Origin: a virus
IMG/VR virus record: IMGVR_UViG_3300023202_000135
Location: 1 to 64,000 of that record
Length of the DNA stretch: 64,000 bases
Reading direction: 5' to 3' (one strand)
In this document: one piece after another, positions 1 to 64,000 of the stretch
How positions within the stretch are numbered: the first letter of the stretch is position 1
Layout: each line of letters opens with the position of its first letter
The notes under the pieces: generated by a model
Databases searched by the model: none
The model's input: the letters and a program-made list of their open reading frames with translations, nothing else
What the model was told of the DNA's origin: nothing
Program-made: the position numbers and the translations under genes

Positions 1-658
1 TGCACCGCATGCCGTTCGCGCAGACGCGGCGCTCGTTGTAATCGCAGACGTGCGTGGCGCTGTCGCCGTTGATCGCGTTTCGCACGTCAACGCCGAATCG
101 GACGATGTCGCCCACACGGGCTTCGATCTGTTCGAGGTCGTCAACGACGGTCATGCGCAGCACCGGGCCTTCGAGCCATGCGCTCGTCATCTTGAGGCCC
201 TCGCCGCCGGAGAGCACCCACTCTACGAGGTCCATATTGTCGAGGGGGGTGTAAGTGCCTTTGGAGACGATGCCGTCGATGCGCCTTGCATCCGTGTCGA
301 CGACGAGCTGTCTCTTGGCCTTGTGAAACTGGCTCTTGATCGAGTGGGCGATGACGTCCAGGGCGAGGCTCTCGTCCTCCGCGGCAAGCCGGCGGATGAA
401 GCTGACGGGCACGCCGGTGACGTGACAGAGGTCGGAGAAGGCGGCCTTGCTCAGCCGCATGTCGACGCCGTTGACGTGGCCGTCGACGTCCATCTCTTCG
501 ATGAAATCCGCGTCGAGGAGGGTGACGTCCTCCTTCTGCTTCGCGCAAGCAGCGGTGAGCTGGGCTTGGCTGTTGAAGCGGAGGCACGGGGGTGTCGGGA
601 GGTCGAATCCTTTCGGTCCACGGGGTCCGGTGTTGGCGAGGGCGGCCTTGAGGCTCAT
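1..658 (-). CDS. DUF932-like protein (C-terminus cut by window edge)
   Basis: Open from an ATG at 658 to the left edge, so the C-terminus is missing; at least 219 residues are present. AAGGAG lies 5 bases before the ATG, which fixes the start. The visible end contains GDSATHVCDYNERRVCANGM, which matches the pattern of DUF932 / phage-plasmid-like proteins, where a conserved Arg-Val-Cys-x-Asn-Gly stretch follows a conserved core. These proteins are common in phages and plasmids; their biochemical role is unsettled. A weak promoter-like element lies upstream at 716-743. It is last in the leftward replication block as seen here. Family call is from motif memory, not a search. Confidence 0.7.
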   Translation of the reverse strand, partial: MSLKAALANTGPRGPKGFDLPTPPCLRFNSQAQLTAACAKQKEDVTLLDADFIEEMDVDGHVNGVDMRLSKAAFSDLCHVTGVPVSFIRRLAAEDESLALDVIAHSIKSQFHKAKRQLVVDTDARRIDGIVSKGTYTPLDNMDLVEWVLSGGEGLKMTSAWLEGPVLRMTVVDDLEQIEARVGDIVRFGVDVRNAINGDSATHVCDYNERRVCANGMRC

Positions 659-715
659 GTGGTTCTCCTTGCTGGCCGGGCGCAGGTTGGGTTCCCGGTT
701 GGCTCCAGCGTGGTC

Positions 716-743
716 TACTTTGCGCGTCACGCGGGGAAGTCAA
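716..743 (-). promoter_or_regulatory. weak promoter-like element before the DUF932-like gene
   Basis: On the minus strand TTGACT is followed after 16 bases by AAAGTA, a poor -10. The spacer contains CCCCGCGTGACGCG, nearly the same as the spacer of the better promoter at 55533-55562, which is the main reason to list it. A half-site GGTGACAAAGCG of the dispersed palindrome lies nearby at 765-776. Confidence 0.3.
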
Positions 744-794
744 CAGTCATCTTCGCGTAACCCCGGTGACAAAGCGTTTTTGGGTCGCAGCCTC

Positions 795-1814
795 CTAGGC
801 CCGTCCGACCGAGGCGAGGATGCGGTCCCTGACGGTCGGCGCGCGGCGCGTAGTCATCATCTCTTCGAGGTGCGCTCGGTTCTCGTCCGGGTCCCCTTGT
901 GCGAGCGGTAGCACCGACACGCGCGGCACCACGTCGATGAGAGCGTCGTGCACAGCGGTGCTCGCGCGCATCTCCCCTGCGTCGAGGCTGACGACCACCT
1001 CTTCGAGGCCGTGGTCGACGAGGTCCGCGATCAACTGCACCTGCTCGTCGCTGATGGTCTTGCCGAGGAGCCCCCCGGCGTGGTGGTGCGCCATCACGTC
1101 GAAGGGGCCTTCGCATATCGCGATGCGCTTGCGTCCGACGAGGTCGTCGTAATTGAAGATCACGTCCTTCTTGTGGTAGTAGCCGTCCCTGTTCATCGGG
1201 TTTTTCGACTTCATCTCGTGGTCACCGCAGTAGCGCGTCGTGAAATAGACCAGCTTGCGGTTATGGAAGATGGGGAACACGAGGCGATGTCCATAATCCC
1301 CGCGGGGCGCGAAGCCGATCTTGAATCTCCGGATCTTGCCGAGGCTGATTCGACGGCGGCGGAGGTACCTGACGGCCGGCAGGAAGGCGCGCGGTTTCCG
1401 GTCCTGACGGAGAATCGGATAGAGGAGTTTCGACTCCTTCGGCAGCGCGTGCGGTAACATCGTGCCCGCCTGCCGGCCGGCGAAGAACCGTTCGATCATC
1501 GCGTCACGGATAGACTCGTGTTCGATCTCGGTGATCTCGTCTGAAAGGAGCGCGGACTCCTCGGCCAGCAGCCGCCCGCCGTTGAGCTGCTTGAACAGAG
1601 ACGTGAGGGATCGAGCGCCGAAGCCGCACCGGTAGCACACCGAGCAGCCTTTGGTGAAGTTGATCCACAGCTTCTTGCCCCCGCTCTCCGACCCGACGCG
1701 GTCGACGCAGAACGGGCAATAGAACTGGTACTCCGGTCCGGTCCCCGTCGACGCGCCGAGGCGCTGGTTGAGGTAGGTGTGTAGTCGATACGTGTTCAGC
1801 GTGCGCTTGGGCAT
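795..1814 (-). CDS. DNA primase, zinc-finger plus Toprim
   Basis: A 339-residue primase that would make RNA primers at the phage fork. The N-terminus has a zinc-ribbon of the CHC2/T7 gp4 kind with C33-x2-C36 and C57-x2-C60-x2-C63. A Toprim domain follows, with the metal-binding EGPFD around 235-239 and SLD around 276-278. No helicase domain is fused; a separate DnaB-type helicase lies three genes upstream at 2531-4051, so the two probably act as a primosome pair. The ATG at 1814 is preferred over an earlier in-frame ATG at 1994 because GAGGAT precedes it, the zinc motif starts soon after, and the longer reading overruns the neighbouring gene. Confidence 0.88.
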   Translation of the reverse strand: MPKRTLNTYRLHTYLNQRLGASTGTGPEYQFYCPFCVDRVGSESGGKKLWINFTKGCSVCYRCGFGARSLTSLFKQLNGGRLLAEESALLSDEITEIEHESIRDAMIERFFAGRQAGTMLPHALPKESKLLYPILRQDRKPRAFLPAVRYLRRRRISLGKIRRFKIGFAPRGDYGHRLVFPIFHNRKLVYFTTRYCGDHEMKSKNPMNRDGYYHKKDVIFNYDDLVGRKRIAICEGPFDVMAHHHAGGLLGKTISDEQVQLIADLVDHGLEEVVVSLDAGEMRASTAVHDALIDVVPRVSVLPLAQGDPDENRAHLEEMMTTRRAPTVRDRILASVGRA

Positions 1815-1825
1815 GGCGTCGATCC

Positions 1826-2164
1826 TCAGATGGAGAGCAGTTTGTCCTTGAGCCCGGATGTCTTCTTTTTCTCCGGCCGTTTCTTGCCGTAATACTTGAA
1901 GGGCGGGACGGGTTTGTTGGTGGCTCGGTAGAGGAACCGCATCCGCTCGCGCGGATGACAATCGGACCGGTCGTTGTTCACCCACTCCAGGCACCCGGCA
2001 TCCTTGAGGAAGAACAGGGCGACCATGAGCAAGCCGTACGGCGTATCCGGAAGGTCTTCGCGGATCTCGGTGAGGAGCGCACCTTGTGGTCGCGCCTTGA
2101 CGGCCTTCATGGCTTGCCTGACCGGAGCGCCGTGGGCGAGTCGTGTCGGTTCATCGGTTGTCAT
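1826..2164 (-). CDS. small protein, possible winged-helix fold
   Basis: 112 residues starting at MTTDEPTRLA; GGAGGA precedes the ATG. Its ATG overlaps the stop of the upstream gene by 4 bp (ATGA), so the two are probably translationally coupled. The middle (about 22-55, TEIREDLPDTPYGLLMVALF) looks like a small helical winged-helix-type region and the C-terminus is lysine-rich. It lies between the replicative helicase and the primase, so a replication accessory role is possible, but no family is recognised. Confidence 0.6.
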   Translation of the reverse strand: MTTDEPTRLAHGAPVRQAMKAVKARPQGALLTEIREDLPDTPYGLLMVALFFLKDAGCLEWVNNDRSDCHPRERMRFLYRATNKPVPPFKYYGKKRPEKKKTSGLKDKLLSI

Positions 2165-2538
2165 GCTGAGTCCTCCGCGATGCGTAGGGGTGAAAGGATC
2201 GAACCCGGGCATTTGATGCCGTAGGCCTCCTCGTACGTCTCCTCCAACGCCTCAGCTAGGTCGACGGTAGCCGCCTGGATATGCCGAAGGGCGTCGTGGA
2301 GGATCTCGTGGTCCGCGTCGTCCGAATCGTACGCCTCTCCGGATTCGCGGCGTCGACGGATAGCGTTGAGGTCATTGACGAGGTCGTTGTGCGTGGCGTG
2401 CAGGTCGAGGAGGTCGTTCCGATAATCCTCGACCGCCTCCTTCCACGGATCTTCGATGAACGCGCGGACCTCCTCCGGGGACGGGTGGTTCGCGCGTCGG
2501 ACGACTTCGCCGGTTTTGAAGCTGATGATCTCACCCAT
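2161..2538 (-). CDS. helical acidic hypothetical protein
   Basis: 125 residues starting MGEIISFKTG. The ATG overlaps the helicase stop by 8 bp and has GAAGG upstream, so it belongs to the helicase-primase operon. The sequence is mostly helical and acidic, with heptad-like stretches around 40-110 (dimer or coiled coil possible). The opening MGEIISFKTGEVV resembles short phage proteins found beside replication genes. No function is assigned. Confidence 0.6.
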   Translation of the reverse strand: MGEIISFKTGEVVRRANHPSPEEVRAFIEDPWKEAVEDYRNDLLDLHATHNDLVNDLNAIRRRRESGEAYDSDDADHEILHDALRHIQAATVDLAEALEETYEEAYGIKCPGSILSPLRIAEDSA

Positions 2539-4051
2539 CGTTCGGCACCTTCGTAGTAGGTTTTGTTTTCTTTTTGCGCGTCGGCTTCGGCTTGACGCCG
2601 ATCTTCTGTTTGCGCTTGGCCGGCGGCCTCTTGGTCTGCTTGATCCCCGCACCTTCCTTGAGGTTGTCAGCGGCTTTCGACGTCGACGTCTTGACCTTCG
2701 GCGCCGTCTCGCGGTGTTCCGCCTTTACCTTGACCGGGTTGTAAGCCGGGTCGAACAAGCCATCGGTCTTGATCCGGCAGAGCTTGCGGTTCACGTTGCA
2801 CTCGACCGTTACACCCATCTCGCTGTGACGCATCGCCATCGCGAAGAGCCGGGCGCGCTGTTGGATCATTTCCTCGTCGGTCTGGCAGAGTGCCCAAGCT
2901 GCGTCGACGATCGCAGCGATGCCGCGACTATCGCGGAAGTCGGCCATCGTGAGCGTCTCCTTCTCGAACGCCCCGGTCGTTGCCTGCGCGCCGGTCCACA
3001 TGGCGACGTTGTACTCCGAGGCAAGGGCGCGCAGCGACCGGTATATCTCGTCGAGGACGAGGTCATCGCGGCCAACGGTCGGCGGTCGCTTCATGAGGGC
3101 CGCGTAGTCGACGATCACGAGGTCCGGACGGAACCCGTCTTGGATCAAGATGTCCAAGTGGTTCGCGATCATGTTGGCGTCGGGCTGCCCCTCCCGGTAG
3201 CGCTGCGTAATCAGCTCCCCGAAGATGAACTTGTTCACTCGCGATTCGAGGAGGTCGACGTACTGATGCGGGTCCATGGTCTTAATGTTAACGTGCTTGC
3301 CCATGAGTCGGTCATCGTACCGCTCGGCCACTTCCTCCTTGTCCATCTCCATGGAATAATGCACGACGTTCAGACCATCGGTATTGGTCAACGCGCCGAA
3401 CCCGATGTTGATTAACGTCGTGGTCTTGCCGCGCTTCGGCGGTGCGAGAATCACGCCCAGGTGCCCGCGCGCGAGGCCCCCCGACATTGCGCCGTCGATG
3501 TGCTCCAACCCGGTCGGGATACGTTCGTGCATCGCAGCGGGGTCGAGATACCACGGCCGGCGACCGCGGACGTCGCGACGATAGAAGCGGCCGATGTCGG
3601 TGATGTCCGTGCCGACGCGCAGCGCATCTTGCACCCGAGGTAGGATCTTCTCGGTCGTCCCCTTGTCGATGAAGTCGCCGCTGTCGATGACCGCGTTGAC
3701 GAGCGCTTGGGTCTTTCCGAACTCGATCGCAAGATCCATCACGCCGCGCGCGTCGTCGATCTCCATCTCCGCCATCGACTTGATGGACTTCTCGACCTGC
3801 TTCGCGGTCGCCTCGTTGACCTCGGGGCGCGCGACTTCGACCAGTGTATCGGGGCTGGGTAGTTGGCGGGTCTTGTCGACGTACGCAAGCAGAGCCTTCG
3901 CACTGACCTTGAGCACATTGGACGTGAAGAACGTGTGGTCCATCACGCCGCGGTGCGCAAGCAAAAACCCGGGATGGCGCATGGCCACGGCCAGAATGCG
4001 TTTCTGGTAATCCTCCCCAAACCGCTCGCCGTAGGTTCCCTCGTCAGACAC
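2531..4051 (-). CDS. replicative DNA helicase, DnaB type
   Basis: 506 residues. An N-terminal helical domain (1-150) precedes a RecA-fold ATPase with Walker A APPKRGKTTT (about 203-212) and Walker B LVIVDYAALM (about 311-320), matching hexameric SF4 helicases of the DnaB / T4 gp41 kind. It would unwind DNA 5'-3' ahead of the phage polymerase and recruit the primase encoded downstream. The last 65 residues are very lysine/proline rich, an unusual basic tail that may bind DNA. It overlaps the next upstream gene by 8 bp, consistent with one transcript. Confidence 0.9.
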   Translation of the reverse strand: MSDEGTYGERFGEDYQKRILAVAMRHPGFLLAHRGVMDHTFFTSNVLKVSAKALLAYVDKTRQLPSPDTLVEVARPEVNEATAKQVEKSIKSMAEMEIDDARGVMDLAIEFGKTQALVNAVIDSGDFIDKGTTEKILPRVQDALRVGTDITDIGRFYRRDVRGRRPWYLDPAAMHERIPTGLEHIDGAMSGGLARGHLGVILAPPKRGKTTTLINIGFGALTNTDGLNVVHYSMEMDKEEVAERYDDRLMGKHVNIKTMDPHQYVDLLESRVNKFIFGELITQRYREGQPDANMIANHLDILIQDGFRPDLVIVDYAALMKRPPTVGRDDLVLDEIYRSLRALASEYNVAMWTGAQATTGAFEKETLTMADFRDSRGIAAIVDAAWALCQTDEEMIQQRARLFAMAMRHSEMGVTVECNVNRKLCRIKTDGLFDPAYNPVKVKAEHRETAPKVKTSTSKAADNLKEGAGIKQTKRPPAKRKQKIGVKPKPTRKKKTKPTTKVPNDG

Positions 4052-4955
4052 CGATCGACCCCCGAGCCAACTGGTCGCGCATGCGCGAGTTCATCCGTTT
4101 GCGTCGACGTTCGCGCACGATGTGCGCAGGCTCGTGACGCCCGGCCAGGAAGTCCGCGAGGTGGCCCCACTCAAAGCGTTGCTCGGTGAACGTGATCCGG
4201 GACGGTAGCCCGGGTTCGTACATGTGCGCGACGCTGCATGCGGCTTCAAGGCGCAGGACGTAGAGCCTTCGCGGGTCGTCCCTATGGTACTCGAACCACG
4301 TGTCCGATGCCAGCGTCAGCTCGGCAGCGTCAGCGGGTGACAAAGTGACACCCTCGATCCGATCCGCCGCGATCAACGACCCGATCTCACGCTCATCGTC
4401 GAGCACCGCCTTGTCGGCCATGCGCTGATCGGTGCTTGCGGTCATCGCGTCGTGCGTGGTCCGGTTGTACCGCATGCCGTGCAACGTGACGACGCGGTTG
4501 AACCGATCCTTGGCCTTCGGCGTCGGGACCAACATGCTGCGCGCCTGGAACCCTGCGCGAGCATAGACCTGATTGCCGCGTTCGGTGAGCGCGAACATGT
4601 GTGCGGCGATCCAGTCCTGCAAGTCGATCGACTCCTCCGCGCAGTACGCCGCAGCGCGGTCGATCGCGGCCTTGTTCCGTGCGGAGGTTCGACGCCGGGA
4701 CGGTCGCGCACCGAAGTACGTCTCGTGCAAGTCAGCATAGGCCTCGAACGGATCGGAAACCGGTGCGGGCTTCCGTGTCAGGTCATCGCGTTCGTCACGG
4801 GCGAGTTGTTCGAGCGAACGGTACTTGCGCCACCGGGCCGAGGCTTTGGCGCAGCGCGGGGCGTACGAGCATTCGACGCAGTCTTCGCGCGATGAGCGAT
4901 AGGTGAGTCCGTAGCATGTTGGCCGATCGGTTCGGGGTGCTGGATCACGCCGCAT
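4044..4955 (-). CDS. hypothetical protein with N-terminal cysteine cluster
   Basis: 303 residues from the ATG at 4955, which overlaps the end of the RHH gene by 11 bp. Near the N-terminus a possible zinc-binding set C-x13-C-x2-C-x5-C appears (CYGLTYRSS..DCVECSYAPRC). The rest is basic and helical with no recognisable catalytic motif. Its place directly before the helicase gene suggests a DNA-replication or DNA-binding role; a helicase loader is conceivable but there is no Walker motif to support it. Confidence 0.6.
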   Translation of the reverse strand: MRRDPAPRTDRPTCYGLTYRSSREDCVECSYAPRCAKASARWRKYRSLEQLARDERDDLTRKPAPVSDPFEAYADLHETYFGARPSRRRTSARNKAAIDRAAAYCAEESIDLQDWIAAHMFALTERGNQVYARAGFQARSMLVPTPKAKDRFNRVVTLHGMRYNRTTHDAMTASTDQRMADKAVLDDEREIGSLIAADRIEGVTLSPADAAELTLASDTWFEYHRDDPRRLYVLRLEAACSVAHMYEPGLPSRITFTEQRFEWGHLADFLAGRHEPAHIVRERRRKRMNSRMRDQLARGSIGV

Positions 4956-5190
4956 CGCCCAACCCCTCCGCTTCGATCGAAGCGAGACCGCGCTCAAGCG
5001 CGACGCGCATCACGTCAGACGCGTCCTTGCCCGGGTGTCGACGTTCGATGTCGTCGATCCATCGGGCGATGGTTTGCGGCAAGCGGAGGGACCGGCGAGG
5101 TCCGGGTTCGACTTCGAGAGGGCGACCGCCCTTTCGCTTCGCGCAGCGAGTTACCGTGCGCGGTGCATTCCGGGTCTTGGTTGTTGACAT
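4945..5190 (-). CDS. ribbon-helix-helix (CopG/Arc-like) regulator
   Basis: 81 residues, starting MSTTKTRNA after AAAGGACG. The C-terminal half (RRSLRLPQTIARWIDDI followed by a DASDVMRVALERGL helix) has the strand-helix-helix pattern of RHH DNA-binding proteins, which bind palindromic operators as dimers. It is the first gene of the helicase-primase transcript and sits behind the best sigma70-like promoter in the window, so it may regulate its own operon. It is the only clear small repressor-like gene seen here and hence one candidate for binding the dispersed GTGAC-N5-GTCAC sites. That link is inference only. Confidence 0.7.
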   Translation of the reverse strand: MSTTKTRNAPRTVTRCAKRKGGRPLEVEPGPRRSLRLPQTIARWIDDIERRHPGKDASDVMRVALERGLASIEAEGLGDAA

Positions 5191-5214
5191 GCGACGTCCT
5201 TTCAGCCGGCCCGG

Positions 5215-5244
5215 ATCATAGGGGGGTACCGGTGGGGATGTCAA
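5215..5244 (-). promoter_or_regulatory. strong sigma70-like promoter for the RHH-helicase-primase operon
   Basis: On the minus strand a perfect TTGACA is followed after 18 bases by TATGAT (5 of 6 to TATAAT). Transcription would start about 20 bases before the RHH start codon and run left through the helicase and primase genes. Confidence 0.7.
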
Positions 5245-5266
5245 CACCGGGTTTTCGAGTGCAAAA

Positions 5267-6841
5267 TCAAAACAGCGAAATCGCTGCCTCGGGAATCATG
5301 GGTGATTCCGGAGGCGGCCAATCCTCGACCAATGTCACCGCGTGACCTTCGCTCTCGTAGGCTTCGGCGCGAGCGAGTGCATGTTCCAAAAGTTTTTTGT
5401 GGCACGTCGGCGCGAAGTCGACGACAAGCACGTCGTCGAATCCCTTGTCACGTCGCATGCTTCGTCCGAGACGCTGGAGCACGTTGGTCACGGACTTCAC
5501 GCCTTCGGCAAGAACAAGCGCGTCGATTCCGTTGACGTCTTCGCCCTCGTCCCAAATCGTAGTTGCGACCACACAGTTCGCCGTGCCCTCGCCCATGAGT
5601 TTCTTGACGAGGTTCCGGTCCGGTGTCGCTGTGTCACCCCACACCGCGTAATGCTTCACGCCGAACTCTTCGAGCAGCAGGTGCAGCCGGTTCCAGTGAT
5701 CCTTTCGACGGCAGAGCACGAGCGTCTGCCGCCCCTTGACCTCGGTGAGATACTGGACGGCGCGGACCACGCTCCGGTTGTGCGTGTCGTTCTCGATAAT
5801 CCCCTCGACGTAGGCATCGTGGTAGGGCATCTCGGATTCGTAGTGGTTCCCCTTTCGGCTGACCTTGATGACCTTCGGCAGTATCCGGCCTGACGCGTTG
5901 TCGCTCATGACCATCGCGATGCGCGGCCGTGCCGTGAGCCCTAAGTCGACGAGCGCGTCGGTGTCGACCTCGTAGATAATCTCCCCGGTCGCTGCGCGGA
6001 TACGCGTGTCGCTCAACTCCTCGTTCTTGAACGGCGTCGCGCTGAGGCCCCACCGCAGCATGGCGCCGCTCGCCATCCCGATCTCGTACCAGGAGTCCGA
6101 CGATGAGTGGTGCGCTTCATCGAGCATGAGCACCTCGAAGTTCTCGACGATGTCGCGGTACTCCGCGTCGCCGGGGACGATCTTGCCCTTGCGCTTGTGT
6201 GGTCGGAAGTGGTTCAGCGATTGCGCGGTCGCCACGATGATGTCGCCATCGGTCTCGCGCTTCCCGTCACCGATCTGTCCGACGAGGATGTCGCCTTGGT
6301 AGAATCCACAGAACGTCTCGACGGTCTGCGCGGCGAGACCCTTCTTCGACGTCACGATAAGCGAGCGCCAATTCTTCTCCTCCCACAGGTACCGGGCGAG
6401 CGCGGCCATGACGGCGGTCTTCCCGCCCCCGGTCGGGATGCGGACGATCCCACGCGGGCTCTCGAACATGGCCATGATCGCCTCGTACTGGTGATCCCAA
6501 AACTCGCCAGTGAACTTCCCGTGCGCCGGCAGGTAGTCACGGCCCATCCAGCTCGTGTCGATCTCCCCGATGTCCGGCGTCTCGATCGTGACGTCGTGAC
6601 CGGCGGCGTTGAACCATAGCTTCGCGCGCTCGCAGAGACCGGCGGGGAATGCGCGCCCGTTGAACAACGGGATCCGACCATCCCATCGTTGCTCGCGGAA
6701 CGCGCGCATGTGGTTCCGGTTCGGGTCGAGCGGGTTGGCGACGTCCTGCATGCACGACAGGATCTTCCCGATGCTGCAACCCGCGACGGTTGCCCACGCC
6801 CCTTTCACGCTGAGCGTGACCGGCGGCGGAGATTTACTCAT
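5267..6841 (-). CDS. UvsW-like SF2 DNA helicase
   Basis: 524 residues with SF2 helicase motifs in order: Walker A IPTGGGKTA (about 135-143), DEAH (241-244), SAT (LSATPF) and motif VI QRLGRSMRR. The 130-residue N-terminal extension with FREQRWDGRIPLF resembles the UvsW N-terminal DNA-binding part. In T4, UvsW unwinds R-loops and branched DNA, remodels forks and switches origin to recombination-dependent replication. AGAAGGGG precedes the ATG. It is followed (downstream) by the RHH promoter and preceded by a repeat-rich gap that could be the origin such a helicase acts on. Confidence 0.85.
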   Translation of the reverse strand: MSKSPPPVTLSVKGAWATVAGCSIGKILSCMQDVANPLDPNRNHMRAFREQRWDGRIPLFNGRAFPAGLCERAKLWFNAAGHDVTIETPDIGEIDTSWMGRDYLPAHGKFTGEFWDHQYEAIMAMFESPRGIVRIPTGGGKTAVMAALARYLWEEKNWRSLIVTSKKGLAAQTVETFCGFYQGDILVGQIGDGKRETDGDIIVATAQSLNHFRPHKRKGKIVPGDAEYRDIVENFEVLMLDEAHHSSSDSWYEIGMASGAMLRWGLSATPFKNEELSDTRIRAATGEIIYEVDTDALVDLGLTARPRIAMVMSDNASGRILPKVIKVSRKGNHYESEMPYHDAYVEGIIENDTHNRSVVRAVQYLTEVKGRQTLVLCRRKDHWNRLHLLLEEFGVKHYAVWGDTATPDRNLVKKLMGEGTANCVVATTIWDEGEDVNGIDALVLAEGVKSVTNVLQRLGRSMRRDKGFDDVLVVDFAPTCHKKLLEHALARAEAYESEGHAVTLVEDWPPPESPMIPEAAISLF

Positions 6842-7223
6842 CGCGTCCCCTTCTTGCGGGTCACTTTGCCACTCGTTCCCGGTCTGCTCGCGGCGACAGC
6901 CGCGACCGACGAGCGCAGCGAGTCGGGGAACAGTCGCATGTACTCACTTCGTTCGTACATGCTTCCTGTTCGCTGTTCTATCATAGAGCTTCTCCGTACA
7001 TGTATTACCCTATCTCTAAATCTATACACTATGACCCTGGGCGCCATTGAGCCTGGGCCCCCTCCGGCCAATGGCGCATTGCGCCCTCCGGCCGATGGAC
7101 CATCGGCCCTATGCGCCATTGGTCCTAGGGCCCTATGGCCCGGTTCGGGCGCGCGCGTTAGATCGCTCATCGTAGTTGTCAACAGGGGTCTTTTCATGGG
7201 TCAATCCGCCGGTGACAAAGAGT
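6842..7223. other. 382-bp noncoding gap, candidate origin or control region
   Basis: The largest gap in the window, lying between the RecQ and UvsW-like genes. It holds an AT-rich patch (about 6985-7035) that stands out in this GC-rich DNA, three copies of GTACATG (6937-6943 and 6996-7002 as given, 6955-6961 as its reverse complement), the nested inverted repeats of 7041-7143, a TTGACA at 7177-7182 (minus) with no convincing -10, and a palindrome half-site GGTGACAAAG at 7211-7220. No convincing gene was found in it. Confidence 0.5.
7041..7143. repeat. nested inverted repeats / iterons
   Basis: Inner arms GGCCGATGG / CCATCGGCC (7090-7098 and 7100-7108) are perfect with a 1-base centre. Next, CCAATGGCGCAT / ATGCGCCATTGG (7068-7079 and 7111-7122) are perfect 12-mers. 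Outer GGGCCC copies lie at 7055 and 7128. GCGCCATTG also occurs at 7041, so the GCGCCATT word appears three times in alternating orientation. The whole could fold as a long cruciform or bind a dimeric protein repeatedly. Confidence 0.8.
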
Positions 7224-9554
7224 TTAAGCCGGGCCCTCCATGAAATACTTGCGCATGAAGGCAACGCGTTCCGCCTGCGTGTGCAACTTCGAGTAGAAGA
7301 TCATCGTGTTCAACCGGGCAAGTTCGCGGTTCGCTTTGCCTTCGATCACCTCACGGGGCAGTACGTTGTCGAGATTCTCGCCGTACGCAATCACCTCCGT
7401 CGTCTTACCGGTGAACGCGGGGCACACTTCCCACACCTCGGTCTTCTTCTCGATCGCGCGGAGCTGTCGCTTGAGGGCAATGAGGCCGAGGTCGAACTTC
7501 ACGGCTGTTCGCTCGGGGTTGTCGATCCCCACGTCGACGGTGTCGTCGTCCTCCGGCATGAGCGGGGACAGCTCGCGAACGTGCTCGATGATCGACACCT
7601 GACGAGGCGTCAGCGCCTCCATATCGAATCCCGTCCACATGCACGAGCGGCAGCGAAGGAGGATGCCGCTTGGTGCGTAGGTGCGCTTCACCAGCCCATA
7701 GGCGTCGAGCGTGGAGAGCACGCCGCCGATCGCGCTGGGATCGAGCGACTTTTCCGGAAGCCCTGCGTACTCCTCGACCTCACCTGCCATGTCCTTCGCG
7801 GTCAGCTTGAGGAGCTGCCCGTGCGGGTGCTCGTGAAGGTACTCCCACACCTTCTCGTAGTAATCGTACTCCGGGTTGGCGCGCTTCCAAAAACCGAGAT
7901 GCAACTCCTCGGCGTATTCGTCTTGCAGCAGGATCACGTCGGCCGGCTTGCCATCGCGACCTGCCCGCCCGGCTTCCTGCGTATAATCCTCCAGCGACCC
8001 GGGGATGCCGAAGTGGACAACGGCGCGGATGTCGGGGATGTCGATGCCCATGCCGAAGGCGTTGGTCGCGACGATAATTGGCTTCGTTCCTGCTCGGAAC
8101 TTCTCCTGGATTATGGTTCGGTCGGCCTTGGTCAGGCCCGCGTGATAAACGCCGACCTGCTTCGGGCCCACGACCTCCTCGATTTGCTCGGCAACCTTCT
8201 CGGATCCATTGCGCGTACCGACGTAGACGATGTAACGTCCGGTGTCGGTGTCCCATTGGTCGGACAGTGTGCGGATGTTAGCCCACGGGTACCCGAACCG
8301 GCACTGGTAGGAGAGGTTCGGTCGGATCGGGTCACCGATCACGCGCACGTAGTCGTCTGGATCCATGCCGACCGCCTGCACAACATCGGTCTCGATGTCA
8401 GCAGTAGCTGTGGCGGTGACGGCGACCACAGGCGGGCGCTGTCCTCGCTTCGTGAGCGCGCGGGTCATATCCTTTATGCGCATGTAGGCCGGACGGAAGT
8501 CGTGCCCCCAGCGGCTCGCGCAGTTGTGATTGAGGACCCCACCTGCGAAGTAGTTATGGAACCCGGCGATGGTTAGCGCGACGACAACTCGATTGTCTCG
8601 ACCACTCTCGTCGTCTCGTTCATGATCTCCTGGTTCCAGAACCTCAACACGGCCCACCCTTTGCCAGAAAGCTCCTCCGTCTTCCGTTTGTCCCGCGCCT
8701 GCACTGCGTACGCATGGTGACTCGGACCGTCGCACTCCACCGCTAACATCATTACTTTTCTGCGCGTCTTCCGTCGAAGTTCCGCGCTGCATCCCGGGCT
8801 GCATGTTTTGGTTCGCCGGGCATTCGGGTGGAACGGGTCGCCGTAGAACAAGCAATTCCTCTCCTCCATGGATCTCGCGCGCGGCGACATACCCCCGACC
8901 TTTCACGAACAATGGGTGATCGTCGGTGAGGGTAACGCCCCCATCGGGCGTCGCGATGCGTAGTAGCTTCCGCCTTCCGACGCGCTTCACTTGGACCTGC
9001 TGAACTGTCCCGTTCACGACGCGATTACCGTCCCACGATGACACCACGTCACCCGGGGAGAGGTCTTCGATCGGTATTGAGCCGCTCGGGGTGTCGATCA
9101 GCGTTCCTACCGGGTGACAGTGCGCTTCATCGACGACGATGTAGCTGACCTTCGTGCGCATGAGGGCGCGCCGGAACATTCGCGATCGGAGACGCTCGGG
9201 GGCGACGTACATGATGTCGAGTTTGCCTACCTCCATGCGGAAGAGGCGCTTCTCGATCTCTTGCTCAGTGCAGTGCGAGTTGATGAACGAGGCCTTGACG
9301 TCGCGCTCCGCGCATTGGTCGCACTGATCCTTCATGAGTGCGATCAGCGGGCTCACCACGATCGCGCACCCGCCCGACAGGATGGCCGGGATTTGGAAGC
9401 ATACGCTCTTGCCGCTGCCGGTGGGTAGTACGGCGAGGACGTCCTTACCGGCGAGGGCGGCTTCGACGACCGGAACCTGCCCTTTTCGGAAGTCGTCGTA
9501 TCCCCAGCGGTCTTGGAGGACGCTGCGCGCGTCGTCCAGGGTCAATGTGCTCAT
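7224..9554 (-). CDS. RecQ-type DNA helicase precursor containing an intein
   Basis: 776-residue precursor; removing the intein (residues 146-344) leaves 577. The host protein has RecQ SF2 motifs: Walker A LPTGSGKS (about 43-50), VVSPLIALMKDQ, the DEAH box, TATATADIE, and motifs V-VI ATNAFGMGIDIP / QEAGRAGRDG. Spliced, the junction reads DEAH-CASRWGHDFRP, a normal RecQ motif II. RecQ helicases unwind 3'-5' and act in recombination and fork repair. The protein ends soon after a partial RQC-like region (about residues 620-690 of the precursor). The start is at the first ATG, with GAACGGAGAAC upstream. A promoter-like element lies at 9619-9645. Confidence 0.9.
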   Translation of the reverse strand: MSTLTLDDARSVLQDRWGYDDFRKGQVPVVEAALAGKDVLAVLPTGSGKSVCFQIPAILSGGCAIVVSPLIALMKDQCDQCAERDVKASFINSHCTEQEIEKRLFRMEVGKLDIMYVAPERLRSRMFRRALMRTKVSYIVVDEAHCHPVGTLIDTPSGSIPIEDLSPGDVVSSWDGNRVVNGTVQQVQVKRVGRRKLLRIATPDGGVTLTDDHPLFVKGRGYVAAREIHGGEELLVLRRPVPPECPANQNMQPGMQRGTSTEDAQKSNDVSGGVRRSESPCVRSAGAGQTEDGGAFWQRVGRVEVLEPGDHERDDESGRDNRVVVALTIAGFHNYFAGGVLNHNCASRWGHDFRPAYMRIKDMTRALTKRGQRPPVVAVTATATADIETDVVQAVGMDPDDYVRVIGDPIRPNLSYQCRFGYPWANIRTLSDQWDTDTGRYIVYVGTRNGSEKVAEQIEEVVGPKQVGVYHAGLTKADRTIIQEKFRAGTKPIIVATNAFGMGIDIPDIRAVVHFGIPGSLEDYTQEAGRAGRDGKPADVILLQDEYAEELHLGFWKRANPEYDYYEKVWEYLHEHPHGQLLKLTAKDMAGEVEEYAGLPEKSLDPSAIGGVLSTLDAYGLVKRTYAPSGILLRCRSCMWTGFDMEALTPRQVSIIEHVRELSPLMPEDDDTVDVGIDNPERTAVKFDLGLIALKRQLRAIEKKTEVWEVCPAFTGKTTEVIAYGENLDNVLPREVIEGKANRELARLNTMIFYSKLHTQAERVAFMRKYFMEGPA
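8523..9119 (-). mobile_element. intein in the RecQ DEAH box
   Basis: 199 residues inserted directly after DEAH. It begins with catalytic Cys (CHPVGTLIDTPSGSIPIEDL, block A), has block B (TDDHPLFVKGRGYVAAREI) with the TxxH-like site, and ends AGFHNYFAGGVLNHN followed by Cys+1, the canonical His-Asn and nucleophile needed for splicing. All splice residues are present, so it should be active. Between blocks B and F the intein frame is low-complexity and unlike any nuclease; the nuclease is encoded in another frame (8573-8890). Confidence 0.88.
8573..8890 (-). CDS. Vsr/DUF559-like homing endonuclease overprinted in the intein
   Basis: 105 residues in a different frame from RecQ, filling exactly the space between intein blocks B and F. 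The C-terminal part (VECDGPSHH, RDKRKTEEL, GWAVLRFWNQEI) matches the very-short-patch-repair / DUF559 PD-(D/E)xK fold, a family known to include intein-associated homing endonucleases. A degenerate zinc motif precedes it (CLFYG with the usual second Cys replaced by Tyr, then TCSPGC). AAAGG lies 8 bases before the ATG at 8890, so internal initiation inside the recQ message is plausible. Its stop falls at the start of block F. Confidence 0.7.
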   Translation of the reverse strand: MSPRARSMEERNCLFYGDPFHPNARRTKTCSPGCSAELRRKTRRKVMMLAVECDGPSHHAYAVQARDKRKTEELSGKGWAVLRFWNQEIMNETTRVVETIELSSR

Positions 9555-9618
9555 GTTGTTCTCCGTTCGAGTGTCAGCAGCCGCCTTCTGGCGGTAGCCC
9601 TGTGTCCCGTTGGCGCGA

Positions 9619-9645
9619 ATTGTAGTGGTATTTTCCTCGGGTCAC
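9619..9645 (-). promoter_or_regulatory. CCACTAC-type promoter-like element upstream of recQ
   Basis: Minus strand: TTCGCGTGAC, 12 bases, CCACTACAATT. TACAAT (5 of 6 to TATAAT) would be the -10, and GTGACC, 15 bases before it, a short-spaced -35. The same arrangement recurs at 14214-14240 with the same 12-base spacing. It is about 65 bases before the recQ start codon. Confidence 0.5.
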
Positions 9646-9662
9646 GCGAAAAAATCGGCGCG

Positions 9663-9690
9663 AAAAAACCCCCGTGCACTCACACGGGGG
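9663..9690 (-). terminator. rho-independent terminator
   Basis: Minus strand CCCCCGTG / CACGGGGG, an 8-bp GC stem with a 6-base loop, followed by TTTTTT. It ends the leftward unit coming from RNase H and the small-protein genes and isolates recQ, which has its own upstream element. Confidence 0.9.
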
Positions 9691-9769
9691 CGGCCCAGGT
9701 ACCCTTAAACCTCACTCCAAGGAGACTCTCCGGGCCTCGGTACTCGATTGTCGTTGCGTCACCGCTCAC
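9680..9769 (-). CDS. possible 29-residue small protein
   Basis: GTG start 8 bases beyond the RNase H stop, with GGTGA upstream, giving MSGDATTIEYRGPESLLGV and ten more residues. Composition is protein-like and the stop lies in the terminator stem. Too short to classify; listed because it fits neatly between RNase H and the terminator. Confidence 0.35.
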   Translation of the reverse strand: MSGDATTIEYRGPESLLGVRFKGTWAAPV

Positions 9770-9776
9770 GCAAGCA

Positions 9777-10262
9777 TCACCGCGTCTTCCTCTTGCGGCC
9801 TGTGGCTTTCTTGTACGCGAGACGGTCAACCCGGTCGTTGACCCAGCCGCGGCGGCCGTCGACGCGGTGGCCTTTGACCCAGCGCGTGACGATGCGCACG
9901 TTTCGCCCCGCCAGGAGGCCGTAGGCGCGCACCACGAGACGATCTCTCGGGTCGTCGACGTCCTCGTGGGTCTTGCCGTGCAGGTCGGTACGATCGAGCC
10001 ACGCGGCATAGGAGAAGCTCTCGACCGCGAGCTTGCAGTCGTTGACGATGTGCACGCCGACCAGTTGCGGCCACCAGCGGAGCGCGTGGTAGATTCCGGC
10101 GTAGATGGAGAAGAACTCCGCCAGGGGCGGGCTCGTGATCTGGTCCGGGCAATGGCCGGCGTGCTCCTGCTTACCGACGTCGGTCTTCGCCCACACCGCG
10201 TACGCCGCCGCACCCGTGGCGGGAACGAAGCTCGCATCCGTGTAGACAGTGGCCCATGTCAC
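9777..10262 (-). CDS. ribonuclease HI family protein
   Basis: 161 residues from a GTG start with AGGAGG 7 bases upstream; the start overlaps the upstream stop as GTGA. The RNase H fold is recognisable with acidic residues in order: YTDAS near the N-terminus, PLAEF, VNDCKLAVESF, and WVNDRVDRLA near the end. It would degrade RNA in RNA-DNA hybrids, for example primers, as T4 Rnh does, and fits with the nearby primase and R-loop-type helicase. The C-terminal tail is basic. Confidence 0.85.
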   Translation of the reverse strand: MTWATVYTDASFVPATGAAAYAVWAKTDVGKQEHAGHCPDQITSPPLAEFFSIYAGIYHALRWWPQLVGVHIVNDCKLAVESFSYAAWLDRTDLHGKTHEDVDDPRDRLVVRAYGLLAGRNVRIVTRWVKGHRVDGRRGWVNDRVDRLAYKKATGRKRKTR

Positions 10263-10741
10263 TGCGCCGCCTCCTCTGTCATCACGTTGGTCCACTGGCG
10301 TGTCGCCGGGTCGAGGAACTCGATCGCGCGCCAGCGCTCTGCTTCGACGTCGATCATGCTGAACCAGTAGCGCTTCGGGTCGGAGCCGTAAAGGTCGAGC
10401 GCCGTCTTGGTCATACCGCGGTGCACCTTCTTCGGCATGCCGAGGGCTCGCGGTGCGGCGCTCCACGGGAGATAGGCACCATCGTCGAGGCACACCGCGA
10501 CGCGCCAGAGGCCTCCGGTCAGGGCTTCGGTCTGCTCGGTCGTCAGCAACACCTGCCCGCCGCCCTTCGTCGCGCCAGCAGCCCCCTTGTTCGCGATCGG
10601 GTCCCAATCCGGCAACGTGCTGAACCATACCGCCGCACGCTCCCCGGCCGCGGCCTGTGCATCGCGCTTCGCGCGCAGCTTGCCGGACGAGACGATGGCT
10701 TGGATCTTGGTCATGTTGGTGTAATGCCATGCGACCCTCAC
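10259..10741 (-). CDS. HYT/WFS-motif protein, unknown function
   Basis: 160 residues from a GTG with GGAGG upstream, overlapping the preceding stop as GTGA. It opens VAWHYTNMTKIQAIVSSGKL and later has VWFSTLPDW and RWRAIEFLD. An N-terminal HYT followed by an SG-L and a WFS is a layout seen in several small phage/bacterial proteins and is faintly reminiscent of ADP-ribosyltransferase-like folds. No catalytic set can be assigned, so the function is open. Confidence 0.6.
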   Translation of the reverse strand: MRVAWHYTNMTKIQAIVSSGKLRAKRDAQAAAGERAAVWFSTLPDWDPIANKGAAGATKGGGQVLLTTEQTEALTGGLWRVAVCLDDGAYLPWSAAPRALGMPKKVHRGMTKTALDLYGSDPKRYWFSMIDVEAERWRAIEFLDPATRQWTNVMTEEAAQ

Positions 10742-10863
10742 GTGTCCTCCCCCTTCATAGCTGCCAGGATGATGACCCGTGCCACAGCGATGGCCGTGAT
10801 ACCGCCGCCGACCGCGGGCCCGCCGAGGTACCACGCGAGGTAGAGCACGATGCACCACAGCAT
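10738..10863 (-). CDS. 41-residue single-span membrane protein
   Basis: MLWCIVLYLAWYLGG followed by a glycine-rich hydrophobic stretch and a KGEDT tail; two short hydrophobic segments separated by GGPAVGGG could cross the membrane once or as a hairpin. The ATG shares one base with the preceding stop (TGATG). Chained between two small genes, it may be a lysis or superinfection factor, but this rests only on size and hydrophobicity. Confidence 0.5.
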   Translation of the reverse strand: MLWCIVLYLAWYLGGPAVGGGITAIAVARVIILAAMKGEDT

Positions 10864-11036
10864 CACGGGTTCACCTTCCGGACCATGACGGTAACCGCGG
10901 CAGCGAGCGACGCCGCGGAGATAAGGCCGCAGGCCCACGCCGGCAAGATGTACCCGCCGGCCAGGGCGAGGAACGCCCACGCGGTCGCGCCGACGAACAG
11001 GACGAAGAAGACAGAGAACCAAGCAGCAGTTTTCAT
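10863..11036 (-). CDS. 57-residue membrane protein with two predicted spans
   Basis: AGGAGG precedes the ATG. Two hydrophobic segments (about 5-27 and 29-51) are joined by a short turn and followed by a basic RKVNP tail, as in many small phage membrane proteins, including class II holins. No endolysin is adjacent, so holin is only one option. Confidence 0.55.
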   Translation of the reverse strand: MKTAAWFSVFFVLFVGATAWAFLALAGGYILPAWACGLISAASLAAAVTVMVRKVNP

Positions 11037-11044
11037 CGTGCCTC

Positions 11045-11368
11045 CTAGATGATCGGGTCGCTGAACTGGTGGAGCTGGTCCTTGTGATCGCGCACGTACG
11101 CGAGGCACCGGTTGAGGCGCGATACGCCGCGGTCGTATCCGGCCGCGATAGCCTCCGCAAACCCCTCGCGGTGATCGCCGGTCAGGATGAGGAAGCACTC
11201 CATCTGCCCGAGCACGAGCGCGGTGGTCGCGCCGCCGTAGATAGCAACGTCATGGCTGTTGTAGCTAATATACCAGTGCTTGCTCCCGGTCGCGACCTCG
11301 TCGGTCCGGTTGGGAACGGTGCACGGCATCCCCTCGATAATGGCGAGATGAGCTGTGTTGCGGTTCAT
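11045..11368 (-). CDS. hypothetical protein
   Basis: 107 residues from MNRNTAHLAI, with CGGAGGAT upstream. Compact, mixed alpha/beta composition with HWYISYNSHDVAIYGG and a helical C-terminus. No family recognised. It is part of a run of small genes that share one leftward transcript. Confidence 0.6.
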   Translation of the reverse strand: MNRNTAHLAIIEGMPCTVPNRTDEVATGSKHWYISYNSHDVAIYGGATTALVLGQMECFLILTGDHREGFAEAIAAGYDRGVSRLNRCLAYVRDHKDQLHQFSDPII

Positions 11369-11369
11369 G

Positions 11370-11558
11370 TCAATCCTCCGGGACCAGCTCAACGTCGAGC
11401 GATGGCTTGAGCTTGCGAATGGTGGTGCCGCCGGATCGGGTGAGGACCATCACGCGAATCGAGCGAGGATCGGGCTGAGTGGATAGCTTCTGCGCGCTGT
11501 CACCGCGCTTTCCGGGAATGTAGAACCAGCGGTCGCCGGGGACCTCGCGAAGTCTCAT
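11370..11558 (-). CDS. small basic hypothetical protein
   Basis: 62 residues, MRLREVPGDR onward, with GGAGGAGG upstream. The ATG overlaps the stop of the preceding gene (ATGA). Predicted beta-rich and basic. No function visible. Confidence 0.6.
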   Translation of the reverse strand: MRLREVPGDRWFYIPGKRGDSAQKLSTQPDPRSIRVMVLTRSGGTTIRKLKPSLDVELVPED

Positions 11559-12274
11559 GCTGCCTCCTCCTTCGCGCCCTCGTCGATCACGCAGAGGCCC
11601 TTGGCCTCAAGCGCGTTGGTGAACTGGTGGCGGTACTTCGGCATCTTCTTGAGCAGGATGCCGCGCATCTTGGGCGAGAAGGGCGAAGCGAACTTGCCGC
11701 CGGGCTGGAAAGCGAGCGCCTTCTTGGCGAAGGCCGACAGGATGTCCGCGTCGCAGCCAGAGAATCCGACGCCGTTGTCCTCGACGGTCTCTTCACACTC
11801 CTGCTCCTCCTCGGTCTGGTGCGCGAAGACGTAGAGCAAGCACTCGGTGGCCAAGCCCTCGTCGCTGGCCAGACGGCCCTTGAGGTAGGCGTCGCGCGCC
11901 TTCTTGGTCGGGAAGGCCGCAGGCAGGGGACCCCACACAGGGGCTTGCTCCTGCTTCGGCTCCGGGGCGGGCGAGCCCGCCTGGGCCTGGAGCGCCTTCC
12001 AGACGCCGATCAGGGCGGCCCGAGTCTCCTCGTAGGTGCTCTCGCCCTGCTCCAGCAGGTCGAACTTGGTGTAGGCTTTGGTGCCCTTGACCCAGGCGGA
12101 GCCGCGGCCGATGAACTTGCCCGTGAGAGGCAGCTTGAAGGTCACGCAGCGGCCGTGGCCGTCGTTTCGGGAGGCGTAGGCCACCTTGTCGCCGTACTTG
12201 TTGGTGCCGGCGCTGACGGCCCAGCCCTTCGCGGCCGGGAAGTGGGTGTGGGGGTCGATCTCGGGGGTGCTCAT
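11555..12274 (-). CDS. hypothetical protein, early-type
   Basis: 239 residues from MSTPEIDPHT; GGAGA upstream. It is the first gene behind the promoter/operator at 12326-12353. The middle part has an acidic EEEQECEETVEDNG stretch; the C-terminal third (SAFAKKALAFQPGG, MRGILLKKMPKYR) is basic. No domain recognised. An in-frame ATG farther upstream at 12343 would overlap the promoter and is less likely. Confidence 0.6.
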   Translation of the reverse strand: MSTPEIDPHTHFPAAKGWAVSAGTNKYGDKVAYASRNDGHGRCVTFKLPLTGKFIGRGSAWVKGTKAYTKFDLLEQGESTYEETRAALIGVWKALQAQAGSPAPEPKQEQAPVWGPLPAAFPTKKARDAYLKGRLASDEGLATECLLYVFAHQTEEEQECEETVEDNGVGFSGCDADILSAFAKKALAFQPGGKFASPFSPKMRGILLKKMPKYRHQFTNALEAKGLCVIDEGAKEEAA

Positions 12275-12325
12275 GGCGGTCTCCTTGTCCTGCGGCGAGG
12301 CCGCGTCGTGGAGGGGTATGCCTTG

Positions 12326-12353
12326 AGTATGACACTTCGTCACCCGCTATCAA
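12326..12353 (-). promoter_or_regulatory. promoter with operator inside the spacer
   Basis: Minus strand: TTGATA, 16 bases, CATACT. The spacer is filled by GTGACGAAGTGTCA, one of the near-perfect dispersed palindromes (12329-12343), so a bound repressor would block RNA polymerase directly. It drives 11555-12274 and the small genes to the left. Confidence 0.55.
12329..12343. promoter_or_regulatory. near-perfect palindrome within a promoter spacer
   Basis: On the minus strand GTGACGAAGTGTCAT, one base from consensus, identical in its first 14 bases to the copy at 56904-56918. It occupies the spacer of the promoter at 12326-12353. Confidence 0.6.
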
Positions 12354-12396
12354 GGGCTTTCCCGGGTGACGCGGGGAAAGGCCGCGGAACCGCCTG

Positions 12397-12909
12397 TCAA
12401 GCGGGGGTTATGTCCACGTCGATGAAGTCGCGCAGCGGTGCCAGCTCCCCGCCCTTGACACCGCCGGGGATGCGCTCCAAGGGGATCCGTGTGGCCACGA
12501 CGTCGACCTTCTCCGCCATGAAGGCGTCGAGGGCTTCCGTATGCTCCTGCCGCTTCTCGTAGGCCCCGGGCATCTCCTCCTTGAGCTTCTCCAAGGCCGC
12601 CTGGAACGCGGTCAGGTCGTCGATCACGTAGTTGCCGTCCGGGCCGGAAACCGGCTCCCCGCCCGCTTTCCGTGCGTATCGCTGGCAAAGCTCCTGCCGC
12701 TTGCGCTCGAACGCGGCCAGCTCCTCGCTCACAGGTGCGTTGAGCGTCGCGTTGATGCGGTCCATCTCCGCTTCGACTGCCCCCATGATGGTCGCGACCC
12801 AATAGGCGAAGTAGGGCTTGTTGTCCGAAGGGATGTGCGAGAGGGCCTGGGCCGCCTCTCCGATCGAGAGGACCTTGGTCCTCGTGACCGGGACGATCGT
12901 TTCTTTCAT
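12397..12909 (-). CDS. helical hypothetical protein
   Basis: 170 residues, MKETIVPVTR onward; GAAGGACGG upstream. Long amphipathic helices (35-80 and 95-130) suggest a coiled-coil or assembly protein. No family recognised. It is the last gene of the block that begins at 14179 before the promoter at 12326-12353. Confidence 0.6.
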   Translation of the reverse strand: MKETIVPVTRTKVLSIGEAAQALSHIPSDNKPYFAYWVATIMGAVEAEMDRINATLNAPVSEELAAFERKRQELCQRYARKAGGEPVSGPDGNYVIDDLTAFQAALEKLKEEMPGAYEKRQEHTEALDAFMAEKVDVVATRIPLERIPGGVKGGELAPLRDFIDVDITPA

Positions 12910-12939
12910 GGTCCGTCCTTCGGCCGCGCTGCGGCCGGG

Positions 12940-13407
12940 TCAGTCGTTGATCGTGTCGTTGTGCTGTTCCGCTTCGTCGTTGTAGGCCTCGATCGCCGCC
13001 CGCAACTCCGACGCGTAGTTCGCGATGGCGCGGTGGTTGGCATCGAACGCGACGGTCTCGTCCAGCGCCGGTGCTTCGGGCACCGGGATGGTGGGCATGG
13101 GCCGCTCCACGTAGACGCGCTTCGTGAAGCAGCCCGTGAGCATGACGCAGCAGAGGACCAGGGCCGCGGCCCCGAACATCCGCTTGTTCCACTCAGCGGC
13201 CGAGTTGACGGTCGGCTTGGCATTCTTGACGGCCGCGTTGAGCCGCTTCTGGAGGTGCTGACCCTCGATGAGGGCTTTGTTGCGCGCCTCCGCCGTCGCC
13301 GCGTTCCACTTCGCCGTCTCGGCCTGCTTGCGTTCCCACCAGAGCTGGATGAACCCGAGCACCTGTTTGATGACCACCCCGAGGACACCTTCGAGGACGC
13401 CAGTCAT
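12940..13407 (-). CDS. membrane protein with internal lipobox, possible spanin component
   Basis: 155 residues. An amphipathic N-terminus (1-60) is followed by a classical lipoprotein signal in the middle: KRMFGAAALVLCCVMLTGC around 75-92, then an acidic, proline-containing part (PMPTIPVPEAP) and a helical end. A start at the internal Met would yield a ready-made outer-membrane lipoprotein, as in o-spanin (Rz1-like) genes; two products from one frame are conceivable. The start is 1 base from the previous stop with only a weak GGGGG upstream. Confidence 0.5.
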   Translation of the reverse strand: MTGVLEGVLGVVIKQVLGFIQLWWERKQAETAKWNAATAEARNKALIEGQHLQKRLNAAVKNAKPTVNSAAEWNKRMFGAAALVLCCVMLTGCFTKRVYVERPMPTIPVPEAPALDETVAFDANHRAIANYASELRAAIEAYNDEAEQHNDTIND

Positions 13408-13408
13408 G

Positions 13409-14179
13409 TCAGGCCCCCGCTGCGGCCGGCTGTAGTGGGCGGTCCTCGCCCAGGTCCTCGTCGCGGTTCACCTTGTTGCGCACCCAGGCGACGCCCTTGT
13501 CGGTGAGCCAACCACCGGCCTTCTCGACGAGGAACTTGGCCGGATCCTTGAAGCCGTTGGGAATCGGGAGCTTCTCGACCAGCGCGCGGTTGATGAGGCC
13601 GACGAGCGCGTCCTCCCCGATAGCCTCGACGATGTCGATGCCTTCGGCCGCGAACTTCTTGATCGCGAGGTTCTTGAGTTCCCCGACGAGGTCGTCCTTG
13701 ATGCTGTCCCAGCTCGCGCCGCCCTGTAGTCGGTCGAGGTAGATCGGGATCCGCTCCTCGGTGAGGTACGCTGCGGTGTTCCAAAGGAACGGCATGAGCC
13801 GGTTGTTGATGAGGAAGTTCTTCTGTTCGAGGAGGCTCTTGCTCGCGTCGAACTCCGCCTTCTTGGCGTTGGCGTTGGCTTCCTTCGCCTTATTCTTGAG
13901 GAAGGCGGTCAGGAAGGTCGAGATGGCGATACTGATGAGCCCGATGAGCGCTTGGGCCCATCCAGGCAGGCTGCCCTCCTCCATGGAGGCGCCCGCGCTA
14001 TCGGCGGGCGCGGTACTTCGGTCGGCCTCCGAAGCCGCGGGGGCCTCGGCAGCGGTGGGTTCGGAGGCACCGTCGTCGACGGCGACGGCTGCCGGTTCGG
14101 GGGCGGGCTCTTCGGCGTGCAGGGCAGGATGGAGCGGGCAGGCCAGGAGGAGCATCGCGATGACGAAGCGCATGAGCAT
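13409..14179 (-). CDS. exported/membrane protein, possible lysis function
   Basis: 256 residues. A signal peptide (MLMRFVIAMLLLACPLHPALHA) is followed by an Ala/Glu/Pro-rich linker (23-70), one transmembrane segment (about 73-93, ALIGLISIAISTFLTAFL) and a basic helical cytoplasmic domain. GGAGAG precedes the ATG. It starts the block 14179-12397 behind a CCACTAC-type element. Holin-like or membrane-anchoring roles are both possible. Confidence 0.5.
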   Translation of the reverse strand: MLMRFVIAMLLLACPLHPALHAEEPAPEPAAVAVDDGASEPTAAEAPAASEADRSTAPADSAGASMEEGSLPGWAQALIGLISIAISTFLTAFLKNKAKEANANAKKAEFDASKSLLEQKNFLINNRLMPFLWNTAAYLTEERIPIYLDRLQGGASWDSIKDDLVGELKNLAIKKFAAEGIDIVEAIGEDALVGLINRALVEKLPIPNGFKDPAKFLVEKAGGWLTDKGVAWVRNKVNRDEDLGEDRPLQPAAAGA

Positions 14180-14213
14180 GAGGGCTCTCCTTGGTATAAG
14201 GGGTGACGCGGTA

Positions 14214-14240
14214 ATCGTAGTGGTTCTCCCCGTATGTCAC
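14214..14240 (-). promoter_or_regulatory. CCACTAC-type promoter-like element
   Basis: Minus strand: TTCGCGTGAC, 12 bases, CCACTACGATT, about 35 bases upstream of the gene at 13409-14179. Spacing and flanking bases match the element at 9619-9645 almost exactly. Confidence 0.5.
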
Positions 14241-14252
14241 GCGAAGATCGCG

Positions 14253-14657
14253 CTAGGGGGCGGGCGGCGCATATCCCGGTCGGTCAGTGACTTCGATTAT
14301 CCCCTGGGCGTAGGTGCGGATGTCTCCGTCCACAGCGCCCACTGCGGGGAAGGTAACGGTGAGGGCGGCGCCAACGGTCCGGGCACGCTCCAGGACGTCA
14401 TCCTGTGAGATAACGACCGCCACGATGCCATTGGCCCAATCCGCCTCCGGATGGCCGTTGTCGGCGTCCACGGGCGCCTGGACGTCCGCTTGGCCGTAGT
14501 TGCTGTCGTACTCCCATTCGAGCTGGATCGAGTCCGCCGAGCTGACGTCGATGAGGTCGCCGGTGTTTTTGCGCTTGAGCTTGAACACGATCGTGACCCG
14601 GTTCCCTTCCGGGATTTCGAGACGGAACTCGCGCGTGCCGATTACCTGCGTGGGCAT
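14253..14657 (-). CDS. tail-associated hypothetical protein
   Basis: 134 residues, MPTQVIGTREFRLEI onward, predicted beta-sandwich with FKLKRKNTGDLIDVSSADSI and ending in a Pro-rich tail. Position at the end of the fibre cluster suggests a virion or fibre-associated role. Not recognised further. Confidence 0.6.
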   Translation of the reverse strand: MPTQVIGTREFRLEIPEGNRVTIVFKLKRKNTGDLIDVSSADSIQLEWEYDSNYGQADVQAPVDADNGHPEADWANGIVAVVISQDDVLERARTVGAALTVTFPAVGAVDGDIRTYAQGIIEVTDRPGYAPPAP

Positions 14658-14658
14658 G

Positions 14659-15213
14659 TTAGTCTCCTCGAATGCGAACGGTTCCGCCGCCGAGACCGTC
14701 CAGATCGTCTTCGTCGATGACCACCACGATGTCGTCGTCGGACGAGGCGGTGGTCGCAGTGCGCGGGTCGATTATGAGGGGCAGATCGTAAGATTCCACC
14801 GTCACGACAACCTCCAAGCCGTCGATGTCCACGGGGATCGGTGACGAAACGTCACCGAGCACCTCGACGACCGGCGCATCGGCGCGGACGGGGATGCCGG
14901 GCGTGGTGTCGACCAGGGCGACAACGGTGGCGTCGTCGGCGTAAACCTCGATCGGCGGGACGTGGGTAGCTGGCCGGCGAATCTCCTCGACGACCGGAGC
15001 GAGCTGGTCGAGTACCAGATCGTCAACGGCCCCCCCGAGGACGAGAAGGGTGCCGAGACGAACGTCCGGGTCGATGGTCGACAGGTTGAGCTGGAGCGTG
15101 TCGACTTCGACAACCGCTTCGATCGGCTCAGGGATGAAGATGCACCACTCGTCAGCGGTGTAGTTGCACCACTCTCCCTCGCTGAACGTTAGCCATGTGA
15201 GCTGATCGGCCAC
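14659..15213 (-). CDS. acidic beta-rich virion-type protein
   Basis: 184 residues from a GTG just after the previous stop. Very acidic (DDDIVVVIDEDDLDG near the end) and built from alternating short beta strands with Val/Ile-Asp repeats. A perfect copy of the dispersed palindrome lies in it at 14841-14855, read as Gly-Asp-Val-Ser-Ser-Pro. No function visible. Confidence 0.55.
   Translation of the reverse strand: MADQLTWLTFSEGEWCNYTADEWCIFIPEPIEAVVEVDTLQLNLSTIDPDVRLGTLLVLGGAVDDLVLDQLAPVVEEIRRPATHVPPIEVYADDATVVALVDTTPGIPVRADAPVVEVLGDVSSPIPVDIDGLEVVVTVESYDLPLIIDPRTATTASSDDDIVVVIDEDDLDGLGGGTVRIRGD
14841..14855. promoter_or_regulatory. perfect GTGAC-N5-GTCAC palindrome
   Basis: GTGACGAAACGTCAC, extended to GGTGACG / CGTCACC arms. 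Lies inside a coding region. Confidence 0.6.
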
Positions 15214-15215
15214 AC

Positions 15216-15704
15216 TCAATCGCCGGGGACGCCCTTGCCGATGACGATGTCTCCGGGCGGTTCGTAGGAGTCCAGGAGAGGGGAAAGGAGCGCGAGAGTG
15301 CTCACGGGGATTTGGTTCTCCTCGACACCGAGCGCACTCTCCGGAACGGTGTACAGCGTGATCTCCTGCTCCTGCTGCATCACGGCGGACCAATCTCGGT
15401 TGACTTCGTCGACCTTGTCGCCGGGGATCTCCTGCGTGGCCGGGTCAGCGTGTTGGGCGAAGAAGGCGCGATGCGCACGGGCGATGGCGTCGTGGATCGA
15501 GGACAGGATCCCCAAGTTCCTCGCCATTGCCATGCGGCACGTGGCGCTGAGTGCGTAAGGCTCGACAATGATGACAGTTTTCCCGTCAACCTCGTGAGCC
15601 TTGTGCCGCCCGTCCAGGGAGTTGATCGCTGTCATGAGGCTCCGGACGTCACAGTTCCGGAGCTTCCGGTTGACGCGGTTAGAGGTAGGGGTGGCCGTTG
15701 CCAT
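15216..15704 (-). CDS. hypothetical protein of the fibre region
   Basis: 162 residues, MATATPTSNRVNRKL onward, with AGGAGA upstream. Predicted mixed helical/beta. Between fibre-type genes; a fibre-assembly role is possible but not shown. Confidence 0.6.
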   Translation of the reverse strand: MATATPTSNRVNRKLRNCDVRSLMTAINSLDGRHKAHEVDGKTVIIVEPYALSATCRMAMARNLGILSSIHDAIARAHRAFFAQHADPATQEIPGDKVDEVNRDWSAVMQQEQEITLYTVPESALGVEENQIPVSTLALLSPLLDSYEPPGDIVIGKGVPGD

Positions 15705-15739
15705 GTGTCTCTCCTGCTAGGAGGGGTTAGTGGTAGGGG

Positions 15740-16276
15740 TCAGTCGTCGCCGTTGACTTGCCGAACTGCCCGGTCGATAGCCTGGGCGACCTCGCGTGCG
15801 TGCGCCTTGTCGACCATGGCCTCGATACCGGCGATGATTGCAGACGGAATGAGCGCCATAGGGAAAGCGGCCATGACGACGTTGCCGTCGCCGTCGAGCA
15901 AGTCGACGGTCTGGGGATTTCCGAGATCATCGGTCGCGTTGGCGATGTCCGTCAGCGTGAAGCGAACCTTGGGGAGGAACGGTGCGGCGGGCTCTTCGTA
16001 GTGACGTGGGTCGGTGCCGTCCTGGCCGTCGGCCACGGGACCAGGGTCGGCCGGGATCTCGCGGTTGCGGGGCCTGTACGGTCCGCGGTAGAAGACGTCA
16101 CCTCCGGGCGGAGTGGGGTCGCTCAGCTCGGCCAGCTCGCGGTGGACGACGACTGGATAATCGTTCCAGTTCGCCAGCTCGTCCTGGGGGATCTCGGTCA
16201 GCAGCTCGACTCGCCACGACCGTTCCTTGACGGTGCGGTCATAGGTGACGGACTCCTGTTTGATGATGCGTGCCAT
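15740..16276 (-). CDS. hypothetical protein of the fibre region
   Basis: 178 residues from MARIIKQESV; AAGGGG upstream. An in-frame upstream ATG at 16384 would overlap the neighbouring fibre gene and is rejected. A Pro-rich centre (about 55-90) separates two folded parts. No family recognised. Confidence 0.6.
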   Translation of the reverse strand: MARIIKQESVTYDRTVKERSWRVELLTEIPQDELANWNDYPVVVHRELAELSDPTPPGGDVFYRGPYRPRNREIPADPGPVADGQDGTDPRHYEEPAAPFLPKVRFTLTDIANATDDLGNPQTVDLLDGDGNVVMAAFPMALIPSAIIAGIEAMVDKAHAREVAQAIDRAVRQVNGDD

Positions 16277-16286
16277 AATCAGCCCC

Positions 16287-17783
16287 TTACGTAAGATCGG
16301 CCGTCTTGATCGTTCCGCCGTCATTGTAGGCGAACGTGACGTCACCCGTCGCCGTATTTTTGTGGATACCGCAGTCTTTATCATTCGGGTACTCGGTCGT
16401 GGTGGGTGCGGCGGATGTTGTCGTGAACCCGGCGATTCGCAGCGATCCGGATCCGATGGTCAACTGATCGGCCACCGTGACATCGCCGCTCAGCGTCCAA
16501 GTGTCGAGGCCGGCGTTGTAGCGGGCAGCCTCGCCGCTGGTTTGCTTGTTGACGACGAAATCATGGTCGAGTGCATCCGGGTTGACGATGCTCTCGTCCT
16601 TCGTCCACTGCGCGACTTCGACTCCGCCCGAATTGCCTTCCTCGTTGACGGCGAGGATCCAGTGGGCGTCGAACCCGGTCGCGTCGTCGGCTGGGGTATT
16701 AGTGACGAAGCCGAAGAGCCCGACGCCTTTGTAGTACGACGCACCCGTGTGGCCTTTGCCCTCCAACCCGACGAGGATGTCGCCGGCTTGAATCTTCTGC
16801 GGGGCGCCTTGGGTGCCTCGTCCTCGGTGGCCCGTGAAATAGGCAGCATGCCAGTCGGTTGCTGAGAAGGTTTCCCCGACGATATATTGCCAATCGTCGT
16901 CGAAGTTCTCGACAGAGAAACTGCTCCCGTTAAGGCTATTGACGAGCGCGTACAGGGCGCCACCGATGCGCACGTTCTTGTCGGCGCCAATACCACCAGC
17001 AACGACGAGCGCGCCGTTGGTCGGGAGCGTGGCATCAGTAGTCGCCTCGATCTCCAAGCGGTCGGCGAAGGTCGACAGGATGTGCGTGCCGCCAACAGTG
17101 GTGCCGATGAACGCGCTGCCAGGGTCGTACCACCAACCGACTTCAAGTGTGATTGGGTCATAGGTGCCATTGTTGTCGTGGAACGCGAACTTGGGGTCGG
17201 TTGCCGAACCGCCACTCCGAGTCCGGATTTCGTCGAGCGCAATGAGGTCGTCACCGCAAACAAGGTCACCGCTGGTAGCGACCTTGTTGTCGCCGATCTC
17301 CAGAATGAGGCTACCGTTGACGACACAGCCGATCAGCCCGAGGCTGTTGATCTCCGTTCCAAACCCGCCGCCCGATCCGCGGTGCGCGTACCAACCGATG
17401 CGGTTGGCGTCGGTATGGCTGGCGGGGTCGAGCGTTCCGTCGGTGAGCGGGAACGCGACGGCGAGGTCGGTCTCCAAACCAAGACTGCCGAGCAGCACCC
17501 CATCTTTAGCGCCGACCTTGCTGCCGGACATGATGTTTCCACCGACCGCGAGACCGCCATTCGGGACCACAATGGCGCCATCGGTCTCGTCGGCGGCTGC
17601 GGTCGCATTGGTGAAGGTCTTTTTCCCGCCGACAGTCTCGTCGCGCGTCCGATCGACGTAGTCAAGTACGGTTTTGATGTTCGATTCGGCCAAATCCGCA
17701 GGCTTGGCAGAGACGCCGAGCGCGTTGCCTTTGAGCGTGTTGGCTGGCATTTCTGCCAGCCACTTGTTCTTGGTCAGAGCCAT
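16287..17783 (-). CDS. tail fibre / virion surface protein
   Basis: 498 residues. Begins MALTKNKWLAEMPANTL and has KTFTNATAAADETDGA and two GALVVAGGIGADKNV-like segments typical of phage fibre shafts, where repeated hydrophobic beta strands precede a receptor-facing domain. No chaperone-type C-terminus is seen. It is separated from the next fibre gene by the operator-like hairpin at 17803-17817. Confidence 0.6.
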   Translation of the reverse strand: MALTKNKWLAEMPANTLKGNALGVSAKPADLAESNIKTVLDYVDRTRDETVGGKKTFTNATAAADETDGAIVVPNGGLAVGGNIMSGSKVGAKDGVLLGSLGLETDLAVAFPLTDGTLDPASHTDANRIGWYAHRGSGGGFGTEINSLGLIGCVVNGSLILEIGDNKVATSGDLVCGDDLIALDEIRTRSGGSATDPKFAFHDNNGTYDPITLEVGWWYDPGSAFIGTTVGGTHILSTFADRLEIEATTDATLPTNGALVVAGGIGADKNVRIGGALYALVNSLNGSSFSVENFDDDWQYIVGETFSATDWHAAYFTGHRGRGTQGAPQKIQAGDILVGLEGKGHTGASYYKGVGLFGFVTNTPADDATGFDAHWILAVNEEGNSGGVEVAQWTKDESIVNPDALDHDFVVNKQTSGEAARYNAGLDTWTLSGDVTVADQLTIGSGSLRIAGFTTTSAAPTTTEYPNDKDCGIHKNTATGDVTFAYNDGGTIKTADLT

Positions 17784-17802
17784 TCAGTTCCCTTTTTGCC
17801 CG

Positions 17803-17817
17803 GTGACGAAGCGTCAC
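17803..17817. promoter_or_regulatory. perfect GTGAC-N5-GTCAC palindrome, intergenic
   Basis: GTGACGAAGCGTCAC within a 17-base hairpin (arms GGTGACG / CGTCACC). It lies about 20 bases before the start codon of the fibre gene at 16287-17783, where a bound protein or an RNA hairpin could affect its expression. Confidence 0.65.
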
Positions 17818-17842
17818 CAGGATGTATCCCAGGAACGGGCTA

Positions 17843-19267
17843 TCAGACGAAGTATTTCACGACCAACTCGTCGTTGACCGCGATGTCCTCGCTGAGGCCC
17901 GTGGCCGCGCCGTTGTTGTTGAAGTGGAACTCGTCGCTGTTGAGGATGTCGAAGTCAGGCGTCACGCCGCTCCCGCCCACGGTCTGCTTGTTGACCTGCT
18001 CCGGACCTCCCTGCGGGAACGCCTGCACGCCGGCCGGGTCGTTCGGCACCGAAGGCAGCGTGAAGAACCCGTTGGTCGACTCGGGGCCAGTGATGACGTG
18101 CACGATGATCGTGATCGCCGCGGAGACAGCCGCGATGGCGGTGTCGACGTAGTCCGTCGAAGCGGCGTTCGTCGACCCATCGCCCTGGGTCTGCGTAGGG
18201 ACCTGGACCGTTCCGCCGGCCGTGGCGAAGTCGAAGGTATCGCTGAGGTCGACCTCAGTGGCTCCGATCGAGTCGGGATTCACGCGGAGTTGGTTCGAGC
18301 CGTTGACGCCGATGGTGTCCGCGTCGACGAGCACACCCACGCCGTTGACGGTGACGCTGATCGCTGAGGCGATGTTGGCGCCGCCGACCGAATCGGCCTG
18401 CACCGACACCACCGTCCCGGAGCCTCCCTGGAGGCCGTTGCCGAAGGCCGAGCTGGCGAGCTGCACCTCGGTGATGCCTGCGTTCTTGACGATCAGCGAG
18501 CCCGGTCCCGAGCCCGTAATGCCGATGGTCGCGTCATCGTAGTTGATCGCGATGTCGTCGGCGTTGACCGTGATGGCGCCGGTCGAGTTCTGACCGACGT
18601 TGAGGGTGTTGCTCGACTTGGTCAGGCCCGCGCCCGCGGTGACGCCGGAGAGCCCGCCGAAGGGGTCCCAGCTTGTGCCGTCCCAGCGATAGAACTGGCC
18701 GCTGTCGAGGTCCCATACCAGAGCGCCGGGGCCTTCGACCGACACGTCGTACTCGACGACGAAATCCGCCCCGTCGTACTCGACGATGTCGTTGTTCTCG
18801 ACCCCCGTAATGGTGCCGAAGTTTGCGTGCAGCGTCGCGGTGTCGGTGACGATGTACCGGTCACCGGTAGAGGGCGAGGCGCCGGGATCGAGGGTGCCAT
18901 CGGTCTGGATGTCGTCGACGTCCGCCTGGAAGTCGAGGCCTGTCACCGCCGAGTCGAGGTCCGTTTGTCGCACCGCATCGTTGGGGTTGACCGGCGCCCC
19001 CAGGTTGGTGAGGCGGTTGAGGCCCATCGACTGGTCGCCGGTGAAGGCTTGCCCGCCGTCCGCCTGGATCACAGCCTCGGCCAGCTTGGAGAGCGCGATG
19101 CTGCCCGCCAGCATGCCGTTCGTGATGCCCAAGGACTTCACGTTGATACCGGTGACGGTGCGCTCGATCGCACCGGACGCGTCGACGAAGACTTGGAGGG
19201 CGCCGGAGCCATCGTCTTCGAGGCTTTGAGCGTCCTTGTTGATCCATTTGGCTCGCATGAGGGTCAT
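17843..19267 (-). CDS. tail fibre protein
   Basis: 474 residues from MTLMRAKWIN, with GGAAGGAAC upstream. Fibre hallmarks: a RLTNLGAPVNPNDAVRQTDL segment of the kind that repeats in phage fibres, a central GDRYIV...WDGTSWDPFGG region and a C-terminal beta-rich head with DEFHFNNNGAA and NDELVVKYFV. Probably trimeric and distal. It is the first of four or five adjacent fibre-type genes. Confidence 0.7.
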   Translation of the reverse strand: MTLMRAKWINKDAQSLEDDGSGALQVFVDASGAIERTVTGINVKSLGITNGMLAGSIALSKLAEAVIQADGGQAFTGDQSMGLNRLTNLGAPVNPNDAVRQTDLDSAVTGLDFQADVDDIQTDGTLDPGASPSTGDRYIVTDTATLHANFGTITGVENNDIVEYDGADFVVEYDVSVEGPGALVWDLDSGQFYRWDGTSWDPFGGLSGVTAGAGLTKSSNTLNVGQNSTGAITVNADDIAINYDDATIGITGSGPGSLIVKNAGITEVQLASSAFGNGLQGGSGTVVSVQADSVGGANIASAISVTVNGVGVLVDADTIGVNGSNQLRVNPDSIGATEVDLSDTFDFATAGGTVQVPTQTQGDGSTNAASTDYVDTAIAAVSAAITIIVHVITGPESTNGFFTLPSVPNDPAGVQAFPQGGPEQVNKQTVGGSGVTPDFDILNSDEFHFNNNGAATGLSEDIAVNDELVVKYFV

Positions 19268-19284
19268 GGCGGTGTTCCTTCCGG

Positions 19285-19794
19285 CTAGGCTTGGTAGGTG
19301 ACGGTGAGTTCTTCGCCCACTTCGAGGAGGCCGTCGAGGTCGAGGCCGTTCCACCGCAGGCGGTCGAAGATGGCGCCGTCCATGACGTAGTCGACACCAT
19401 AGCGTTGGATGGGTGCTCCCGCAATCTCCAACACGACGTCAGTCGGCTCGATGGGGGTGGCGGTGAGCTGGATGTACTTGTTGTTGAGGTCCGTAACGGA
19501 GAGGGTGAAGAGGTCCACGACCCGGAGCCCAGCACCGGCCTCGAAGACTTTCCAGTCGGAGTTGGTGATACCGGGCCCGAGTCGGAACGTCTTGGGGAAG
19601 CCGCTCAGGAAGTTCCTGACCGTAACCAGCATGCCCTCGACCCGGAGATGGGAGGGGATGTTGTTCCGGTCCGTAGTGGTCTCGACCTGATGCAGGCCGC
19701 CCTTGCCGTCATCGCTCTCGAAGGGCGCGAAGACGTCCTGGTCGTCCGGGGCCTTGATCGGCGCCCCCACGAGGGTGCCCTTACGCTCAGCCAT
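19285..19794 (-). CDS. tail fibre-associated protein
   Basis: 169 residues, MAERKGTLVGAPIKAP onward. It ends in a NGLDLDGLLEVGEELTVTYQA strand similar to the NDELVVKYFV end of the neighbouring fibre, suggesting related domains. Overlaps the next gene by 8 bp. Confidence 0.55.
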   Translation of the reverse strand: MAERKGTLVGAPIKAPDDQDVFAPFESDDGKGGLHQVETTTDRNNIPSHLRVEGMLVTVRNFLSGFPKTFRLGPGITNSDWKVFEAGAGLRVVDLFTLSVTDLNNKYIQLTATPIEPTDVVLEIAGAPIQRYGVDYVMDGAIFDRLRWNGLDLDGLLEVGEELTVTYQA

Positions 19795-20491
19795 CGAGCA
19801 CCTCCACGTCGAGCGTGCCGAAGTGGACCGTGTCCGTCCGGTACGCGTAGTAGGGCTCGACGTGCCCCTCGCTGTTGGTGAAGTTCAGAGCTTGCTGGGC
19901 CCAGGCCGAGTGGGTGACGTCGTTGACGCGGAAGCGCGGGAGACCGAACGACTGCGGGAAGGCGACCCACACGTAGGCGCCTTGGCCGTCGATTCGGAAG
20001 TTCTTGAGGAAGTCGTCTCGGAACTCGTTGTTCGCGAGCGCCAGAATGTCGGCGGAGGTGAGCGTCGGTGACGCATTGACACCCCAATAGACCTTGTGCT
20101 TGAACAGCAGAGATGTCTGCGCTTGGTCAGTGTTCTGGCCGTCGTCGATGGTGAGCGTCCACGTCCGGTCGGACGTGGTTGGATCCGTGAAGAGGTGGCT
20201 CGTCGCTGTCGGCCCTACCGACCCGACTCCCTGGTCGATAGTTTGGTCGTTGACGTCTTTGTTTCGGGTCCAAGTCAATAGGACCGACGAGACGACGGCG
20301 CCCACTTCTGCGGTCCCGCCCCCCGAGAAGGAGAGGATCTCGGGGGCAATGTACTTCAACTCCTCCAGACAGTCTGCGATATTTTTGAAGTTGTCGTTGA
20401 GAGCCTGACCCGCAGCGCCGGTCAAGGGCTCGGGGACAACGATCTGAATATCACGACCGTCAATGGTCTTGTAGACCTGGAGGGTTGCCAC
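19787..20491 (-). CDS. tail fibre or baseplate-attached structural protein
   Basis: 234 residues. The N-terminus contains PLTGAAGQALNDNFKNIAD, a segment found near the start of many phage fibre and structural proteins. The rest is beta-rich with no enzyme motif. It shares a transcript with the fibre genes. Confidence 0.55.
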   Translation of the reverse strand: MATLQVYKTIDGRDIQIVVPEPLTGAAGQALNDNFKNIADCLEELKYIAPEILSFSGGGTAEVGAVVSSVLLTWTRNKDVNDQTIDQGVGSVGPTATSHLFTDPTTSDRTWTLTIDDGQNTDQAQTSLLFKHKVYWGVNASPTLTSADILALANNEFRDDFLKNFRIDGQGAYVWVAFPQSFGLPRFRVNDVTHSAWAQQALNFTNSEGHVEPYYAYRTDTVHFGTLDVEVLDG

Positions 20492-20508
20492 TCACCGCCT
20501 CGCTGGGG

Positions 20509-20934
20509 TTAGGTCAGGGTGAAGATGCCGTCCGCGTTCCACTGGATCGTGAAGTCCGCGGCCGAGCTGCTCTTGTCACTGCCGAAGTCGATGTAGGCGA
20601 TCAGCGGCGAGGTCGAAGGCGTACCCGTATCCTTGTAGATCACGGCGTAGCGGGCGGTGACAGTGGCGTTGGCCCACACCACGTCGTCGGCGTCGAAGGC
20701 CGCGCGGTCGTTGGTGTTGTCCTGCGTGACCGTCGCATTGGCGAGGGTCTCACCGCCGGCCGTGTAGCCGGTGCCGCTGATCTCGTCGGCGCTCACGTCC
20801 GAGAAGAACGTGTGGGCGTCGATGTCGGGGGTGTAGGTGTTGGCGAGCAGTGCGACCTTGATCGTGTCGGTATCGAGGTCGATCGACGGGTTCTGGTCGA
20901 ACAGGCTCTTCTTGGCTGCGTTATAGACGGGCAT
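20509..20934 (-). CDS. conserved phage virion protein, LANTYTPD family
   Basis: 141 residues. KVALLANTYTPDIDAH ... EISGTGYTAGGETLAN ... RYAVIYKD is the signature of a small beta-sandwich protein seen in many tailed phages near tail-fibre genes, usually annotated only as hypothetical or minor structural protein. The gene at 27291-27716 looks like a diverged relative. Confidence 0.65.
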   Translation of the reverse strand: MPVYNAAKKSLFDQNPSIDLDTDTIKVALLANTYTPDIDAHTFFSDVSADEISGTGYTAGGETLANATVTQDNTNDRAAFDADDVVWANATVTARYAVIYKDTGTPSTSPLIAYIDFGSDKSSSAADFTIQWNADGIFTLT

Positions 20935-20970
20935 GTCTTCTCCTTGGTTAGGCGGGATGGACCGGAGGGC

Positions 20971-21792
20971 TCACGGAGCGTCTCCGGGGGGCAGTGCGAC
21001 GAGATGCGGTGAGGTCTCGCCACGGGCGATGTGGGCGATCCACGAGAAGTGGTCGTTGACCGCGTTTTCGACGTAGAGGCGGGCTTCGCGCGCGACTTGG
21101 GTGGCGCCGGTTCGCTTCTGATCCTCGAAGCTCGGCGCGACGGCCTTCCAAATCATATCACAGAGCGCGAATCGCTCGGGCCCTCCGGCCGGCTTTCCCG
21201 TCGCGGCGTCGTACTCGCCGCTGTTGGTGACGTAGGCTTGGAAGAACTGGTCGACCGGAACGGCGAGGTTTTGGATCTTCCGGGCTTGATCCCGGCACGC
21301 GGTAATGACGCGGGCGATGGCCGTGCGGACCTTGTTCTTGACGAAAATCGGGCGCGCCTCGTAGTCGTCTCCGCGGAGGCTGTCTTCGATGATGTGCGCG
21401 GACTCCCGCCGTATGTGGTGGAAGAACGACTCGTAGATCCGAATCGAATCCTCGACGCTCATCGTTCCTTCACTCTTCGACACGAGGTCACCCACGTTCC
21501 CGGACAGCGTCCGTAGCTCCGCAATGGTCCCGGACAGAACGCCTTCGAGACGCTCCATCCACGCCAGCGTATGCGCTGAGGTTTCGCGGTGCGCATCGGC
21601 AAGGTTGTTGAGCGCGTCGGAGTAATTCCGCGCGCGCTCCTTCTTGGCTGATTCGCGAGCCAGCTCGTGCTTGTGGTCGGCGCGTTTGTCCATCCACGCG
21701 AACAGCCTCCACGAGATGAGCCACAACACGAGAAGCGATGCGCCCCACCACTGGAGGTTCTGGAGGATCTCGGCCATATCGGACGGGTTCAT
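20971..21792 (-). CDS. membrane-anchored coiled-coil protein
   Basis: 273 residues from MNPSDMAEIL; the ATG overlaps the upstream stop (ATGA). One transmembrane segment (about 16-37, ASLLVLWLISWRLFAWM) is followed by a charged coiled coil (38-95) and a helical domain. Oddly, this membrane protein is embedded in the fibre operon. It could be a virion membrane-interacting part or a late membrane function; nothing decides it. Confidence 0.55.
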   Translation of the reverse strand: MNPSDMAEILQNLQWWGASLLVLWLISWRLFAWMDKRADHKHELARESAKKERARNYSDALNNLADAHRETSAHTLAWMERLEGVLSGTIAELRTLSGNVGDLVSKSEGTMSVEDSIRIYESFFHHIRRESAHIIEDSLRGDDYEARPIFVKNKVRTAIARVITACRDQARKIQNLAVPVDQFFQAYVTNSGEYDAATGKPAGGPERFALCDMIWKAVAPSFEDQKRTGATQVAREARLYVENAVNDHFSWIAHIARGETSPHLVALPPGDAP

Positions 21793-23900
21793 CGGTTGAA
21801 GAAGCCCTCCGAGTAGAAGCACTGTAGTTGCTCCGTGGTCCACGTGATGTCGGTGATCGACGTGCCGTGCTCATAGCTACCGATGTCCGACGAACCGGCA
21901 TTGGTCTCAATGTCCAGCCCGCTGTCGACGGTCGGGGAGATGACCGCAACGCTGCCGCCACCGCCAGCACCGGAGTCGTTGTGGTTGCCGCCCTCGTCGC
22001 CCGGCTGAGCGTTGCCGCCTTTGGCGTGCATGACGATCCCGCCGATCTGCTCGACGGTTGCCACGACTCGAACCGCGCCGCCACCGCCACCGCCGCTGGT
22101 ATGCGTGTTGTCCTTCGACCCGCTGGTCGCGTTGGCGTTGATCGACCCGCCCGTCATGGTCACCGTGCCATCGACGTAGATGTTGACCGCACCGCCGCCA
22201 TCGCCTCCGGAGCGGTCCCAACCGCCACCGCCACCGCCGGGATGCATCGGGAAGAGCCAGTAGTGTTCCGCGCCCCGTGCGCGGTTCACTGGACCGGCCG
22301 CGGAGTTGCCGCTGTCGAGGTTCCGCTGGCCGCGTCCTCCGCCCGTTCCGCCGCCACCGCCTGAACCGCCGGACCAGCCAAACTTAGCCCCGTTTCTGGT
22401 TGTATTACCCCCGTGACCCGCGTAGGAGGCCGGCTCGCGCACGTGACCGACAGACGGACGGTTGTTCACGTCGACCAATTCGCCTTCGTAGCTGAAATCG
22501 TCAGAATCGCTGTCCTGGATGAGACCGACGCGCGGGAAAGAGACCCCGCCGGACACAACGCCGTGCGTGCGTCCCCACTCACCGCCGTGGCGCGCCAATG
22601 ACGTCACGTTGCCAGACCCCTCGTCGAAGTTGAATCCGGCGGCGGTACTGTAGGTACCTCCACTGATGTCCGGCAGGGAGTACCGGCGCGCACCGCTGTT
22701 GTGGAACCTGGCTCGGATGTCGGCCGCGATGGTCGAGTCACTTTGCGCGTGGATCTTGATGATCGTGCCATTGAGCGACGAGCCCGCCGGTAGTGTTATC
22801 GCCGCCGCGGCTTCGAGTGTGAGCAGCTTCGCGTTGTTGTTGGTGGTGATGCTGGCCGAGGCCGCGGCGGTCAACGCGCCGCCGGCTACGATCTCGACGC
22901 CCCCCGAACCGACGACGTTCGCATTGACCTCGATGTTGCCCGTCGCTTTGATGACGACGACACCTGATCCGGTGATGGGCGAGTTGATGACGATGTTGCC
23001 CTGGCAGAACACGTAGATGTCGCGCGCCGGGTTCTGCGCACCACCAGCCACGTTGAGGTCCGCATCGAAGTGGAAAACGCCGCCGGCATCCAACGTGGGC
23101 GCAGTGCCGTCGAGACCCCCACAACCGCCGAGCGTCGTGCCGAGTTCGGGCTCCTCGCCGCCGCCAGGGCCAGTCGGGTTCTTCACGCCGGCCGACTGGA
23201 TAGCGATGCTGAGCGCGCCGACCTGCGCGTCGACATAGGCCTTGCTCGCTGCATCGGACGGGTTGGCCGGCGTCGGGAGTCCGGTAACGGTCGCCCCGCT
23301 GTCCATCACGAGATTGCCGGTCATCGTGTCGCCGGCCTTGTCCACCTTGCCGTCGACGTCCGCAGTGATGCTGGAGATAGCATTGTCAACGTAGATTTTG
23401 TTGGCCGCGTCGCTGTTCGCGGTCGGCGTGCCGAGGTTGATGCCCTTGAAGCCACCGAAGTTGAACGCCGCCGTCATGGCGAGGGTGCCGTCGCGGCGCA
23501 CGAAGTCGGACGTGATGTCGTTGATCTGCGACTGGAGCGCACTGTCACCAGCGTCGGTGTAGGCCTTCGTCGACGCGTCCTGCGGGCTGGTCGGGTCCGC
23601 GAGGTTGATGCCCTTGAAGCCACCGAACGGCAGTGCCGCGGTCATGGCCGCGGAGCCATCGCGAGGGAGGTAAGCGGGGTCCGTGGTGTCCCCGATCGCG
23701 TTGACGGCCTGGATGAGCTTGTTGGCGCGGTCGCGCAGGGTCAGCGTCCGCTGCCGCGACGCGTTGTGCTGTCGGTTCGCATCCAAGGGGCCGACGCTGT
23801 TGGTGACGGTGATGGACTGGAGGGACGGGAACTCCGTAGTAACATCGTTGCCGGTTTCGCTCGGGACTTCGGTGATCGGTACGTTCGGGATGGACACCAT
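21789..23900 (-). CDS. glycine-rich tail-tip adhesin / long tail fibre
   Basis: 703 residues. N-terminal fibre repeats: FGGFKGINLADPTSPQDAST and FGGFKGINLGTPTANSDAAN are tandem copies, followed by a third GLPTPANPSDAASKAYVDA. The middle is beta-rich. The C-terminal part has several poly-glycine blocks (GGSGGGGGTGGGRG, PGGGGGGW, TSGGGGGGAV, GAGGGGSVAV), the pattern of receptor-binding adhesins with packed polyglycine-II helices, as in gp38-type adhesins of S16-like T-even phages. Probably the host-recognition protein. It is the largest gene of the fibre group. Confidence 0.7.
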   Translation of the reverse strand: MVSIPNVPITEVPSETGNDVTTEFPSLQSITVTNSVGPLDANRQHNASRQRTLTLRDRANKLIQAVNAIGDTTDPAYLPRDGSAAMTAALPFGGFKGINLADPTSPQDASTKAYTDAGDSALQSQINDITSDFVRRDGTLAMTAAFNFGGFKGINLGTPTANSDAANKIYVDNAISSITADVDGKVDKAGDTMTGNLVMDSGATVTGLPTPANPSDAASKAYVDAQVGALSIAIQSAGVKNPTGPGGGEEPELGTTLGGCGGLDGTAPTLDAGGVFHFDADLNVAGGAQNPARDIYVFCQGNIVINSPITGSGVVVIKATGNIEVNANVVGSGGVEIVAGGALTAAASASITTNNNAKLLTLEAAAAITLPAGSSLNGTIIKIHAQSDSTIAADIRARFHNSGARRYSLPDISGGTYSTAAGFNFDEGSGNVTSLARHGGEWGRTHGVVSGGVSFPRVGLIQDSDSDDFSYEGELVDVNNRPSVGHVREPASYAGHGGNTTRNGAKFGWSGGSGGGGGTGGGRGQRNLDSGNSAAGPVNRARGAEHYWLFPMHPGGGGGGWDRSGGDGGGAVNIYVDGTVTMTGGSINANATSGSKDNTHTSGGGGGGAVRVVATVEQIGGIVMHAKGGNAQPGDEGGNHNDSGAGGGGSVAVISPTVDSGLDIETNAGSSDIGSYEHGTSITDITWTTEQLQCFYSEGFFNR

Positions 23901-23963
23901 GGATCAGACCCTCGCCAAAGTGAAGATGTTGCGCCGGGTGTCAGTTTGACTACGGTTCACGGT

Positions 23964-24488
23964 ATGATCTGGATCCCGTGCCCTGCGTTCCCCGATTACG
24001 AAGTGTCCGACCAAGGAGACGTCCGGCGGTGCTGGGCGCCCAACGGACGAACCTCGATCGGGAAGGTGCTGTCCGTGAACTGGAGCGGAGGACGAGAGCG
24101 CCAGTACGGCAGCGTCCTGCTCAGGCGTAATGGTGCTTCGATCCGGAAGTACGTCCACCGGCTCGTGTGTGAAGCGTTCCATGGCCCCGTACCGTTCGAT
24201 GGCGCTGTGGTCGATCACATCGACGGGGACACAACCCGCAACGTCGCCAGCAACCTCCGCTGGCTGTCCAACGGTGCCAACGTCAGCCGCGGCGGCGCGG
24301 GGAAGCACCAGAACCACGCACGCGGCAGCAGCCACGGTCAGGCGAAGTTGACAGAGGCGAAGGTCAAGGCCATGCGGGAAGAGCACGCGGAAGGCGCGAC
24401 GTTCGCAGCGCTCGGCCGGAAGTTCGGCGTGAGCGGCGTGAACGTGGCTGCGGCGGTTCGGAGGGAGACGTGGATGCATGTCGATTAG
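23964..24488 (+). CDS. NUMOD4-HNH homing endonuclease
   Basis: 174 residues on the plus strand, against all neighbours. NUMOD4 (IPCPAFPDYEVSDQGDVRR), then HNH (VDHIDGDTTRNVASNLRWLS), then a C-terminal helix-turn-helix (GATFAALGRKFGVSGVNV). It is a free-standing mobile gene inserted between two tail genes. Its stop overlaps the stop of the convergent gene to the right. The start has only a weak ribosome site. Confidence 0.85.
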   Translation: MIWIPCPAFPDYEVSDQGDVRRCWAPNGRTSIGKVLSVNWSGGRERQYGSVLLRRNGASIRKYVHRLVCEAFHGPVPFDGAVVDHIDGDTTRNVASNLRWLSNGANVSRGGAGKHQNHARGSSHGQAKLTEAKVKAMREEHAEGATFAALGRKFGVSGVNVAAAVRRETWMHVD

Positions 24489-25075
24489 GCCCTGCCCAGC
24501 GTCAGCAAATGGTCGAACTGGAGCGCGAAGCTCGCCGTCTTCGGCTGGCTGAACGTGGTGCGAGCCAAGAGCTGTCCGTCGAACGAGAACAACCCCTCCT
24601 CCGTGAAGGTGGTACCGCCGAAGTCGAGCTGGGGGACGACGGCGGAGAACTGCACGCGACCCGCGCTCGGGTAGGTCACGGTCATGGGCGGCACCCCGTC
24701 CACGGACCGCTGGAAAATGGCCGCGGCTTCGATGTCCGTGTCCCCGGGAGCCGGGGCGTTGAGAGACCCGATCGGGTCGGCGCCTAGCTTCATGGTGTGC
24801 CCGAAGGAACCGCTGACGCCGGGATCGTGGATGGTGGTCTCGGTGTAGGCCGTCGAGCCGATGAGCGGGCCGCCGTACCCCCCGGCGAACAGGCCCGCAA
24901 ATGCCTCTAACCCTATATCAGTAACGAGGTTAGTAGTGAGGACCAGAACCTCGGCATGCCGCGACCGCACGCACGCCGCGTGCTCGGACGGCGTGAGGAG
25001 GCGATCAACTCCCCGAGGGAGGCGCGTGATGCGAACCTCCCCCTTGATCGTTAGGGCCTGTGACCTCAGTGACAT
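24485..25075 (-). CDS. tail-associated structural protein
   Basis: 196 residues, MSLRSQALTIKGEV onward. Beta-rich with TTNLVTDIGLEAFAGLFAGG and TEEGLFSFDGQLLARTTF, a layout seen in phage tail-spike/fibre adaptor proteins. A copy of the dispersed palindrome (25069-25083) covers its start codon. Confidence 0.55.
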   Translation of the reverse strand: MSLRSQALTIKGEVRITRLPRGVDRLLTPSEHAACVRSRHAEVLVLTTNLVTDIGLEAFAGLFAGGYGGPLIGSTAYTETTIHDPGVSGSFGHTMKLGADPIGSLNAPAPGDTDIEAAAIFQRSVDGVPPMTVTYPSAGRVQFSAVVPQLDFGGTTFTEEGLFSFDGQLLARTTFSQPKTASFALQFDHLLTLGRA

Positions 25076-25083
25076 TGCGTCAT
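25069..25083. promoter_or_regulatory. near-perfect palindrome over a start codon
   Basis: GTGACATTGCGTCAT; one base departs from the consensus GTGAC-N5-GTCAC. It covers the ATG of 24485-25075, so binding could affect transcription there, and its RNA hairpin could affect initiation. Confidence 0.45.
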
Positions 25084-25105
25084 AGTCTCCGTTTGGCGGT
25101 GAGGA

Positions 25106-27268
25106 TCAAGCTGTGGCCACCACCACCGGGCGCGTCTCGACGGCCAGCTCGATAACGTCCGGGGTCTCAGTGACTTCGGGGTTGCCGCTCACGATCATCT
25201 CATCCCCCACGCGCAGGGAATCGCCGTCTCCGGTACCCGCCACCGGGATGTCGGTGGCGAAGAAGCGGATGGTAGCGAACACGGGGGCTCCGTCCCGTGC
25301 GAGAAGGTCGACAATGGTTTGCTTGAGGTCCGCCCCGTCTCCGAGAGCGACCACGTCGAGCGGCGACCCGTCCAGCTCGTTGAGGTGCAGGGTGAACCGA
25401 GAGCTTGGCCACCAGCCGGCCAGGGCGCCCGTCTCGATGTCGGGGTTGTGCGAGTAGTAGCCGTGAGGGGCGTCGAAGAACTGGATCCCTTTCTCGCCGG
25501 TAATGGCAAGCGGTTGGATGTCCTGGATCTCGGCCATCTCCGCGACGGAGATGGTCACGTTCCCCGCCGCGTCCGCGTGCACGGCCCCAACCGGGGCGTC
25601 GTCGAGGTCGGTAAAGTTGTCGGCAGCGTCGGTCTTTACCCAAATCTCCGTCAGCTCGGCCCTATAGTCCCGGTTGAGGGACAGTAGCTTGATGCCGAGA
25701 ACGCGGCCCTTGCTCCGGGCGATGGGTATGGTCTGCGCTAGCTCCTTGCGGCGCACATCGACAGGACGCGTCGCGTCGTCACGGAAGCCGTACTGAGCGG
25801 CGAGCGCTGGGAGGAACTCTTCGGGGGTCTCGGCGGGGTTGTAGGCGTCCTGGAGGCGGCGCATGTCGTAATGCCACGATGCGTGAGCACCGCCGATCAG
25901 CTTCGCGTAGTAATCGTAGATCCCGTCCGGGTCGAGGAGCGCGAAGAGCATCTGACCTTCAACCGCACGCTGCGGAAGGGTTCTGTACTCCAGCCATACC
26001 TCGGGGTCTTCGTGGTACCGGTAGAGGCAGTTGTCCGTAACCGCTTCCACTTCCTCGCCGTCCACCAACACCACGCCCCCGGCGCGCGGCACGAACCATA
26101 CCACCTCGTTGACTTCGGGCGGGCGGAACACGTACGTGAGGTCTTCGAGCAGAGTCCCCACGTACGCGCGGCGCGCGCCCGAGAGGTAGAACGTGTCGTT
26201 CGGATTCTCCACGAAGACGTTGCTCACCAGGAACGAGTCGCCGGGCTCCAGCTCGTCGATCCCTTGATTGATCGACTGAATGTCGATCGCACGGACGAGG
26301 AGCAGAGTGCTCGGACGGAAGCCGAGAGCAGCGGCGCGCTCTTCGGGGCCCGCGCCTTCGGCCGCGGCGAGGACGAAGGAGGCCGACGTCGACAGCGACA
26401 GTTGTTGGAACTGGCCGGGGATGTCGAACGTGCCGCCCCATACGTCCGTGCTGGTGTCGAGGAGCAGCTCATCGACAGGGATGTCGATGGCGAACTCGTA
26501 GTTAGTGTCGGTCTGGAGGTCCAGCTCGTTGACGTCGGGATCAAGGAACTGGTCAACGATCGGTTGGAGAACGTCGATCGTGAGGTTGATCGCGTCCGGT
26601 GAGGCGAGGGTGAATGCATCGACGACGGGCGCGAGAAGGTCGATCGCGAGGTCGATCGTGGCCGGCGTGATGATCGCGGCTTGGCCGACCTCCTTCGGCT
26701 CCGGCACCTCCATCGTGATCGTGTCGGTGCCGACCGGGAGCGTGACGCCGAACGCGATGAACGGTGCGGGCTCCCCGAGCGCGATATTGGTCAGCGGCGG
26801 GAAGGCGTTCGCCTTGCCGGTGACGGTCGGCGTCAAAACGTCAGCGGTGATGTTGACCGGCGCGCCGATCGGCACGACGACCTTCACGGTCGGCGCGGGC
26901 TCATCGGCGGCGATGTCGATGGTCGACGGCGTATCGACGTAGGGGAAGCTGATGACCGGGGCCGGGTCGTTGATCGCGAGGGCGTCAGGAGTCCCGGCAG
27001 GAACTACCACGGCGACGTTGGACGGCGGGTCTGCCATCGCAAAGTCGTCAGGCGTCCCAGCAGGAACCACCACGGCGGCGTTGGACGCGGGCTCGTTGAT
27101 CGCGAGGTCGTCAGGCGAACCGCCGTCGACGACCACGGCGACGTTCGGGGCGGGATCGTTGATCGCGATGTCTATGGTGGCCGGGGAGACCGTCACCGCC
27201 CCTGTCACGGTCGGCGTTTCGTCCGTGATGGTGAGGCTGGTCAGTGGCGCGGTGACGGTAGTGGCCAT
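25106..27268 (-). CDS. P2 gpI-like tail protein with repetitive N-terminal extension
   Basis: 720 residues. The C-terminal half includes FLPALAAQYGFRDD and VDVRRKELAQTIPIARSKGRVLG, the signature of the phage tail protein I (P2 gpI) family, which links baseplate wedges to fibres. The N-terminal 300 residues are unusual: about 25-residue repeats of the form INDPAPxVAVVVPAGTPDDxA, n = 4 to 5 clear copies, then diverged copies. The repeat array is probably a beta-solenoid or stalk. Sits directly before the wedge gene, as gpI does after gpJ. Confidence 0.75.
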   Translation of the reverse strand: MATTVTAPLTSLTITDETPTVTGAVTVSPATIDIAINDPAPNVAVVVDGGSPDDLAINEPASNAAVVVPAGTPDDFAMADPPSNVAVVVPAGTPDALAINDPAPVISFPYVDTPSTIDIAADEPAPTVKVVVPIGAPVNITADVLTPTVTGKANAFPPLTNIALGEPAPFIAFGVTLPVGTDTITMEVPEPKEVGQAAIITPATIDLAIDLLAPVVDAFTLASPDAINLTIDVLQPIVDQFLDPDVNELDLQTDTNYEFAIDIPVDELLLDTSTDVWGGTFDIPGQFQQLSLSTSASFVLAAAEGAGPEERAAALGFRPSTLLLVRAIDIQSINQGIDELEPGDSFLVSNVFVENPNDTFYLSGARRAYVGTLLEDLTYVFRPPEVNEVVWFVPRAGGVVLVDGEEVEAVTDNCLYRYHEDPEVWLEYRTLPQRAVEGQMLFALLDPDGIYDYYAKLIGGAHASWHYDMRRLQDAYNPAETPEEFLPALAAQYGFRDDATRPVDVRRKELAQTIPIARSKGRVLGIKLLSLNRDYRAELTEIWVKTDAADNFTDLDDAPVGAVHADAAGNVTISVAEMAEIQDIQPLAITGEKGIQFFDAPHGYYSHNPDIETGALAGWWPSSRFTLHLNELDGSPLDVVALGDGADLKQTIVDLLARDGAPVFATIRFFATDIPVAGTGDGDSLRVGDEMIVSGNPEVTETPDVIELAVETRPVVVATA
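26966..27175 (-). repeat. tandem ~75-bp coding repeats
   Basis: Three to four tandem copies, each about 25 codons, encode INDPAP-VAVVVPAGTPDD units in the N-terminal part of the gpI-like protein. Copies differ at silent and replacement sites, so they are old rather than freshly duplicated. Confidence 0.75.
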
Positions 27269-27290
27269 GAGCCGGGATCCTTACGCGGAA

Positions 27291-27716
27291 TCAGATAGCC
27301 TTGATGGTGGTGTCGCGGACCGTGATCGTCTCGCCCGCGCCGATGGAGACCGCACCGCCCGGTCGCGGGAACCACGCCAGAACGTTACCGGAGCCGTCCG
27401 CTATGTAGGCGCCTGCGACGTTGGCGATTGTGCCGCCAGAGGCCTGGAACTGCGGGTCCACGCCGCCGGGCTTGAGGACCACCTGCTCGTTACCGCCATC
27501 GAGGCTACTCACCCAATCGCTCTCGCTGATGGCGATACCGCCGGTCGAGTAGCCATTGCCGTCAGGGACTTCGACGAAGCCTGTCCCATCCTTGCTGGGC
27601 GTCGATGAGGAGGTGTAGAGGCGTAGTGAGGTCGCGATGCCGACGATGCCGTCGCCCGCTCCGGCCTCGACGCCGAGAGCGATTCGCTGACCGAGGTTCG
27701 TGGTGTTGTTCGCCAT
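27291..27716 (-). CDS. conserved phage virion protein, LYTSSSTPSKDGTG family
   Basis: 141 residues. LRLYTSSSTPSKDGTGFVEV, NGYSTGGIAI and AGAYIADGSGNVLAWF form a small beta-sandwich signature common in tailed phages next to fibre genes. It seems distantly related to 20509-20934, making a pair that brackets the fibre cluster. Confidence 0.65.
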   Translation of the reverse strand: MANNTTNLGQRIALGVEAGAGDGIVGIATSLRLYTSSSTPSKDGTGFVEVPDGNGYSTGGIAISESDWVSSLDGGNEQVVLKPGGVDPQFQASGGTIANVAGAYIADGSGNVLAWFPRPGGAVSIGAGETITVRDTTIKAI

Positions 27717-27720
27717 GGGA

Positions 27721-29811
27721 TCAGCCCTTCACGAGTTCAAAGAAGAGTCCGCGGAGGTTGATCGCCTGGACCGCAGAGTCCAGGACGATGCCTCCGTTGT
27801 AGAGGATCTCGTTGTTGTAGAGGAAGCTGTCGTCGTAGAACTGACGACGGTCGACGGCCGCTTGGACGCGAACGTCTTGCAGCGGGAGGTAGGGAAGGGA
27901 CCCGGCCGCGTCGCCTGATTGCGTGGCGAAGTCCGGGTGCGCGGGCGGGAGCACAGGAAGGGGTGATCCGCCAGACGGCCACGGGTCGACGGGCGGCGCA
28001 ACGTCCCGGCGGTAGTCTTCGTGGGTCAGCGCCAGGGTGTCGTCGCCGCCAGACATGCCGGTTATGGCCACGGGCCCACCGGTCGAGGTGATCGGCTCGT
28101 TGAAGTCCGCGCCTGCGAGCTGGTGCGTGAGGTTGATGATCGACGGGTCGTTGTCGTCCTGACGCGCGGTGATCTGCACGTGACCGTTGATGGCGTTGGT
28201 CAGGTTCTCCACGGTCTCGTCGATGGTCCCGCCGATCTGCACGAGGACGCTGCCGCCGGCCACGGCGCCGTTGTCGTCGAACTCGAACGTGCGCGGGAAT
28301 CCGCCCGTCTTATCGTCGATGGTGATGCTCTGCGCCTCCAGACCTACAAGGCTCGTGACCTGGATCGAGCCGGTCGCCTTGGCCTTGCGGACGTGGCTGA
28401 ACAGGATGCGGTCGATGAGGCACGACAGCACGCCCGTCGCGTTGTCGATGGCTGCGTAGATGTCGGACAGGCGGATGAGGAACCCGCTGCTGTTCTCGAA
28501 CAGGGATACCAACGACGTCACGATCGCCGCGTGCACAGCTTGCGGCTCGAACCGCTGATCGTAGACGACCGGCGCGAGGTAGATGTCGACGTAGGCCTGA
28601 TCGGGCGTCGCGACGGCGTTGTGGACTGTGACCATGGTCCGATCGCGAAGAAACTGCTGGATCTCGAAGGGCTGCGTCCCTGAGATTTGCGCATACCGCG
28701 TGTAGGGGACCACGGTGTCCTGGGCCACGCTTCCGGAGCTGACCACCATGTCGACCGCTTCGCTCGCCCACGCGTAGATGATGACGAGGTTGGTCGCGTA
28801 ACTGGCTTGAAGGATGTCCGCGAATCCGAGGGCGATACCGGGAACCCGGCGGATGGCGAGGTCGTAGTCGTCGCGTGTGACCACGCGATCGGACGAGCGC
28901 AGGAACGCGGGGATGTTCACCCGCATCTCCTCCAGGCTCTCTCGGTCGATACCGCCGCGGGCCGCAGTCGAAGAGGTGAACGACATTTGCACCGTCCCCG
29001 ACGTCTCGATCAAGGCCGCCGTGACAGCGCCCGTCACGTTCCCCGGGCCGCTGGTATTGCCTCCGGTGCCGGTTGTCCGGCGGAAGCGGACGGTGATCTC
29101 GCCGTCCGGGATCTTTCCGGCGTTGGACCCATCACCGAAGGTGAAGACGACCGACCCGTTCGGAGCGTACTGCGCCGTGTAAACCTGCTCGGTAGATTCG
29201 CGAAGCGCGAGGTTCTCCACCTCGACCCACCGGTTGAGCGGGTCGCTCGGGTCCCCGACGAACACCTCCCAGGATCCGTCAGCGACGCCGGTCGAGGAGA
29301 GCTGCACCGTCTGGTTAGGGAGGTTGTTGGTGTCGAACGTCTCCGTCAGCTCCGCACCTTCGGTCAGGAGGAGCGAGGCCGTAGTTGACCCGGCCGGAAT
29401 CACGACGTCATCGAGCAGCTCGTACGACCGGCCGTTGGCGCCGGTGAAGACCTCGCCCTTGGTGATGAGAGCGCCGTTGGTGGTCACCTCCGCGGGCATC
29501 TCGTCGATGGTGACCGTGACGGCGGCGGCGACGGGTCCTCGGGGGCGGTAGCCGACGCTTTGAGCGAACCGGAGCGCGCTCTCGTACCGCCGGGCGGTGG
29601 CTAGGAAAATCTCGGTGGCGACGCTGTCGATGTTGAAGGAGACGATGTCGCCCACGTAGCCCAGGAGTTCGATGAGCGTTGTCCCCAACGTGCTCTCGAA
29701 GAAGTCGGACCAGTCCTCGGGACGCGTCTTCTTGACGACGTCGGTGAGTTCTTCGACGATCGTCTCGAACTCTCGCTTGGTATAGCTCGTCGGCTTGAGC
29801 GCAGTCGTCAT
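27721..29811 (-). CDS. baseplate wedge protein, gpJ / T4 gp6-like
   Basis: 696 residues. FFESTLGTTLIELLGYVGD and the central VTRDDYDLAIRRVPGIALGFADI place it in the baseplate J / gp6 family, which forms the ring of wedges in contractile tails. Residues about 495-595 are an inserted TFEFDDNGAVAGG...NLTNAINGHVQITA...VAITGMSGGDD domain that also occurs in the sheath and in 42171-43649. The N-terminus overlaps gp25-like gene by 4 bp (ATGA), a common pairing. Confidence 0.88.
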   Translation of the reverse strand: MTTALKPTSYTKREFETIVEELTDVVKKTRPEDWSDFFESTLGTTLIELLGYVGDIVSFNIDSVATEIFLATARRYESALRFAQSVGYRPRGPVAAAVTVTIDEMPAEVTTNGALITKGEVFTGANGRSYELLDDVVIPAGSTTASLLLTEGAELTETFDTNNLPNQTVQLSSTGVADGSWEVFVGDPSDPLNRWVEVENLALRESTEQVYTAQYAPNGSVVFTFGDGSNAGKIPDGEITVRFRRTTGTGGNTSGPGNVTGAVTAALIETSGTVQMSFTSSTAARGGIDRESLEEMRVNIPAFLRSSDRVVTRDDYDLAIRRVPGIALGFADILQASYATNLVIIYAWASEAVDMVVSSGSVAQDTVVPYTRYAQISGTQPFEIQQFLRDRTMVTVHNAVATPDQAYVDIYLAPVVYDQRFEPQAVHAAIVTSLVSLFENSSGFLIRLSDIYAAIDNATGVLSCLIDRILFSHVRKAKATGSIQVTSLVGLEAQSITIDDKTGGFPRTFEFDDNGAVAGGSVLVQIGGTIDETVENLTNAINGHVQITARQDDNDPSIINLTHQLAGADFNEPITSTGGPVAITGMSGGDDTLALTHEDYRRDVAPPVDPWPSGGSPLPVLPPAHPDFATQSGDAAGSLPYLPLQDVRVQAAVDRRQFYDDSFLYNNEILYNGGIVLDSAVQAINLRGLFFELVKG

Positions 29812-30230
29812 AAGAAGTTCTCCGCGATCAGCATGAGTTCCGTATCTCGGTCGATGGCCACAGCCCGCTCCTGCGTCAGGCGGTCACTGACGAGGCCGAA
29901 GGTGATGTGTAGTTGGATCTTCCGCGCGTTCGTGCGGACCTGGACCTGCTCGACATACACGTGCGGCGCGTGGCGGGCCACCGCCTCCTGGACCGCGTAC
30001 TCGACGACCGCCTCGTTGCTGGAGAGCTGGGGCTCCAATAGCGAGAAGTGCAGGCCGGACCCGAACGACCTCCGCCCGGGGCGGGACCCGATAGGGGTGA
30101 GGATCGCCACCAGCACGTCGCCCCACGCCACGTCGTACTTGCCGGCGGCGCGGAAGTACCCGCCGGACTTGCGCAGGGCCGGGAGCGCAAGCCCTCGAAG
30201 AGCTATATCGGTGGTGGCGTTGTCCGGCAT
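29808..30230 (-). CDS. baseplate wedge protein, gp25/GpW-like
   Basis: 140 residues, the usual size. ILTPIGSRPGRRSFGSGL and the helix EAVVEYAVQEAVARHAP are the gp25 family core; gp25-like proteins bind the base of the sheath and nucleate it. Coupled to the wedge gene by a 4-bp overlap. Confidence 0.9.
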   Translation of the reverse strand: MPDNATTDIALRGLALPALRKSGGYFRAAGKYDVAWGDVLVAILTPIGSRPGRRSFGSGLHFSLLEPQLSSNEAVVEYAVQEAVARHAPHVYVEQVQVRTNARKIQLHITFGLVSDRLTQERAVAIDRDTELMLIAENFL

Positions 30231-30240
30231 GCCTCGAATC

Positions 30241-30543
30241 CTACTGCGAGTTGAGGAAAGAACCAGCGGTCATGGACGGATTCACAACCCCCGAAAACCC
30301 GTCGACGGTAGTGATGGTGGCACCCTCCAAGATCAGCGGCTCCCCTGCGATGAAAACGATGAGGCTGACGATCGACGCCGCCGTAATCAGACGGCCGCCA
30401 ATCCTGGCGCTTCCGAACGTGACCAGCGGGTTCCCCGACGACACCACGAACGGGGCCGGCGGAACGTCGAACGGGGCCGAGAAGCTGTCGCCGCCCCGCG
30501 CCATGACTGCCGACCCAATTCCCGCCACGGCGACCAGCGTCAT
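30241..30543 (-). CDS. small baseplate protein, possibly PAAR-like spike tip
   Basis: 100 residues from MTLVAVAGIG; the ATG overlaps the previous stop (ATGA). Beta-rich with VTFGSARIGGRLITAAS and a hydrophobic stretch SIVSLIVFIAGEPLIL. Size and position beside the spike gene fit a tip protein, but the usual PAAR repeats are not evident. Confidence 0.45.
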   Translation of the reverse strand: MTLVAVAGIGSAVMARGGDSFSAPFDVPPAPFVVSSGNPLVTFGSARIGGRLITAASIVSLIVFIAGEPLILEGATITTVDGFSGVVNPSMTAGSFLNSQ

Positions 30544-31265
30544 ACCCCGATCCCCCCGAGCGTCGCCCCGCCTGCGGCTATCTGCTTCCAACCTTCCAGC
30601 TTGACCGTGGCCTGGGCCATCAGTGACAAAACGTCACCGAGCCCCCCGCCGACGCCCGAGGAGACGCCGGCGTTGATCGAGAAGTCGGTGGTCTCAGCGA
30701 GGAACTCCTCGAACACGGAGCCCGCGAACACGGCGGGACACGTCGTCTGAACCTGGGTCGCGGCCGTAGTGGCGATAGCCAAGCTGTCCGCGTCGAGGTC
30801 GATGGACTTCAACTCGTCCTGGTATTGCTGCGCGAGGCCGATGGCCGGAGCCTCGTCTAGGCCCTGTATCCCGTCTCGGTAATCAGATTCGAGCTGGGAC
30901 GAGTAATCGCGCGCCATCCCCTCGATCAGCTTCTTCTGCGTCTCGGGGTCGATGCCTTGGAACGTGTCGAGGAGCGCCGTCTCGTCCTGTGCGGTCCGCG
31001 ACGCCTCGTACTGCTTGATCGCGAGCGCGGTCGGGAACAGAGGGCACGTGATGTAGCTGACGAGGTCGGTGAAGGAGATGCCGATCGGGTCGGGGATGAT
31101 GTCGACGATCCCTTCTATCTTGGCGACTGTATCGACCGTGATACTGCCGACTGCCGCGTTGAGCGCGTTCTCGTAGAACTTGGCTTGGCGCACCTTCCCC
31201 AGCTCCCGGCTGACGTACGCCTGGAGAACCGTGATGACAATGTCGGGGCACCCGCAAACGGCCAT
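30540..31265 (-). CDS. baseplate-associated protein
   Basis: 241 residues. Mostly helical, with MAVCGCPDIVITVLQAYV at the start, and glycine-rich near the end. A perfect dispersed palindrome lies in it at 30623-30637 (Gly-Asp-Val-Leu-Ser-Leu). Between spike and tip genes; role unknown. Confidence 0.55.
   Translation of the reverse strand: MAVCGCPDIVITVLQAYVSRELGKVRQAKFYENALNAAVGSITVDTVAKIEGIVDIIPDPIGISFTDLVSYITCPLFPTALAIKQYEASRTAQDETALLDTFQGIDPETQKKLIEGMARDYSSQLESDYRDGIQGLDEAPAIGLAQQYQDELKSIDLDADSLAIATTAATQVQTTCPAVFAGSVFEEFLAETTDFSINAGVSSGVGGGLGDVLSLMAQATVKLEGWKQIAAGGATLGGIGV
30623..30637. promoter_or_regulatory. perfect GTGAC-N5-GTCAC palindrome, intragenic
   Basis: GTGACAAAACGTCAC, in the baseplate gene cluster. 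Confidence 0.6.
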
Positions 31266-31266
31266 G

Positions 31267-32283
31267 TTACACCTGCTCGAAGGAGATGAGGGGGGCGCGC
31301 ACGGTCACCTGCGCGGATGAGTTGACGTCGACCTGACCCACGGCCTCGATGCTGGCCTGACCTTCCGACTTGACGACCGCCTCGATTGCGGCCTCGATCC
31401 GGGCAACTTGAGCCTTGACGTCGACGTCCGCATCGGACTCGATTCTGACGCCGGCCACGCCCTTGATCGAGATGGTGCCGTCCGCCTCTACGGTCAGCTC
31501 GCCCCCGGACTGAATGGCAACGGACTGGAGGGCGCGAAGCGAAGCGACCAGCGTCTTCGCCTGCGCGGTGTCCTCGTATTGGCCCAGCACCAGCTCCTCC
31601 GGCTGTAGTGACGCTTTGTCAGCCTGGGTCGAGAGTCCGGTGACCGGATCCACGTCGTGGCCAACCTTGACCTCGTTGTCCGCGGACAGGACGGCGTCCT
31701 TGCCGGTGAGGCGCATGAGGTCTGCGCGCAGCAGCAGCGTTGCAGCCTCGACGAGCAGCGACGCCGCCATGCGGATCTCGCCGCCGGCGCCCTGCATCTG
31801 GAGCGGCCCCGTGGAGCGGAGGCGGACGCTGTTGTCGCGCTTCGAGACCATCACCTCAGCCCGCCCGGAGCGGAGGCGCACCCACATCTCGTCGCTCTTC
31901 TCGGACAGCTCGACCAAGTTCCCCTGGCGGTCCTGCCGACGCCACCGCTTGCGGTTCTGTGCGTAGTCGCTCGTGACGGCCGTTGGGAGGTCCGGGAAGT
32001 TGGCGGATCGCGACGGCGCGGCCCCGACGATGACCGGGTGCTCGCGACGGCCGCGCTCGAACATGACCCACACCACGTCGCCGGTGCTGAGGGGCGGGCT
32101 GTCCCCTGCGTTCTTCGACGCCATCCCGAGCGCGCTCTCGGCCCAAGGAAGATGGTCTACCGGGATGCTTTCCGCGAAGAACTCCGGGACGCGCACCTTG
32201 TACCGTGCGCGGAACTGCTCGTCGTCGGTGCTGACGATGACGCCGCGCCACAGGCCCGCGATGTTGTCAGGGTCCGGTGTCAT
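31267..32283 (-). CDS. baseplate spike protein, gpV / gp5-like
   Basis: 338 residues. An N-terminal OB-fold (LWRGVIVSTDDEQFRARYKV, LPWAES, GDVVWVMFERGRREHPVIVG) is followed from about 170 by a repetitive beta-helix rich in V-I-D alternation (VEADGTISIKGVAGVRIES, ASIEAVGQVDVNSSAQVTV). This is the trimeric cell-puncturing device. No lysozyme domain is inserted, unlike T4 gp5. A near-palindrome lies inside at 31608-31622. Confidence 0.85.
   Translation of the reverse strand: MTPDPDNIAGLWRGVIVSTDDEQFRARYKVRVPEFFAESIPVDHLPWAESALGMASKNAGDSPPLSTGDVVWVMFERGRREHPVIVGAAPSRSANFPDLPTAVTSDYAQNRKRWRRQDRQGNLVELSEKSDEMWVRLRSGRAEVMVSKRDNSVRLRSTGPLQMQGAGGEIRMAASLLVEAATLLLRADLMRLTGKDAVLSADNEVKVGHDVDPVTGLSTQADKASLQPEELVLGQYEDTAQAKTLVASLRALQSVAIQSGGELTVEADGTISIKGVAGVRIESDADVDVKAQVARIEAAIEAVVKSEGQASIEAVGQVDVNSSAQVTVRAPLISFEQV
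31608..31622. promoter_or_regulatory. near-perfect palindrome, intragenic
   Basis: GTGACGCTTTGTCAG; the last base departs from GTGAC-N5-GTCAC. Same centre as the perfect copy at 53099-53113. Confidence 0.5.
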
Positions 32284-33632
32284 TCGATCCCTCGCTCAAT
32301 TCGTTCGTGCCTGCCGACCGACTCCTGGTTGACGCCTTGCGCCTGCTCCTCGGTAGGAACGATCGTCTCGGTGGGCTGGAGCTGTGTCGACCCGGGCTGC
32401 GGGTTCGCACCCTCCCGCACGATCAGGCAGCGCGTGGTCCACCCGCCGGTGCTGACGTCATGCTCCACCTCCATCACGCGGAATGTACCGCTGAGGTAGT
32501 GGAGGTCGCCGTTCTCTCGTAGGTACTCGACGCGGATGTAATCGTACTGCCGGATAGCGTGCGTTCCTCGCACTTCCAGCTCGGCCTTGTAGGTAAACTC
32601 GCGCATGCGGTCGTGCAACGCGACGACGCGACGCTGGAACTCGGCCGCGTCCCGGGCCTGGATGTTGATTCGGTAGAGCGCTGTGCCCTCAAACGACGGC
32701 ACGGCGACCGCGTCACCAAGGGTCGTAAGCGGTATGCCGGGCACTCCTTCGGTTTGCGACGTGGTTATCTTGAGAGCGGTGCCGTCGAGACTATTGAACC
32801 CGACAAACTCCGTGTTCCCCCCGCCGAACAAAGTCTTGAAGAATGATTCGTCGCTGGGGGCGAAGTTGATGACGTCGCCGTCGACTCCGCGGGCGAACAC
32901 GTACCGAGCCCGTACCGCTCGCCGGTCGGACGCACGCACACCACGCTGGTCGACCCGGTGGTCGAAGGTTCGGAAGTGCGTGCGTCCGTCACGGTCCTCG
33001 ACGAGGAACAGAAAGTGCTTCCCGTTTTTCCCTTTCGTCTGCGTGGCCAGCCGGAGGAGGAACTCGACGTCGCTCTCTCCGTTCGTTGTCGCAGATTCGG
33101 TCAACTTGTCGGAGCTATCCTCGACCGTGTTCTCGTCGTAGTTCCACCCGCGGGCCGCGGCGATCTGCTGGAAGACGCCCGGGTCGCCCGGGTCGTTGCT
33201 GCTGATGAAGGTGCCGGCAGCGAAGGAGCGGATCTTCCGGTCGCGGTACTGCTGTGCCGCTTTCACCCCCGACAACTCCAGGGTCAGCGTCACGCCTTGT
33301 GGTGTGAACTGCGGTAGTGGCTTGGTGATGACACCGAGGAACTTCGGGTATTGTCCTATGTCGACCCCGGCCTTTTCCCACCCCCAGCTCACGCGCACGC
33401 GCCTGCGGTCGCCCGCGGCGAACAGGAGCGCGTCGAGGGCATCTCCTTGGCGATCGAACAGGACCACGGTCCCTGTCCACGCCGCTTCCTTCAACTGGAT
33501 GTTGATCGACTGGAGGAACTGATCCGCCCGGAGCGCTACTTCGACGTCGCGCCCTTGCGCGTCCACGCCCAGGAAGGCGAGGTCGAACACAAGGGACTGT
33601 CGACTGTCTCTAGTGTTATCAAGTACCCCCAC
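32280..33632 (-). CDS. baseplate hub protein, gpD / gp27-like
   Basis: 450 residues. VEVALRADQFLQSINIQLKE, the YPKFLGVITK stretch and the C-terminal LEVRGTHAIRQYDYIRVEYL / GTFRVMEVEHDVSTGG segments match the late-control gpD / hub family, whose trimer joins tube and spike. Overlaps the spike gene by 4 bp and the LysM-like gene by 14 bp, the usual hub-spike order. Confidence 0.85.
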   Translation of the reverse strand: MGVLDNTRDSRQSLVFDLAFLGVDAQGRDVEVALRADQFLQSINIQLKEAAWTGTVVLFDRQGDALDALLFAAGDRRRVRVSWGWEKAGVDIGQYPKFLGVITKPLPQFTPQGVTLTLELSGVKAAQQYRDRKIRSFAAGTFISSNDPGDPGVFQQIAAARGWNYDENTVEDSSDKLTESATTNGESDVEFLLRLATQTKGKNGKHFLFLVEDRDGRTHFRTFDHRVDQRGVRASDRRAVRARYVFARGVDGDVINFAPSDESFFKTLFGGGNTEFVGFNSLDGTALKITTSQTEGVPGIPLTTLGDAVAVPSFEGTALYRINIQARDAAEFQRRVVALHDRMREFTYKAELEVRGTHAIRQYDYIRVEYLRENGDLHYLSGTFRVMEVEHDVSTGGWTTRCLIVREGANPQPGSTQLQPTETIVPTEEQAQGVNQESVGRHERIERGIE

Positions 33633-33966
33633 GTCCGGCCCTCGCTAGAAACTGCATGACGAGCGGACGCGGTGGAATCACCAGGACGTCCCCAGGTTGA
33701 AGATCGAACTCCGGGTCGGTGACGCCATTGGCGAAGGCGACGGCAACCCACAAGGACTCGAAGCCTTCGCCGTAGTAGGCGACGGCCAACCGATCCAGGA
33801 ATCCGATCTCATGCTGTGCGAGGGTGTGACGTTTCGAGTTCGGGTCAGTCTGGTAGAACTCGGGCGGCACCTCGATGAGGGCGGTAATCACCTTGTCGAC
33901 CTCCGCACGGAAGATCGCGGTGTCCTTGAATCGGCTCGTCTTGAGGAGTGAGACGGTCTCGGCCAT
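33619..33966 (-). CDS. LysM-like baseplate protein, gpX / gp53-like
   Basis: 115 residues. EIGFLDRLAVAYYGEGFESLW ... PEFDLQPGDVLVIPP is a LysM-type fold as in P2 gpX and T4 gp53, a small baseplate clamp. Located between the hub and the gene before the tape measure, as in related phages. Confidence 0.82.
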   Translation of the reverse strand: MAETVSLLKTSRFKDTAIFRAEVDKVITALIEVPPEFYQTDPNSKRHTLAQHEIGFLDRLAVAYYGEGFESLWVAVAFANGVTDPEFDLQPGDVLVIPPRPLVMQFLARAGRGGT

Positions 33967-34658
33967 TATGTGTCCACCTGAGAGGCGAACGCACCTGTCC
34001 GCTTGATGAGGTCGCGCGTCACCGTGAAGGTGATGTCGACCTCCGCCCCGGACGGTAGGACGTCGTCAGTCGTGAACGGCCCCATCCACCGAACGCTAGC
34101 GTCCGATACGATGCACCGTGCGGCCAGCAACCGGCCAACGGTGAGGATCACCGGCGGCGGCGCGATGGACAGGGGAGGGTCCTTGCGGTCGTCAACGAGC
34201 GGCTTCTTGAGCTGCTCGATCCAACGGACCGGCACCAGGACTTCCTGTTTGATGATGTCGGTGATGCGGTTGGGGCTGGTCGCGCGACCCTGGGCCCAAA
34301 ACCGTAGTCGTAGGGGGATCTCCTTGTTCTGTGCGCCGACGAACACCTTGAAGTTCTCGGCGCGCCCGAGCACCTCGATGTCGGCATAGTTCGGTGTGAG
34401 GTTCTCCTCGATACCGTCTTCGAGGTCGAGGAACACCACTTGGAGGGAATCGGACTTGTCGCCGTTGGCCTCACGAAGGCCGGAAGGCCAAATGTCCTGA
34501 TGGCGCCCCCACCACGTCGATTCGATCGCGATCTTGAACTGGCTCGACTGGAGGCGCGGGGCGAGGCATTGGGTATAGTCGATGCCTCGCGGGGCTGCCC
34601 GCGAGTTGAGGGGGCGCCCGCCTACGCCTAGAACTTGGGATCCACCTTCGGCTGCCAT
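33966..34658 (-). CDS. baseplate / tube-initiation protein
   Basis: 230 residues. ADIEVLGRAENFKVFVGAQNKE... and the C-terminal GAEVDITFTVTRDLIKRTG strand are tube-like features: proteins of this position and size (for example the T4 gp48/gp54 role) cap the baseplate and start the tube. Shares a base with both neighbours. Family placement is moderate. Confidence 0.6.
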   Translation of the reverse strand: MAAEGGSQVLGVGGRPLNSRAAPRGIDYTQCLAPRLQSSQFKIAIESTWWGRHQDIWPSGLREANGDKSDSLQVVFLDLEDGIEENLTPNYADIEVLGRAENFKVFVGAQNKEIPLRLRFWAQGRATSPNRITDIIKQEVLVPVRWIEQLKKPLVDDRKDPPLSIAPPPVILTVGRLLAARCIVSDASVRWMGPFTTDDVLPSGAEVDITFTVTRDLIKRTGAFASQVDT

Positions 34659-37600
34659 TAGCTTCCACCCGCTATGTTTCGCGTGTCAGGTCCGGGGCGC
34701 GGTAGCGTCGCGCCTTGCGGGGCCTGCTGAATCTGAATCGTACCCTGTCCGCTGCTCTTGAGCAAGGTCGCGATGTTACCGAGTAGTCGATTCGTCTCCT
34801 GTTGCTGCTTCACGAGCGGGCTGTTCTCGCCCACCACGACCTCGATCAGACTGCGGATCTCGGACCCGGACGGCACATTGGCGAGGCCGGCGGCCTGGAA
34901 GTCATCGGCGGTCGGGATGTCGAACCCGATGGCCGCCATCGTCTCCATCACGAACTGGAGCTTCCCGCGCATGCGCTCGCGCTCGCGATCGTTCATCGCG
35001 TCGAAGTCGATGTTGTCGAGCGCGCGGAACCCACGGACGATGCCGCCCAGGCTGCTCATCATGTCGCCGGCACTGGCCAGACGCGCGGTCGCGCGTGCGC
35101 TGATCCGCATACCGCGGAACGTCTCGGACAGCTTCTCCATCGCATCGCGGATGTTGTCCGACTGCGCCAGCACCGGCTCGATGCTGCCCTCGTCTCCGAA
35201 CATGCCGAAGAGCCACTCGGTATTCCCCAGCTTGTTGGCGATGGGCTCCAAGTCGTTAAAGCCCTGCATGAGTAGTCCGAGCGAGCTGAGGAACTGGCCG
35301 GTTGGGCTGAACTTCTCCGCGGTGCTCGTCAGGGCGTCCGTGTTGAGGGCGGCAAAGGTAGTCACGATCTCGTTGATCGCGGTCACCATGTCCGCGCCAC
35401 CCGCGGCAATGCGTTTGCCGGGCGTCTCTTCGCCGCCGAAGATGGTTGCGAACTTGTTCGCAACCGCGGCCCAAACGCCCGGGTCCACGTCGTCGAACAG
35501 CTCGCGCAACCGCGTGAAGTTGCGCAGGAACGCCCCGGTGGTGCGGAAGGCCTGGACCGTCGTACCGAACGCATCGGCCGTGTCCTTGCCGCTGATGGGG
35601 CCGAAGATGGTCGCGAGCTTCGGAGCCGTAGCGGCGATGTCCTTGCCTACCGCTACTATGCGGCCGGTCGCGGTGCTGTCCGACCAGAAGTCGCCGGCCG
35701 TGCTGAGCATCTCCTTGATCGCACCTGGGTCCGCGCGGTCGAAGGCATCACTGACCTCCTCGAAGGCGAGGAACAGCTCGCCACTCGCCTCGAACACCTT
35801 GATGGTGGAGTCGAACCCCTTGTAGGTGGCAGTGCTATCGAGCGCGCGGAAAGTGTCGCTGAGCCCGGTGACACTGCGTCGAATGTCCCGGCCGTTCTTG
35901 ACGATGTGACTCGCCATATCCCGGCCGGTCCAGAACTCGACCGATGTGTCGATCGCGCCCATGACCGATGCACCGAGACCGATGCCGGCGACGAGGGCGG
36001 CGGTGCGGGCGAACTTCGCCATGAAGTTGCCCATTCCCGCGAACACCTTGTTGGCGGTCTGTAGTCCGTCCACGGCGACCTTGCTGGGGTCGAACTCGGT
36101 TGCGAGGTTGTTGATGACGCCGGTAATGCGGCCTGCAAAGTCGGTGAGCTGGTCGAACGGACTGCGACCCCCGAACAGGGACGTGATCTTGTCGACGCCG
36201 TTGACGACGGTCGATACAGCGACACCGACGAGCGCACCAGTCGAAATGGCGGCGAAGGCTCCCATGAATACCGCGGCGCTCTTGATGACGCCGAGCGACT
36301 TGTCGAGTTGGCGTTGGTCCACGTCGAACCCAGCGATGAGGCCCATGACGACGTCGCTCATGGTAGACCCGACTCCGGTGACCCCGCCGAACTTCTCCAT
36401 CGCCGCGCTGAACGCGATCATGGCCGGCGCCGCAACAAGCATGCCGGTCGCCATGACGGCGGTGCCCGTGCCGATGGCGGCGAGGCTCGGGCCGAGTAGT
36501 GCGAGCGCGGCCGTGCTGGCAACGATCTGCCCCGGGTCCATCTCCTGGAAGACCGCCACGATCCCCTGCATGCCGTTGAGGATCACCTCGAAGGCCGGCG
36601 CGGCGACCTTGGCGGCGAACCCGAGGCCGATGATAGCGCCGGTGATGACGGCGGTGCCGAGGATGACCGGCGGTGCGGCGAACGCGGCGAGGCCTTTGGC
36701 GACACCCGCGAACATAGCTCCAAGGCCGCCCCCGCGCGCGCCCGCGCCCGCGACGCTGGAGACCGCGGCACCCTTGGCCGCCCTCTGGAACATGAACAGC
36801 TTCTTAATGGCGCCGCCAAGAGCGGGGAGCATGGCGCCGGTGGCCCGCGCCGCGAAAACGACCGCCCCTTTAGCCATCTGACCAAGATAGAACGCGGACG
36901 CGATCATCTGGAAGTTCATCCCGTCGAGGGCTTCAATGACGTCGAAGCCGACCTTGTCCGCGACAAATCGCTGCGCCGCGTTGGTCCACTCGCTCCACAC
37001 GGGGACCTGACCCGCGACGGCCTTCTCCAATTTCTCCGCCGCTCCGGTGGTTTCGACCAAGGAGTCGCGCACCTTCCCCGCCGTGTCTATAGTTTCTTCT
37101 TGCCGCTCCGTGAAACTGCGGAACGCGGTCGGGTCAACCTGCGCGATCTCCGCAAACCCTTCCGCGGCGAGGCCTTTGATCCCAAGACGGTTCGCCTTGT
37201 CGGCCATTGCGCGGACGACGTCCTCGATGTTGCCTTCCTGCACCATCTTCTGTATTTGCTGCGGATCCAAGTCGGTCAGTGTGCGCAACGACTGCCTCGC
37301 GGCGATCCCGGCCTCCGAATCTTCGAGGCTCAGCGCGATCTTCTCGGTCAAGTCCTTGCCGAGGTCCAGGAACTCCTCCCCGAACGCGGCCCTAACACCC
37401 ACCAGACCTTGCACCATGCTGGATCGCATACGCTCCGGTAGTTGCTTGAGCGCCAAGCCGGTGGCGGACGTTGGGTCGATGATCTCGGCAAGCGCTTGTT
37501 GGGCGCCTTCCAACCCCAAAGCCGTGCTTGCCCCGAGATTCCTCGTGGCGAGGGCGGTGGCGATGGACTCTTCACGCGTGAACTTGAGGGCGTCACCCAT

Positions 37601-38905
37601 CTGGTACATTTGCTCTGCGACATTCAACCCGATCTTAGCCGTGGCAGCGAGGTCCGAGTTGTGCCGGCGGATGAACTCTTCCCCTGCGCCGAACTCGCGC
37701 AGCACACCGGCGGATTCGATCTGCTCCGACGCCGAGATGAGATTACCGTACCTATTATCCGTAGTAATGAGTTCGCGCCCGAACTTCACCGCTTCGACAC
37801 GCGTCTTCCCCATATTCCTGCCGACTTCAAACAAACCGTCAGCCATGCTGTCCAACGTCCCGGTACCGGCCTCCGCGGTATCGAGGAACTGGCCGCTGGC
37901 TTGGAAGAGGCCCCGGACGCCGTCCTGCACGTGCTCCAGGGCTTCGCTCACGCCGAGGAAGCTGAGCGACGTGTTCTTGACTTCCTGCGCCTCGTCACCG
38001 ATGCGCTCGATGTCGTCGGCGGTGGAGTGCAGCGGTCGCTTGAGGTCGCGCACAACGTCGTGCATGTCCTCCATCTGCGGGAGGATTCGCTTCTTGAGCT
38101 TCGTTTCGAGTTCGCCGTACTCCCTGCCAAGCATGGAGCTGACTTCCTCGACCTCCATGAGCTTCGCGTTGAAGCGGTCAGGAGCTTTGGGGTCGAGACC
38201 GAGCTTCACTTCCGACTGTAGTACAGACAGCTCCTCAGTGACGAGGCGCAGCGACTTGAACGTGTCGCGGAACTGCTTGGGCATCGAGCTGATCTTGCCC
38301 AAGGCTTGCTTGCTTATCACCAGCTCGCCCGGCTCAGCCAAGATCAACGTCTTGTCCCGGCCCGCACCGCGTGGCGTTCCCGGTGAGGGCGGGGGCACTT
38401 CGCCGCCCGTCTGGAACCGAGGCAGGTTGCGCATCATGCCGGCGAGGTCCGGAGGCTGGGTCATCTGACCGTAGGCCTGTGACAATGAGACAGAGCGGTC
38501 GAAGAGCGGGTTGCGGCGCGTGGGCTTCTTCGCCGTCAGCACGAGCTTGGCCCGGCCGAGTGCCTCTCCGACCGACTTCTTCATCATCGTAGTCAGCTTG
38601 CGCTCGGTCTCCGCCGCGATGACGAAGTTGACCCGCTGCGTGATCGGCTTCGCCGCCTTCTTCTCGATCTCCTTGAGCGCGCTCGCGTACCCGCGACCGG
38701 CGTTCTTCGCGACGTTTTGACCGAACGCGTCGGCCATTCCCCCGAGGTCAGTGAACAGCTTCGACGACGACTTGAAGGCGCGCTTGTTGGACGCCTCCAT
38801 CTGGTCCGTGAACTTCTTGTAGTTAGTCCCCGCCTTCTTGAGCTTGGGGCTCATCTGGTCGTCGAGTTGCAGGAAGAACCCGATGGCTTGGTCACCGAAC
38901 GGCAT
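34658..38905 (-). CDS. tape measure protein
   Basis: 1415 residues, the longest gene. N-terminal helical coiled coil (1-330), several hydrophobic spans in the middle (about 660-960, e.g. PPVILGTAVITGAIIGLGF and ALLGPSLAAIGTGTAV) and a helical, low-complexity C-terminal half. It sits between the baseplate and tube genes. By the usual 1.5 angstrom per residue rule, the tail would be near 200 nm (inference). The hydrophobic part is what is ejected into the cell envelope in other phages. Confidence 0.9.
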   Translation of the reverse strand: MPFGDQAIGFFLQLDDQMSPKLKKAGTNYKKFTDQMEASNKRAFKSSSKLFTDLGGMADAFGQNVAKNAGRGYASALKEIEKKAAKPITQRVNFVIAAETERKLTTMMKKSVGEALGRAKLVLTAKKPTRRNPLFDRSVSLSQAYGQMTQPPDLAGMMRNLPRFQTGGEVPPPSPGTPRGAGRDKTLILAEPGELVISKQALGKISSMPKQFRDTFKSLRLVTEELSVLQSEVKLGLDPKAPDRFNAKLMEVEEVSSMLGREYGELETKLKKRILPQMEDMHDVVRDLKRPLHSTADDIERIGDEAQEVKNTSLSFLGVSEALEHVQDGVRGLFQASGQFLDTAEAGTGTLDSMADGLFEVGRNMGKTRVEAVKFGRELITTDNRYGNLISASEQIESAGVLREFGAGEEFIRRHNSDLAATAKIGLNVAEQMYQMGDALKFTREESIATALATRNLGASTALGLEGAQQALAEIIDPTSATGLALKQLPERMRSSMVQGLVGVRAAFGEEFLDLGKDLTEKIALSLEDSEAGIAARQSLRTLTDLDPQQIQKMVQEGNIEDVVRAMADKANRLGIKGLAAEGFAEIAQVDPTAFRSFTERQEETIDTAGKVRDSLVETTGAAEKLEKAVAGQVPVWSEWTNAAQRFVADKVGFDVIEALDGMNFQMIASAFYLGQMAKGAVVFAARATGAMLPALGGAIKKLFMFQRAAKGAAVSSVAGAGARGGGLGAMFAGVAKGLAAFAAPPVILGTAVITGAIIGLGFAAKVAAPAFEVILNGMQGIVAVFQEMDPGQIVASTAALALLGPSLAAIGTGTAVMATGMLVAAPAMIAFSAAMEKFGGVTGVGSTMSDVVMGLIAGFDVDQRQLDKSLGVIKSAAVFMGAFAAISTGALVGVAVSTVVNGVDKITSLFGGRSPFDQLTDFAGRITGVINNLATEFDPSKVAVDGLQTANKVFAGMGNFMAKFARTAALVAGIGLGASVMGAIDTSVEFWTGRDMASHIVKNGRDIRRSVTGLSDTFRALDSTATYKGFDSTIKVFEASGELFLAFEEVSDAFDRADPGAIKEMLSTAGDFWSDSTATGRIVAVGKDIAATAPKLATIFGPISGKDTADAFGTTVQAFRTTGAFLRNFTRLRELFDDVDPGVWAAVANKFATIFGGEETPGKRIAAGGADMVTAINEIVTTFAALNTDALTSTAEKFSPTGQFLSSLGLLMQGFNDLEPIANKLGNTEWLFGMFGDEGSIEPVLAQSDNIRDAMEKLSETFRGMRISARATARLASAGDMMSSLGGIVRGFRALDNIDFDAMNDRERERMRGKLQFVMETMAAIGFDIPTADDFQAAGLANVPSGSEIRSLIEVVVGENSPLVKQQQETNRLLGNIATLLKSSGQGTIQIQQAPQGATLPRPGPDTRNIAGGS

Positions 38906-40269
38906 TAGATGCGCCTCCTACGAAGGGGCGTGCCGGAGAAGTCCTGCACCGGCTTGCGGAACACGCCCGGCCCTGGCTTACCGAGGGTGTCGCGCAGCGG
39001 ATCTCCCAGCGGCGGGCCGGGCGGTAGCGGATCGGGGGTGAACTCCCCGGAGTCCGTGTTGTCGAAGTTGTCGCCCTCCATGACGAACCATTCCGAAAAC
39101 CATTCGATGTTCGCGTTCTCGGCCGCCCGCGCCACGTAGCGGATCTGCATACCGTTGAAGTTGAACCCGAACGGGATCTGGAATATGAAGTTCTGGAATA
39201 TCCGCGTGTTGAAAATGGCCGGCTCTTGCAGCTCGATTAGGACGCGCTCCCCGCTCTCGCCGGTGTCAATCTCGAAGTAGGTGAACAACGCGCCTTCCGG
39301 CGTCGGCCCGATCTGCGTGGTCACCTGCATGAGGTGATCGGTGTTGACCGTCACGTCGACGAGCTGCGGCGCCGGGTCGCTGAACTGTAGTGGTTCGAGG
39401 ATCGGGTACGGCGACCCGGTCCTCCCAAGAACGCCCGGGGGCGACTCAATCGACAGAACGTCGAACGTGCCGTAGACGAGCTGCTCTTGCGGCGTGTAGA
39501 ACTGCGAGAAGTCCAGGTCGAAGTCGCTATCCGACTTGATGATCTCGGCGTAATCGACCGAGGTCGTGGTAACCTGCGGCGTCCCCTCGCCTGCGAGGTC
39601 CATCGACGCCATCGCTTGCACGTCGATCTCCTGACCAGCGCCCGCGTTGTACAAGTCGCTGATCTCCGACGAGGACAGCTCCCGACGCCACACAGCCAGC
39701 TCGTCGATCACGCCCTCGAACCCGAGACCGATCGTCCGCGGTGTCCCGAGGTCGTCGTTGAGGTCGCCGTTGAACGACCCGCTCGCAACCTGGGTGCCGT
39801 TGCGGTACAGCACGGCCGCAGTCGGCGTGGCTACGCCGACGTAGTGGATCCAGCCGCTCGTGGCAGCTTCGGTGTAGACCGCACTGGCCGGGTTGTTGGC
39901 GAGGTCGAAGACGCGGAAGGTGATGTCGTCGTTGCCGTCGATCCAGCCAAGCAGGTAGCCCTGGTCGACGAACCCGGAGTCGGTCTTGTCGACGATGATG
40001 TGGTTGGTGCCGAACATGGTGCTCGGCGCCTTGTCGAGGTTGACCCACACCGACACCGTAACCTTCGGGATCGGCCGGTACCGCTTGTTTCCGGGGACTT
40101 CGGCCTTACCCGTCGAGAGGTCCGTGCGGAGTCCGGAGGCGAAGAACTCCGCGCTGTCTATGGAGGCGTCCGTCAGAACAGCGTCTTCGGTGTAGACTTC
40201 GTCCTTGACCACACCGCCGGGTGCTTCGTCGAACTTAAAGTAGTGAATGAGCCCGTCGTACAGGGCCAT
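38905..40269 (-). CDS. virion protein with LamG/concanavalin-like domain
   Basis: 454 residues from the ATG at 40269 (a GTG one codon earlier is also possible). Residues 1-210 are a LamG-type lectin fold (DGLIHYFKFDEAPGG, TVSVWVNLDKAP, GTPRTIGLGFEGVIDELAVWRRELSSSEISDLYNAG). Such domains in phages bind carbohydrate or decorate the virion. The C-terminus is proline- and arginine-rich. Between tape measure and another structural gene. Confidence 0.7.
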   Translation of the reverse strand: MALYDGLIHYFKFDEAPGGVVKDEVYTEDAVLTDASIDSAEFFASGLRTDLSTGKAEVPGNKRYRPIPKVTVSVWVNLDKAPSTMFGTNHIIVDKTDSGFVDQGYLLGWIDGNDDITFRVFDLANNPASAVYTEAATSGWIHYVGVATPTAAVLYRNGTQVASGSFNGDLNDDLGTPRTIGLGFEGVIDELAVWRRELSSSEISDLYNAGAGQEIDVQAMASMDLAGEGTPQVTTTSVDYAEIIKSDSDFDLDFSQFYTPQEQLVYGTFDVLSIESPPGVLGRTGSPYPILEPLQFSDPAPQLVDVTVNTDHLMQVTTQIGPTPEGALFTYFEIDTGESGERVLIELQEPAIFNTRIFQNFIFQIPFGFNFNGMQIRYVARAAENANIEWFSEWFVMEGDNFDNTDSGEFTPDPLPPGPPLGDPLRDTLGKPGPGVFRKPVQDFSGTPLRRRRI

Positions 40270-42149
40270 CACTCATCCCAAACGAGCCGGACGTTGCTGA
40301 GCTTGATGTACCTGTTCGGTCGGCTGCTGGTATGGACGCTCCGCACGCGGATGATGATCTTTCCGTCATCCCGGCGGACCTTGTGCCCATCGGCGTCGGT
40401 CAACGTGACCTCGATCTCCTCGCCGGTATAGCGGTCGTCGCCGCTGTTGTTGGTCTGGTAGAAGTTGCCGTCGCTGTCCTTGCCGCCGTTGTCGAGTGAC
40501 AGGTAGACCTCGCCGTCGCCGTCGAGGGCCTTGAACTCGACACGAAGCGGGTTGTAGACGAAGTCCGACCCGCCGTCGTTGCGGTTGATGAGGTTGAATC
40601 GGAGCCGCCAGTTCTGCGCGCTCAGCGAGATGTCCGCGGTGTCGATGATGAACTCAAGGTCGCGGGTGGTATTGGAGCTGGTGTCACGGTCGATCTCATC
40701 CTGCCCGCTGACGTACTCCCATGGAACGCCAGACGTGACGTCATATCGGATGATACTTCCGTCGTGGCCCAGGTCCGTAGTTGAGTCCGCCTGGAAGTCG
40801 TTGCCGCCGATGTCGGTCTCGGACGTTGCCCCGAACACGTCCATCGGCCAGTGGTCGACGGTCTCGCTCAGCGAGATGGAACCAGACACGAAGCTGGAGA
40901 AGTCCGTAATACCTTCGATGTTTATGGCGGCGAGAACGCCGATGTTGTTGAGGAGCCATGCGTGGTACTGCTCGCCGCCGATCGCATCGACGAAGTCGCC
41001 CTTCGGCGCCGTCTTGTCGATCCACCGGAATCCGGGGATGTCCCACCAGTCTTCCCACTCCTGGATCGGTGCCGGGCTGACGCGCACGTCGAGGGGGCCG
41101 ATGTAGTCATTGCCGTCCTGATGATTATCCCACGTGCGGTACACGCACCGGTTGAGAATGTGCGCGAGCGTTCCCGCCTCATCGCGCGGCGACGGGAGCG
41201 TTTCTTGGTTCTGAAACGCCCGGTGCGGGCGGCTGATGTTCTCCAGGCTCCGAAGGTGCAGACGGAACGCGTTGTCGGTCTCAGCGCGGAAGTCGTGCTG
41301 GATTCCGACGACCCATGACTCAATGCGTTCAGGGCCGGTGGGTCGCCAGTCCGGGTCCTCTGTGTGCCCGTCGATAATGACAATCGGGTTTATGCGGTCG
41401 AGGTTGTCGTCGTCCAACACCGGCCGTGCCTTGGTCGGGATCCGCCCCCCGCCGAAAGCCGCGTAGAAGTTCATGAGGTCAGCTTCGGTGACCTTCGTGG
41501 TCCCCTGCCCAACCTTGATGAGGAGCCCGCCCTTCGATAGGACCACCTCGAAGTTCCGTATCAGCATCGTCGTTTGCTGCGACGAATTGCCGGCGAAGCT
41601 GTCGTAAGGCTTCCACGCCCACTGGTCGAACGGTGAGTTCCCGGGGTGTCCGCCTACAGCCGCCAACGTGCCGCCGAGCCACTGCGAGGTGAAGTACGTG
41701 CTGAACGAGTCGTTAAACAGACCTAGGCCGTTGTTGCTTTCGCGCTCGATGGCCTTCATGAAGTTGATGTAGTTATTGAGCGGGTCCCCATCACGGATGG
41801 AACCGTCTCCGCGCAACCACACCCCGATCGACATCTCCTCGCCCGGGTCGCTGGTGCTCTCCCACCACGGGGCGTACACGATGAAGATAGGCCGGTAATC
41901 GACGCCGTCGACCGTGAAGGTCTCGGAGGTCGGATACCAGTAGGCCCAAAACACCGAAGAGTTGGTGTCGGGCGGTGCAGCGTCGACGAGGTCGGTCTCG
42001 GGGTCGTTGATGGACAACGCTGGAATGAACTCCATGCCCACCGTGACCAGAGCGCGGTGGAGGTCGTGGATGAAGCCGTACTTCGTGTAGAACTTCGGCT
42101 CCTGGAGCCGCCAACGCTTCGCCGGGATCGCTTGTCCGAAAGTCGCCAT
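40269..42149 (-). CDS. structural protein of the tail region
   Basis: 626 residues, beta-rich and acidic, beginning MATFGQAIPAKRWRL. The C-terminus (DADGHKVRRDDGKIIIRVRS, PNRYIKLSNVRLVWDE) looks like a jelly-roll type domain. No family recognised. The two neighbours with lectin-like and FEFD domains suggest a set of virion decorations. Confidence 0.55.
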   Translation of the reverse strand: MATFGQAIPAKRWRLQEPKFYTKYGFIHDLHRALVTVGMEFIPALSINDPETDLVDAAPPDTNSSVFWAYWYPTSETFTVDGVDYRPIFIVYAPWWESTSDPGEEMSIGVWLRGDGSIRDGDPLNNYINFMKAIERESNNGLGLFNDSFSTYFTSQWLGGTLAAVGGHPGNSPFDQWAWKPYDSFAGNSSQQTTMLIRNFEVVLSKGGLLIKVGQGTTKVTEADLMNFYAAFGGGRIPTKARPVLDDDNLDRINPIVIIDGHTEDPDWRPTGPERIESWVVGIQHDFRAETDNAFRLHLRSLENISRPHRAFQNQETLPSPRDEAGTLAHILNRCVYRTWDNHQDGNDYIGPLDVRVSPAPIQEWEDWWDIPGFRWIDKTAPKGDFVDAIGGEQYHAWLLNNIGVLAAINIEGITDFSSFVSGSISLSETVDHWPMDVFGATSETDIGGNDFQADSTTDLGHDGSIIRYDVTSGVPWEYVSGQDEIDRDTSSNTTRDLEFIIDTADISLSAQNWRLRFNLINRNDGGSDFVYNPLRVEFKALDGDGEVYLSLDNGGKDSDGNFYQTNNSGDDRYTGEEIEVTLTDADGHKVRRDDGKIIIRVRSVHTSSRPNRYIKLSNVRLVWDE

Positions 42150-42170
42150 GTTACCCCCTCATCGCGCCGC

Positions 42171-43649
42171 TTACGAGGGCGTCGCTGCAATCGACACGGT
42201 GTCACCGGGCCACTCGATGGCCATATTCCATTGACGGCCGTCGTCGTCGACCTGGGCGATCCGATACGGGATCCCGGTGACTTGGTCGGTGATCTGGTTG
42301 AACGGGAGGAGACTCGAAGACGTAGCGGCGAACCGCGGGACGTCCCATACCGCCCGTACGTCCTGGACGATGGCTATGCTGGTGTCCGGGGCCACGTTGT
42401 TGTCCGTGCTGCCCGTCACCACGCCGGACGCCACGGCGTGCCCCGCACTCGTGGGGCCGCCGGTCGGCAGAACGACCACGGGCGATATGCGGAAAACGTC
42501 ATCGCGCTCCGCGAACGGCACGCCGAACGTCTCCTTGATGTAGAGGCTCTCCGTGACGTTGTTGTGCACCCACAGCGAAAACAGGACGTCCCTGTTCGAG
42601 ACTCCGATCTTGGGGTCGTCGACTTGGCTCTGCAAGTCGAGCCGGGGGTTCCCGTCTGTCTGTAGTTGGTACCCTCGGACAATGTGCGGCTGTAGGGCCG
42701 CGGTAATGTTCTTGTCGGAGCCCCCGTCGTCGACGAATCGGTAGCTTCTACTGTCTGTGAATGGGATGGCTCCGAACAGTTGCAGGCCCGCACCTTGCGT
42801 GAACCACCGGCGGGTATGGTCGCGGTCCGAGTGGAGATCCGGGTTGGGCTGGAACGTCAGAACCGCACCGTGACCGACGTTCACCGCCTCGCCGGCCTTA
42901 CCCGCCTCGACGTAGAAGCCTTCCCGGCCGCCGACGAACAGGAACTCGTTGTCGAGGGTCATGTCCAGGGTTATCTGGATGCGGTGCGCCACGACCTGCA
43001 AGCGTTGCGAGTCGTCCTTGTTCTGGTTTTGCAGCCACGGGATTACGTCGACCCGGTCCGTCGCGCCGTCCGCGTTGATGAGGAGCCCACAGTGCTGGAC
43101 GACGCCGTCCCCGTCGTACCACCAGAGGTCGTTGAGGAAACTGGTGACGTCGAAGGCATGGGCGTTGATCGCGTCGTGAAGGTTCTGTAGCGATACCTCG
43201 AAGGTAGACCCGATAGCGACCGAGATGTTTCCGGCGCCGACCGTCGCGTCGTTGTCGAACTCGAAGGTGACCGACGTCGTCCCGTCGCTGATGGTGATGG
43301 TATCGCCATCGGTCACTTGCCCGGTGATGGTAATGTCGCCGCGGGCGGGTGACGCTCCGTCACCCCCGGACATGCCGTTGGTGGTGATGACAGCACCGGC
43401 TTCGCTGTGCGTGATAGCGACGTTGCCGCCGCTCCCGTTGCTGTCGTTTTCCAGGTCGATCGTGAACCGCTTGCCGTCCAGGAGGTAGTAGTCTCCGGAC
43501 CCGCCCGAGGCGGTACTCCCGGTGACGTTCTCGAACCCAACGTCGAGCAGGAAGTCGCGGAATGCTGCGGTCACGGTCTCCTTGGTGTGGCTCAGGTCCA
43601 CCGGAGAGAACGTCCAGGTCGCGCGCTTCCAGTCGATAGGTGGTGCCAT
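42171..43649 (-). CDS. structural protein with FEFD-type inserted domain
   Basis: 492 residues. Starts MAPPIDWKRATWTFSPVDL. Residues about 58-165 carry the recurring domain GKRFTIDLEND ... VAITHSEAGAVITTNGMSGGDG, then a second start VTFEFDNDATVGAGNISVAIG ... NLHDAINAH. The rest includes FLFVGGREGFYVEAG and RSYRFVDDGG, like neck/adaptor proteins of other phages. A perfect dispersed palindrome is at 43349-43363. Confidence 0.6.
   Translation of the reverse strand: MAPPIDWKRATWTFSPVDLSHTKETVTAAFRDFLLDVGFENVTGSTASGGSGDYYLLDGKRFTIDLENDSNGSGGNVAITHSEAGAVITTNGMSGGDGASPARGDITITGQVTDGDTITISDGTTSVTFEFDNDATVGAGNISVAIGSTFEVSLQNLHDAINAHAFDVTSFLNDLWWYDGDGVVQHCGLLINADGATDRVDVIPWLQNQNKDDSQRLQVVAHRIQITLDMTLDNEFLFVGGREGFYVEAGKAGEAVNVGHGAVLTFQPNPDLHSDRDHTRRWFTQGAGLQLFGAIPFTDSRSYRFVDDGGSDKNITAALQPHIVRGYQLQTDGNPRLDLQSQVDDPKIGVSNRDVLFSLWVHNNVTESLYIKETFGVPFAERDDVFRISPVVVLPTGGPTSAGHAVASGVVTGSTDNNVAPDTSIAIVQDVRAVWDVPRFAATSSSLLPFNQITDQVTGIPYRIAQVDDDGRQWNMAIEWPGDTVSIAATPS
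43349..43363. promoter_or_regulatory. perfect GTGAC-N5-GTCAC palindrome, intragenic
   Basis: GTGACGCTCCGTCAC, extended to 8-bp arms (GGGTGACG / CGTCACCC). Within the FEFD-domain protein gene. Confidence 0.6.
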
Positions 43650-43722
43650 GCCCGCACTCCTTGCTGGGTGTTATACCCGCGGCGTCGGCGGGTGCCACTC
43701 GTAGTCGCTCAGTGGCGCCTTG

Positions 43723-43908
43723 TCATCGGCGGCCCTTGGCCTTCTTCATCGCCTGCTCATGAGCGCGCTTCTCCTCCTGGAGCTGTTCGTATAGGCGAGT
43801 GACGTGAGCGTTGATCTCACTCGTCGGCATTCGCCACAGCGCTTCAAGCGTGTACGCCCCCTTCCCGTGATATATGAGGAAGAACTCCTTCTGCTGGAGG
43901 TCTTCCAA
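43723..43908 (-). CDS. tail chaperone-like small protein, probably made by frameshift
   Basis: 61 residues with only a TTG start and no ribosome site. It begins 1 base past the stop of 43910-44683. Its frame stays open upstream across the end of that gene, reading FRWIRSFFDQPSCDLEDLQQ. At GAG TTT TTT CGA the ribosome could slip +1 (TTT to TTC for tRNA-Phe) and fuse the two. The content (FLIYHGKGAYTLEALWRMP, then a charged helix ending KKAKGRR) resembles the second part of tail assembly chaperones. Confidence 0.55.
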   Translation of the reverse strand: MEDLQQKEFFLIYHGKGAYTLEALWRMPTSEINAHVTRLYEQLQEEKRAHEQAMKKAKGRR

Positions 43909-43909
43909 A

Positions 43910-44683
43910 TCACACGAGGGCTGGTCGAAAAAACTCCGAATCCAGCGGAAGGGCCATTTCGTTGTCGGCGCCGCAATACCGGCACGTCGGGTAGATGGTC
44001 AGGTCGATGCCCGGCTCCATCTTCTCGATCGCCTGCTCGAAGCGCAGGCGGTCAGCGTAGCTGAGGGAGCGGACGAACTCTTCGGCATCACCCGCGTTGA
44101 CCGGCACCTCGTTGACGGACTGGATGTGGAGGCCGAGGCGGAAGAACCGACCGCCGTCTTCCACTTGTCCCTGCGCGCCGCGCTGCTTCAAGTTGCGCCG
44201 GATGGTCTCCTCATCCTTCACCCGGAGGAAGCGGCACAGCACCGTCTTGTCGGTGTCCTTGAGCGGCACCGGGAAGGGCTCCAACGCGTCGTTGTCGGGG
44301 AGCTTCTCGTCGAGGTCCGCGCCCAAGTTGACCGGGAACTTGCGGTTGGTCTGGCCGCACTCCTGGCACTTGAAGCTGATGTGGTAGTCGGTCGTGCCCA
44401 GCGTGAACGACCGGATGGCGAGCAGGATCGCGAAGCGGTCAGTGGCCAGGAGGTCGTCGTGCTTGAGCCCCTCGGGCAGGCGGCAGCAGTTGCGGATCAC
44501 GTTGTTCATCCGCTGTCCGAAGCCGAGGGCGTTGTTGAAGAGGATCGACTCCTCACGCGAGGTGAGCTTCCGGACCTCGACAGTCCCCTCTTCGTCCATG
44601 AGGCCGTCGTAGAAGAGGCCGCGAGACGGGAGTTGAATGGCGACGTACTCGACGTCGTTGGTGGCGGGTGCGGTGTCAGTCAT
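43910..44683 (-). CDS. tail assembly chaperone / T4 baseplate-hub-assembly-like zinc protein
   Basis: 257 residues. LPSRGLFYDGLM, LTSREESILFNNAL and two zinc half-sites, CQECG and CRYCG, match a conserved phage family found between tail tube and tape measure genes (gp26/gp51-like in T4 annotation). The end DSEFFRPALV contains the T6 run discussed for frameshifting. GGAGA precedes the ATG. The gene is followed on its 5' side by a strong hairpin at 44727-44767. Confidence 0.7.
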   Translation of the reverse strand: MTDTAPATNDVEYVAIQLPSRGLFYDGLMDEEGTVEVRKLTSREESILFNNALGFGQRMNNVIRNCCRLPEGLKHDDLLATDRFAILLAIRSFTLGTTDYHISFKCQECGQTNRKFPVNLGADLDEKLPDNDALEPFPVPLKDTDKTVLCRFLRVKDEETIRRNLKQRGAQGQVEDGGRFFRLGLHIQSVNEVPVNAGDAEEFVRSLSYADRLRFEQAIEKMEPGIDLTIYPTCRYCGADNEMALPLDSEFFRPALV

Positions 44684-44726
44684 GTGGGTCTCCAGCGTTG
44701 CAGGAGGGTTGTCGTGTGATGTCAGA

Positions 44727-44767
44727 CGGCACGAGGATGAGCAGCGCTGCTACCGATCCTCGTGCCG
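44727..44767 (-). terminator. strong stem-loop after the tail tube gene
   Basis: Perfect 12-bp arms CGGCACGAGGAT / ATCCTCGTGCCG; the loop contains another self-complementary AGCAGCGCTGCT. There is no U-run, so it may be an RNA processing or stabilising element, or a weak attenuator, between the tube and the chaperone gene. Confidence 0.6.
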
Positions 44768-44808
44768 AGTAGTGGTGCGCAGGTTACGCGGCCCAGGTCA
44801 GCGGGCAA

Positions 44809-45381
44809 TCACTGGTTGCCAACGGGGCGGAGACCGTCCCGCGGGATGACCTTGTCGATGACCAGACCCATGGTGACCCGGAGGGCGTCCTCGCCGTCCA
44901 TGTCGATGTCGCCCGGATCGTAGCTGTTGGGCCAGATGCCGACGAGGTCGAGGCGGCGCTCGATGGTCCCCTCCGGCGAGAAGAGGCTGACCCAGCCGGC
45001 CATCTTGTAGTCGCGGGCGAGGCCTGTCTGTCCGTTCTCCGGGTTGTGGACGAGGTAGTTCCACTTCCAGAGGACGCTGTGCACCTGCCGGTCGACGTAG
45101 TCCTGGTAGACCACGGACAAGTCGTCGTAGGTCGGGTTCCCTGCGAACTTCCGCTTCTCGTTGAGGTACCCGATCTCGACGATGCCCACCTGTCGCTTCG
45201 GCACCGGGAAGGTACGGAGCGACAGAAGGAGGACGTCGTCCTGACCGCCGGAACCCTGGCCGCCGCCCTGCACCGCCGAGTTGAGACCCGTGATGTAGAG
45301 CAGCGCGTTGTTCTGGCGCTGGGGCTCGTGGTTGCCGCCACGAGCGCCGATGTGGTTGGCGAAGAGGTTTTCGAGGGCCAT
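44809..45381 (-). CDS. tail tube protein, gp19-like
   Basis: 190 residues, typical tube size. RQVGIVEIGYLNEKRKFAGN and the C-terminal DGEDALRVTMGLVIDKVI strand fit the gp19/tube family, which stacks into the inner tube. AGGAGA precedes the ATG. It lies next to the sheath gene, the normal order in myoviruses. Confidence 0.82.
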   Translation of the reverse strand: MALENLFANHIGARGGNHEPQRQNNALLYITGLNSAVQGGGQGSGGQDDVLLLSLRTFPVPKRQVGIVEIGYLNEKRKFAGNPTYDDLSVVYQDYVDRQVHSVLWKWNYLVHNPENGQTGLARDYKMAGWVSLFSPEGTIERRLDLVGIWPNSYDPGDIDMDGEDALRVTMGLVIDKVIPRDGLRPVGNQ

Positions 45382-45425
45382 GGGGCTGCTCTCCTGTGCT
45401 GCGGTGACGTGATGTCAGCGGACGG

Positions 45426-48128
45426 TCAGACCGACGCTTCCGTGAACTCGGCGCCCGACTGGAACACCGCGAAGTCGATCTCGACGATCTCGGCCGCCTC
45501 GATCGGGATGAGCTGGATCCGGCCGCGCATCGTCTTCTGCCGACGCACTTCCGGCGGGTTGGTCGTCTCGTCGCACCGGACCGAGAACCGCTCCAGGCCG
45601 CGATCGGCCTGGATGGTTGCCAGGATCGGGTTGACGAGCTGCACGAACCGGTTCCAGGTCACCGGGTCGTTGGGCTCGAACACCAGGAAGCGCACCGCGG
45701 TCGCGATCAGCTTCTCAGCGTGGAGCAGGAGGCGGCGGATGTGGAGCGAGTTGAGCGCCGAGTCGCGCCGCAGGGCCGTGCGGTTGCCGAAGAAGGTGAT
45801 CCCGGTCGGGAACTGCACGAAGGGGTTGACCCGGTTGGTGTCGCCCACCAGCAGGTCGCGGTCGGTGAGGGTGGGGCTGTACTCCAGCTTGAGGCCTTCG
45901 ACCACACCGCGGGCGTGACCGGCGATCGGGAACTGCGGCCCGGCCACCGCGTCGGTGTAGGCCATGAGCGCCGTCAGCTTGCCGGACGGCGGAGTCCACA
46001 CCTTGCGCTTGTTGTAGTCATCCTGGATCTGCGTCCACGGCCACGCGATGACGGCGTAGGACGTGTCGATCGCGTTGACCGGGCTGTTGGGTAGGGCCGA
46101 AACCCCGTTGTGCCAGTCGACCACCTCGTCCCGGCTGAGGCCGAACGGCACGTCGATGACGGCGAGCGCGTCGGCCCGGCTCTCGGCCACGTCGATCATC
46201 TCGTTGATGACCTGATAGTGCGTGGCTCCCGGGATGGTGATGACGTTGGTCTCGATCAGCTCGGCGTTGCGCAGGGCTTGCAGGCCGGTGGCCTTCTGCC
46301 CAGTGACGCTGCCGATGTAGTCGGCCGAGGTCACGATCGAGTTGCCGCTGCCGTCGACGAGACCATCGCGGCCCGCGGTGCCGGGGGCGACGCCGAGTTG
46401 GTAGGTGCCGACCGAAGGCGACCCGTTGTCCTCCAGGACGTCGGCGCGCACGTAATCGGACGGCACGGCCTCGTTGCCCAGGCCCTCCTCCAGCACCAGC
46501 TCGATGTTGCGGTCGCTGTTCGGGTCGAGGTTGAGGCCGCGGTAGCGCTCGACGGTCACCAGCGTCCCGGTCTGGTCGGCCGGGGCGCGAACGACGAAGT
46601 CGAAGCTGCCGGCCGGGGAGCCCAGCAGGGTCGACTGCTTGACCTCGACCTCCAAGTCGTTGCCCCAGGTGCCGGGGCTGATCGCGGTGATACCGACCAC
46701 GGACGCGGTCACGCCGGGGAGCCCTTCGGCACCGCCGGAGAGGCCGGTCACCGTGATGTTGGCGCCCGTAGTGGTGATGTCCTGATTGCCCTGCTCGCCC
46801 GGATCCTCGGCGGTGAGGTCGGCGGCCGGGACGGTCACGGTGGCGTCGACGGCCGTGACGGCGGTCTGTTGGTTGATGGCCACGATGAGGTTGGCCATGG
46901 TCGTCGCGGCGTCGGGGCCGATCAGGACCGGGACGTTGCCCGAGACCCAGGCGTTGTCGTCGTCGAACTCGAAGGTGACGCCCGCGCCGTCCGCGCCGCC
47001 GGTGAGCTGCGTGAGGACGAGGTCAGCGTCAGCGTCGATGGTCGACAGGTTGGCGTTGTCGCCGTCCGCGCCCTCGACGTCGTGGACCAGCTTGACGGTC
47101 GGGGTGCCGCCCTGGTTGGCGGTGTCGTCGCTGGCGGTGATCTGGAGCAGGCCGACTCCGTTGATGGCCTGCACGAGATTGAAGAGGGTGTCCGCGATGG
47201 TCGCGCCGATCCCGCCCGCGACGGATCCGGGGGTAGTGGACGAGTCGTTGTCGAACTCGAAGGTGACGGCGTGCTCATCGGCGCCCGAGAGCGTGGACGG
47301 GGCAGTCGGCGGCGTGGCACCGGCGACCGCGATGGTCGCGCTGTTGCCCTTGTTGGTGACGATGTCGTGCGTGAGCAGGACGTCGTAAGGGCCGGCGCCG
47401 GTCGGGGCGCCTGCGGTGATGTTGAGGGCCGAGCCGTTGACGGCTGCCTGGAACTCGGAGGCGCCGTTGTCGACGGTCGCGCTCTTGTCCACTTCGATGT
47501 CACCGGTGGTGAGGCCGCCGCCATCGGTGAACTCGAAGATCACCTCGTTGTCGAAGGCGTCGTTGAGCGTGACGGTGTCGTTGGTGGTCGGGGTCGACGC
47601 GAAGCTGGCCGTGGCGCTGGCCGCGACGCCGTTGCCGTCGTCGATCGTGAGGTAGTCGGCGTCATCGGCATTGTCGGAGAAGACGATGTCGCCTTCGGAG
47701 GCCACGGCGCCGCTGCCGTCATTGACGCTGACCAGCTCGCCATCGGTCGGGTTGAGCGAGCTGTCGAAGGAGACCGTGCCGGTGGCAGCGACGGGGTCGG
47801 TACCACCCGAGAGGCCGGGCAGGGGCCGGTCGGCCTCGATCGCCCCGTAGGTGGGGTTGTCGGTGTTGGCGATGCGGAGGAAGATCGCGTTGTTGCCCTT
47901 CTTGAGGTACTGGACGAGGGCTTGCAGCCCGTGGTCGTCCAGACGAGGGCGTCCGAGCTTGCGGACCATGTCCGCCTCGCTCGTGATCTCGATGGGTTCG
48001 CTGAGGGCGCCCTTGCTGGCGCCGCCGATGAAGGTCGGCCGGGTCAGGCCCAGGTTGAGCGCGTACTCGGTGAAGTCGAACTCGTTCGTGAAGATGCCGG
48101 GGCTGAGGCGGGCGGTTGGGATGGGCAT
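45426..48128 (-). CDS. tail sheath protein with large inserted domains
   Basis: 900 residues, much longer than the T4 sheath. N-terminus (SPGIFTNEFDFTEYALNLGL, TRPTFIGGASKGALSEP, RLDDHGLQALVQYLKKGNNAIFLRI) and C-terminus (GITFFGNRTAL, ATAVRFLVFEPND, RFSVRCDETTNPPE) are those of contractile sheaths. Residues about 110-470 are an insertion holding three or four copies of the TFEFDND ... NLVQAING ... LTGGADG domain, likely exposed on the outside. Start at MPIPTARLSP with AGGAG upstream. Confidence 0.9.
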   Translation of the reverse strand: MPIPTARLSPGIFTNEFDFTEYALNLGLTRPTFIGGASKGALSEPIEITSEADMVRKLGRPRLDDHGLQALVQYLKKGNNAIFLRIANTDNPTYGAIEADRPLPGLSGGTDPVAATGTVSFDSSLNPTDGELVSVNDGSGAVASEGDIVFSDNADDADYLTIDDGNGVAASATASFASTPTTNDTVTLNDAFDNEVIFEFTDGGGLTTGDIEVDKSATVDNGASEFQAAVNGSALNITAGAPTGAGPYDVLLTHDIVTNKGNSATIAVAGATPPTAPSTLSGADEHAVTFEFDNDSSTTPGSVAGGIGATIADTLFNLVQAINGVGLLQITASDDTANQGGTPTVKLVHDVEGADGDNANLSTIDADADLVLTQLTGGADGAGVTFEFDDDNAWVSGNVPVLIGPDAATTMANLIVAINQQTAVTAVDATVTVPAADLTAEDPGEQGNQDITTTGANITVTGLSGGAEGLPGVTASVVGITAISPGTWGNDLEVEVKQSTLLGSPAGSFDFVVRAPADQTGTLVTVERYRGLNLDPNSDRNIELVLEEGLGNEAVPSDYVRADVLEDNGSPSVGTYQLGVAPGTAGRDGLVDGSGNSIVTSADYIGSVTGQKATGLQALRNAELIETNVITIPGATHYQVINEMIDVAESRADALAVIDVPFGLSRDEVVDWHNGVSALPNSPVNAIDTSYAVIAWPWTQIQDDYNKRKVWTPPSGKLTALMAYTDAVAGPQFPIAGHARGVVEGLKLEYSPTLTDRDLLVGDTNRVNPFVQFPTGITFFGNRTALRRDSALNSLHIRRLLLHAEKLIATAVRFLVFEPNDPVTWNRFVQLVNPILATIQADRGLERFSVRCDETTNPPEVRRQKTMRGRIQLIPIEAAEIVEIDFAVFQSGAEFTEASV

Positions 48129-48144
48129 CGGTAGCTCCTGTAGG

Positions 48145-48324
48145 TCAGGCTGGGATGATTCGTAGGTGTCCCTGTCGCGCAAGCGACCACGTCAAATCTC
48201 CGATCAAGTTCCGGCCGTGAACAACGCTTTCGGCGGCGGGGATGGTGTAGTTGAAGGGGAACCCGTTGGCGTCCTTCAACACGATCGCGATGCTCTGTCC
48301 GAGCAGGTTCCTGATCTCCACCAT
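48145..48324 (-). CDS. 59-residue structural-region protein
   Basis: ATG shares one base with the preceding stop. The product MVEIRNLLGQSIAIVLKDAN ... LRIIPA ends just before the sheath ribosome site. It is short, folds plausibly as beta-strands, and fits tightly between two tail genes, so it is probably real. Function unknown. Confidence 0.6.
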   Translation of the reverse strand: MVEIRNLLGQSIAIVLKDANGFPFNYTIPAAESVVHGRNLIGDLTWSLARQGHLRIIPA

Positions 48325-49922
48325 CAGACCGTGTGTCCGTTGTAAGGTCCGGTGTACTTGGCGGCGTAAACCGCGGAGAGGAGGAGGGCGTCAGGCACCA
48401 CGAGCGCCAGAGAGTCCTCCTTGGGCCGCGCGAGCAGCGCGAATCCTACATTCACTGCCGAGTCGATTTGCTCCTGCTTCGTGTAGGTCGGAGCAGAAAC
48501 GTCGTCCTCAACTGTGACCATCGCATCCCCGACGATGCCGGGTTGGAGCAGACCAACGACGAGATACGGGTGCGGAGCAAGTCCATGCCACTCGTACCGA
48601 ACGCTGGAACCGAGGTCAACTGTAGTAGTCTGACCTATCTTGTCCAGCGAGAGCACCTGTCTCACATCGGGCCCCATGACGGTCAGGAGCCGCGGTGCGC
48701 CCCCCGGCGTTCCGGCGAATCCGGGCTGGTACATCTGGTCCGCAACGACGGTGAAAATGTGGACGTTCTTGGGCGGCCCGGAGCCCGTGGGAGGCAAAAG
48801 AAGCTCGTAGGTCGACGTTATGTCACCGGCCTCGTTGCGTTGAAGGCCCTCGAAAGACAGTGGATCGGGGTCCGGGGCGAGGTACCGGAACGCAGTGGAG
48901 AAGATCCCCACGCCCAGGTTGTCCTCGGTCACCGGAGCATCAGCAATCGTGACGCTGTCGTCGTCGTCCCCAAGGACCAAATCCAAGCCGGCGGCGGGCT
49001 TGGGCTTGTGATACGCCAACTCGTTCCAGGCGACCTCCGCATCTCCGGTCTTGGGCCACTTGCCCGCGAACTCGGCCGGCTCCCAGGGAATGTGGTAGAG
49101 GTTCGGCGTCGTGTGGGCCTTGTCCTCGCTGAACCGCGACGCGGGTGACGTAGTGTCACTGACCCCGAATATGGGAGCCTCGATCGAAGTGACCGGGTGC
49201 GCCGACACGGTCGGGTTGCGCATGATCCACGTGCGCAGCTCGACGGTCATGATCGTCCGGATATACCGCTGGTCGGGGCCCTCCAAGTCGGACTGCTCCG
49301 CGAAGCTGAGCCACCTGAGCTGTTGCTTCCACTCCCCAAAAGGGTCGCGGTGGTCGACGGACAGGAGCATCTCCTGGTCCTGCATGCCGAGCGTGCCGAG
49401 CTGACCGAGCACCCACTCGCGGAAATAGTTGTCGGTGTATCGCTTGAGGCACCAGAAGGTGATGTCGTAAGTTGTGCGGTACGGCGCGGGCCAGGGGTGA
49501 ATCTCCCACTGTTCGGTCTCGACGTTGTAGTGGACCTTGCGCAAACGCTTCGGCACCCCACGCACGCCTTGATCCGGCACGGGCTCGCGCCGCTCGATGA
49601 TGGCGATCGGAAGCGGGAGCACTTCCAGGTCGAAGCGGCTCGCGACCGCCGACTTCATCTTGGCCGCGACCTCATCGACGGTCCCCGACGTGTCAGTCGG
49701 CTTGATCCAGTCCATCGCGACGAGCAGGTCCACGACAGCGGCGAAGCCTTGCTGCGGCCCGCCCAGGCCCAGGCCGACGAGGAGCGGCTGTTCCCCCGGA
49801 GGCGGCTGCAACGGGCTCTCGTTCGGCCACGTGCCGTAATCGACCAGCAACGATCGCAACCACCGCCACATGGCGACGTCGTGTGTCCTGATCGAATCCT
49901 CGTAGGTGTACGGCTGACTCAT
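48324..49922 (-). CDS. tail/neck structural protein
   Basis: 532 residues. The N-terminal half has YRTTYDITFWCLKRYTDNYFREWVL, a motif seen in tail-terminator-type or neck proteins of related phages. The remainder is beta-rich. It lies right next to the sheath. A perfect palindrome is inside at 49145-49159. Role not certain. Confidence 0.55.
   Translation of the reverse strand: MSQPYTYEDSIRTHDVAMWRWLRSLLVDYGTWPNESPLQPPPGEQPLLVGLGLGGPQQGFAAVVDLLVAMDWIKPTDTSGTVDEVAAKMKSAVASRFDLEVLPLPIAIIERREPVPDQGVRGVPKRLRKVHYNVETEQWEIHPWPAPYRTTYDITFWCLKRYTDNYFREWVLGQLGTLGMQDQEMLLSVDHRDPFGEWKQQLRWLSFAEQSDLEGPDQRYIRTIMTVELRTWIMRNPTVSAHPVTSIEAPIFGVSDTTSPASRFSEDKAHTTPNLYHIPWEPAEFAGKWPKTGDAEVAWNELAYHKPKPAAGLDLVLGDDDDSVTIADAPVTEDNLGVGIFSTAFRYLAPDPDPLSFEGLQRNEAGDITSTYELLLPPTGSGPPKNVHIFTVVADQMYQPGFAGTPGGAPRLLTVMGPDVRQVLSLDKIGQTTTVDLGSSVRYEWHGLAPHPYLVVGLLQPGIVGDAMVTVEDDVSAPTYTKQEQIDSAVNVGFALLARPKEDSLALVVPDALLLSAVYAAKYTGPYNGHTV
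49145..49159. promoter_or_regulatory. perfect GTGAC-N5-GTCAC palindrome, intragenic
   Basis: GTGACGTAGTGTCAC, read in its gene as Ser-Asp-Thr-Thr-Ser-Pro. Confidence 0.6.
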
Positions 49923-50365
49923 GCTGCGGACTGCTTACGCTTCTTCTTCTTGGAGTTGATGACCTTGTGCACGGCGTTGACGTCGTAGTCGACCGTCGCT
50001 AGGCACTCCATGAACTTCGTGACTTCGAGGTACGGTTCGACCAAGCCGTAGGGAACGGCGGTGTACTCCGCGCTGAGGTCTATGCTGCGGTCGTCGACGA
50101 ATATCCGGGCGGGGACGTGGCCGTCGAGGTTGTCGGCGTCGCTTATGTGCGCGAGCAAGTTCTTGCCGCCGAGCAGAACGATGAGGCAGTGCTGCGCGTT
50201 GTTGCGGTGCTTCATCGGGATGCGGCGCGGGTTGAAGCCTTCCAGCAACACGTGCTTGGTCGACACGACACCGAACCCGAGCTTCAACTCCACCTCGACT
50301 CGTCCGACCGTGTGGACGCGAACCGTTCGGGCATTGAACACGCGCGAGGGCAGCTTAGTGGGCAT
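49919..50365 (-). CDS. neck/tail-completion-region protein
   Basis: 148 residues from MPTKLPSRVF, sharing a base with the preceding stop (TGATG) and with GGAGGGG upstream. Beta-rich with a very lysine-rich end (INSKKKKRKQSAA). Near sheath and neck genes; function unknown. Confidence 0.55.
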   Translation of the reverse strand: MPTKLPSRVFNARTVRVHTVGRVEVELKLGFGVVSTKHVLLEGFNPRRIPMKHRNNAQHCLIVLLGGKNLLAHISDADNLDGHVPARIFVDDRSIDLSAEYTAVPYGLVEPYLEVTKFMECLATVDYDVNAVHKVINSKKKKRKQSAA

Positions 50366-50973
50366 CACGCACCCCTCCGCCGATGCTCGCAGTTGAACAC
50401 GCGGTAGAGAGGCACGTTGGTGTTCTTCCAGTACCCGACGTTGTTGGCAGCGACGACGATGTAAATCTCGCCTTGGTAGGTGAACTTGTCGCCCTCCAGA
50501 CCTTCGATGCCGGCCGCGTCGAGGAGCGCGCGCGGCGTAGTTATCACGACGTCGCGAAGTTTGTCGAACCCCCACCGCTGGAGGTCGCGCTGCTTGGCCT
50601 CTCGGAAGAACCGGAAGTGGATCCGGCACGGGTCAGCGAACTGCTCCTCCTCGCTGGCGTCGTGTGCGTCGTTCTGGTGTGGCTGTTGCCATCCGGTCGT
50701 CTTCATCGACTGCCCGACCGATTCGCCGTAGAGTAGGTCGTACCCCGTATTGCCGTCCGCGCCGGTGATGAGGTTCTGTCCGTCGATCGTTTGCTCAGTG
50801 TCGACCTCAGTGTCCTGAACCGGCGTGGTGCATTTGAGGAGCGGGTAGTAGTTGATGCACGGATAGAACCGACGCCACTTCTCCACGATCATGCGGATCT
50901 GGAACTGGAGGTCTTTGTCGAGCGCCTTGGGGAACGCGGTGTCCTGGACAATGGGCGGGGGATTGGTAGTCAT
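50365..50973 (-). CDS. neck-region protein
   Basis: 202 residues, MTTNPPPIVQDTAF onward, with FRFFREAKQRDLQRWGFDK, YQGEIYIVVAANNVGYW. Overlaps both neighbours by 1-4 bp. Size and place fit head-tail connector/neck proteins of contractile phages. Confidence 0.5.
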   Translation of the reverse strand: MTTNPPPIVQDTAFPKALDKDLQFQIRMIVEKWRRFYPCINYYPLLKCTTPVQDTEVDTEQTIDGQNLITGADGNTGYDLLYGESVGQSMKTTGWQQPHQNDAHDASEEEQFADPCRIHFRFFREAKQRDLQRWGFDKLRDVVITTPRALLDAAGIEGLEGDKFTYQGEIYIVVAANNVGYWKNTNVPLYRVFNCEHRRRGA

Positions 50974-51500
50974 TGCGCTGCGATCCTCCGCCGGATGTTG
51001 TGGACGATCTGGCGCACGATCTCGGGTCGGAGCGTCCGGGCGCGCTCGCGCATCTGATCGAGGTGGTTACGCCAGTGCGGGCGCGCGGGCACGTTGGCCT
51101 TGGCCGATCCGAACTCATGGACCCGGGCCAGCTCGTCGAGCAGGAGCGGGACGATCTCGCCCTTGAGGTTGCGGGCGCGCTTCGCGTGGTGGAACCCGAT
51201 GCGGAATATCGCACCGTCCTTCACGAGGCGCCGAAACACGCGGATCGAATCCTTGTAGGTGCCGGTCGCAATCATCACGCGCAGGTCGCGCTCGGCCATC
51301 TCCTTGCGCCGCTTCCACGCGGGCGTGAGGGGGGTGGAGTCGAAGCTCGGGAAGTCCTGCGCTTCGATGCGTCCGACGAACCCATCCTTCTCGGCCTCCG
51401 CAAACTGCGCGACCTCGGCCAACGCCGTAGTGGTCGCCTCTGCCTTGATGGCGGCGGCGATCGGACTGAATGACGGAACCTTCGAGCGCTTGTACGGCAT
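50970..51500 (-). CDS. tail-completion-like protein
   Basis: 176 residues, basic, starting MPYKRSKVPSFSP. The HEFGSAKANVPARPHWRN segment is like that found in HK97 gp10-type tail-completion proteins (a conserved GT/S-x-x-x-PARPF pattern). It sits in the neck cluster. Family placement moderate. Confidence 0.55.
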   Translation of the reverse strand: MPYKRSKVPSFSPIAAAIKAEATTTALAEVAQFAEAEKDGFVGRIEAQDFPSFDSTPLTPAWKRRKEMAERDLRVMIATGTYKDSIRVFRRLVKDGAIFRIGFHHAKRARNLKGEIVPLLLDELARVHEFGSAKANVPARPHWRNHLDQMRERARTLRPEIVRQIVHNIRRRIAAQ

Positions 51501-51502
51501 GG

Positions 51503-52273
51503 CTACTCAATGACGGGGACCAGTGGCCGGCGTCGACGCCGGATCTCTTCTTTGAGTTCGCGTTCCTCCTCCTTGCCTTCCTGGAGCATCTCGCGTCCGT
51601 CAACTTCCTGGACGCCCCCTTGGTCGTCCGCGATGCCGCCGAACTTCGCACGCGCGCGCCCGAGGCTCTGCTTCACGCGGGCCGTGACCATGTTGATGAT
51701 CCAGTCCACGTCGCTCTCGGGGATGAGCTGCATACCCGTCTTCGGGTGGCTGTCAGAGGTGAAATGGAACGCGTACTCGAACATCACGTCGTACGGAATG
51801 GTCGCGGCGATGTCGACGTAGAGGTAGTAGTCCGATCCCTCCCACTGCGCGCGCCAGTCAGGCTCGGAGCTGAGCACGCGCCGAACGTCCTCCCGAAAGT
51901 ATAGCTGCTGCGCGTACTCACCGAAGGTCAAGCCCTCAGCACCCACGACGGTAGTTGACAGGATGGTCGATGGATCGAACGGGTCGATGGCGGGCGGGTT
52001 GGTGGGCTTGTTGACGAAGTGGACGTGGGTCACGCCTTGGAACCCGGGCAGCGCCGAGGGGCCCGAGTTGAGCGGCCCGTACCGTTTCTGGCTCGCGGTC
52101 GCGGAGAGTTTCGCGACGCCGCGCCCGGGCCGGTTCCGGTTGTGCAGGCGCAGGGTATGCCGAAGAGCAACCTTGATGTCCTTATCGACTGCCTCGACCT
52201 CGACATTGGACGCGCCCAAAGTGGTGCGCACTTCCTCGTTGAGGTTCTCCAGGGTCAGTTCTTGGTTCGGCAT
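51503..52273 (-). CDS. neck / head-tail connector protein
   Basis: 256 residues. N-terminal helices VEAVDKDIKVALRHTLRLHNRN, a central VDIAATIPYDVMFEYAFHF part and a basic C-terminal helix (GKEEERELKEEIRRRRRPL). It resembles connector proteins placed just downstream of head genes. No exact family. Confidence 0.5.
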   Translation of the reverse strand: MPNQELTLENLNEEVRTTLGASNVEVEAVDKDIKVALRHTLRLHNRNRPGRGVAKLSATASQKRYGPLNSGPSALPGFQGVTHVHFVNKPTNPPAIDPFDPSTILSTTVVGAEGLTFGEYAQQLYFREDVRRVLSSEPDWRAQWEGSDYYLYVDIAATIPYDVMFEYAFHFTSDSHPKTGMQLIPESDVDWIINMVTARVKQSLGRARAKFGGIADDQGGVQEVDGREMLQEGKEEERELKEEIRRRRRPLVPVIE

Positions 52274-52287
52274 ACCCTGCTCCTACC

Positions 52288-53013
52288 TCAGCGGTTCTTC
52301 CGGCGCGTGGTGCGCTTCGCCGCCTTCTTCCGCGTAGTGGTCTTCTTCGCTGCGGTCTTCTTCGATGCGGTCTTCTTCTCGGCGGGCGTGCGCTTGGCGG
52401 GCAGTTTCACCCGGTCCTTGAGGGAGGTGGCGGTCTCTTCCTCCTCTTCGCCTTCTCCTTCTTCCTCCTCGCCCTCGTGGTCGGATGCGTCAGCGGGATC
52501 GCCCTCGTCCTCGGCGTCTCCAGCTTCGTCATCGTCGGTGCCAAGGGCAGCGTCGGCTTCGGACTCGTCTCCGTCGCCCGACCCGTCAGCGTTGAAAGGA
52601 TCGGTCGCAGTAGCAGCGCGGGTCTGGTTCGCCACAGGACGGCGCTTACCGCCGCCATCGCCAGCGCCGCCGACAGGATCGCCGCCGCCGGCCTCGGAAC
52701 CCCGGCTGCCACCAGCGCCGCTGTCCGTGCTCTCCTCCTGGGCAGGTGAGAGAGCAGCAGCTTGCGCCATTGGTTCCGGGGGAGCGCGAAACAAGGGCCC
52801 GCAGTCCTCGTTGTGGTAGCGCTCGTAGAACGCGCCCTCAACGACGTAGGTCGCGTCGCCGCGCTTGGGGGATTCGCTGTAGGGGCGGACGTCGATCCGT
52901 CGCCCCTCGGGGTTCTGGATCGTGACAGTGAGCCGGCCGCGGTTGATGAAGCGCGGTTGCGGTTGCGGCGCTTCTGCGGCTTCGGCCTCTGGTTGCGTGG
53001 TGGTCTCGGTCAT
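52288..53013 (-). CDS. acidic protein with histone-H1-like lysine tail
   Basis: 241 residues. Residues 20-75 look folded (LTVTIQNPEGRRIDVRPYSE); 80-130 are Gly/Ser rich; 140-195 are extremely acidic (EGEEEEGEGEEEEE); the last 45 are lysine/alanine/threonine repeats (KKTASKKTAAKKTTTRKKAAK) like histone H1 tails. A head-proximal DNA-binding or packaging role is plausible; the mixed acidic and basic layout is unusual. Confidence 0.6.
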   Translation of the reverse strand: MTETTTQPEAEAAEAPQPQPRFINRGRLTVTIQNPEGRRIDVRPYSESPKRGDATYVVEGAFYERYHNEDCGPLFRAPPEPMAQAAALSPAQEESTDSGAGGSRGSEAGGGDPVGGAGDGGGKRRPVANQTRAATATDPFNADGSGDGDESEADAALGTDDDEAGDAEDEGDPADASDHEGEEEEGEGEEEEETATSLKDRVKLPAKRTPAEKKTASKKTAAKKTTTRKKAAKRTTRRKNR

Positions 53014-53098
53014 GGCTTCTCCCTTGTGAATCGGCGCTGCCGATGGTTCAGGCCTTATGGTCGCGGGGAAGCGGCGACCTGCAAGCAGTAGTAGTGGG

Positions 53099-53113
53099 GT
53101 GACGCTTTGTCAC
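53099..53113. promoter_or_regulatory. perfect palindrome beside a CCACTAC element
   Basis: GTGACGCTTTGTCAC, immediately followed on the minus strand by CCCACTACTAC (53091-53098). Lies about 80 bases before the start of 52288-53013. Confidence 0.65.
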
Positions 53114-53123
53114 TCCATGAAGA

Positions 53124-53145
53124 AGCCCGGCGACGGGGCCGGGCT
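53124..53145 (-). terminator. probable terminator hairpin
   Basis: Perfect 8-bp arms AGCCCGGC / GCCGGGCT, 6-base loop, followed on the minus strand by TTCTTC. It ends the transcript of 53175-55486 and precedes the palindrome/CCACTAC region that starts the neck cluster. Confidence 0.65.
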
Positions 53146-53174
53146 CTAAGTCAAGTCTCGATTTGAGGGGCGGC

Positions 53175-53648
53175 CTATGCGGGGGGCCACGCGCTCCGCG
53201 CACCGGGCCACGCGATCATCACGTCGAAGGCATTGCCGAGCGGGGCATCGGGGTGCTTCTGTTCGCTCCATAGCTCCTGGTACGCGTCTTCGGTCGGGAC
53301 GCCGTGCGGGAAGTAATCCGTGGCGTAATCGAGCAACGTCGCCGGGCGTCCGAGCCGCGCCGTCATCACGTGGAGAGTGTAGCACCACATGACAACCTTG
53401 GCCGGGTTGTTGCACAAGCTGGCGCAGAACGTCAGCAGGCTGCGGTCGTAGGCGACGTTGGTGGCCTCGAACCGTTTGACGGCGATGCCTATAGCGAACT
53501 CACCTCGCACCTCGCGCCACAAGTCGTCAGACATGGTCGGGTGCACGAGCGGATTGAGGCCGACGAACAGCTCGGCCTCCTCCGCGGTCATTTCACGCAC
53601 CGGGCAGCCGATCAGACCGGCGCCCAGGGGTAGTTCTTCGTCGCTCAT
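53175..53648 (-). CDS. hypothetical accessory protein
   Basis: 157 residues from MSDEELPLGAG; stop-start overlap of 4 bp with the next gene. Helical with EMTAEEAELFVGLNPL. No family recognised. Last gene before the terminator at 53124-53145. Confidence 0.6.
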   Translation of the reverse strand: MSDEELPLGAGLIGCPVREMTAEEAELFVGLNPLVHPTMSDDLWREVRGEFAIGIAVKRFEATNVAYDRSLLTFCASLCNNPAKVVMWCYTLHVMTARLGRPATLLDYATDYFPHGVPTEDAYQELWSEQKHPDAPLGNAFDVMIAWPGARSAWPPA

Positions 53649-54133
53649 GTGTCGAGCTTCCTCTGCTTCGATCCGGTCACTTTGGCGTCGTCCGCGTCGA
53701 CCTTGAGGCCTTCGCGCCAGCCGACCGGGATGGTTGCTTCTGCGTCCTTGAGTACCCACAGGTGGAACTGGTTCGCGGTATCGACAACCCGGCTCTCCGC
53801 GGGGTACAGCTCGAACGCCTCGTGCTCGGGACCTACGATCTCGTTCTTGATGCGCTGGAGGTCGCGCCAGTCATGGATCGGTTCCTTGTCGAGGCGCTTG
53901 ACCGACAGGTGGACGAAGTCGCCGCGGTCTCGGTCGACGTTCACTTGGTATCGGCTGTTCTTGTAAACCTCGGACCGGTTCAGCGCAATAGCTTCGGACT
54001 GCCACTCCTCGTCAAGGGCCTCGGGACGCAAGTGCCCCATGCGGCGCTTCAACTCCGCACCGGTGGTGCGTACGTACGCGCGCTCGAACGGAGTCCAAGG
54101 CGGCGGGCGCGCAGCCCCCTTGCGCTTGCTCAT
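53645..54133 (-). CDS. DUF7694-like phage protein
   Basis: 162 residues from MSKRKGAARPP. VHLSVKRLDKEPIHDWRDLQ, RIKNEIVGPEHEAFELYPAE, SRVVDTANQFHLWVL is the signature of a small family widespread in phages and currently without function. The start is the one preceding the family's core; an upstream in-frame ATG overlaps the neighbour. Confidence 0.7.
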   Translation of the reverse strand: MSKRKGAARPPPWTPFERAYVRTTGAELKRRMGHLRPEALDEEWQSEAIALNRSEVYKNSRYQVNVDRDRGDFVHLSVKRLDKEPIHDWRDLQRIKNEIVGPEHEAFELYPAESRVVDTANQFHLWVLKDAEATIPVGWREGLKVDADDAKVTGSKQRKLDT

Positions 54134-54450
54134 CGAACCGCGCGCCTGTGGTCTTCGAGGACGCGCAAGCACTCCGGGCACGAGGCCTTCATGACGCACG
54201 TCGGGCTGTCGGTCCGGACCAACGCGGACGGAAGGCCACACAGGGTCATCGCGCCCTGCTCCTCGCGGTCGGTGATGCACACGTCGCCGCAAAGCTGCTC
54301 GACGACGTCGCGCCGTCGCGCGTTGAACTCCGCTGCGATGTCGTCGCGCTCCTCCGCGGGGTAGCTGCCGGCGAAGGCATGGACGTCGGTGGCGTTGATG
54401 AGGCGGTCGACCAGCTCGATGGCCTCGCGATTGGATCGGCGTCGGGACAT
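54130..54450 (-). CDS. small cysteine-containing hypothetical protein
   Basis: 106 residues from MSRRRSNREA; GGAGG upstream. C-terminal cysteines (LCGDVCITD, TLCGLPSA, ASCPECLRVL) could bind zinc. Overlaps its neighbour by 4 bp. Unknown. Confidence 0.55.
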   Translation of the reverse strand: MSRRRSNREAIELVDRLINATDVHAFAGSYPAEERDDIAAEFNARRRDVVEQLCGDVCITDREEQGAMTLCGLPSALVRTDSPTCVMKASCPECLRVLEDHRRAVR

Positions 54451-54451
54451 G

Positions 54452-55486
54452 TCAAACCTCCACGAACAGGCGCGGGTGAAACTCCCACAGACGGTGGTCC
54501 CGGTCGAGGGCGTTGATGACCGCGATCTCCCAAGCGCCCGGAAGCGCCTCCGGCCCTTGGTGCGCACCGAGGAGGCCGCCGACGATTGCGGCGTTGGTGT
54601 CCGAGTCCCCGCCGCGATTCGTGATGTCGATGATCGCGTCGCGGTAGGGGGTGCCGTGGTACAGATGCCAGAAGGCGAGGCGGAAGGCCACGCGGACGAA
54701 GCCTTGCGCGCCGTACATGTCGAGCGCGATGCCGTGATCCTCGCCCATCACGAGGGCATCATCCTGCTCCGCCATGAGGAGGTCCTCGCTCAGCGCGCCG
54801 GCCGCCTCGTTGACTTCATCATCCGAGTACCGACCGGTGACGCGCAGCCGGGTCGCGGCCATCGTGATCGCGGCCTCGGCCGCCGCGGTGACCTTGGTGA
54901 CGGGCTCCTCGCGCAGCGCGTGGGCGATGGCGGTGGCGTAGGCCGCGCAAGCGCTCACGCACTTGGGGTCCGCGTGCGTGAGCGCTGCATCGGTGATGGC
55001 AAGCTGGATCCGCTCGTGATCGCGCTCCTCGTCCTGCCATCGCCATGCGCCGATGGGGGCGCACCTCATGAGCGAGCCATTGCCCGCCGCGCGCCGGCCA
55101 CCCTGATCCCAGGAGATGTACCCTTGGTCGACGTTGGCGCTCGCCAGGGCGGCACTGGTCTGCCCGCCGATGTCGAAGGTGACATTGCACCAAGCGCGGT
55201 ACAGCTCGTGGAGGACCTCGGGGTCGATGCCGTCTTCCAGGCACAGGTGGACGTGCAGGACGGTCGCCATCATGGTGTCGTCCGTGACCTGCCCCTTGGC
55301 CACGTTGAACGGGCCGCCGCCGACCAGCTCGGTCTGCGGGCCGTCCAAGAGCGTGTCCTTGGTCAGTGGGGGGAGGTCGCGGGGTCGGGCGAACTCGTTG
55401 GTGGTTCCGAAGGCGTCGCCGCAGGCGAGGCCCAAGAGGGCGCCGTTACGGCGCTTTTTGATGGGGATAGCAGGGGTCTGCGTCAT
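54452..55486 (-). CDS. ADP-ribosylglycohydrolase family protein
   Basis: 344 residues. Full set of family motifs: GALLGLACGDAFG (15-27), QVTDDTM (about 66-72) for the first metal site, GNGSLMRCAP, ALTHADP, and NRGGDSDTNAAIVG (about 290-303) for the second. These enzymes remove ADP-ribose from proteins or small molecules (DraG/ARH type). In a phage it could reverse host ADP-ribosylation used in defence, or act on its own ADP-ribosylated targets; the partner is not evident. A strong promoter is directly upstream. Confidence 0.85.
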   Translation of the reverse strand: MTQTPAIPIKKRRNGALLGLACGDAFGTTNEFARPRDLPPLTKDTLLDGPQTELVGGGPFNVAKGQVTDDTMMATVLHVHLCLEDGIDPEVLHELYRAWCNVTFDIGGQTSAALASANVDQGYISWDQGGRRAAGNGSLMRCAPIGAWRWQDEERDHERIQLAITDAALTHADPKCVSACAAYATAIAHALREEPVTKVTAAAEAAITMAATRLRVTGRYSDDEVNEAAGALSEDLLMAEQDDALVMGEDHGIALDMYGAQGFVRVAFRLAFWHLYHGTPYRDAIIDITNRGGDSDTNAAIVGGLLGAHQGPEALPGAWEIAVINALDRDHRLWEFHPRLFVEV

Positions 55487-55532
55487 GTTGGTCTCCGTGT
55501 CTTGAGCCGGCGGCTCTCCGTTTCTGACACTT

Positions 55533-55562
55533 TCAATATGCCGCGTGACGCGGGGGTGTCAA
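55533..55562 (-). promoter_or_regulatory. sigma70-like promoter for the ADP-ribosylglycohydrolase operon
   Basis: Minus strand: perfect TTGACA, then 17 bases to CATATT (or 18 to TATTGA). Part of a divergent promoter pair. Confidence 0.6.
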
Positions 55563-55563
55563 C

Positions 55564-55591
55564 TTGATTTCCCGGTGGCGGGGCATATTGC
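55564..55591 (+). promoter_or_regulatory. divergent promoter for the plus-strand pair
   Basis: TTGATT, 16 bases, TATTGC on the plus strand, about 55 bases before the start of 55646-56275. It sits back to back with the leftward promoter. Confidence 0.5.
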
Positions 55592-55645
55592 GGGCATCAC
55601 CTCCAGCAACAGAGGCGCCACGCGCCGAGACCCAAGGAGCCAGAC

Positions 55646-56275
55646 ATGGCCAAGTTCCTCACCCGAGAAGAGGCGATCGAGCGGGCACAGCGCGCCGTTG
55701 CCGAGATCAAAGCCGCGCTCAAGAAGCGCGACGACGCGGCCCGGCCGCGCGTGACCTGGGCCCCGGAGAAGCGCGCCGCGAGTGAAAGCGTCGGAGGGGC
55801 TTGGTTCCGCTGGACGACTGCAAGGGGCGAGCGCGCCGAATGGGTCCTGGTGTTCAAGGGGCGCGAGACGCCGGTCTCCTGCGACCGCGATGCGTGGTAC
55901 TGCACCAACGTGCAGGCGAGCCTGCACTCGTCCCTGCCGTTCCTGCGCGCGACCGCGAACGTAACGTGGACCGTAACGCGAAAGAACTTCGCCACCGACT
56001 TCGCGGCCAAGATGGTCGAGGCCTGGGACGCGGAGCTGGAGCAGGCGCGCGAGCAGGAAGACCGATCCGAGAAGGCGCTCGATCGCTGGCGTGAGAAGGT
56101 GCTGGGCCTCAAAGGTGACGACGTCTACGGCTGCGACCCGCAAGGTATCGACCTTGAGCGCGACAGCACCTTCGGTTCCATCACGCTGACCGTCCGATAC
56201 CATTCCCGTCCCGTTCTGGAAAAGGCCATCGCTGCATTGCGCAGCGTACTCCCTCCCAAGCACGAAGATGATTAA
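55646..56275 (+). CDS. hypothetical protein, plus-strand accessory gene
   Basis: 209 residues with AAGGAG upstream. N-terminal helix (REEAIERAQRAVAEIKAAL), a beta-rich core with FRWTTARGERAEWVLVFKG, a coiled coil (KMVEAWDAELEQAREQEDRS) and a final beta-part. One of only three plus-strand genes, transcribed by the divergent promoter. Not recognised. Confidence 0.6.
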   Translation: MAKFLTREEAIERAQRAVAEIKAALKKRDDAARPRVTWAPEKRAASESVGGAWFRWTTARGERAEWVLVFKGRETPVSCDRDAWYCTNVQASLHSSLPFLRATANVTWTVTRKNFATDFAAKMVEAWDAELEQAREQEDRSEKALDRWREKVLGLKGDDVYGCDPQGIDLERDSTFGSITLTVRYHSRPVLEKAIAALRSVLPPKHEDD

Positions 56276-56291
56276 CAAGGAGATACTCACC

Positions 56292-56780
56292 ATGCACCCA
56301 CTCCTACAGATGATCGGCGGTTCCCCGCCAAAGTCGCCACTCGACGTGCTGCCCGTCCCGACGAACCGCATCGAAGACCTGTACACCGACATGCAGGCGA
56401 TGGAAGAGGACGGCAGCCACCGGGCTCAGTGGGACTTCTGGCGAAGCGTCCACCGCCATTTCCCTGCCCTGCACGGCAAGGAGTTCCGCCTCAACGTCGA
56501 CCACATCACGCGGCCTGTGTGGGAAGTCACAGGGGACAAGAAGCCTCCGGTCGTCGGCCGCAAGAACCGGCACGTGATCGAAGTCGAGGCCGAACACATC
56601 TACCCGATCCTGGAGATGCTCGACCGCGTCGACTCGGTGCTGGGGCGGTATCGTCTGTGGGCCTTCGTGGAGAAGGAATACCCGGCCACACGCGACCGTC
56701 TCCCCTGGCACATCCATCACGACATGGGTCGAGGCATGTGGCTCGTCGGCCGGCACGCGGACGAGGAAGAGGACGACTGA
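56292..56780 (+). CDS. hypothetical protein, plus-strand accessory gene
   Basis: 162 residues from MHPLLQMIGG; AAGGAG lies 9 bases upstream. An earlier in-frame ATG at 56268 lacks a good ribosome site. Contains DFWRSVHRHFPALHGKEF and LPWHIHHDMGRGMWLVGRH, ending in an acidic run. Downstream is a strong terminator. Unknown. Confidence 0.6.
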   Translation: MHPLLQMIGGSPPKSPLDVLPVPTNRIEDLYTDMQAMEEDGSHRAQWDFWRSVHRHFPALHGKEFRLNVDHITRPVWEVTGDKKPPVVGRKNRHVIEVEAEHIYPILEMLDRVDSVLGRYRLWAFVEKEYPATRDRLPWHIHHDMGRGMWLVGRHADEEEDD

Positions 56781-56815
56781 TTCCGTAGGTCGGATTCAAC
56801 GGAGCGCCAAAAGAC

Positions 56816-56846
56816 AGAGCCCCGGGGAACGCCCCCGGGGCTCTTT
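56816..56846. terminator. bidirectional terminator between converging genes
   Basis: Perfect 12-bp arms AGAGCCCCGGGG / CCCCGGGGCTCT with a 5-base loop. Plus side is followed by TTT, minus side by TGTCTTTT, so it can stop transcripts from both directions. Confidence 0.8.
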
Positions 56847-56903
56847 GCGCATGAATCGGCTGAAAGGTGCGCGGTCGCTGAACGGCACAACCGTAGTGGC
56901 CCT

Positions 56904-56918
56904 GTGACGAAGTGTCAA
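56904..56918. promoter_or_regulatory. near-perfect palindrome with adjoining CCACTAC element
   Basis: GTGACGAAGTGTCAA, one base from consensus. On the minus strand it reads TTGACACTTCGTCAC and is followed after 4 bases by CCACTACGG. The TTGACA-N17-TACGGT layout looks like a promoter, but a leftward transcript from it would meet the terminator at 56816-56846 at once. Confidence 0.5.
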
Positions 56919-57067
56919 CGACGAATATGGCTGACCACTTTCGCCAGCGCCTCGGACGTCGCGAGCACAGCTTCGGCCCAGGAGCGGTAGGTGCCGCTCC
57001 AGATATACAGGCTGCCGTCTCCTAGACGCTCTGCGATAATTGCCACCCAACAGAGCGTGTCGACCAT
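56915..57067 (-). CDS. possible 50-residue small protein
   Basis: MVDTLCWVAIIAERLGDG ... ALAKVVSHIRR. Weak ribosome site (GAGGT 12 bases upstream); a GTG start at 57088 would add seven residues. It lies between the terminator and the tRNA cluster. Modest support. Confidence 0.4.
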   Translation of the reverse strand: MVDTLCWVAIIAERLGDGSLYIWSGTYRSWAEAVLATSEALAKVVSHIRR

Positions 57068-57147
57068 GTATATGCGGACCTCGTACACGAGCCGATTCTG
57101 GCACCACGGCAAATGCTGCAACCGCGTCAATATGGCGTAGTGCCGAG

Positions 57148-57218
57148 TTGCCTCCCCTGGACTCGAACCAGAACTAGCAGAGCCAAAATCTGCTGTGCTA
57201 CCATTACACCAGGAGGCA
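57148..57218 (-). tRNA. tRNA-Gln (anticodon TTG)
   Basis: Acceptor TGCCTCC / GGAGGCA, D-arm with GG, anticodon arm GCAGA-TTTTGGC-TCTGC, T-arm with TTCGAGT. No encoded CCA. Reads CAA. Confidence 0.9.
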
Positions 57219-57282
57219 TTGCGTCCGCGCCCCCTTATCCCTGTACTTCGGGGCTTGCGATTGGAGGGCCGGCGTTCCAACC

Positions 57283-57316
57283 CTCGCGCGCGCGTAGGGG
57301 CGCCCGGGCGCGCGAG
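57283..57316. repeat. GC hairpin between tRNA genes
   Basis: Arms CTCGCGCGC / GCGCGCGAG (9 bp) with a 16-base loop, between tRNA-Gln and the tRNA 3' half at 57338. No U-run. Role unknown. Confidence 0.5.
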
Positions 57317-57337
57317 AGGAGCAGGGACCGGCCAAAG

Positions 57338-57380
57338 CTGCCAAGGGAGGGGTCGAACCTCCGACCAGCGGATTAACAGA
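57338..57380 (-). pseudogene. 3' half of a tRNA-Asn-like gene
   Basis: Reads CTGTTAA (anticodon loop with GTT), TCCGC, TGGTC, T-arm GGAGG-TTCGACC-CCTCC, acceptor CTTGGCA and G. There is no 5' half attached: it abuts the complete tRNA-Asn at 57383. Its acceptor pairs perfectly over 7 bp with a 5' half at 57840-57879 on the other side of the HNH gene. Confidence 0.65.
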
Positions 57381-57382
57381 AG

Positions 57383-57455
57383 CAGCCGGTGTGGGACTCG
57401 AACCCACTTCTCGCGGTTAACAGCCGCGCGTAAAGACCTGCTATACTATCCGGCT
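57383..57455 (-). tRNA. tRNA-Asn (anticodon GTT)
   Basis: Acceptor AGCCGGA / ACCGGCT (last pair mismatched), anticodon arm CGCGG-CTGTTAA-CCGCG, T-arm GTGGG-TTCGAGT-CCCAC, discriminator G as usual for Asn. The D-arm is atypical. The stop codon region of the HNH gene overlaps its 5' end by 10 bases. Confidence 0.8.
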
Positions 57456-57817
57456 TGACGTGCGTTGTACCTGCCTGCGCATTTGCGTCCGCAGAACAGC
57501 AAGCCTGACCGACGCTGCGCCGCGAATCGAACCCTTGCGCGTGTCCGTTGGAATGCCTTACCGCATTCCGGGCATTCGAGATCAACCGCAGGATGCGCAT
57601 GGCGCGAACCATGATCCGCTCGCTTCACGAGTTCCAAGTTACCCGGTCGATTGTCCCGCTTCTTCCCGTTCATGTGATGGATCAGCTCGCCGGGCCCGGG
57701 GACCACTCCGTGCGTCTCCCAGTAGACGAGGTGATGCTCATAGCAGTACAGGCCTCGGTACCGCTTTCCGGGGTACCCTTCCGGGGCTTTCACCAGCTCG
57801 TACGGCCCGTTCCTCAT
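57446..57817 (-). CDS. HNH homing endonuclease in the tRNA cluster
   Basis: 123 residues. HNH core YEHHLVYWETHG, ELIHHMNGKKRDNRPGNLEL, then a zinc-ribbon CPECGKAF ... FCGRKCAGR. Weak ribosome site. It lies between tRNA-Asn and a tRNA 5' half, and appears to be the mobile gene that broke or rearranged a tRNA here. Confidence 0.82.
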   Translation of the reverse strand: MRNGPYELVKAPEGYPGKRYRGLYCYEHHLVYWETHGVVPGPGELIHHMNGKKRDNRPGNLELVKRADHGSRHAHPAVDLECPECGKAFQRTRARVRFAAQRRSGLLFCGRKCAGRYNARQAG

Positions 57818-57839
57818 TCGGGTAGTGTAGAACCGGAGT

Positions 57840-57879
57840 TAACACCGGCAAGCCCGCTCTACCGCTGAGCTACTTGGCA
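57840..57879 (-). pseudogene. 5' half of a tRNA gene
   Basis: Acceptor TGCCAAG, TA, then a perfect D-arm GCTC-AGCGGTA-GAGC. After this the sequence does not make an anticodon arm, but it contains a GTTAAC like the Asn loop. Its acceptor is the exact complement of the orphan 3' half at 57338-57380. Confidence 0.6.
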
Positions 57880-57882
57880 ATA

Positions 57883-57968
57883 TGGCGGAAGGTCAAGGAA
57901 TCGAACCCTCATGCTTTCACATGGCCCGGTTTTCGAGACCGGTTGGACGCCGTTGTCCGCGACCCTCC
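57883..57968 (-). tRNA. tRNA-Ser (anticodon CGA)
   Basis: Acceptor GGAGGGT / ACCTTCC (one G-T pair), anticodon arm CCGGT-CTCGAAA-ACCGG, long variable arm, T-arm with TTCGATT, discriminator G and encoded CCA. Reads TCG. Confidence 0.9.
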
Positions 57969-57974
57969 GTAGTA

Positions 57975-58049
57975 TTGCTGCGAGGAGGAATCGAACCCCC
58001 GACCCGTCGATTACGAAACGACCGCTCTGCCGGCTGAGCTACCGCAGCA
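57975..58049 (-). tRNA. tRNA-Thr (anticodon CGT)
   Basis: Acceptor TGCTGCG / CGCAGCA, D-arm GCTC / GAGC, anticodon loop TTCGTAA on stem GTCGT / TCGAC (inner pair mismatched), T-arm with TTCGATT. No encoded CCA. Reads ACG. Confidence 0.85.
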
Positions 58050-58082
58050 TGAAATGATCGTCCCTGCCCGTCAGGGTAAAGC

Positions 58083-58176
58083 TCCGTCGCGGCCTCGAAC
58101 CGCGTCCTTCCGTTCCGGGTGGGGATCGAACCCATGGGGGAGGTCGACGCCTCCCGAAGCCCATCGAACGAAGCAA
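58083..58176 (-). pseudogene. tRNA-like region, unresolved
   Basis: Two T-loop-like sequences (GGTTCGATCC and CGGTTCGAGG) lie 30 bases apart, with a GCTTCGT / ACGGAGC pair that could be an acceptor about 95 bases long overall. No convincing anticodon arm. May be a decayed long-variable-arm tRNA or two fused remnants. Confidence 0.35.
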
Positions 58177-58185
58177 CGATCGTAG

Positions 58186-58262
58186 TGGAGCGCGCAGTCG
58201 GATTTGAACCGACGTCTCCTGCTTGGAAGGCAGGGGCCCTAGGCCAACTGGACGATGCGCGC
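58186..58262 (-). tRNA. tRNA-Gly (anticodon TCC)
   Basis: Acceptor GCGCGCA / TGCGCGC, anticodon arm CCTGC-CTTCCAA-GCAGG, T-arm GTCGG-TTCAAAT-CCGAC, discriminator T and encoded CCA. Reads GGA. Confidence 0.92.
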
Positions 58263-58265
58263 GCG

Positions 58266-58341
58266 TGGTACTCGTGGGCGGACTCGAACCACCAACCTTC
58301 CGCGTATCAGACGGACGCTCTGACCATTGAGCTACACGAGA
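58266..58341 (-). tRNA. tRNA-Ile (anticodon GAT)
   Basis: Acceptor TCTCGTG / CACGAGT (first pair mismatched), D-arm GCTC / GAGC, anticodon arm TCCGT-CTGATAC-GCGGA, T-arm with TTCGAGT, discriminator A and encoded CCA. Reads ATC. Confidence 0.88.
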
Positions 58342-58370
58342 TCGTGACTTGCCACTGTGATAGGTTGTCA

Positions 58371-58405
58371 AAGAAAAAGCCCCGAGCTTTGTAGGCCCGG
58401 GGCTT
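58371..58405 (-). terminator. rho-independent terminator
   Basis: Minus strand AAGCCCCG / CGGGGCTT arms with a 13-base loop, followed by TTTTTCTTT. It closes the short unit that starts at the promoter 58515-58542, and lies just before tRNA-Ile. Confidence 0.8.
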
Positions 58406-58430
58406 GGTTGGTCCTTGAAGCGAATGCGCG

Positions 58431-58508
58431 TTAGACCATGCAGCCCCGGTCGGTCCATCCCTGGATCGAATTACCGCCGGTGATCTGCGTGGGTTGCGTG
58501 AAGCGCAT
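58431..58508 (-). CDS. possible 25-residue leaderless ORF or small RNA
   Basis: MRFTQPTQITGGNSIQGW and seven more residues. The ATG lies about where the transcript from 58515-58542 would begin and has no ribosome site, so either it is leaderless or the 150-base unit is a small non-coding RNA. It is flanked by its own promoter and terminator. Confidence 0.35.
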   Translation of the reverse strand: MRFTQPTQITGGNSIQGWTDRGCMV

Positions 58509-58514
58509 GGTCGA

Positions 58515-58542
58515 ATCGTAGTGGTGCGGGGGGCGCAGTCAA
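58515..58542 (-). promoter_or_regulatory. CCACTAC-type promoter before a small transcript
   Basis: Minus strand: TTGACT, 16 bases, TACGAT; the full element is CGTTGAC, 13 bases, CCACTACGATTCG, close to those at 9619 and 14214. Confidence 0.55.
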
Positions 58543-58567
58543 CGAAACTGTCTCGCGGGCTGAGGTG

Positions 58568-59158
58568 TCAGTCGCCCGGGAGGGCGTCGTACAGCGCAGA
58601 GATTTGCGCCGGGGTGAGGGTCAGGTAATCCGTGCCCTCCGGCAACAGGCCGCATTCGATTGCGGCTTCGCACACGCGCTGATCGTGAGCCAGGAATAGC
58701 GGCATTGGATCCGGCATGCCCCGACGCTCCCACTCCTGGCGTATCTTTCTTCGGTACTCCGCGTCGTCCTGTTCCTCGGCCGCGTGCGCATCGGCGGCCG
58801 TGTTGAAGGCCTGCACCACTTTGACCTCGGTGGCCTCGAAAACCGGAATGGTCAGGTCCTTGGCCAGCTCATCGTCGTACTCGTGTACCTCTGTCATCAC
58901 GTACGTGGCCTGAACCATGAGGTAATCAGCGAACTCATCGGCATCCTCTCGAAGTTCGATGTCATCGGCGTCGTACACGTCCATCGCGTAGTCCCACCAC
59001 AGGTCCAGCAAGTCGTGCAGGTCGTCCCACGCCACTGACCCCGGGTCGGGCGGCCATGCAGTTCCAGCAATCGGGTCGAGGGTATCCAATCCCCCTGAGA
59101 AAATAATCCTTCCGACGAGGGTAATCGGTGCCTTGGTGGGTCGGTTGTGCGCGATCAT
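58568..59158 (-). CDS. acidic hypothetical protein
   Basis: 196 residues, MIAHNRPTKAPIT onward; AAGGAG upstream, in a leader CCGGCTGAAAGGA that is almost the same as that of the RHH gene at 4945-5190. Very acidic in the middle (DAMDVYDADDIELREDADEF-like). No family recognised. It has its own promoter with flanking direct repeats, so it is probably separately regulated. Confidence 0.6.
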   Translation of the reverse strand: MIAHNRPTKAPITLVGRIIFSGGLDTLDPIAGTAWPPDPGSVAWDDLHDLLDLWWDYAMDVYDADDIELREDADEFADYLMVQATYVMTEVHEYDDELAKDLTIPVFEATEVKVVQAFNTAADAHAAEEQDDAEYRRKIRQEWERRGMPDPMPLFLAHDQRVCEAAIECGLLPEGTDYLTLTPAQISALYDALPGD

Positions 59159-59180
59159 GGCGACTCCTTTCAGCCGGTGT

Positions 59181-59247
59181 GAGTATTCGAGCGTGACGCG
59201 CGCGGTGCAAGTCTTTTCTCGCGTTACTCGGTATTATCGAGTATTCG
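59181..59247. repeat. direct repeats GAGTATTCG flanking a promoter, plus an inverted repeat
   Basis: GAGTATTCG occurs at 59181-59189 and 59239-59247. TACTCG-GTATTAT-CGAGTA (59225-59243) is a perfect 6-bp inverted repeat. Together they bracket the promoter of 58568-59158 and look like regulator sites. Confidence 0.5.
59182..59210 (-). promoter_or_regulatory. promoter for 58568-59158
   Basis: Minus strand: TTGCAC, 17 bases, AATACT. The -10 overlaps one copy of the GAGTATTCG repeat. Confidence 0.5.
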
Positions 59248-59343
59248 CTTGAACGGGCCGTGTTCGTCGTCGGGGCGAACACCTGTGCGTAGTCGCTGTG
59301 TCATTGCGTCACCTCATGAAGAAGGGGGCGAGCCAAAGCCCGG

Positions 59344-60015
59344 TCACTTCACCGCGCGGTACGCGATGCGCTTGCCGATCCGGTTGATGGATGCCCCGCT
59401 GAGTCCGTACTCCTCGCCCAGTTCCCGCTGGTTCTCGCCGGCATCGTACCGAGCGCGGATATCGCGGACCTGCGCGTCGGTCAAGGCTCCGCGACGCGAT
59501 CCGCGACCTACCTTGGTAATCGGCCCCCCAACCGCAGGCCACGTGACTCCCGTGACAAGCTGCCCGATGGTGGGCTGGCTTACCCCGAACTCGACGGCAA
59601 GGTCGGACTGCTTGGATCCGGCCGCGTACCTCTTTCTAATGTCGACGATATTCTCGTCGGACAGCTTTCGCCCGTTGCCGAGCACAGCACGCGAGTGGAG
59701 ATTGTTCGTCGTTGGCGTAGTCCACTCCAAGTTTGCCGGTCGGTTGTTCTGTCGGTCACCGTCGATGTGGTTGACCGGGGAGTCGGCGTGAGATGGTGGG
59801 CCGTTGAATGCGCGGCAGACGAGGCGGTGAACCAGCACCTGCTTCTGCTCGTTGCGGTGGCTCAACGTCACCCGCAGATAACCCATCGTGTGGTTCTTGA
59901 GGGCGAGCACACCGCCGCCGGATCCCCGGCTTTTCGACACGCGCCGCACGTTGCCGTGGTCGCTGACCTCGTAGACGCCTTCATAGCCGTCGACGGGCTT
60001 CCAGGATTCGGACAT
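59344..60015 (-). CDS. NUMOD4-HNH homing endonuclease
   Basis: 223 residues. NUMOD4 (WKPVDGYEGVYEVSDHGNVRR), HNH (PVNHIDGDRQNNRPANLEW), then two C-terminal helix-turn-helix units (YAAGSKQSDLAVEFGVSQPT and YDAGENQRELGEEYGLSGAS). Placed directly after the capsid gene, with its ribosome site in the arm of a hairpin (60019-60049). Confidence 0.88.
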   Translation of the reverse strand: MSESWKPVDGYEGVYEVSDHGNVRRVSKSRGSGGGVLALKNHTMGYLRVTLSHRNEQKQVLVHRLVCRAFNGPPSHADSPVNHIDGDRQNNRPANLEWTTPTTNNLHSRAVLGNGRKLSDENIVDIRKRYAAGSKQSDLAVEFGVSQPTIGQLVTGVTWPAVGGPITKVGRGSRRGALTDAQVRDIRARYDAGENQRELGEEYGLSGASINRIGKRIAYRAVK

Positions 60016-60018
60016 GAA

Positions 60019-60049
60019 ATGACCCCCGCAGGTTGAGTGCGGGGGTCAT
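60019..60049 (-). terminator. 12-bp hairpin after the capsid gene
   Basis: Perfect arms ATGACCCCCGCA / TGCGGGGGTCAT with a 7-base loop. Little U-run follows (TCATTTC), so termination may be partial. The GGGGG of the 3' arm is the only ribosome site for the HNH gene. Confidence 0.7.
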
Positions 60050-60114
60050 CGTGAAGCACGAACGTAAATGGTCAATGCCCAATTACGTAAGAACTATCTC
60101 TTCCTTGAACTTGG

Positions 60115-61620
60115 TCAAGGCGACGGGGTGAGATTGATCCTTACGTAAAAATTGGGGTTGACCATCTTCGTCGCGTAGCGGCTGGCGAGGCCCTTCTGAT
60201 GCAGGAAGTCGGCCGTGACCAGGGTCTCGGTCGTGTACATCATCTGGTAGGGCGACCAGACGAGGCCCGCTTGGTAGAAGTCGTTGCCCTTGTAGCCCAT
60301 GAGGACGTTGCCGTCCGGGCTGGCATTCGGCTCCTTGTCCAGGTGGATGTCCTTGTACACGCGGAACTTGTTGAGCAGCGTTCCGATGTAGTGGAGACCC
60401 TGGACGTTCGCGGGGCGCGGCGCGGCCTGGAACATGCCGGCGGGGAGGGACTCGATGAGGGTCGAGGCCTGCTCGTCGACGATGAGCCAGTTGCCATACC
60501 CCTTCTGCGTCGCCGCCCAAATCTTGTTGGAGGCGTTGTTGAGGGGGATGGCGAAGTCCCGGTAGTGGTCGGTGATGTTGAAGCCGGGGCTCGCACCGGG
60601 GGTCTTCGCGAACGTGTCGACGACCGGCGCCACCTGCCACATCTCGTGGATGAGCTGGCGGGCGATCTCGAAGTTCATCTGCTCGGCCGCACCGGTGATG
60701 AGGTTGGGCTCCAGCGAGACGCCGAACTCCTGGAGGATGTCGTGGACGGCCTCCATGCTGTAGTTCAGCTTCATGGCCCGACGCTCGGTCTCCACGGTGG
60801 AGGTCGTGATCTGCACGTCCACCTGCGGGGTGAGCTGCGACCCCTCGCTGTCCCAGCGGTAGCGGGCGATGATCGGCTGGGAGTTGTCGACGGCACCCGA
60901 GAAGGTGACGCTGACCGCACCGGTCTTGTAGTCGATGCTGCCGGTGACGCCGCTCAGGAACCCGCCGTTGCCGTTGTCGTAGACGGTCTCGGCGGTGCCG
61001 GAGACGATCGCCGTGACGGACACGGTGCCCGGAGCCACGCCGCCGCCGTCGTGGTAGACGAGCGTTCCGGCGTAGGTCGCGGCGGCGCCGTCACCCTGGG
61101 CGATGACCTCGGCGTCGATCACTTCGTTGGAGAAGTTGAAGCCGCTGTCCTGCTTGCCGGTGTTGGCGTCGAAGAGGCGCATGCCGGGGGTGTAGCTGCC
61201 CTTGGCCTGATCTCCGCCGACGATCCAGTTCCAGTAGACGACGGTCGCGATCTTGCGGGTCGTCACCTGGACCGAAACGAGGTCGGTGATCGGGTTGGTC
61301 GGGAAGCCGGCCCGGATGATGGGGAAGATGTAGTCGGAGAAGCCGCCGACCAGCGCGGAGCGGGTGGCCTCGTCGAGAGTGACGAGCCCGTTCTCGTTGA
61401 GCTTGCGGCGGGACTTCGACGCCATCCAGCGCTTGGCATTCTCCATCACCAGGGCGGTGGAGGCGCGCATGTAGTCGTCGTCGATTCGGAGGTCACCGTA
61501 GTCAGACTCCGTGAAATACTCGGCCCAGCCGCCTTCGGATTCGGGGAGTTCCGACAGACGCAGACCGGCTTCCAGGACGCCCTCGAAGATGCCTCCCTGT
61601 TGCAGAGCAAGTTCGCTCAT
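60115..61620 (-). CDS. major capsid protein, T4 gp23-like
   Basis: 501 residues. HK97-fold capsid of the gp23 type: MENAKRWMASKSRRK, RAGFPTNPITDLVSVQ, the E-loop and P-domain region ARQLIHEMWQVAP and the C-terminal YQMMYTTETLVTADFLHQKG. A central part (about 165-270) with a beta-sandwich-type insertion is longer than the core fold, as in gp23's insertion domain. Cleavage by the protease encoded next door is expected. GAAAGGAAC precedes the ATG. Confidence 0.9.
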   Translation of the reverse strand: MSELALQQGGIFEGVLEAGLRLSELPESEGGWAEYFTESDYGDLRIDDDYMRASTALVMENAKRWMASKSRRKLNENGLVTLDEATRSALVGGFSDYIFPIIRAGFPTNPITDLVSVQVTTRKIATVVYWNWIVGGDQAKGSYTPGMRLFDANTGKQDSGFNFSNEVIDAEVIAQGDGAAATYAGTLVYHDGGGVAPGTVSVTAIVSGTAETVYDNGNGGFLSGVTGSIDYKTGAVSVTFSGAVDNSQPIIARYRWDSEGSQLTPQVDVQITTSTVETERRAMKLNYSMEAVHDILQEFGVSLEPNLITGAAEQMNFEIARQLIHEMWQVAPVVDTFAKTPGASPGFNITDHYRDFAIPLNNASNKIWAATQKGYGNWLIVDEQASTLIESLPAGMFQAAPRPANVQGLHYIGTLLNKFRVYKDIHLDKEPNASPDGNVLMGYKGNDFYQAGLVWSPYQMMYTTETLVTADFLHQKGLASRYATKMVNPNFYVRINLTPSP

Positions 61621-61678
61621 GGGAAGTTCCTTTCGGATGTTGGTTGGTGTGCTTGGTTGAGGAAGAACGAGGTGATGT

Positions 61679-63562
61679 TCAGCGGCCGATCTTGGACACC
61701 GCCGCAGCCGCTTGCTTCACGCCGGGGCTGACTTGGTGCCCGTTCGCGGGTCGGTCGGGGACATCGGAGGTCGATTCGACCATGAGCCCTCGACGTAGCG
61801 CGGAGCGTTGCGGAACAGGCGAGTCTTCTGGCTCATCCTCCCCTTCGGCCAGGACCGGCTCGGCCGTCTTGTCCTTGGGGGCCTGCCCGACGATCATGGG
61901 CGCGAGGCCCTCGACCATCTCCGCAAGCTGTTCGAGCGTAGTGGCCTCCTCCAGAACCTTGCGGTAGCGCGCCAAGGCGGGCTGGGCCGCAAGGACCAGT
62001 TCGAGGGCCTCGTCCACCGGTTCTCCGGTTTCGGGGGTCTCCACGATGGGCGCAGGCGCCCGGGTCCGCTCGATCAGTTGGTTGGCAAGTTCTCGGTGGC
62101 CGCTCGACTCGCGTCCCGCCGCTTCTGCGGCCTCAGCCAGTCGCCATGCCTCGTCGCGGTTCGCTTCTGCTTCCGCAACCTTCTGCCGGAGTTCGCCCGC
62201 GCCTTCACGCAGGCGACGATTCTCAGATGTTAGCTGCTTGAGTCGCGATTGCAACTCCTCGACTACGGCCTTGAAGCCGGCTTCGTGTTTGGCTGTCGCA
62301 GCCTCCGTCACCGCGCCGATCGACTCGTCGATCGAGGCCCCGACCGTGATCCCATCCAGCATCGGGCCGATGGACTCGGCCACCTTGCCGAGGAGCCAGT
62401 CGCTCAGGGCGGCCTTGTCGCTATCAGAGAGGTCTTCCCGGGCCCGTGCCTGGGACCACTTCCGGTGGAGCTGGGCCGTCAGCTCGATGGGGTTGCCGGA
62501 GACCTCCTGGAGGGCCTCCAGGAGGGGCAGGAAAGGCTCCTGGAGGCCCTCCTCGGACACCTCGGCGCCCTGGGCCGCCTCGCCAGATAGGCCCTCAGCG
62601 GCGCTCTCTGCGAACTTGAGCATGATGGGCTGGCCGTTGGCCGGGCAGGCCGCGAAGTGGGTCAGGTCGCCGCAAGGCTGGTCCAGGGCCTCGAACACGA
62701 GGTCGACGTGGTCCTGCCCGCAGCGCGCGCAAGTCTTGACCGTAGTGGTGTGGGTGTCGTCGCCCTCCTTGAGCGACTTCTTGCGCTGCACGGCCGGGGC
62801 GTCGGCGCCGGCACCTTTGGACAGGTTGGCGTAGGCGCCTGGGGTGGACGGGCGCATGACCGCGTCCCAGCACTCCAGGATGTAGGTCTCGGGGCTGACC
62901 TTGCCGCTCTCGTCGACCTCGCCGTTGCCGCGAGTCGACACGCCCCAGCGCACGCCCTTGCGGGTGAGTTCCTGGAGGATGAGGCCAGACGGGGTATCGA
63001 GCAGCTCGTGACGAGCCCACACCACGCCGTCCTCCTGGAGCTTGGCCTGGGTAGTGACGAGGGCGACCTCCTTGCCGTCCGTGCGGCCGTCCTTCGGGTG
63101 CTCGAAATGGCCGGTCATCCCGCGCTCGTTGATGCGCTCCAGGATCGGTGACTTTTTGTCACCGAACAGCTTCTCCCAAATCTCCTTCGGGTAGTAGCGC
63201 TTGTTCGCGTTGCGGACGCCGGACCGCTGGCCGGGGCCTTCGACGAACCACCGGCCGTCTTTGGGTAGGGGTACGGTCTCGCCGTTGGGGAGCTTGCGCT
63301 CGACAAGTTCGAGGTCGTTGAAGTTCTCGACCAGCGTCAGGTTGTCGTTCTGCTGGAAGCTCTCGCAGAGCGAGTTGCCCTGCTTGGTGGCCCGCCCTTC
63401 CGCGAACCAGACCTTGTCCTTCTGTGTGACGTACGAGACCTCGGGGGTGAACACGAGGTTGAGGTCGCCGCCCGATTCGAGGAGGCCCTGGTAGCTGTCC
63501 CAATCCTCGATCCAGCCTTCGCAAAGGAGCCGGCGATTAGTAGCTGGGGTACGGGGTGGCAT
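61679..63562 (-). CDS. prohead protease-scaffold fusion, gp21-like
   Basis: 627 residues. N-terminal protease of the T4 gp21 class: NANKRYYPKEIWEKLF, GHFEHPKDGR (His155) and GVRWGVSTRGNG (Ser209). A zinc-type cluster follows (C278-x2-C281, C297, C306). The C-terminal half is a coiled coil (VEELQSRLKQLTSENRRLRE) typical of scaffolds, so protease and scaffold are one chain. Self-cleavage would free both. A perfect palindrome is inside at 63148-63162. Confidence 0.85.
   Translation of the reverse strand: MPPRTPATNRRLLCEGWIEDWDSYQGLLESGGDLNLVFTPEVSYVTQKDKVWFAEGRATKQGNSLCESFQQNDNLTLVENFNDLELVERKLPNGETVPLPKDGRWFVEGPGQRSGVRNANKRYYPKEIWEKLFGDKKSPILERINERGMTGHFEHPKDGRTDGKEVALVTTQAKLQEDGVVWARHELLDTPSGLILQELTRKGVRWGVSTRGNGEVDESGKVSPETYILECWDAVMRPSTPGAYANLSKGAGADAPAVQRKKSLKEGDDTHTTTVKTCARCGQDHVDLVFEALDQPCGDLTHFAACPANGQPIMLKFAESAAEGLSGEAAQGAEVSEEGLQEPFLPLLEALQEVSGNPIELTAQLHRKWSQARAREDLSDSDKAALSDWLLGKVAESIGPMLDGITVGASIDESIGAVTEAATAKHEAGFKAVVEELQSRLKQLTSENRRLREGAGELRQKVAEAEANRDEAWRLAEAAEAAGRESSGHRELANQLIERTRAPAPIVETPETGEPVDEALELVLAAQPALARYRKVLEEATTLEQLAEMVEGLAPMIVGQAPKDKTAEPVLAEGEDEPEDSPVPQRSALRRGLMVESTSDVPDRPANGHQVSPGVKQAAAAVSKIGR
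63148..63162. promoter_or_regulatory. perfect GTGAC-N5-GTCAC palindrome, intragenic
   Basis: GTGACTTTTTGTCAC inside the protease-scaffold gene, read as Gly-Asp-Lys-Lys-Ser-Pro. Confidence 0.6.
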
Positions 63563-63914
63563 TCCGCTTCTCCTTGAAGACGTCGGGAACCTTAGGGGTT
63601 CGATCGAAGAGCGCGATGACCGCTCCGTTGTGGAAGATGGCCTGGGCCGCCCCGAACTCTCGGGCCCGGTCTACCGATTCCAGGCCGATCTCGTGGTGAC
63701 CCCACAGACGAAACTGCCGGGCGATGACGGTGGGGTTGGAGCCGAGTGCGAACGACGGAACGTCACCGTCATCACCTTCGTCGATGTAGATCGTGTAGGA
63801 CTCCATGTAGTTGTCGTACACGAGCACAAAGAAGTCGCCCGGAAGTTCGGGCGGAAGTTCGGCGTCGATGCCTACCCGCGGGCCGAGGCCTCTACGCTTC
63901 TTCTTCGTCGCCAT
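63537..63914 (-). CDS. hypothetical head-region protein
   Basis: 125 residues, MATKKKRRGLGPRVG onward, with YTIYIDEGDDGDVPSF and FRLWGHHEIGLESV. Overlaps the protease gene by 26 bp and the next upstream gene by 23 bp. No family recognised; position between portal-side and protease genes. Confidence 0.55.
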   Translation of the reverse strand: MATKKKRRGLGPRVGIDAELPPELPGDFFVLVYDNYMESYTIYIDEGDDGDVPSFALGSNPTVIARQFRLWGHHEIGLESVDRAREFGAAQAIFHNGAVIALFDRTPKVPDVFKEKRNATPYPSY

Positions 63915-64000
63915 GCTCGGACACCAGAACGTGATCGGGTGAGAGGTCGGTCGTGCAGTGCGGACACGACCGCGGGCCCTCCTGCAAGGGAAGCGGGAAT
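63892..64000 (-). CDS. C-terminus of a zinc-site protein (cut by window edge)
   Basis: Only the last 35 residues are seen: ...GPRSCPHCTTDLSPDHVLV and an acidic end. The CPHC is a probable zinc half-site. The rest of the gene lies beyond the window. Confidence 0.5.
   Translation of the reverse strand, partial: FPLPLQEGPRSCPHCTTDLSPDHVLVSEHGDEEEA

What the first reader, a model, noticed from the sequence alone, without database searches (positions are those of the whole stretch)
8573..8890. Vsr/DUF559-type endonuclease overprinted on the intein linker
A homing endonuclease is normally in frame between intein blocks B and F. Here that space is read in the intein frame as low-complexity linker, while a recognisable PD-(D/E)xK nuclease is read in a second frame with its own ATG and ribosome site. 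So 318 bases appear to code two proteins: a linker that must stay open for splicing and a nuclease that must stay active for homing. One zinc cysteine is already Tyr.
Basis: partly seen in the sequence, partly recalled or inferred. Interest (0 to 1): 0.72.

Follow-up and report, generated by a model that had tools for sequence, protein, structure and literature searches.

The report
Inteins with a frame-hidden homing nuclease
A self-splicing insert (intein) in a phage RecQ helicase gene carries the shortened remains of a DNA-cutting enzyme in a second reading frame, and more than a hundred other phage inteins carry an intact version in exactly the same frame, a widespread arrangement that I could not find described before.

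Summary
RecQ (window 9554-7224, minus) carries an intein (9119-8523). A DUF559/Vsr-type nuclease ORF (8890-8573) lies inside it in the +1 frame (Pfam E 1.5e-12). It is not chance or sequencing error. Profile searches found 113 non-redundant phage and prophage loci (<90% nuclease identity) where the same nuclease family is overprinted on an intein, always in +1 and never in frame. About 1157 stops were expected in the intein frame; 1 was observed. In close pairs substitutions pile up at nuclease third positions, so the nuclease is the constrained reading and the intein "linker" its passive shadow. Hosts are mostly DEAD/DEAH and SNF2 ATPases, also clamp loaders and a terminase. First ATGs are enriched for Shine-Dalgarno sites. 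Some relatives are split inteins with the nuclease overlapping both halves, others are free-standing.

The window nuclease lacks about 100 residues, including the catalytic Asp invariant in full-length relatives. It is probably dead in homing, while the intein's splicing residues are intact. I found no prior report of an out-of-frame homing endonuclease in a splicing intein. Nearest known: ShiLan (out-of-frame HNH, no splicing domain) and "fractured genes" with split inteins.

The parts
9120..9554 (-). RecQ N-extein (aa 1-145, ends ...VVDEAH)
   Evidence: TIGR01389/TIGR00614 RecQ hits
8523..9119 (-). Intein, 199 aa, in the DEAH box (DEAH|C...HN|C ASRWGHDF); splicing residues Cys1 (9119-9117), T65/H68 of block B (8927-8916), HN (8528-8523), Cys+1 (8522-8520) all present
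   Evidence: Pfam Hint_2 4.3e-6 and Intein_splicing 2.7e-4; PDB bacterial intein-like domain 2lwy 1.5e-5
7224..8522 (-). RecQ C-extein
   Evidence: an intein-free RecQ (MT835574) has DEAHC|VSQWGHDFRP uninterrupted
8573..8890 (-). Overprinted Vsr/DUF559-type nuclease ORF, +1 frame of the intein, 105 aa; degenerate zinc finger (C13..Y16..C30..C34) plus C-terminal half of the nuclease domain (E52, D54, H58, D67 kept; K41 at the catalytic Asp position)
8849..8851 (-). Alternative TTG start, 6 nt after GAGAGG; ATG 8869 and ATG 8890 (AAGG, 8 nt upstream) are the other candidate starts; TGA at 8905-8903 closes the +1 frame upstream
8768..8770 (-). Codon for K41, where full-length relatives have the invariant catalytic Asp (11 residues before ExDG)
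8717..8737 (-). Retained ExDGxSH motif (E52-H58)

Best explanation
The window holds a degraded member of a large phage family of inteins whose homing endonuclease is encoded not in the intein frame but entirely in the +1 frame of the intein gene. Inferred working of intact members: the host gene is translated as one precursor and the intein splices out, so the ATPase works. Internal ribosome entry at a start codon just after intein block B, often with a Shine-Dalgarno sequence that doubles as block-B codons, makes a separate ~200-aa zinc-finger plus Vsr/EDxHD-type nuclease. That nuclease cuts intein-free alleles and repair copies the intein with its hidden gene. In the intein frame the region is a passive spacer that only needs to stay free of stops. 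If a stop appears there, the nuclease is untouched and the host gene becomes a split intein. Shown by computation: the two frames, their register, conservation, host genes, start-site enrichment, split and free forms. Inferred: expression, cleavage, homing. The window copy has an internal deletion that kept both frames open but removed the catalytic Asp; it most likely splices and no longer homes.
For: 113 non-redundant overprinted loci; 1157 stops expected, 1 observed in the intein frame, while the third frame has 2101. Register always +1, none in frame. A nuclease-blind scan with the splicing domain alone: 22 of 24 recognisable inteins carry the nuclease in +1. Close pairs: substitutions at nuclease positions 1/2/3, e.g. 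5/1/35, 4/3/20, 31/22/84. Splicing residues kept in nearly all. First ATG: Shine-Dalgarno of at least 5 nt in 20% against 2% of control ATGs, p 2e-14, at a median of residue 86 of the intein. AlphaFold of L103 nuclease pLDDT 92, best PDB fold I-Bth0305I, prob 1.00. Split and free forms inside the same tree. Window: DUF559 1.5e-12, positional GC, missing Asp.
Against: No expression or cleavage data. Only 41% of first ATGs have a Shine-Dalgarno match of 4 nt or more, so initiation is not explained for all. The window copy has no close relatives with which to measure its own selection. Its tree position rests on long branches.
Confidence: 0.86

Rival explanations
1. The nuclease is made by programmed +1 frameshifting from the helicase-intein reading frame, not by internal initiation.
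For: All members are in +1, the register a +1 shift would give. Several have no clear Shine-Dalgarno site.
Against: ORFs start just upstream of an ATG (median 15 nt after the 5' stop), and ATGs have strong Shine-Dalgarno enrichment. A common register is also expected from common descent. Split and free-standing relatives need their own start.
Confidence: 0.08
2. The window's 105-aa nuclease is still active as a minimal enzyme.
For: ExDG..H, D67 and GWxVLRFxN are intact; both frames stay open; positional GC is still nuclease-like.
Against: The catalytic Asp is replaced by Lys41, and the GGNG loop and about 100 residues are gone. The N-half is disordered in the model and there is no confident fold match. 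A second truncated member, L114 (102 aa, no ATG), shows the same decay.
Confidence: 0.15
3. Artefact: two sequencing indels or an assembly error created the second frame.
For: Metagenomic contig without reads to check.
Against: Same architecture in isolate genomes (MR14, phi673, CP-T1, many Vibrio phages) and over 100 contigs.
Confidence: 0.01
4. An RNA intron (group I/II) encoding a nuclease, with the intein-like translation by chance.
For: Vsr-type nucleases do occur in introns.
Against: Intein splicing motifs are conserved in nearly all members, Pfam Intein_splicing in 43 of 46. No Rfam match in the window region or 13 relatives.
Confidence: 0.01

Closest known systems
[quoted passage not shown]
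   Same: A mobile insertion in a phage gene that is open in the host frame and hides a homing-type endonuclease in another frame.
   Different: ShiLan has no splicing domain (it stays in the methylase), is HNH, and has no detectable ribosome site. Here the insert is a bona fide intein, the nuclease is Vsr/DUF559-type, and first ATGs are enriched for Shine-Dalgarno sites.
Fractured genes: split inteins with an EDxHD/Vsr homing endonuclease between the halves (Dassa et al. 2009; paper not held, cited through PMC12350094 and general knowledge)
   Same: Same nuclease superfamily and same partnership with inteins. L067, L069 and L078 found here are of this kind.
   Different: Here the host gene and intein are contiguous, and the nuclease is read through the intein coding sequence in +1.
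Conventional large inteins (LAGLIDADG or HNH in frame between blocks B and F)
   Same: Nuclease sits at the usual endonuclease insertion position of a Hint splicing domain.
   Different: Nuclease is out of frame and separately translated. L019 and L064 carry both types in one gene.
I-Bth0305I (EDxHD/Vsr-type intron homing endonuclease, PDB 3r3p)
   Same: Best fold match of an intact overprinted nuclease.
   Different: I-Bth0305I belongs to an intron (PDB name: mobile intron protein); the present ones belong to inteins and carry one or more zinc fingers and an NPM-type motif.

Membership tests
Intein (Hint splicing domain) | Cys1, block-B TxxH, C-terminal HN and Cys/Ser/Thr +1 | tested here: met
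   Window: C, TDDH, HN|C. Family: C1 103/110, TxxH 108/110, HN or SN 109/110, +1 Cys/Ser 109/110
Intein (Hint splicing domain) | Profile match to Hint/intein splicing domain | tested here: met
   Window Hint_2 4.3e-6, Intein_splicing 2.7e-4 (both below curated cut-offs); 43 of 46 hosts match Intein_splicing
Intein (Hint splicing domain) | Protein splicing activity | not testable with these tools
   needs expression
Vsr/EDxHD (DUF559) homing endonucleases | Sequence match to DUF559/Vsr | tested here: met
   Window DUF559 1.5e-12, vsr TIGR00632 6.5e-4
Vsr/EDxHD (DUF559) homing endonucleases | Complete catalytic set including the Asp before ExDG | tested here: not met
   Window: K41 in place of Asp. 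Intact relatives have it: D142, E153, D155, H159 invariant in the 34 full-length nucleases of A6
Vsr/EDxHD (DUF559) homing endonucleases | Fold of the catalytic domain | tested here: inconclusive
   Intact L103: I-Bth0305I prob 1.00. Window: only the C-half folds, no confident match
Vsr/EDxHD (DUF559) homing endonucleases | Cleavage of the insert-free allele | not testable with these tools
   needs biochemistry
ShiLan-type hidden-endonuclease insertions | Insert without splicing domain, HNH nuclease | tested here: not met
   Insert has intein splicing domains and a DUF559 nuclease
Fractured gene / split intein | Host gene split into two ORFs | tested here: not met
   Window ORF 9554-7224 is continuous. 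Met in L067, L069/70, L078/79
Conventional large intein | Endonuclease in frame between blocks B and F | tested here: not met
   Nuclease in +1 in the window and in all overprinted relatives

The most novel reading that the evidence does not exclude
A major, unannotated class of phage inteins homes by a nuclease written in the +1 frame of its own splicing gene, with the ribosome entry site encoded by intein block B. This is the evolutionary source of 'fractured' split inteins: because the nuclease does not depend on the intein frame, a single stop in the spacer splits the host gene without harming homing.
Probability: 0.7. Interest if true: 0.9.

Novelty: new variant of a known kind. Interest (0 to 1): 0.85.

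Why it matters
Inteins are textbook single-frame elements. This shows a widespread class in which splicing and homing functions share the same bases in two frames. Annotation misses the nuclease: all eight annotated isolate records inspected list only the host gene there. It gives a concrete, testable route from contiguous to split inteins, which are major protein-engineering tools. It also offers a large natural set of long same-strand overlaps, about 200 codons, preserved across host genes and GC contents from about 29 to 62 percent.

Tried and rejected
Single-protein scans with the window nuclease, intein or RecQ in viral contigs found nothing real; the four weak hits look unrelated, e.g. 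L002 in a 94-aa ORF of another kind. Three first calls failed on a wrong frame and one on a bad reference. The plasmid search gave only DUF559 genes and anti-phage Hhe proteins. Introns were rejected by Rfam. Openness of the second frame in the window alone was rejected as proof (P = 0.16). Aligning the window's CLFYGDPFHPNARRTK with the NPM segment, as MAFFT did, is possible, but I prefer the zinc-finger reading (C..Y..CSPGC). Correlated intein, nuclease and extein distances do not separate co-mobility from joint descent, so I put no weight on them. Literature: ten searches found only PMC11855218 as close prior art; bioRxiv and most subscription journals are not held, so absence of a report is not proof.

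Full report
OBSERVATION. The window lies in a 90,692-base virus record. On the minus strand an uninterrupted 776-aa ORF (9554-7224) is a RecQ helicase (TIGR01389 1.4e-99) carrying a 199-aa intein (9119-8523) exactly after the DEAH box. An intein-free RecQ (MT835574) has DEAHC|VSQWGHDFRP there. All residues needed for splicing are present: Cys1, TDDH in block B, HN|Cys. It matches DUF559 (1.5e-12) and, by sequence, PDB 3hrl and weakly the I-Bth0305I domain 3r3p.

IS IT CHANCE? For the window alone, the open second frame has P = 0.16 under synonymous shuffling, so openness proves nothing. Base composition does: in the exteins GC at RecQ codon positions is 0.64/0.41/0.82, in the overlap 0.76/0.50/0.50, which fits the nuclease frame (log-likelihood -210) much better than the RecQ frame (-235) or the third (-260). 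The decisive evidence is comparative.

RELATIVES. tblastn of the nuclease in phage genomes hit 39 records, 38 of them inside genes annotated as helicase, 'coil containing protein' or P-loop protein. Those genes have inteins in the DEAD/DEAH box (DE|C...HN|CHH), and the nuclease hit is in the +1 frame of the gene, not in frame (checked in eight representatives). A profile of these nucleases found 80 viral and 7 genomic loci. With eight annotated phages this made 95 loci, of which 86 have the host frame open through the whole nuclease in the same register. A second scan with the 55-aa C-terminal core, window first, gave 393 confirmed relatives; all of the best 80 are overprinted in +1 inside an intein ORF. 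After removing nucleases over 90% identical, 113 remain. Over their 26,247 codons synonymous shuffling predicts 1157 stops in the intein frame; 1 is seen; the third frame has 2101 (1959 expected). To guard against bias I also searched with the splicing domain alone: of 24 recognisable inteins among 30 loci, 22 carry the nuclease, always +1, none in frame.

WHICH FRAME IS CONSTRAINED? In close pairs substitutions concentrate at the third position of the nuclease codons (5/1/35, 4/3/20, 31/22/84 for positions 1/2/3), and the nuclease protein is more conserved than the intein spacer (0.98 against 0.87, 0.81 against 0.56). So the nuclease is the selected product and the spacer its shadow, kept only free of stops. 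Intein cores are kept: Cys1 103/110, TxxH 108/110, HN or SN 109/110. The nuclease lies wholly inside the intein in 107 of 110 and covers about 70% of it, ending 4-26 codons before the HN in most.

EXPRESSION. The first ATG lies at a median of 86 residues after Cys1, just behind block B. 20% have a Shine-Dalgarno match of 5 nt or more against 2% of 3086 control ATGs (p 2e-14); 41% against 11% at 4 nt or more. In several members the GAGG belongs to the codons of the block-B motif DEVL. Internal initiation is therefore most likely, though many members have no visible site.

WHAT THE NUCLEASE IS. Intact members have CxxC...CSxxC zinc fingers, an NPM-type motif, GGNG, and D-(10)-ExDGxSH. In 34 aligned members D142, E153, D155 and H159 (L103 numbering) are invariant. 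The AlphaFold model of L103 (pLDDT 92) matches the I-Bth0305I catalytic domain best (probability 1.00, TM by target 0.68, Foldseek E 1.4e-3). Hosts: 46 scanned show ResIII, DEAD, Helicase_C, SNF2, DNA polymerase III delta' and one terminase, plus RecQ here. Two hosts, L019 and L064, also carry a conventional in-frame LAGLIDADG element at another place.

EVOLUTION. The nine exceptions are informative. L067, L069/70 and L078/79 are split inteins: helicase-N plus IntN, then the nuclease overlapping both, then IntC plus helicase-C. L082 is split by a single stop inside the nuclease. L043 and L099 have the nuclease free-standing immediately upstream of an intein-less helicase, and L102 is free-standing. 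In a nuclease tree the split (two places) and free (three places) forms scatter among 111 overprinted ones. The root is unknown and many forks are weak, so the direction (overprinted to split) is an inference.

THE WINDOW COPY. It is 105 aa where relatives have about 200-260. It keeps a degenerate finger and the C-terminal half (E52, D54, H58, D67), but lacks NPM, GGNG and the catalytic Asp (K41 instead). Only residues 48-104 are predicted to fold, with no confident PDB match. L114 shows an independent truncation of the same kind. The most likely reading is an in-frame deletion (for both frames) that killed homing and left a splicing intein on its way to a mini-intein. By splicing domain it is nearest to L181, another DEAH-site intein (42% identity), and by nuclease to L127/L131/L164, while its extein is only about 20% like their hosts.

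LITERATURE. Ten searches found one close precedent, the ShiLan element (PMC11855218): an out-of-frame HNH in an insertion without splicing domain. Vsr/EDxHD nucleases between split-intein halves are known as fractured genes (Dassa 2009, not held; cited in PMC12350094). None of the papers found describes an out-of-frame nuclease in a splicing intein, within a library that lacks bioRxiv and most subscription journals. Novelty is a new variant of a known kind (intein with homing endonuclease), but a widespread one with a surprising genetic layout.

Noticed in passing
window 5267-6841 (-): A second DExH helicase of the same phage, close to recQ, has an uninterrupted ...MLDEAHHSSSD motif, the type of site that carries the overprinted inteins in other phages: an apparently empty site in the same genome.
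   Followed up: no
L019:1245-4880 and L064:1017-4460: Helicase genes with two homing elements: a conventional in-frame LAGLIDADG element and, separately, the intein with the out-of-frame nuclease.
   Followed up: partly
L067, L069, L078: Split inteins in a phage helicase with the nuclease ORF overlapping the end of the IntN gene and the start of the IntC gene; possible new split inteins for engineering.
   Followed up: partly
L043:2950-3594 and L099:2968-3579: Free-standing nuclease of the same family directly upstream of, and overlapping by about 35 nt, an intein-less helicase gene.
   Followed up: partly
L114:2331-5780: Second truncated case: 170-aa intein with a 102-aa nuclease remnant, no ATG, catalytic Asp missing.
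   Followed up: partly
L131, L164, L185, L189, L192: Overprinted inteins at sites other than DEAD/DEAH (GLGKF|C, VGIG|C, FGVP|C, IGIA|C, DEAA|C); host proteins not identified.
   Followed up: no

Follow-up and report, generated by a model that had tools for sequence, protein, structure and literature searches.

A window of 64,000 bases, comprising bases 1–64000 of a 90,692-base virus record (G000), contains the palindrome GTGAC-N5-GTCAC scattered over genes and intergenic DNA. This raises the question of whether the repeat is a genuine feature of the phage and, if so, which protein reads it. Seven perfect copies are present in the window and ten in the 90.7-kb record (the further three at 65695, 82863 and 86353), compared with about 0.2 expected from half-word counts. 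If one mismatch is allowed, 19 matches are found in the window where 3.7 are expected, and 100 shuffled sequences contained at most 8. In a scan of spacings from 0 to 15 over the whole record, the enrichment was restricted to a spacing of 5, with 10 perfect and 17 one-off copies; all other spacings gave 0–1 perfect copies each. The seven perfect copies claimed by the initial annotation were all found in place, and so were its four one-off copies, but eight others had been overlooked. The site consensus, gGTGACRnwnYGTCACc, is longer than the GTGAC-N5-GTCAC described there.

According to simple gene calls made for this analysis, seven of the ten perfect copies in the record fall within coding DNA and the remaining three between genes. 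The excess claimed earlier stands up to codon-preserving randomisation. Synonymous codons were permuted per gene, which keeps protein and codon usage fixed, and 500 such shuffles contained on average 0.01 copies and never more than 1, versus 6 coding copies observed, the count covering the genes tested only. Since these shuffles are nearly free of copies, a protein-motif coincidence (GDxxSP codons) can be rejected as the source of the sites. CRP half-sites are known as GTGA-N6-TCAC; the corresponding half-sites are separated by N7 here, and this spacing rules out CRP-type sites. The dispersed palindrome is a real feature of this phage.

Table. Palindromic sites and other located features. Positions refer to the window, except for phage VpV262; "listed" and "overlooked" refer to the initial annotation.
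Feature	Positions	Strand	Context	Initial annotation
Site, perfect, GTGACGAAACGTCAC	14841..14855	.	in 14658-14961 gap between gene calls	listed
Site, perfect	17803..17817	.	intergenic, 16287-17783(-) / 17843-19354(-)	listed
Site, perfect	30623..30637	.	within coding gene 30540-31265(-), codons GDVLSL	listed
Site, perfect	43349..43363	.	within gene 42171-43649(-)	listed
Site, perfect	49145..49159	.	within gene 48324-49922(-)	listed
Site, perfect	53099..53113	.	intergenic 53014-53174	listed
Site, perfect	63148..63162	.	within prohead protease gene 61679-63562(-)	listed
Site, one-off	4337		start position, <=1-mismatch scan	overlooked
Site, one-off	5623..5637	.	within helicase gene 5267-6841(-)	overlooked
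Site, one-off	9038..9052	.	within helicase/intein gene 7224-9554(-)	overlooked
Site, one-off	12329..12343	.	5' end of ORF 11555-12343(-)	listed
Site, one-off	20068..20082	.	coding	overlooked
Site, one-off	25069..25083	.	overlaps start of 24485-25075(-)	listed
Site, one-off	31608..31622	.	coding	listed
Site, one-off	42870		start position, <=1-mismatch scan	overlooked
Site, one-off	45404..45418	.	intergenic, past stop of 45426-48182(-)	overlooked
Site, one-off	56904..56918	.	intergenic	listed
Site, one-off	59298..59312	.	intergenic	overlooked
Site, one-off	59857		start position, <=1-mismatch scan	overlooked
Primase/helicase block	795..6841	-	left end of window	
AAAGT-N-ACTTT in VpV262	1291, 7007, 22803, 30571, 39214, 44795			

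Judged by its genes, the record belongs to a large T4-like myovirus: by tblastn, the capsid protein matches numerous capsid proteins of T4-like phages, and a prohead protease, a tail sheath and a DnaB-like helicase are encoded. Nearly all genes lie on the minus strand. Since genes run off both ends, the record is a fragment. Its six tRNA genes (57147-58341 and 59344-60015) adjoin HNH homing-endonuclease-like genes at 57446-57817 and, with NUMOD4 and HNH domains, at 59344-60015. The RecQ-like helicase gene (7224-9554, minus strand) carries an apparent intein at the DEAH box, as read by eye from the translation, and similar intein-like insertions are seemingly present in the portal and DNA polymerase genes of the relative G002. 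An ADP-ribosylglycohydrolase gene at 54452-55486 (minus strand; PF03747, E 5e-57) could possibly enable the phage to reverse host ADP-ribosylation. Two open frames of the record are very long. The frame at 66313-75090 encodes 2925 residues, with relatives of 2334–2925 residues in nine contigs, and that at 85811-90691 encodes at least 1626.

Relatives found through the capsid protein (53–68% identical) include contigs of 143, 150 and 156 kb. In these relatives every short inverted repeat was counted without a prior assumption about its sequence. The top dispersed palindrome of most of them has a common register, xGAC-N5-GTCx, with genome-specific letters: TGACA-N3-TGTCA occurs 51 times in G002, TTGACG-N3-CGTCAA 26 times in G004, GTGACA-N3-TGTCAC 17 times in G003 and CTGGAC-N5-GTCCAG 7 times in G005. 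Related forms were found in G001, G007, G008 and G010, and arrays of the same register also in the later-added contigs G024, G021 and G025; the core common to the family motifs is AC-N5-GT. The motif of G022 equals the GTGAC motif of the window. G025 and G005 come from one metagenome, have an identical motif and may be halves of one genome. G020, which is 99.997% identical to G001 and has the same ParB, appeared in a first scan as a ParB carrier without an array, but this was refuted by seven G001-type sites. Because weight-matrix counts include weak sites, strict patterns are quoted where possible. The window palindrome exemplifies a feature found across the family.

The sites recur every 1–12 kb along the whole genome. 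Their spacing is even in G000–G004 and G010, with coefficients of variation of 0.40–0.59 versus about 1.0 by chance (P<=0.007 in six of six genomes, under a null that keeps the numbers of coding and noncoding sites). For G000 this holds for the relaxed set (P 0.007), whereas the ten perfect sites alone are not significantly even (P 0.15). Intergenic DNA is strongly enriched in sites, as in G002, where it contains 33 of the 51 versus 4.3 expected. Many sites lie directly past gene ends, often with the TGA stop codon within the site, and genes of great length contain internal ones. The initial annotation had asked whether position or only count is conserved among relatives; the spacing proved to be kept, while positions are hardly kept (P < 0.05 in 2 of 11 comparisons). 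In the other nine comparisons matches at orthologous positions were about as frequent as after random shifts, and conserved gene-specific operators were rejected on these grounds. Since spacing is even and positions are barely conserved, selection looks to act on spacing rather than on control of particular adjacent genes. Sites as promoters in general were also rejected, because their flanks in G000–G004 lack a conserved -10 element except in a subset. As a separate observation, six G002 sites (3083, 5346, 8120, 108010, 111506 and 113639) have a TANNNT-like box downstream at a fixed distance, followed at several of them by a leader containing AACGGT.

Which protein might read such sites? A protein of 340–435 residues with ParB_N (PF02195, E 1e-14) and HTH_ParB (PF17762, E 6e-7) domains, both above cut-off, is common to the relatives whose contigs include the replication block. 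Compared with solved structures, its profile matches ParB (E 8e-28), Noc (2e-27) and KorB (2.5e-7), and an AF2 model resembles ParB (6t1f, TM 0.82) and KorB-KorA (8qa9, TM 0.77). The nucleotide-binding motifs GERR or GHRR and EN....R..L are present in all ten phage ParBs. By sequence and model, this candidate reader is a member of the ParB/Noc/KorB family with its CTP-binding motif kept. A ParA-type ATPase (PF13614) was found in none of 17 contigs, which are not proven to be complete genomes, by a search that detected 14 of 14 controls. The ParA-binding motif of ParB, (L/F/I)G(K/R)G(L/F/I) according to a recent survey (PMC12704722), is absent from all ten phage ParBs. Neither hallmark of a ParABS partition system was detected.

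Five of eight phages have a site 16–98 bp upstream of parB, and in three it covers a -35 box that belongs to a convincing promoter. The chance of this upstream placement is about 0.004, with site frequencies measured for four genomes and assumed for four. G003 and G025 have a site 65–75 bp downstream of parB instead. In G022, the left-end genes of the window are followed by genes for DNA polymerase, an SSB-like protein and RecA and then by parB; parB of the window phage would accordingly be expected about 5–12 kb beyond the left contig end. G007, G008 and G010 contain arrays but are fragments ending short of the parB region. G018/G019 (one phage) and G023 encode the ParB and show no clear array, although on contigs of 20–32 kb a sparse array is possible. 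The capsid relatives SP-15, LIS04, Colly_1 and GXN1 have neither a ParB_N protein nor such an array. Since these control isolates are distant (26–32% capsid identity), AT-rich and different in many other genes, the comparison is suggestive only. When viral contigs were scanned for ParB once more, no further phages were added. In the late regions of G001, G003, G005, G006, G008 and G009, one or two additional ParB_N proteins are encoded near the capsid genes, several of them with a DNA methylase-like DPPYN motif. These ParB-methylase fusions were set aside as distinct from the central ParB.

We consider it probable, from sequences and the structural model, that the palindromes are parS-like or OB-like loading sites of a phage-coded ParB clamp that works without ParA and covers the genome. 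A ParB dimer would recognise the inverted half-sites via its HTH_ParB domain, close around the DNA with bound nucleotide and slide off, whereupon the next dimer could load. With sites at intervals of 1–12 kb throughout, clamps could coat or condense the entire phage genome. The site upstream of parB would provide autoregulation. Because some sites overlap promoters, namely the parB promoter in several phages and a minority of other sites elsewhere, KorB-like transcription control is included in the likely output, and a transcriptional role of the sites is possible. We infer ParB binding at the sites, CTP binding, sliding and the genome-wide role. More tentatively, and with rather lower expectation, these partition-free clamps may constitute a viral chromosome system that folds or coats the genome during lytic growth, from evenly spaced loading sites, with site and protein co-diverging between phages.

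A repressor network deserves weighing against the clamp model, although it appears unlikely. In the manner of mycobacteriophage L5 or of Bacillus phage SPbeta, a master repressor, ParB or another protein, would block transcription from many stoperator-like sites, and the genome-specific consensus would reflect immunity groups. The drift of the consensus among relatives is compatible with this reading, as are the sites over the -35 box of the parB promoter and those directly past stop codons, together with a few in other promoters. Against it, no tyrosine integrase (PF00589) was found in 17 possibly incomplete contigs, and a host and prophage search of a bacterial genome collection with narrow patterns confirmed no ParB relative. 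Moreover, the sites are palindromic and hence unoriented, most lack a nearby -10 element, and they are evenly spaced with barely conserved positions.

A Noc-like role, in which clamps at dispersed sites anchor the phage DNA at the membrane or keep the division or host machinery away from it instead of compacting or regulating it, seems improbable to us: Noc is among the top profile and fold matches and its binding sites are likewise dispersed without ParA, but the N-terminus of the phage ParB is lysine-rich and modelled with low confidence. It is very improbable that a different DNA-binding protein of the phage reads the sites and that ParB is unrelated to them. The initial annotation had suggested an RHH protein as reader, and RHH proteins such as MatP do bind such palindromes. 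The small ORF at 4945-5247 (minus strand) does resemble an RHH protein on visual inspection, but no Pfam family matches it. Since none of the 19 further contigs contains a homologue (best tblastn E-value 0.23) while the sites occur family-wide, this assignment is unsupported. Among the other small proteins tested, HTH_3 proteins are patchy among the phages, and the conserved neighbours tested are nucleases, an exonuclease or of unknown function. The implication that a dimer reads the sites survives in part: a site-specific dimer at dispersed genic and intergenic sites of phage-specific sequence is supported by the results, its identification as the RHH protein is not.

Phages often carry ParB-like genes, and the usual annotation of these is as partition proteins, including in phages that have no ParA. 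Vibrio phage VpV262 (AY095314), an unrelated podovirus, encodes an HTH_ParB protein at 18577-19437, and no ParA was found in it. Its genome contains six perfect copies of AAAGT-N-ACTTT versus 0.03 expected, and ten evenly spaced copies with at most one mismatch (P 0.001). The palindrome is shared by its relative, Enterovibrio phage 1.077.O. Since an unrelated phage also combines a dispersed palindrome with a ParB-HTH protein, a ParB-clamp viral chromosome system may have arisen more than once. No strong palindrome was detected in six other phages with ParB-like proteins (Maja, Versailles, Kiko, pYD38-A, KpV2811 and 1.055.O), and the palindromes of 1.083.O, OS31 and STGO-35-1 are short, clustered or few in copy; hence, the pairing of array and ParB is not universal. 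If the arrays are ParB sites, whole genomes of lytic viruses are organised or silenced by a ParB clamp, and the DNA specificity of each such protein can be read from the genome that encodes it. The family would then organise or control its whole genome in a previously undescribed way. As cultured cases, VpV262 and 1.077.O make this testable at the bench now.

Among known systems, matS of enterobacteria has the same half-site, GTGACR/YGTCAC, is dispersed and has a structural role. MatP, an RHH protein, reads the 13-bp GTGACRNYGTCAC, in which the spacer is 3 instead of 5, and the record contains no perfect copy with the matS spacing. SPBRE of phage SPbeta, a 15-bp repeat read by the phage protein MrpR (PMC10516654), is likewise a repeated element of a large phage with a single phage reader, but it is confined to about ten promoter regions and the reader is a repressor with a recombinase fold. 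The initial annotation had likened the palindrome to mycobacteriophage stoperators. In cluster A these are many, lie within and outside genes and vary in motif between related phages (PMC6550527), as the present arrays do. However, a stoperator is an asymmetric site that follows the direction of transcription and is bound by the repressor of lysogeny (PMC6550527), whereas the sites described here are evenly spaced inverted repeats with barely conserved positions. The tyrosine integrase or parABS of a temperate phage was not found either (PF00589 and PF13614, in contigs that may be incomplete), and the specific resemblance to stoperators is weak. The survey cited above describes the ParB fold as widespread in phages and often fused to other domains (PMC12704722); neither the passages of it consulted nor the literature searched, which did not extend to subscription papers or preprints, contains genome-wide site arrays of this kind.

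Noc of Bacillus is a ParB paralogue with sites chromosome-wide that does not need ParA, and it is a top profile and fold match of the phage protein; it differs in serving cellular nucleoid occlusion and in its half-site. KorB of plasmid RK2, a CTP clamp of the ParB family, has been shown to slide away from its operators and to silence remote promoters (PMC11790492). Its OB sites are dispersed palindromes, some of them at promoters, and its structure matches the model of the phage ParB. Unlike the phage protein, KorB has a ParA partner, IncC, and 12 sites in RK2 according to the title of a paper cited in PMC11790492, whereas the phage arrays comprise 10–60 evenly spaced sites over 90–156 kb and no ParA was found. 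KorB is the closest working model for the phage arrays, and Noc the closest dispersed chromosomal case.
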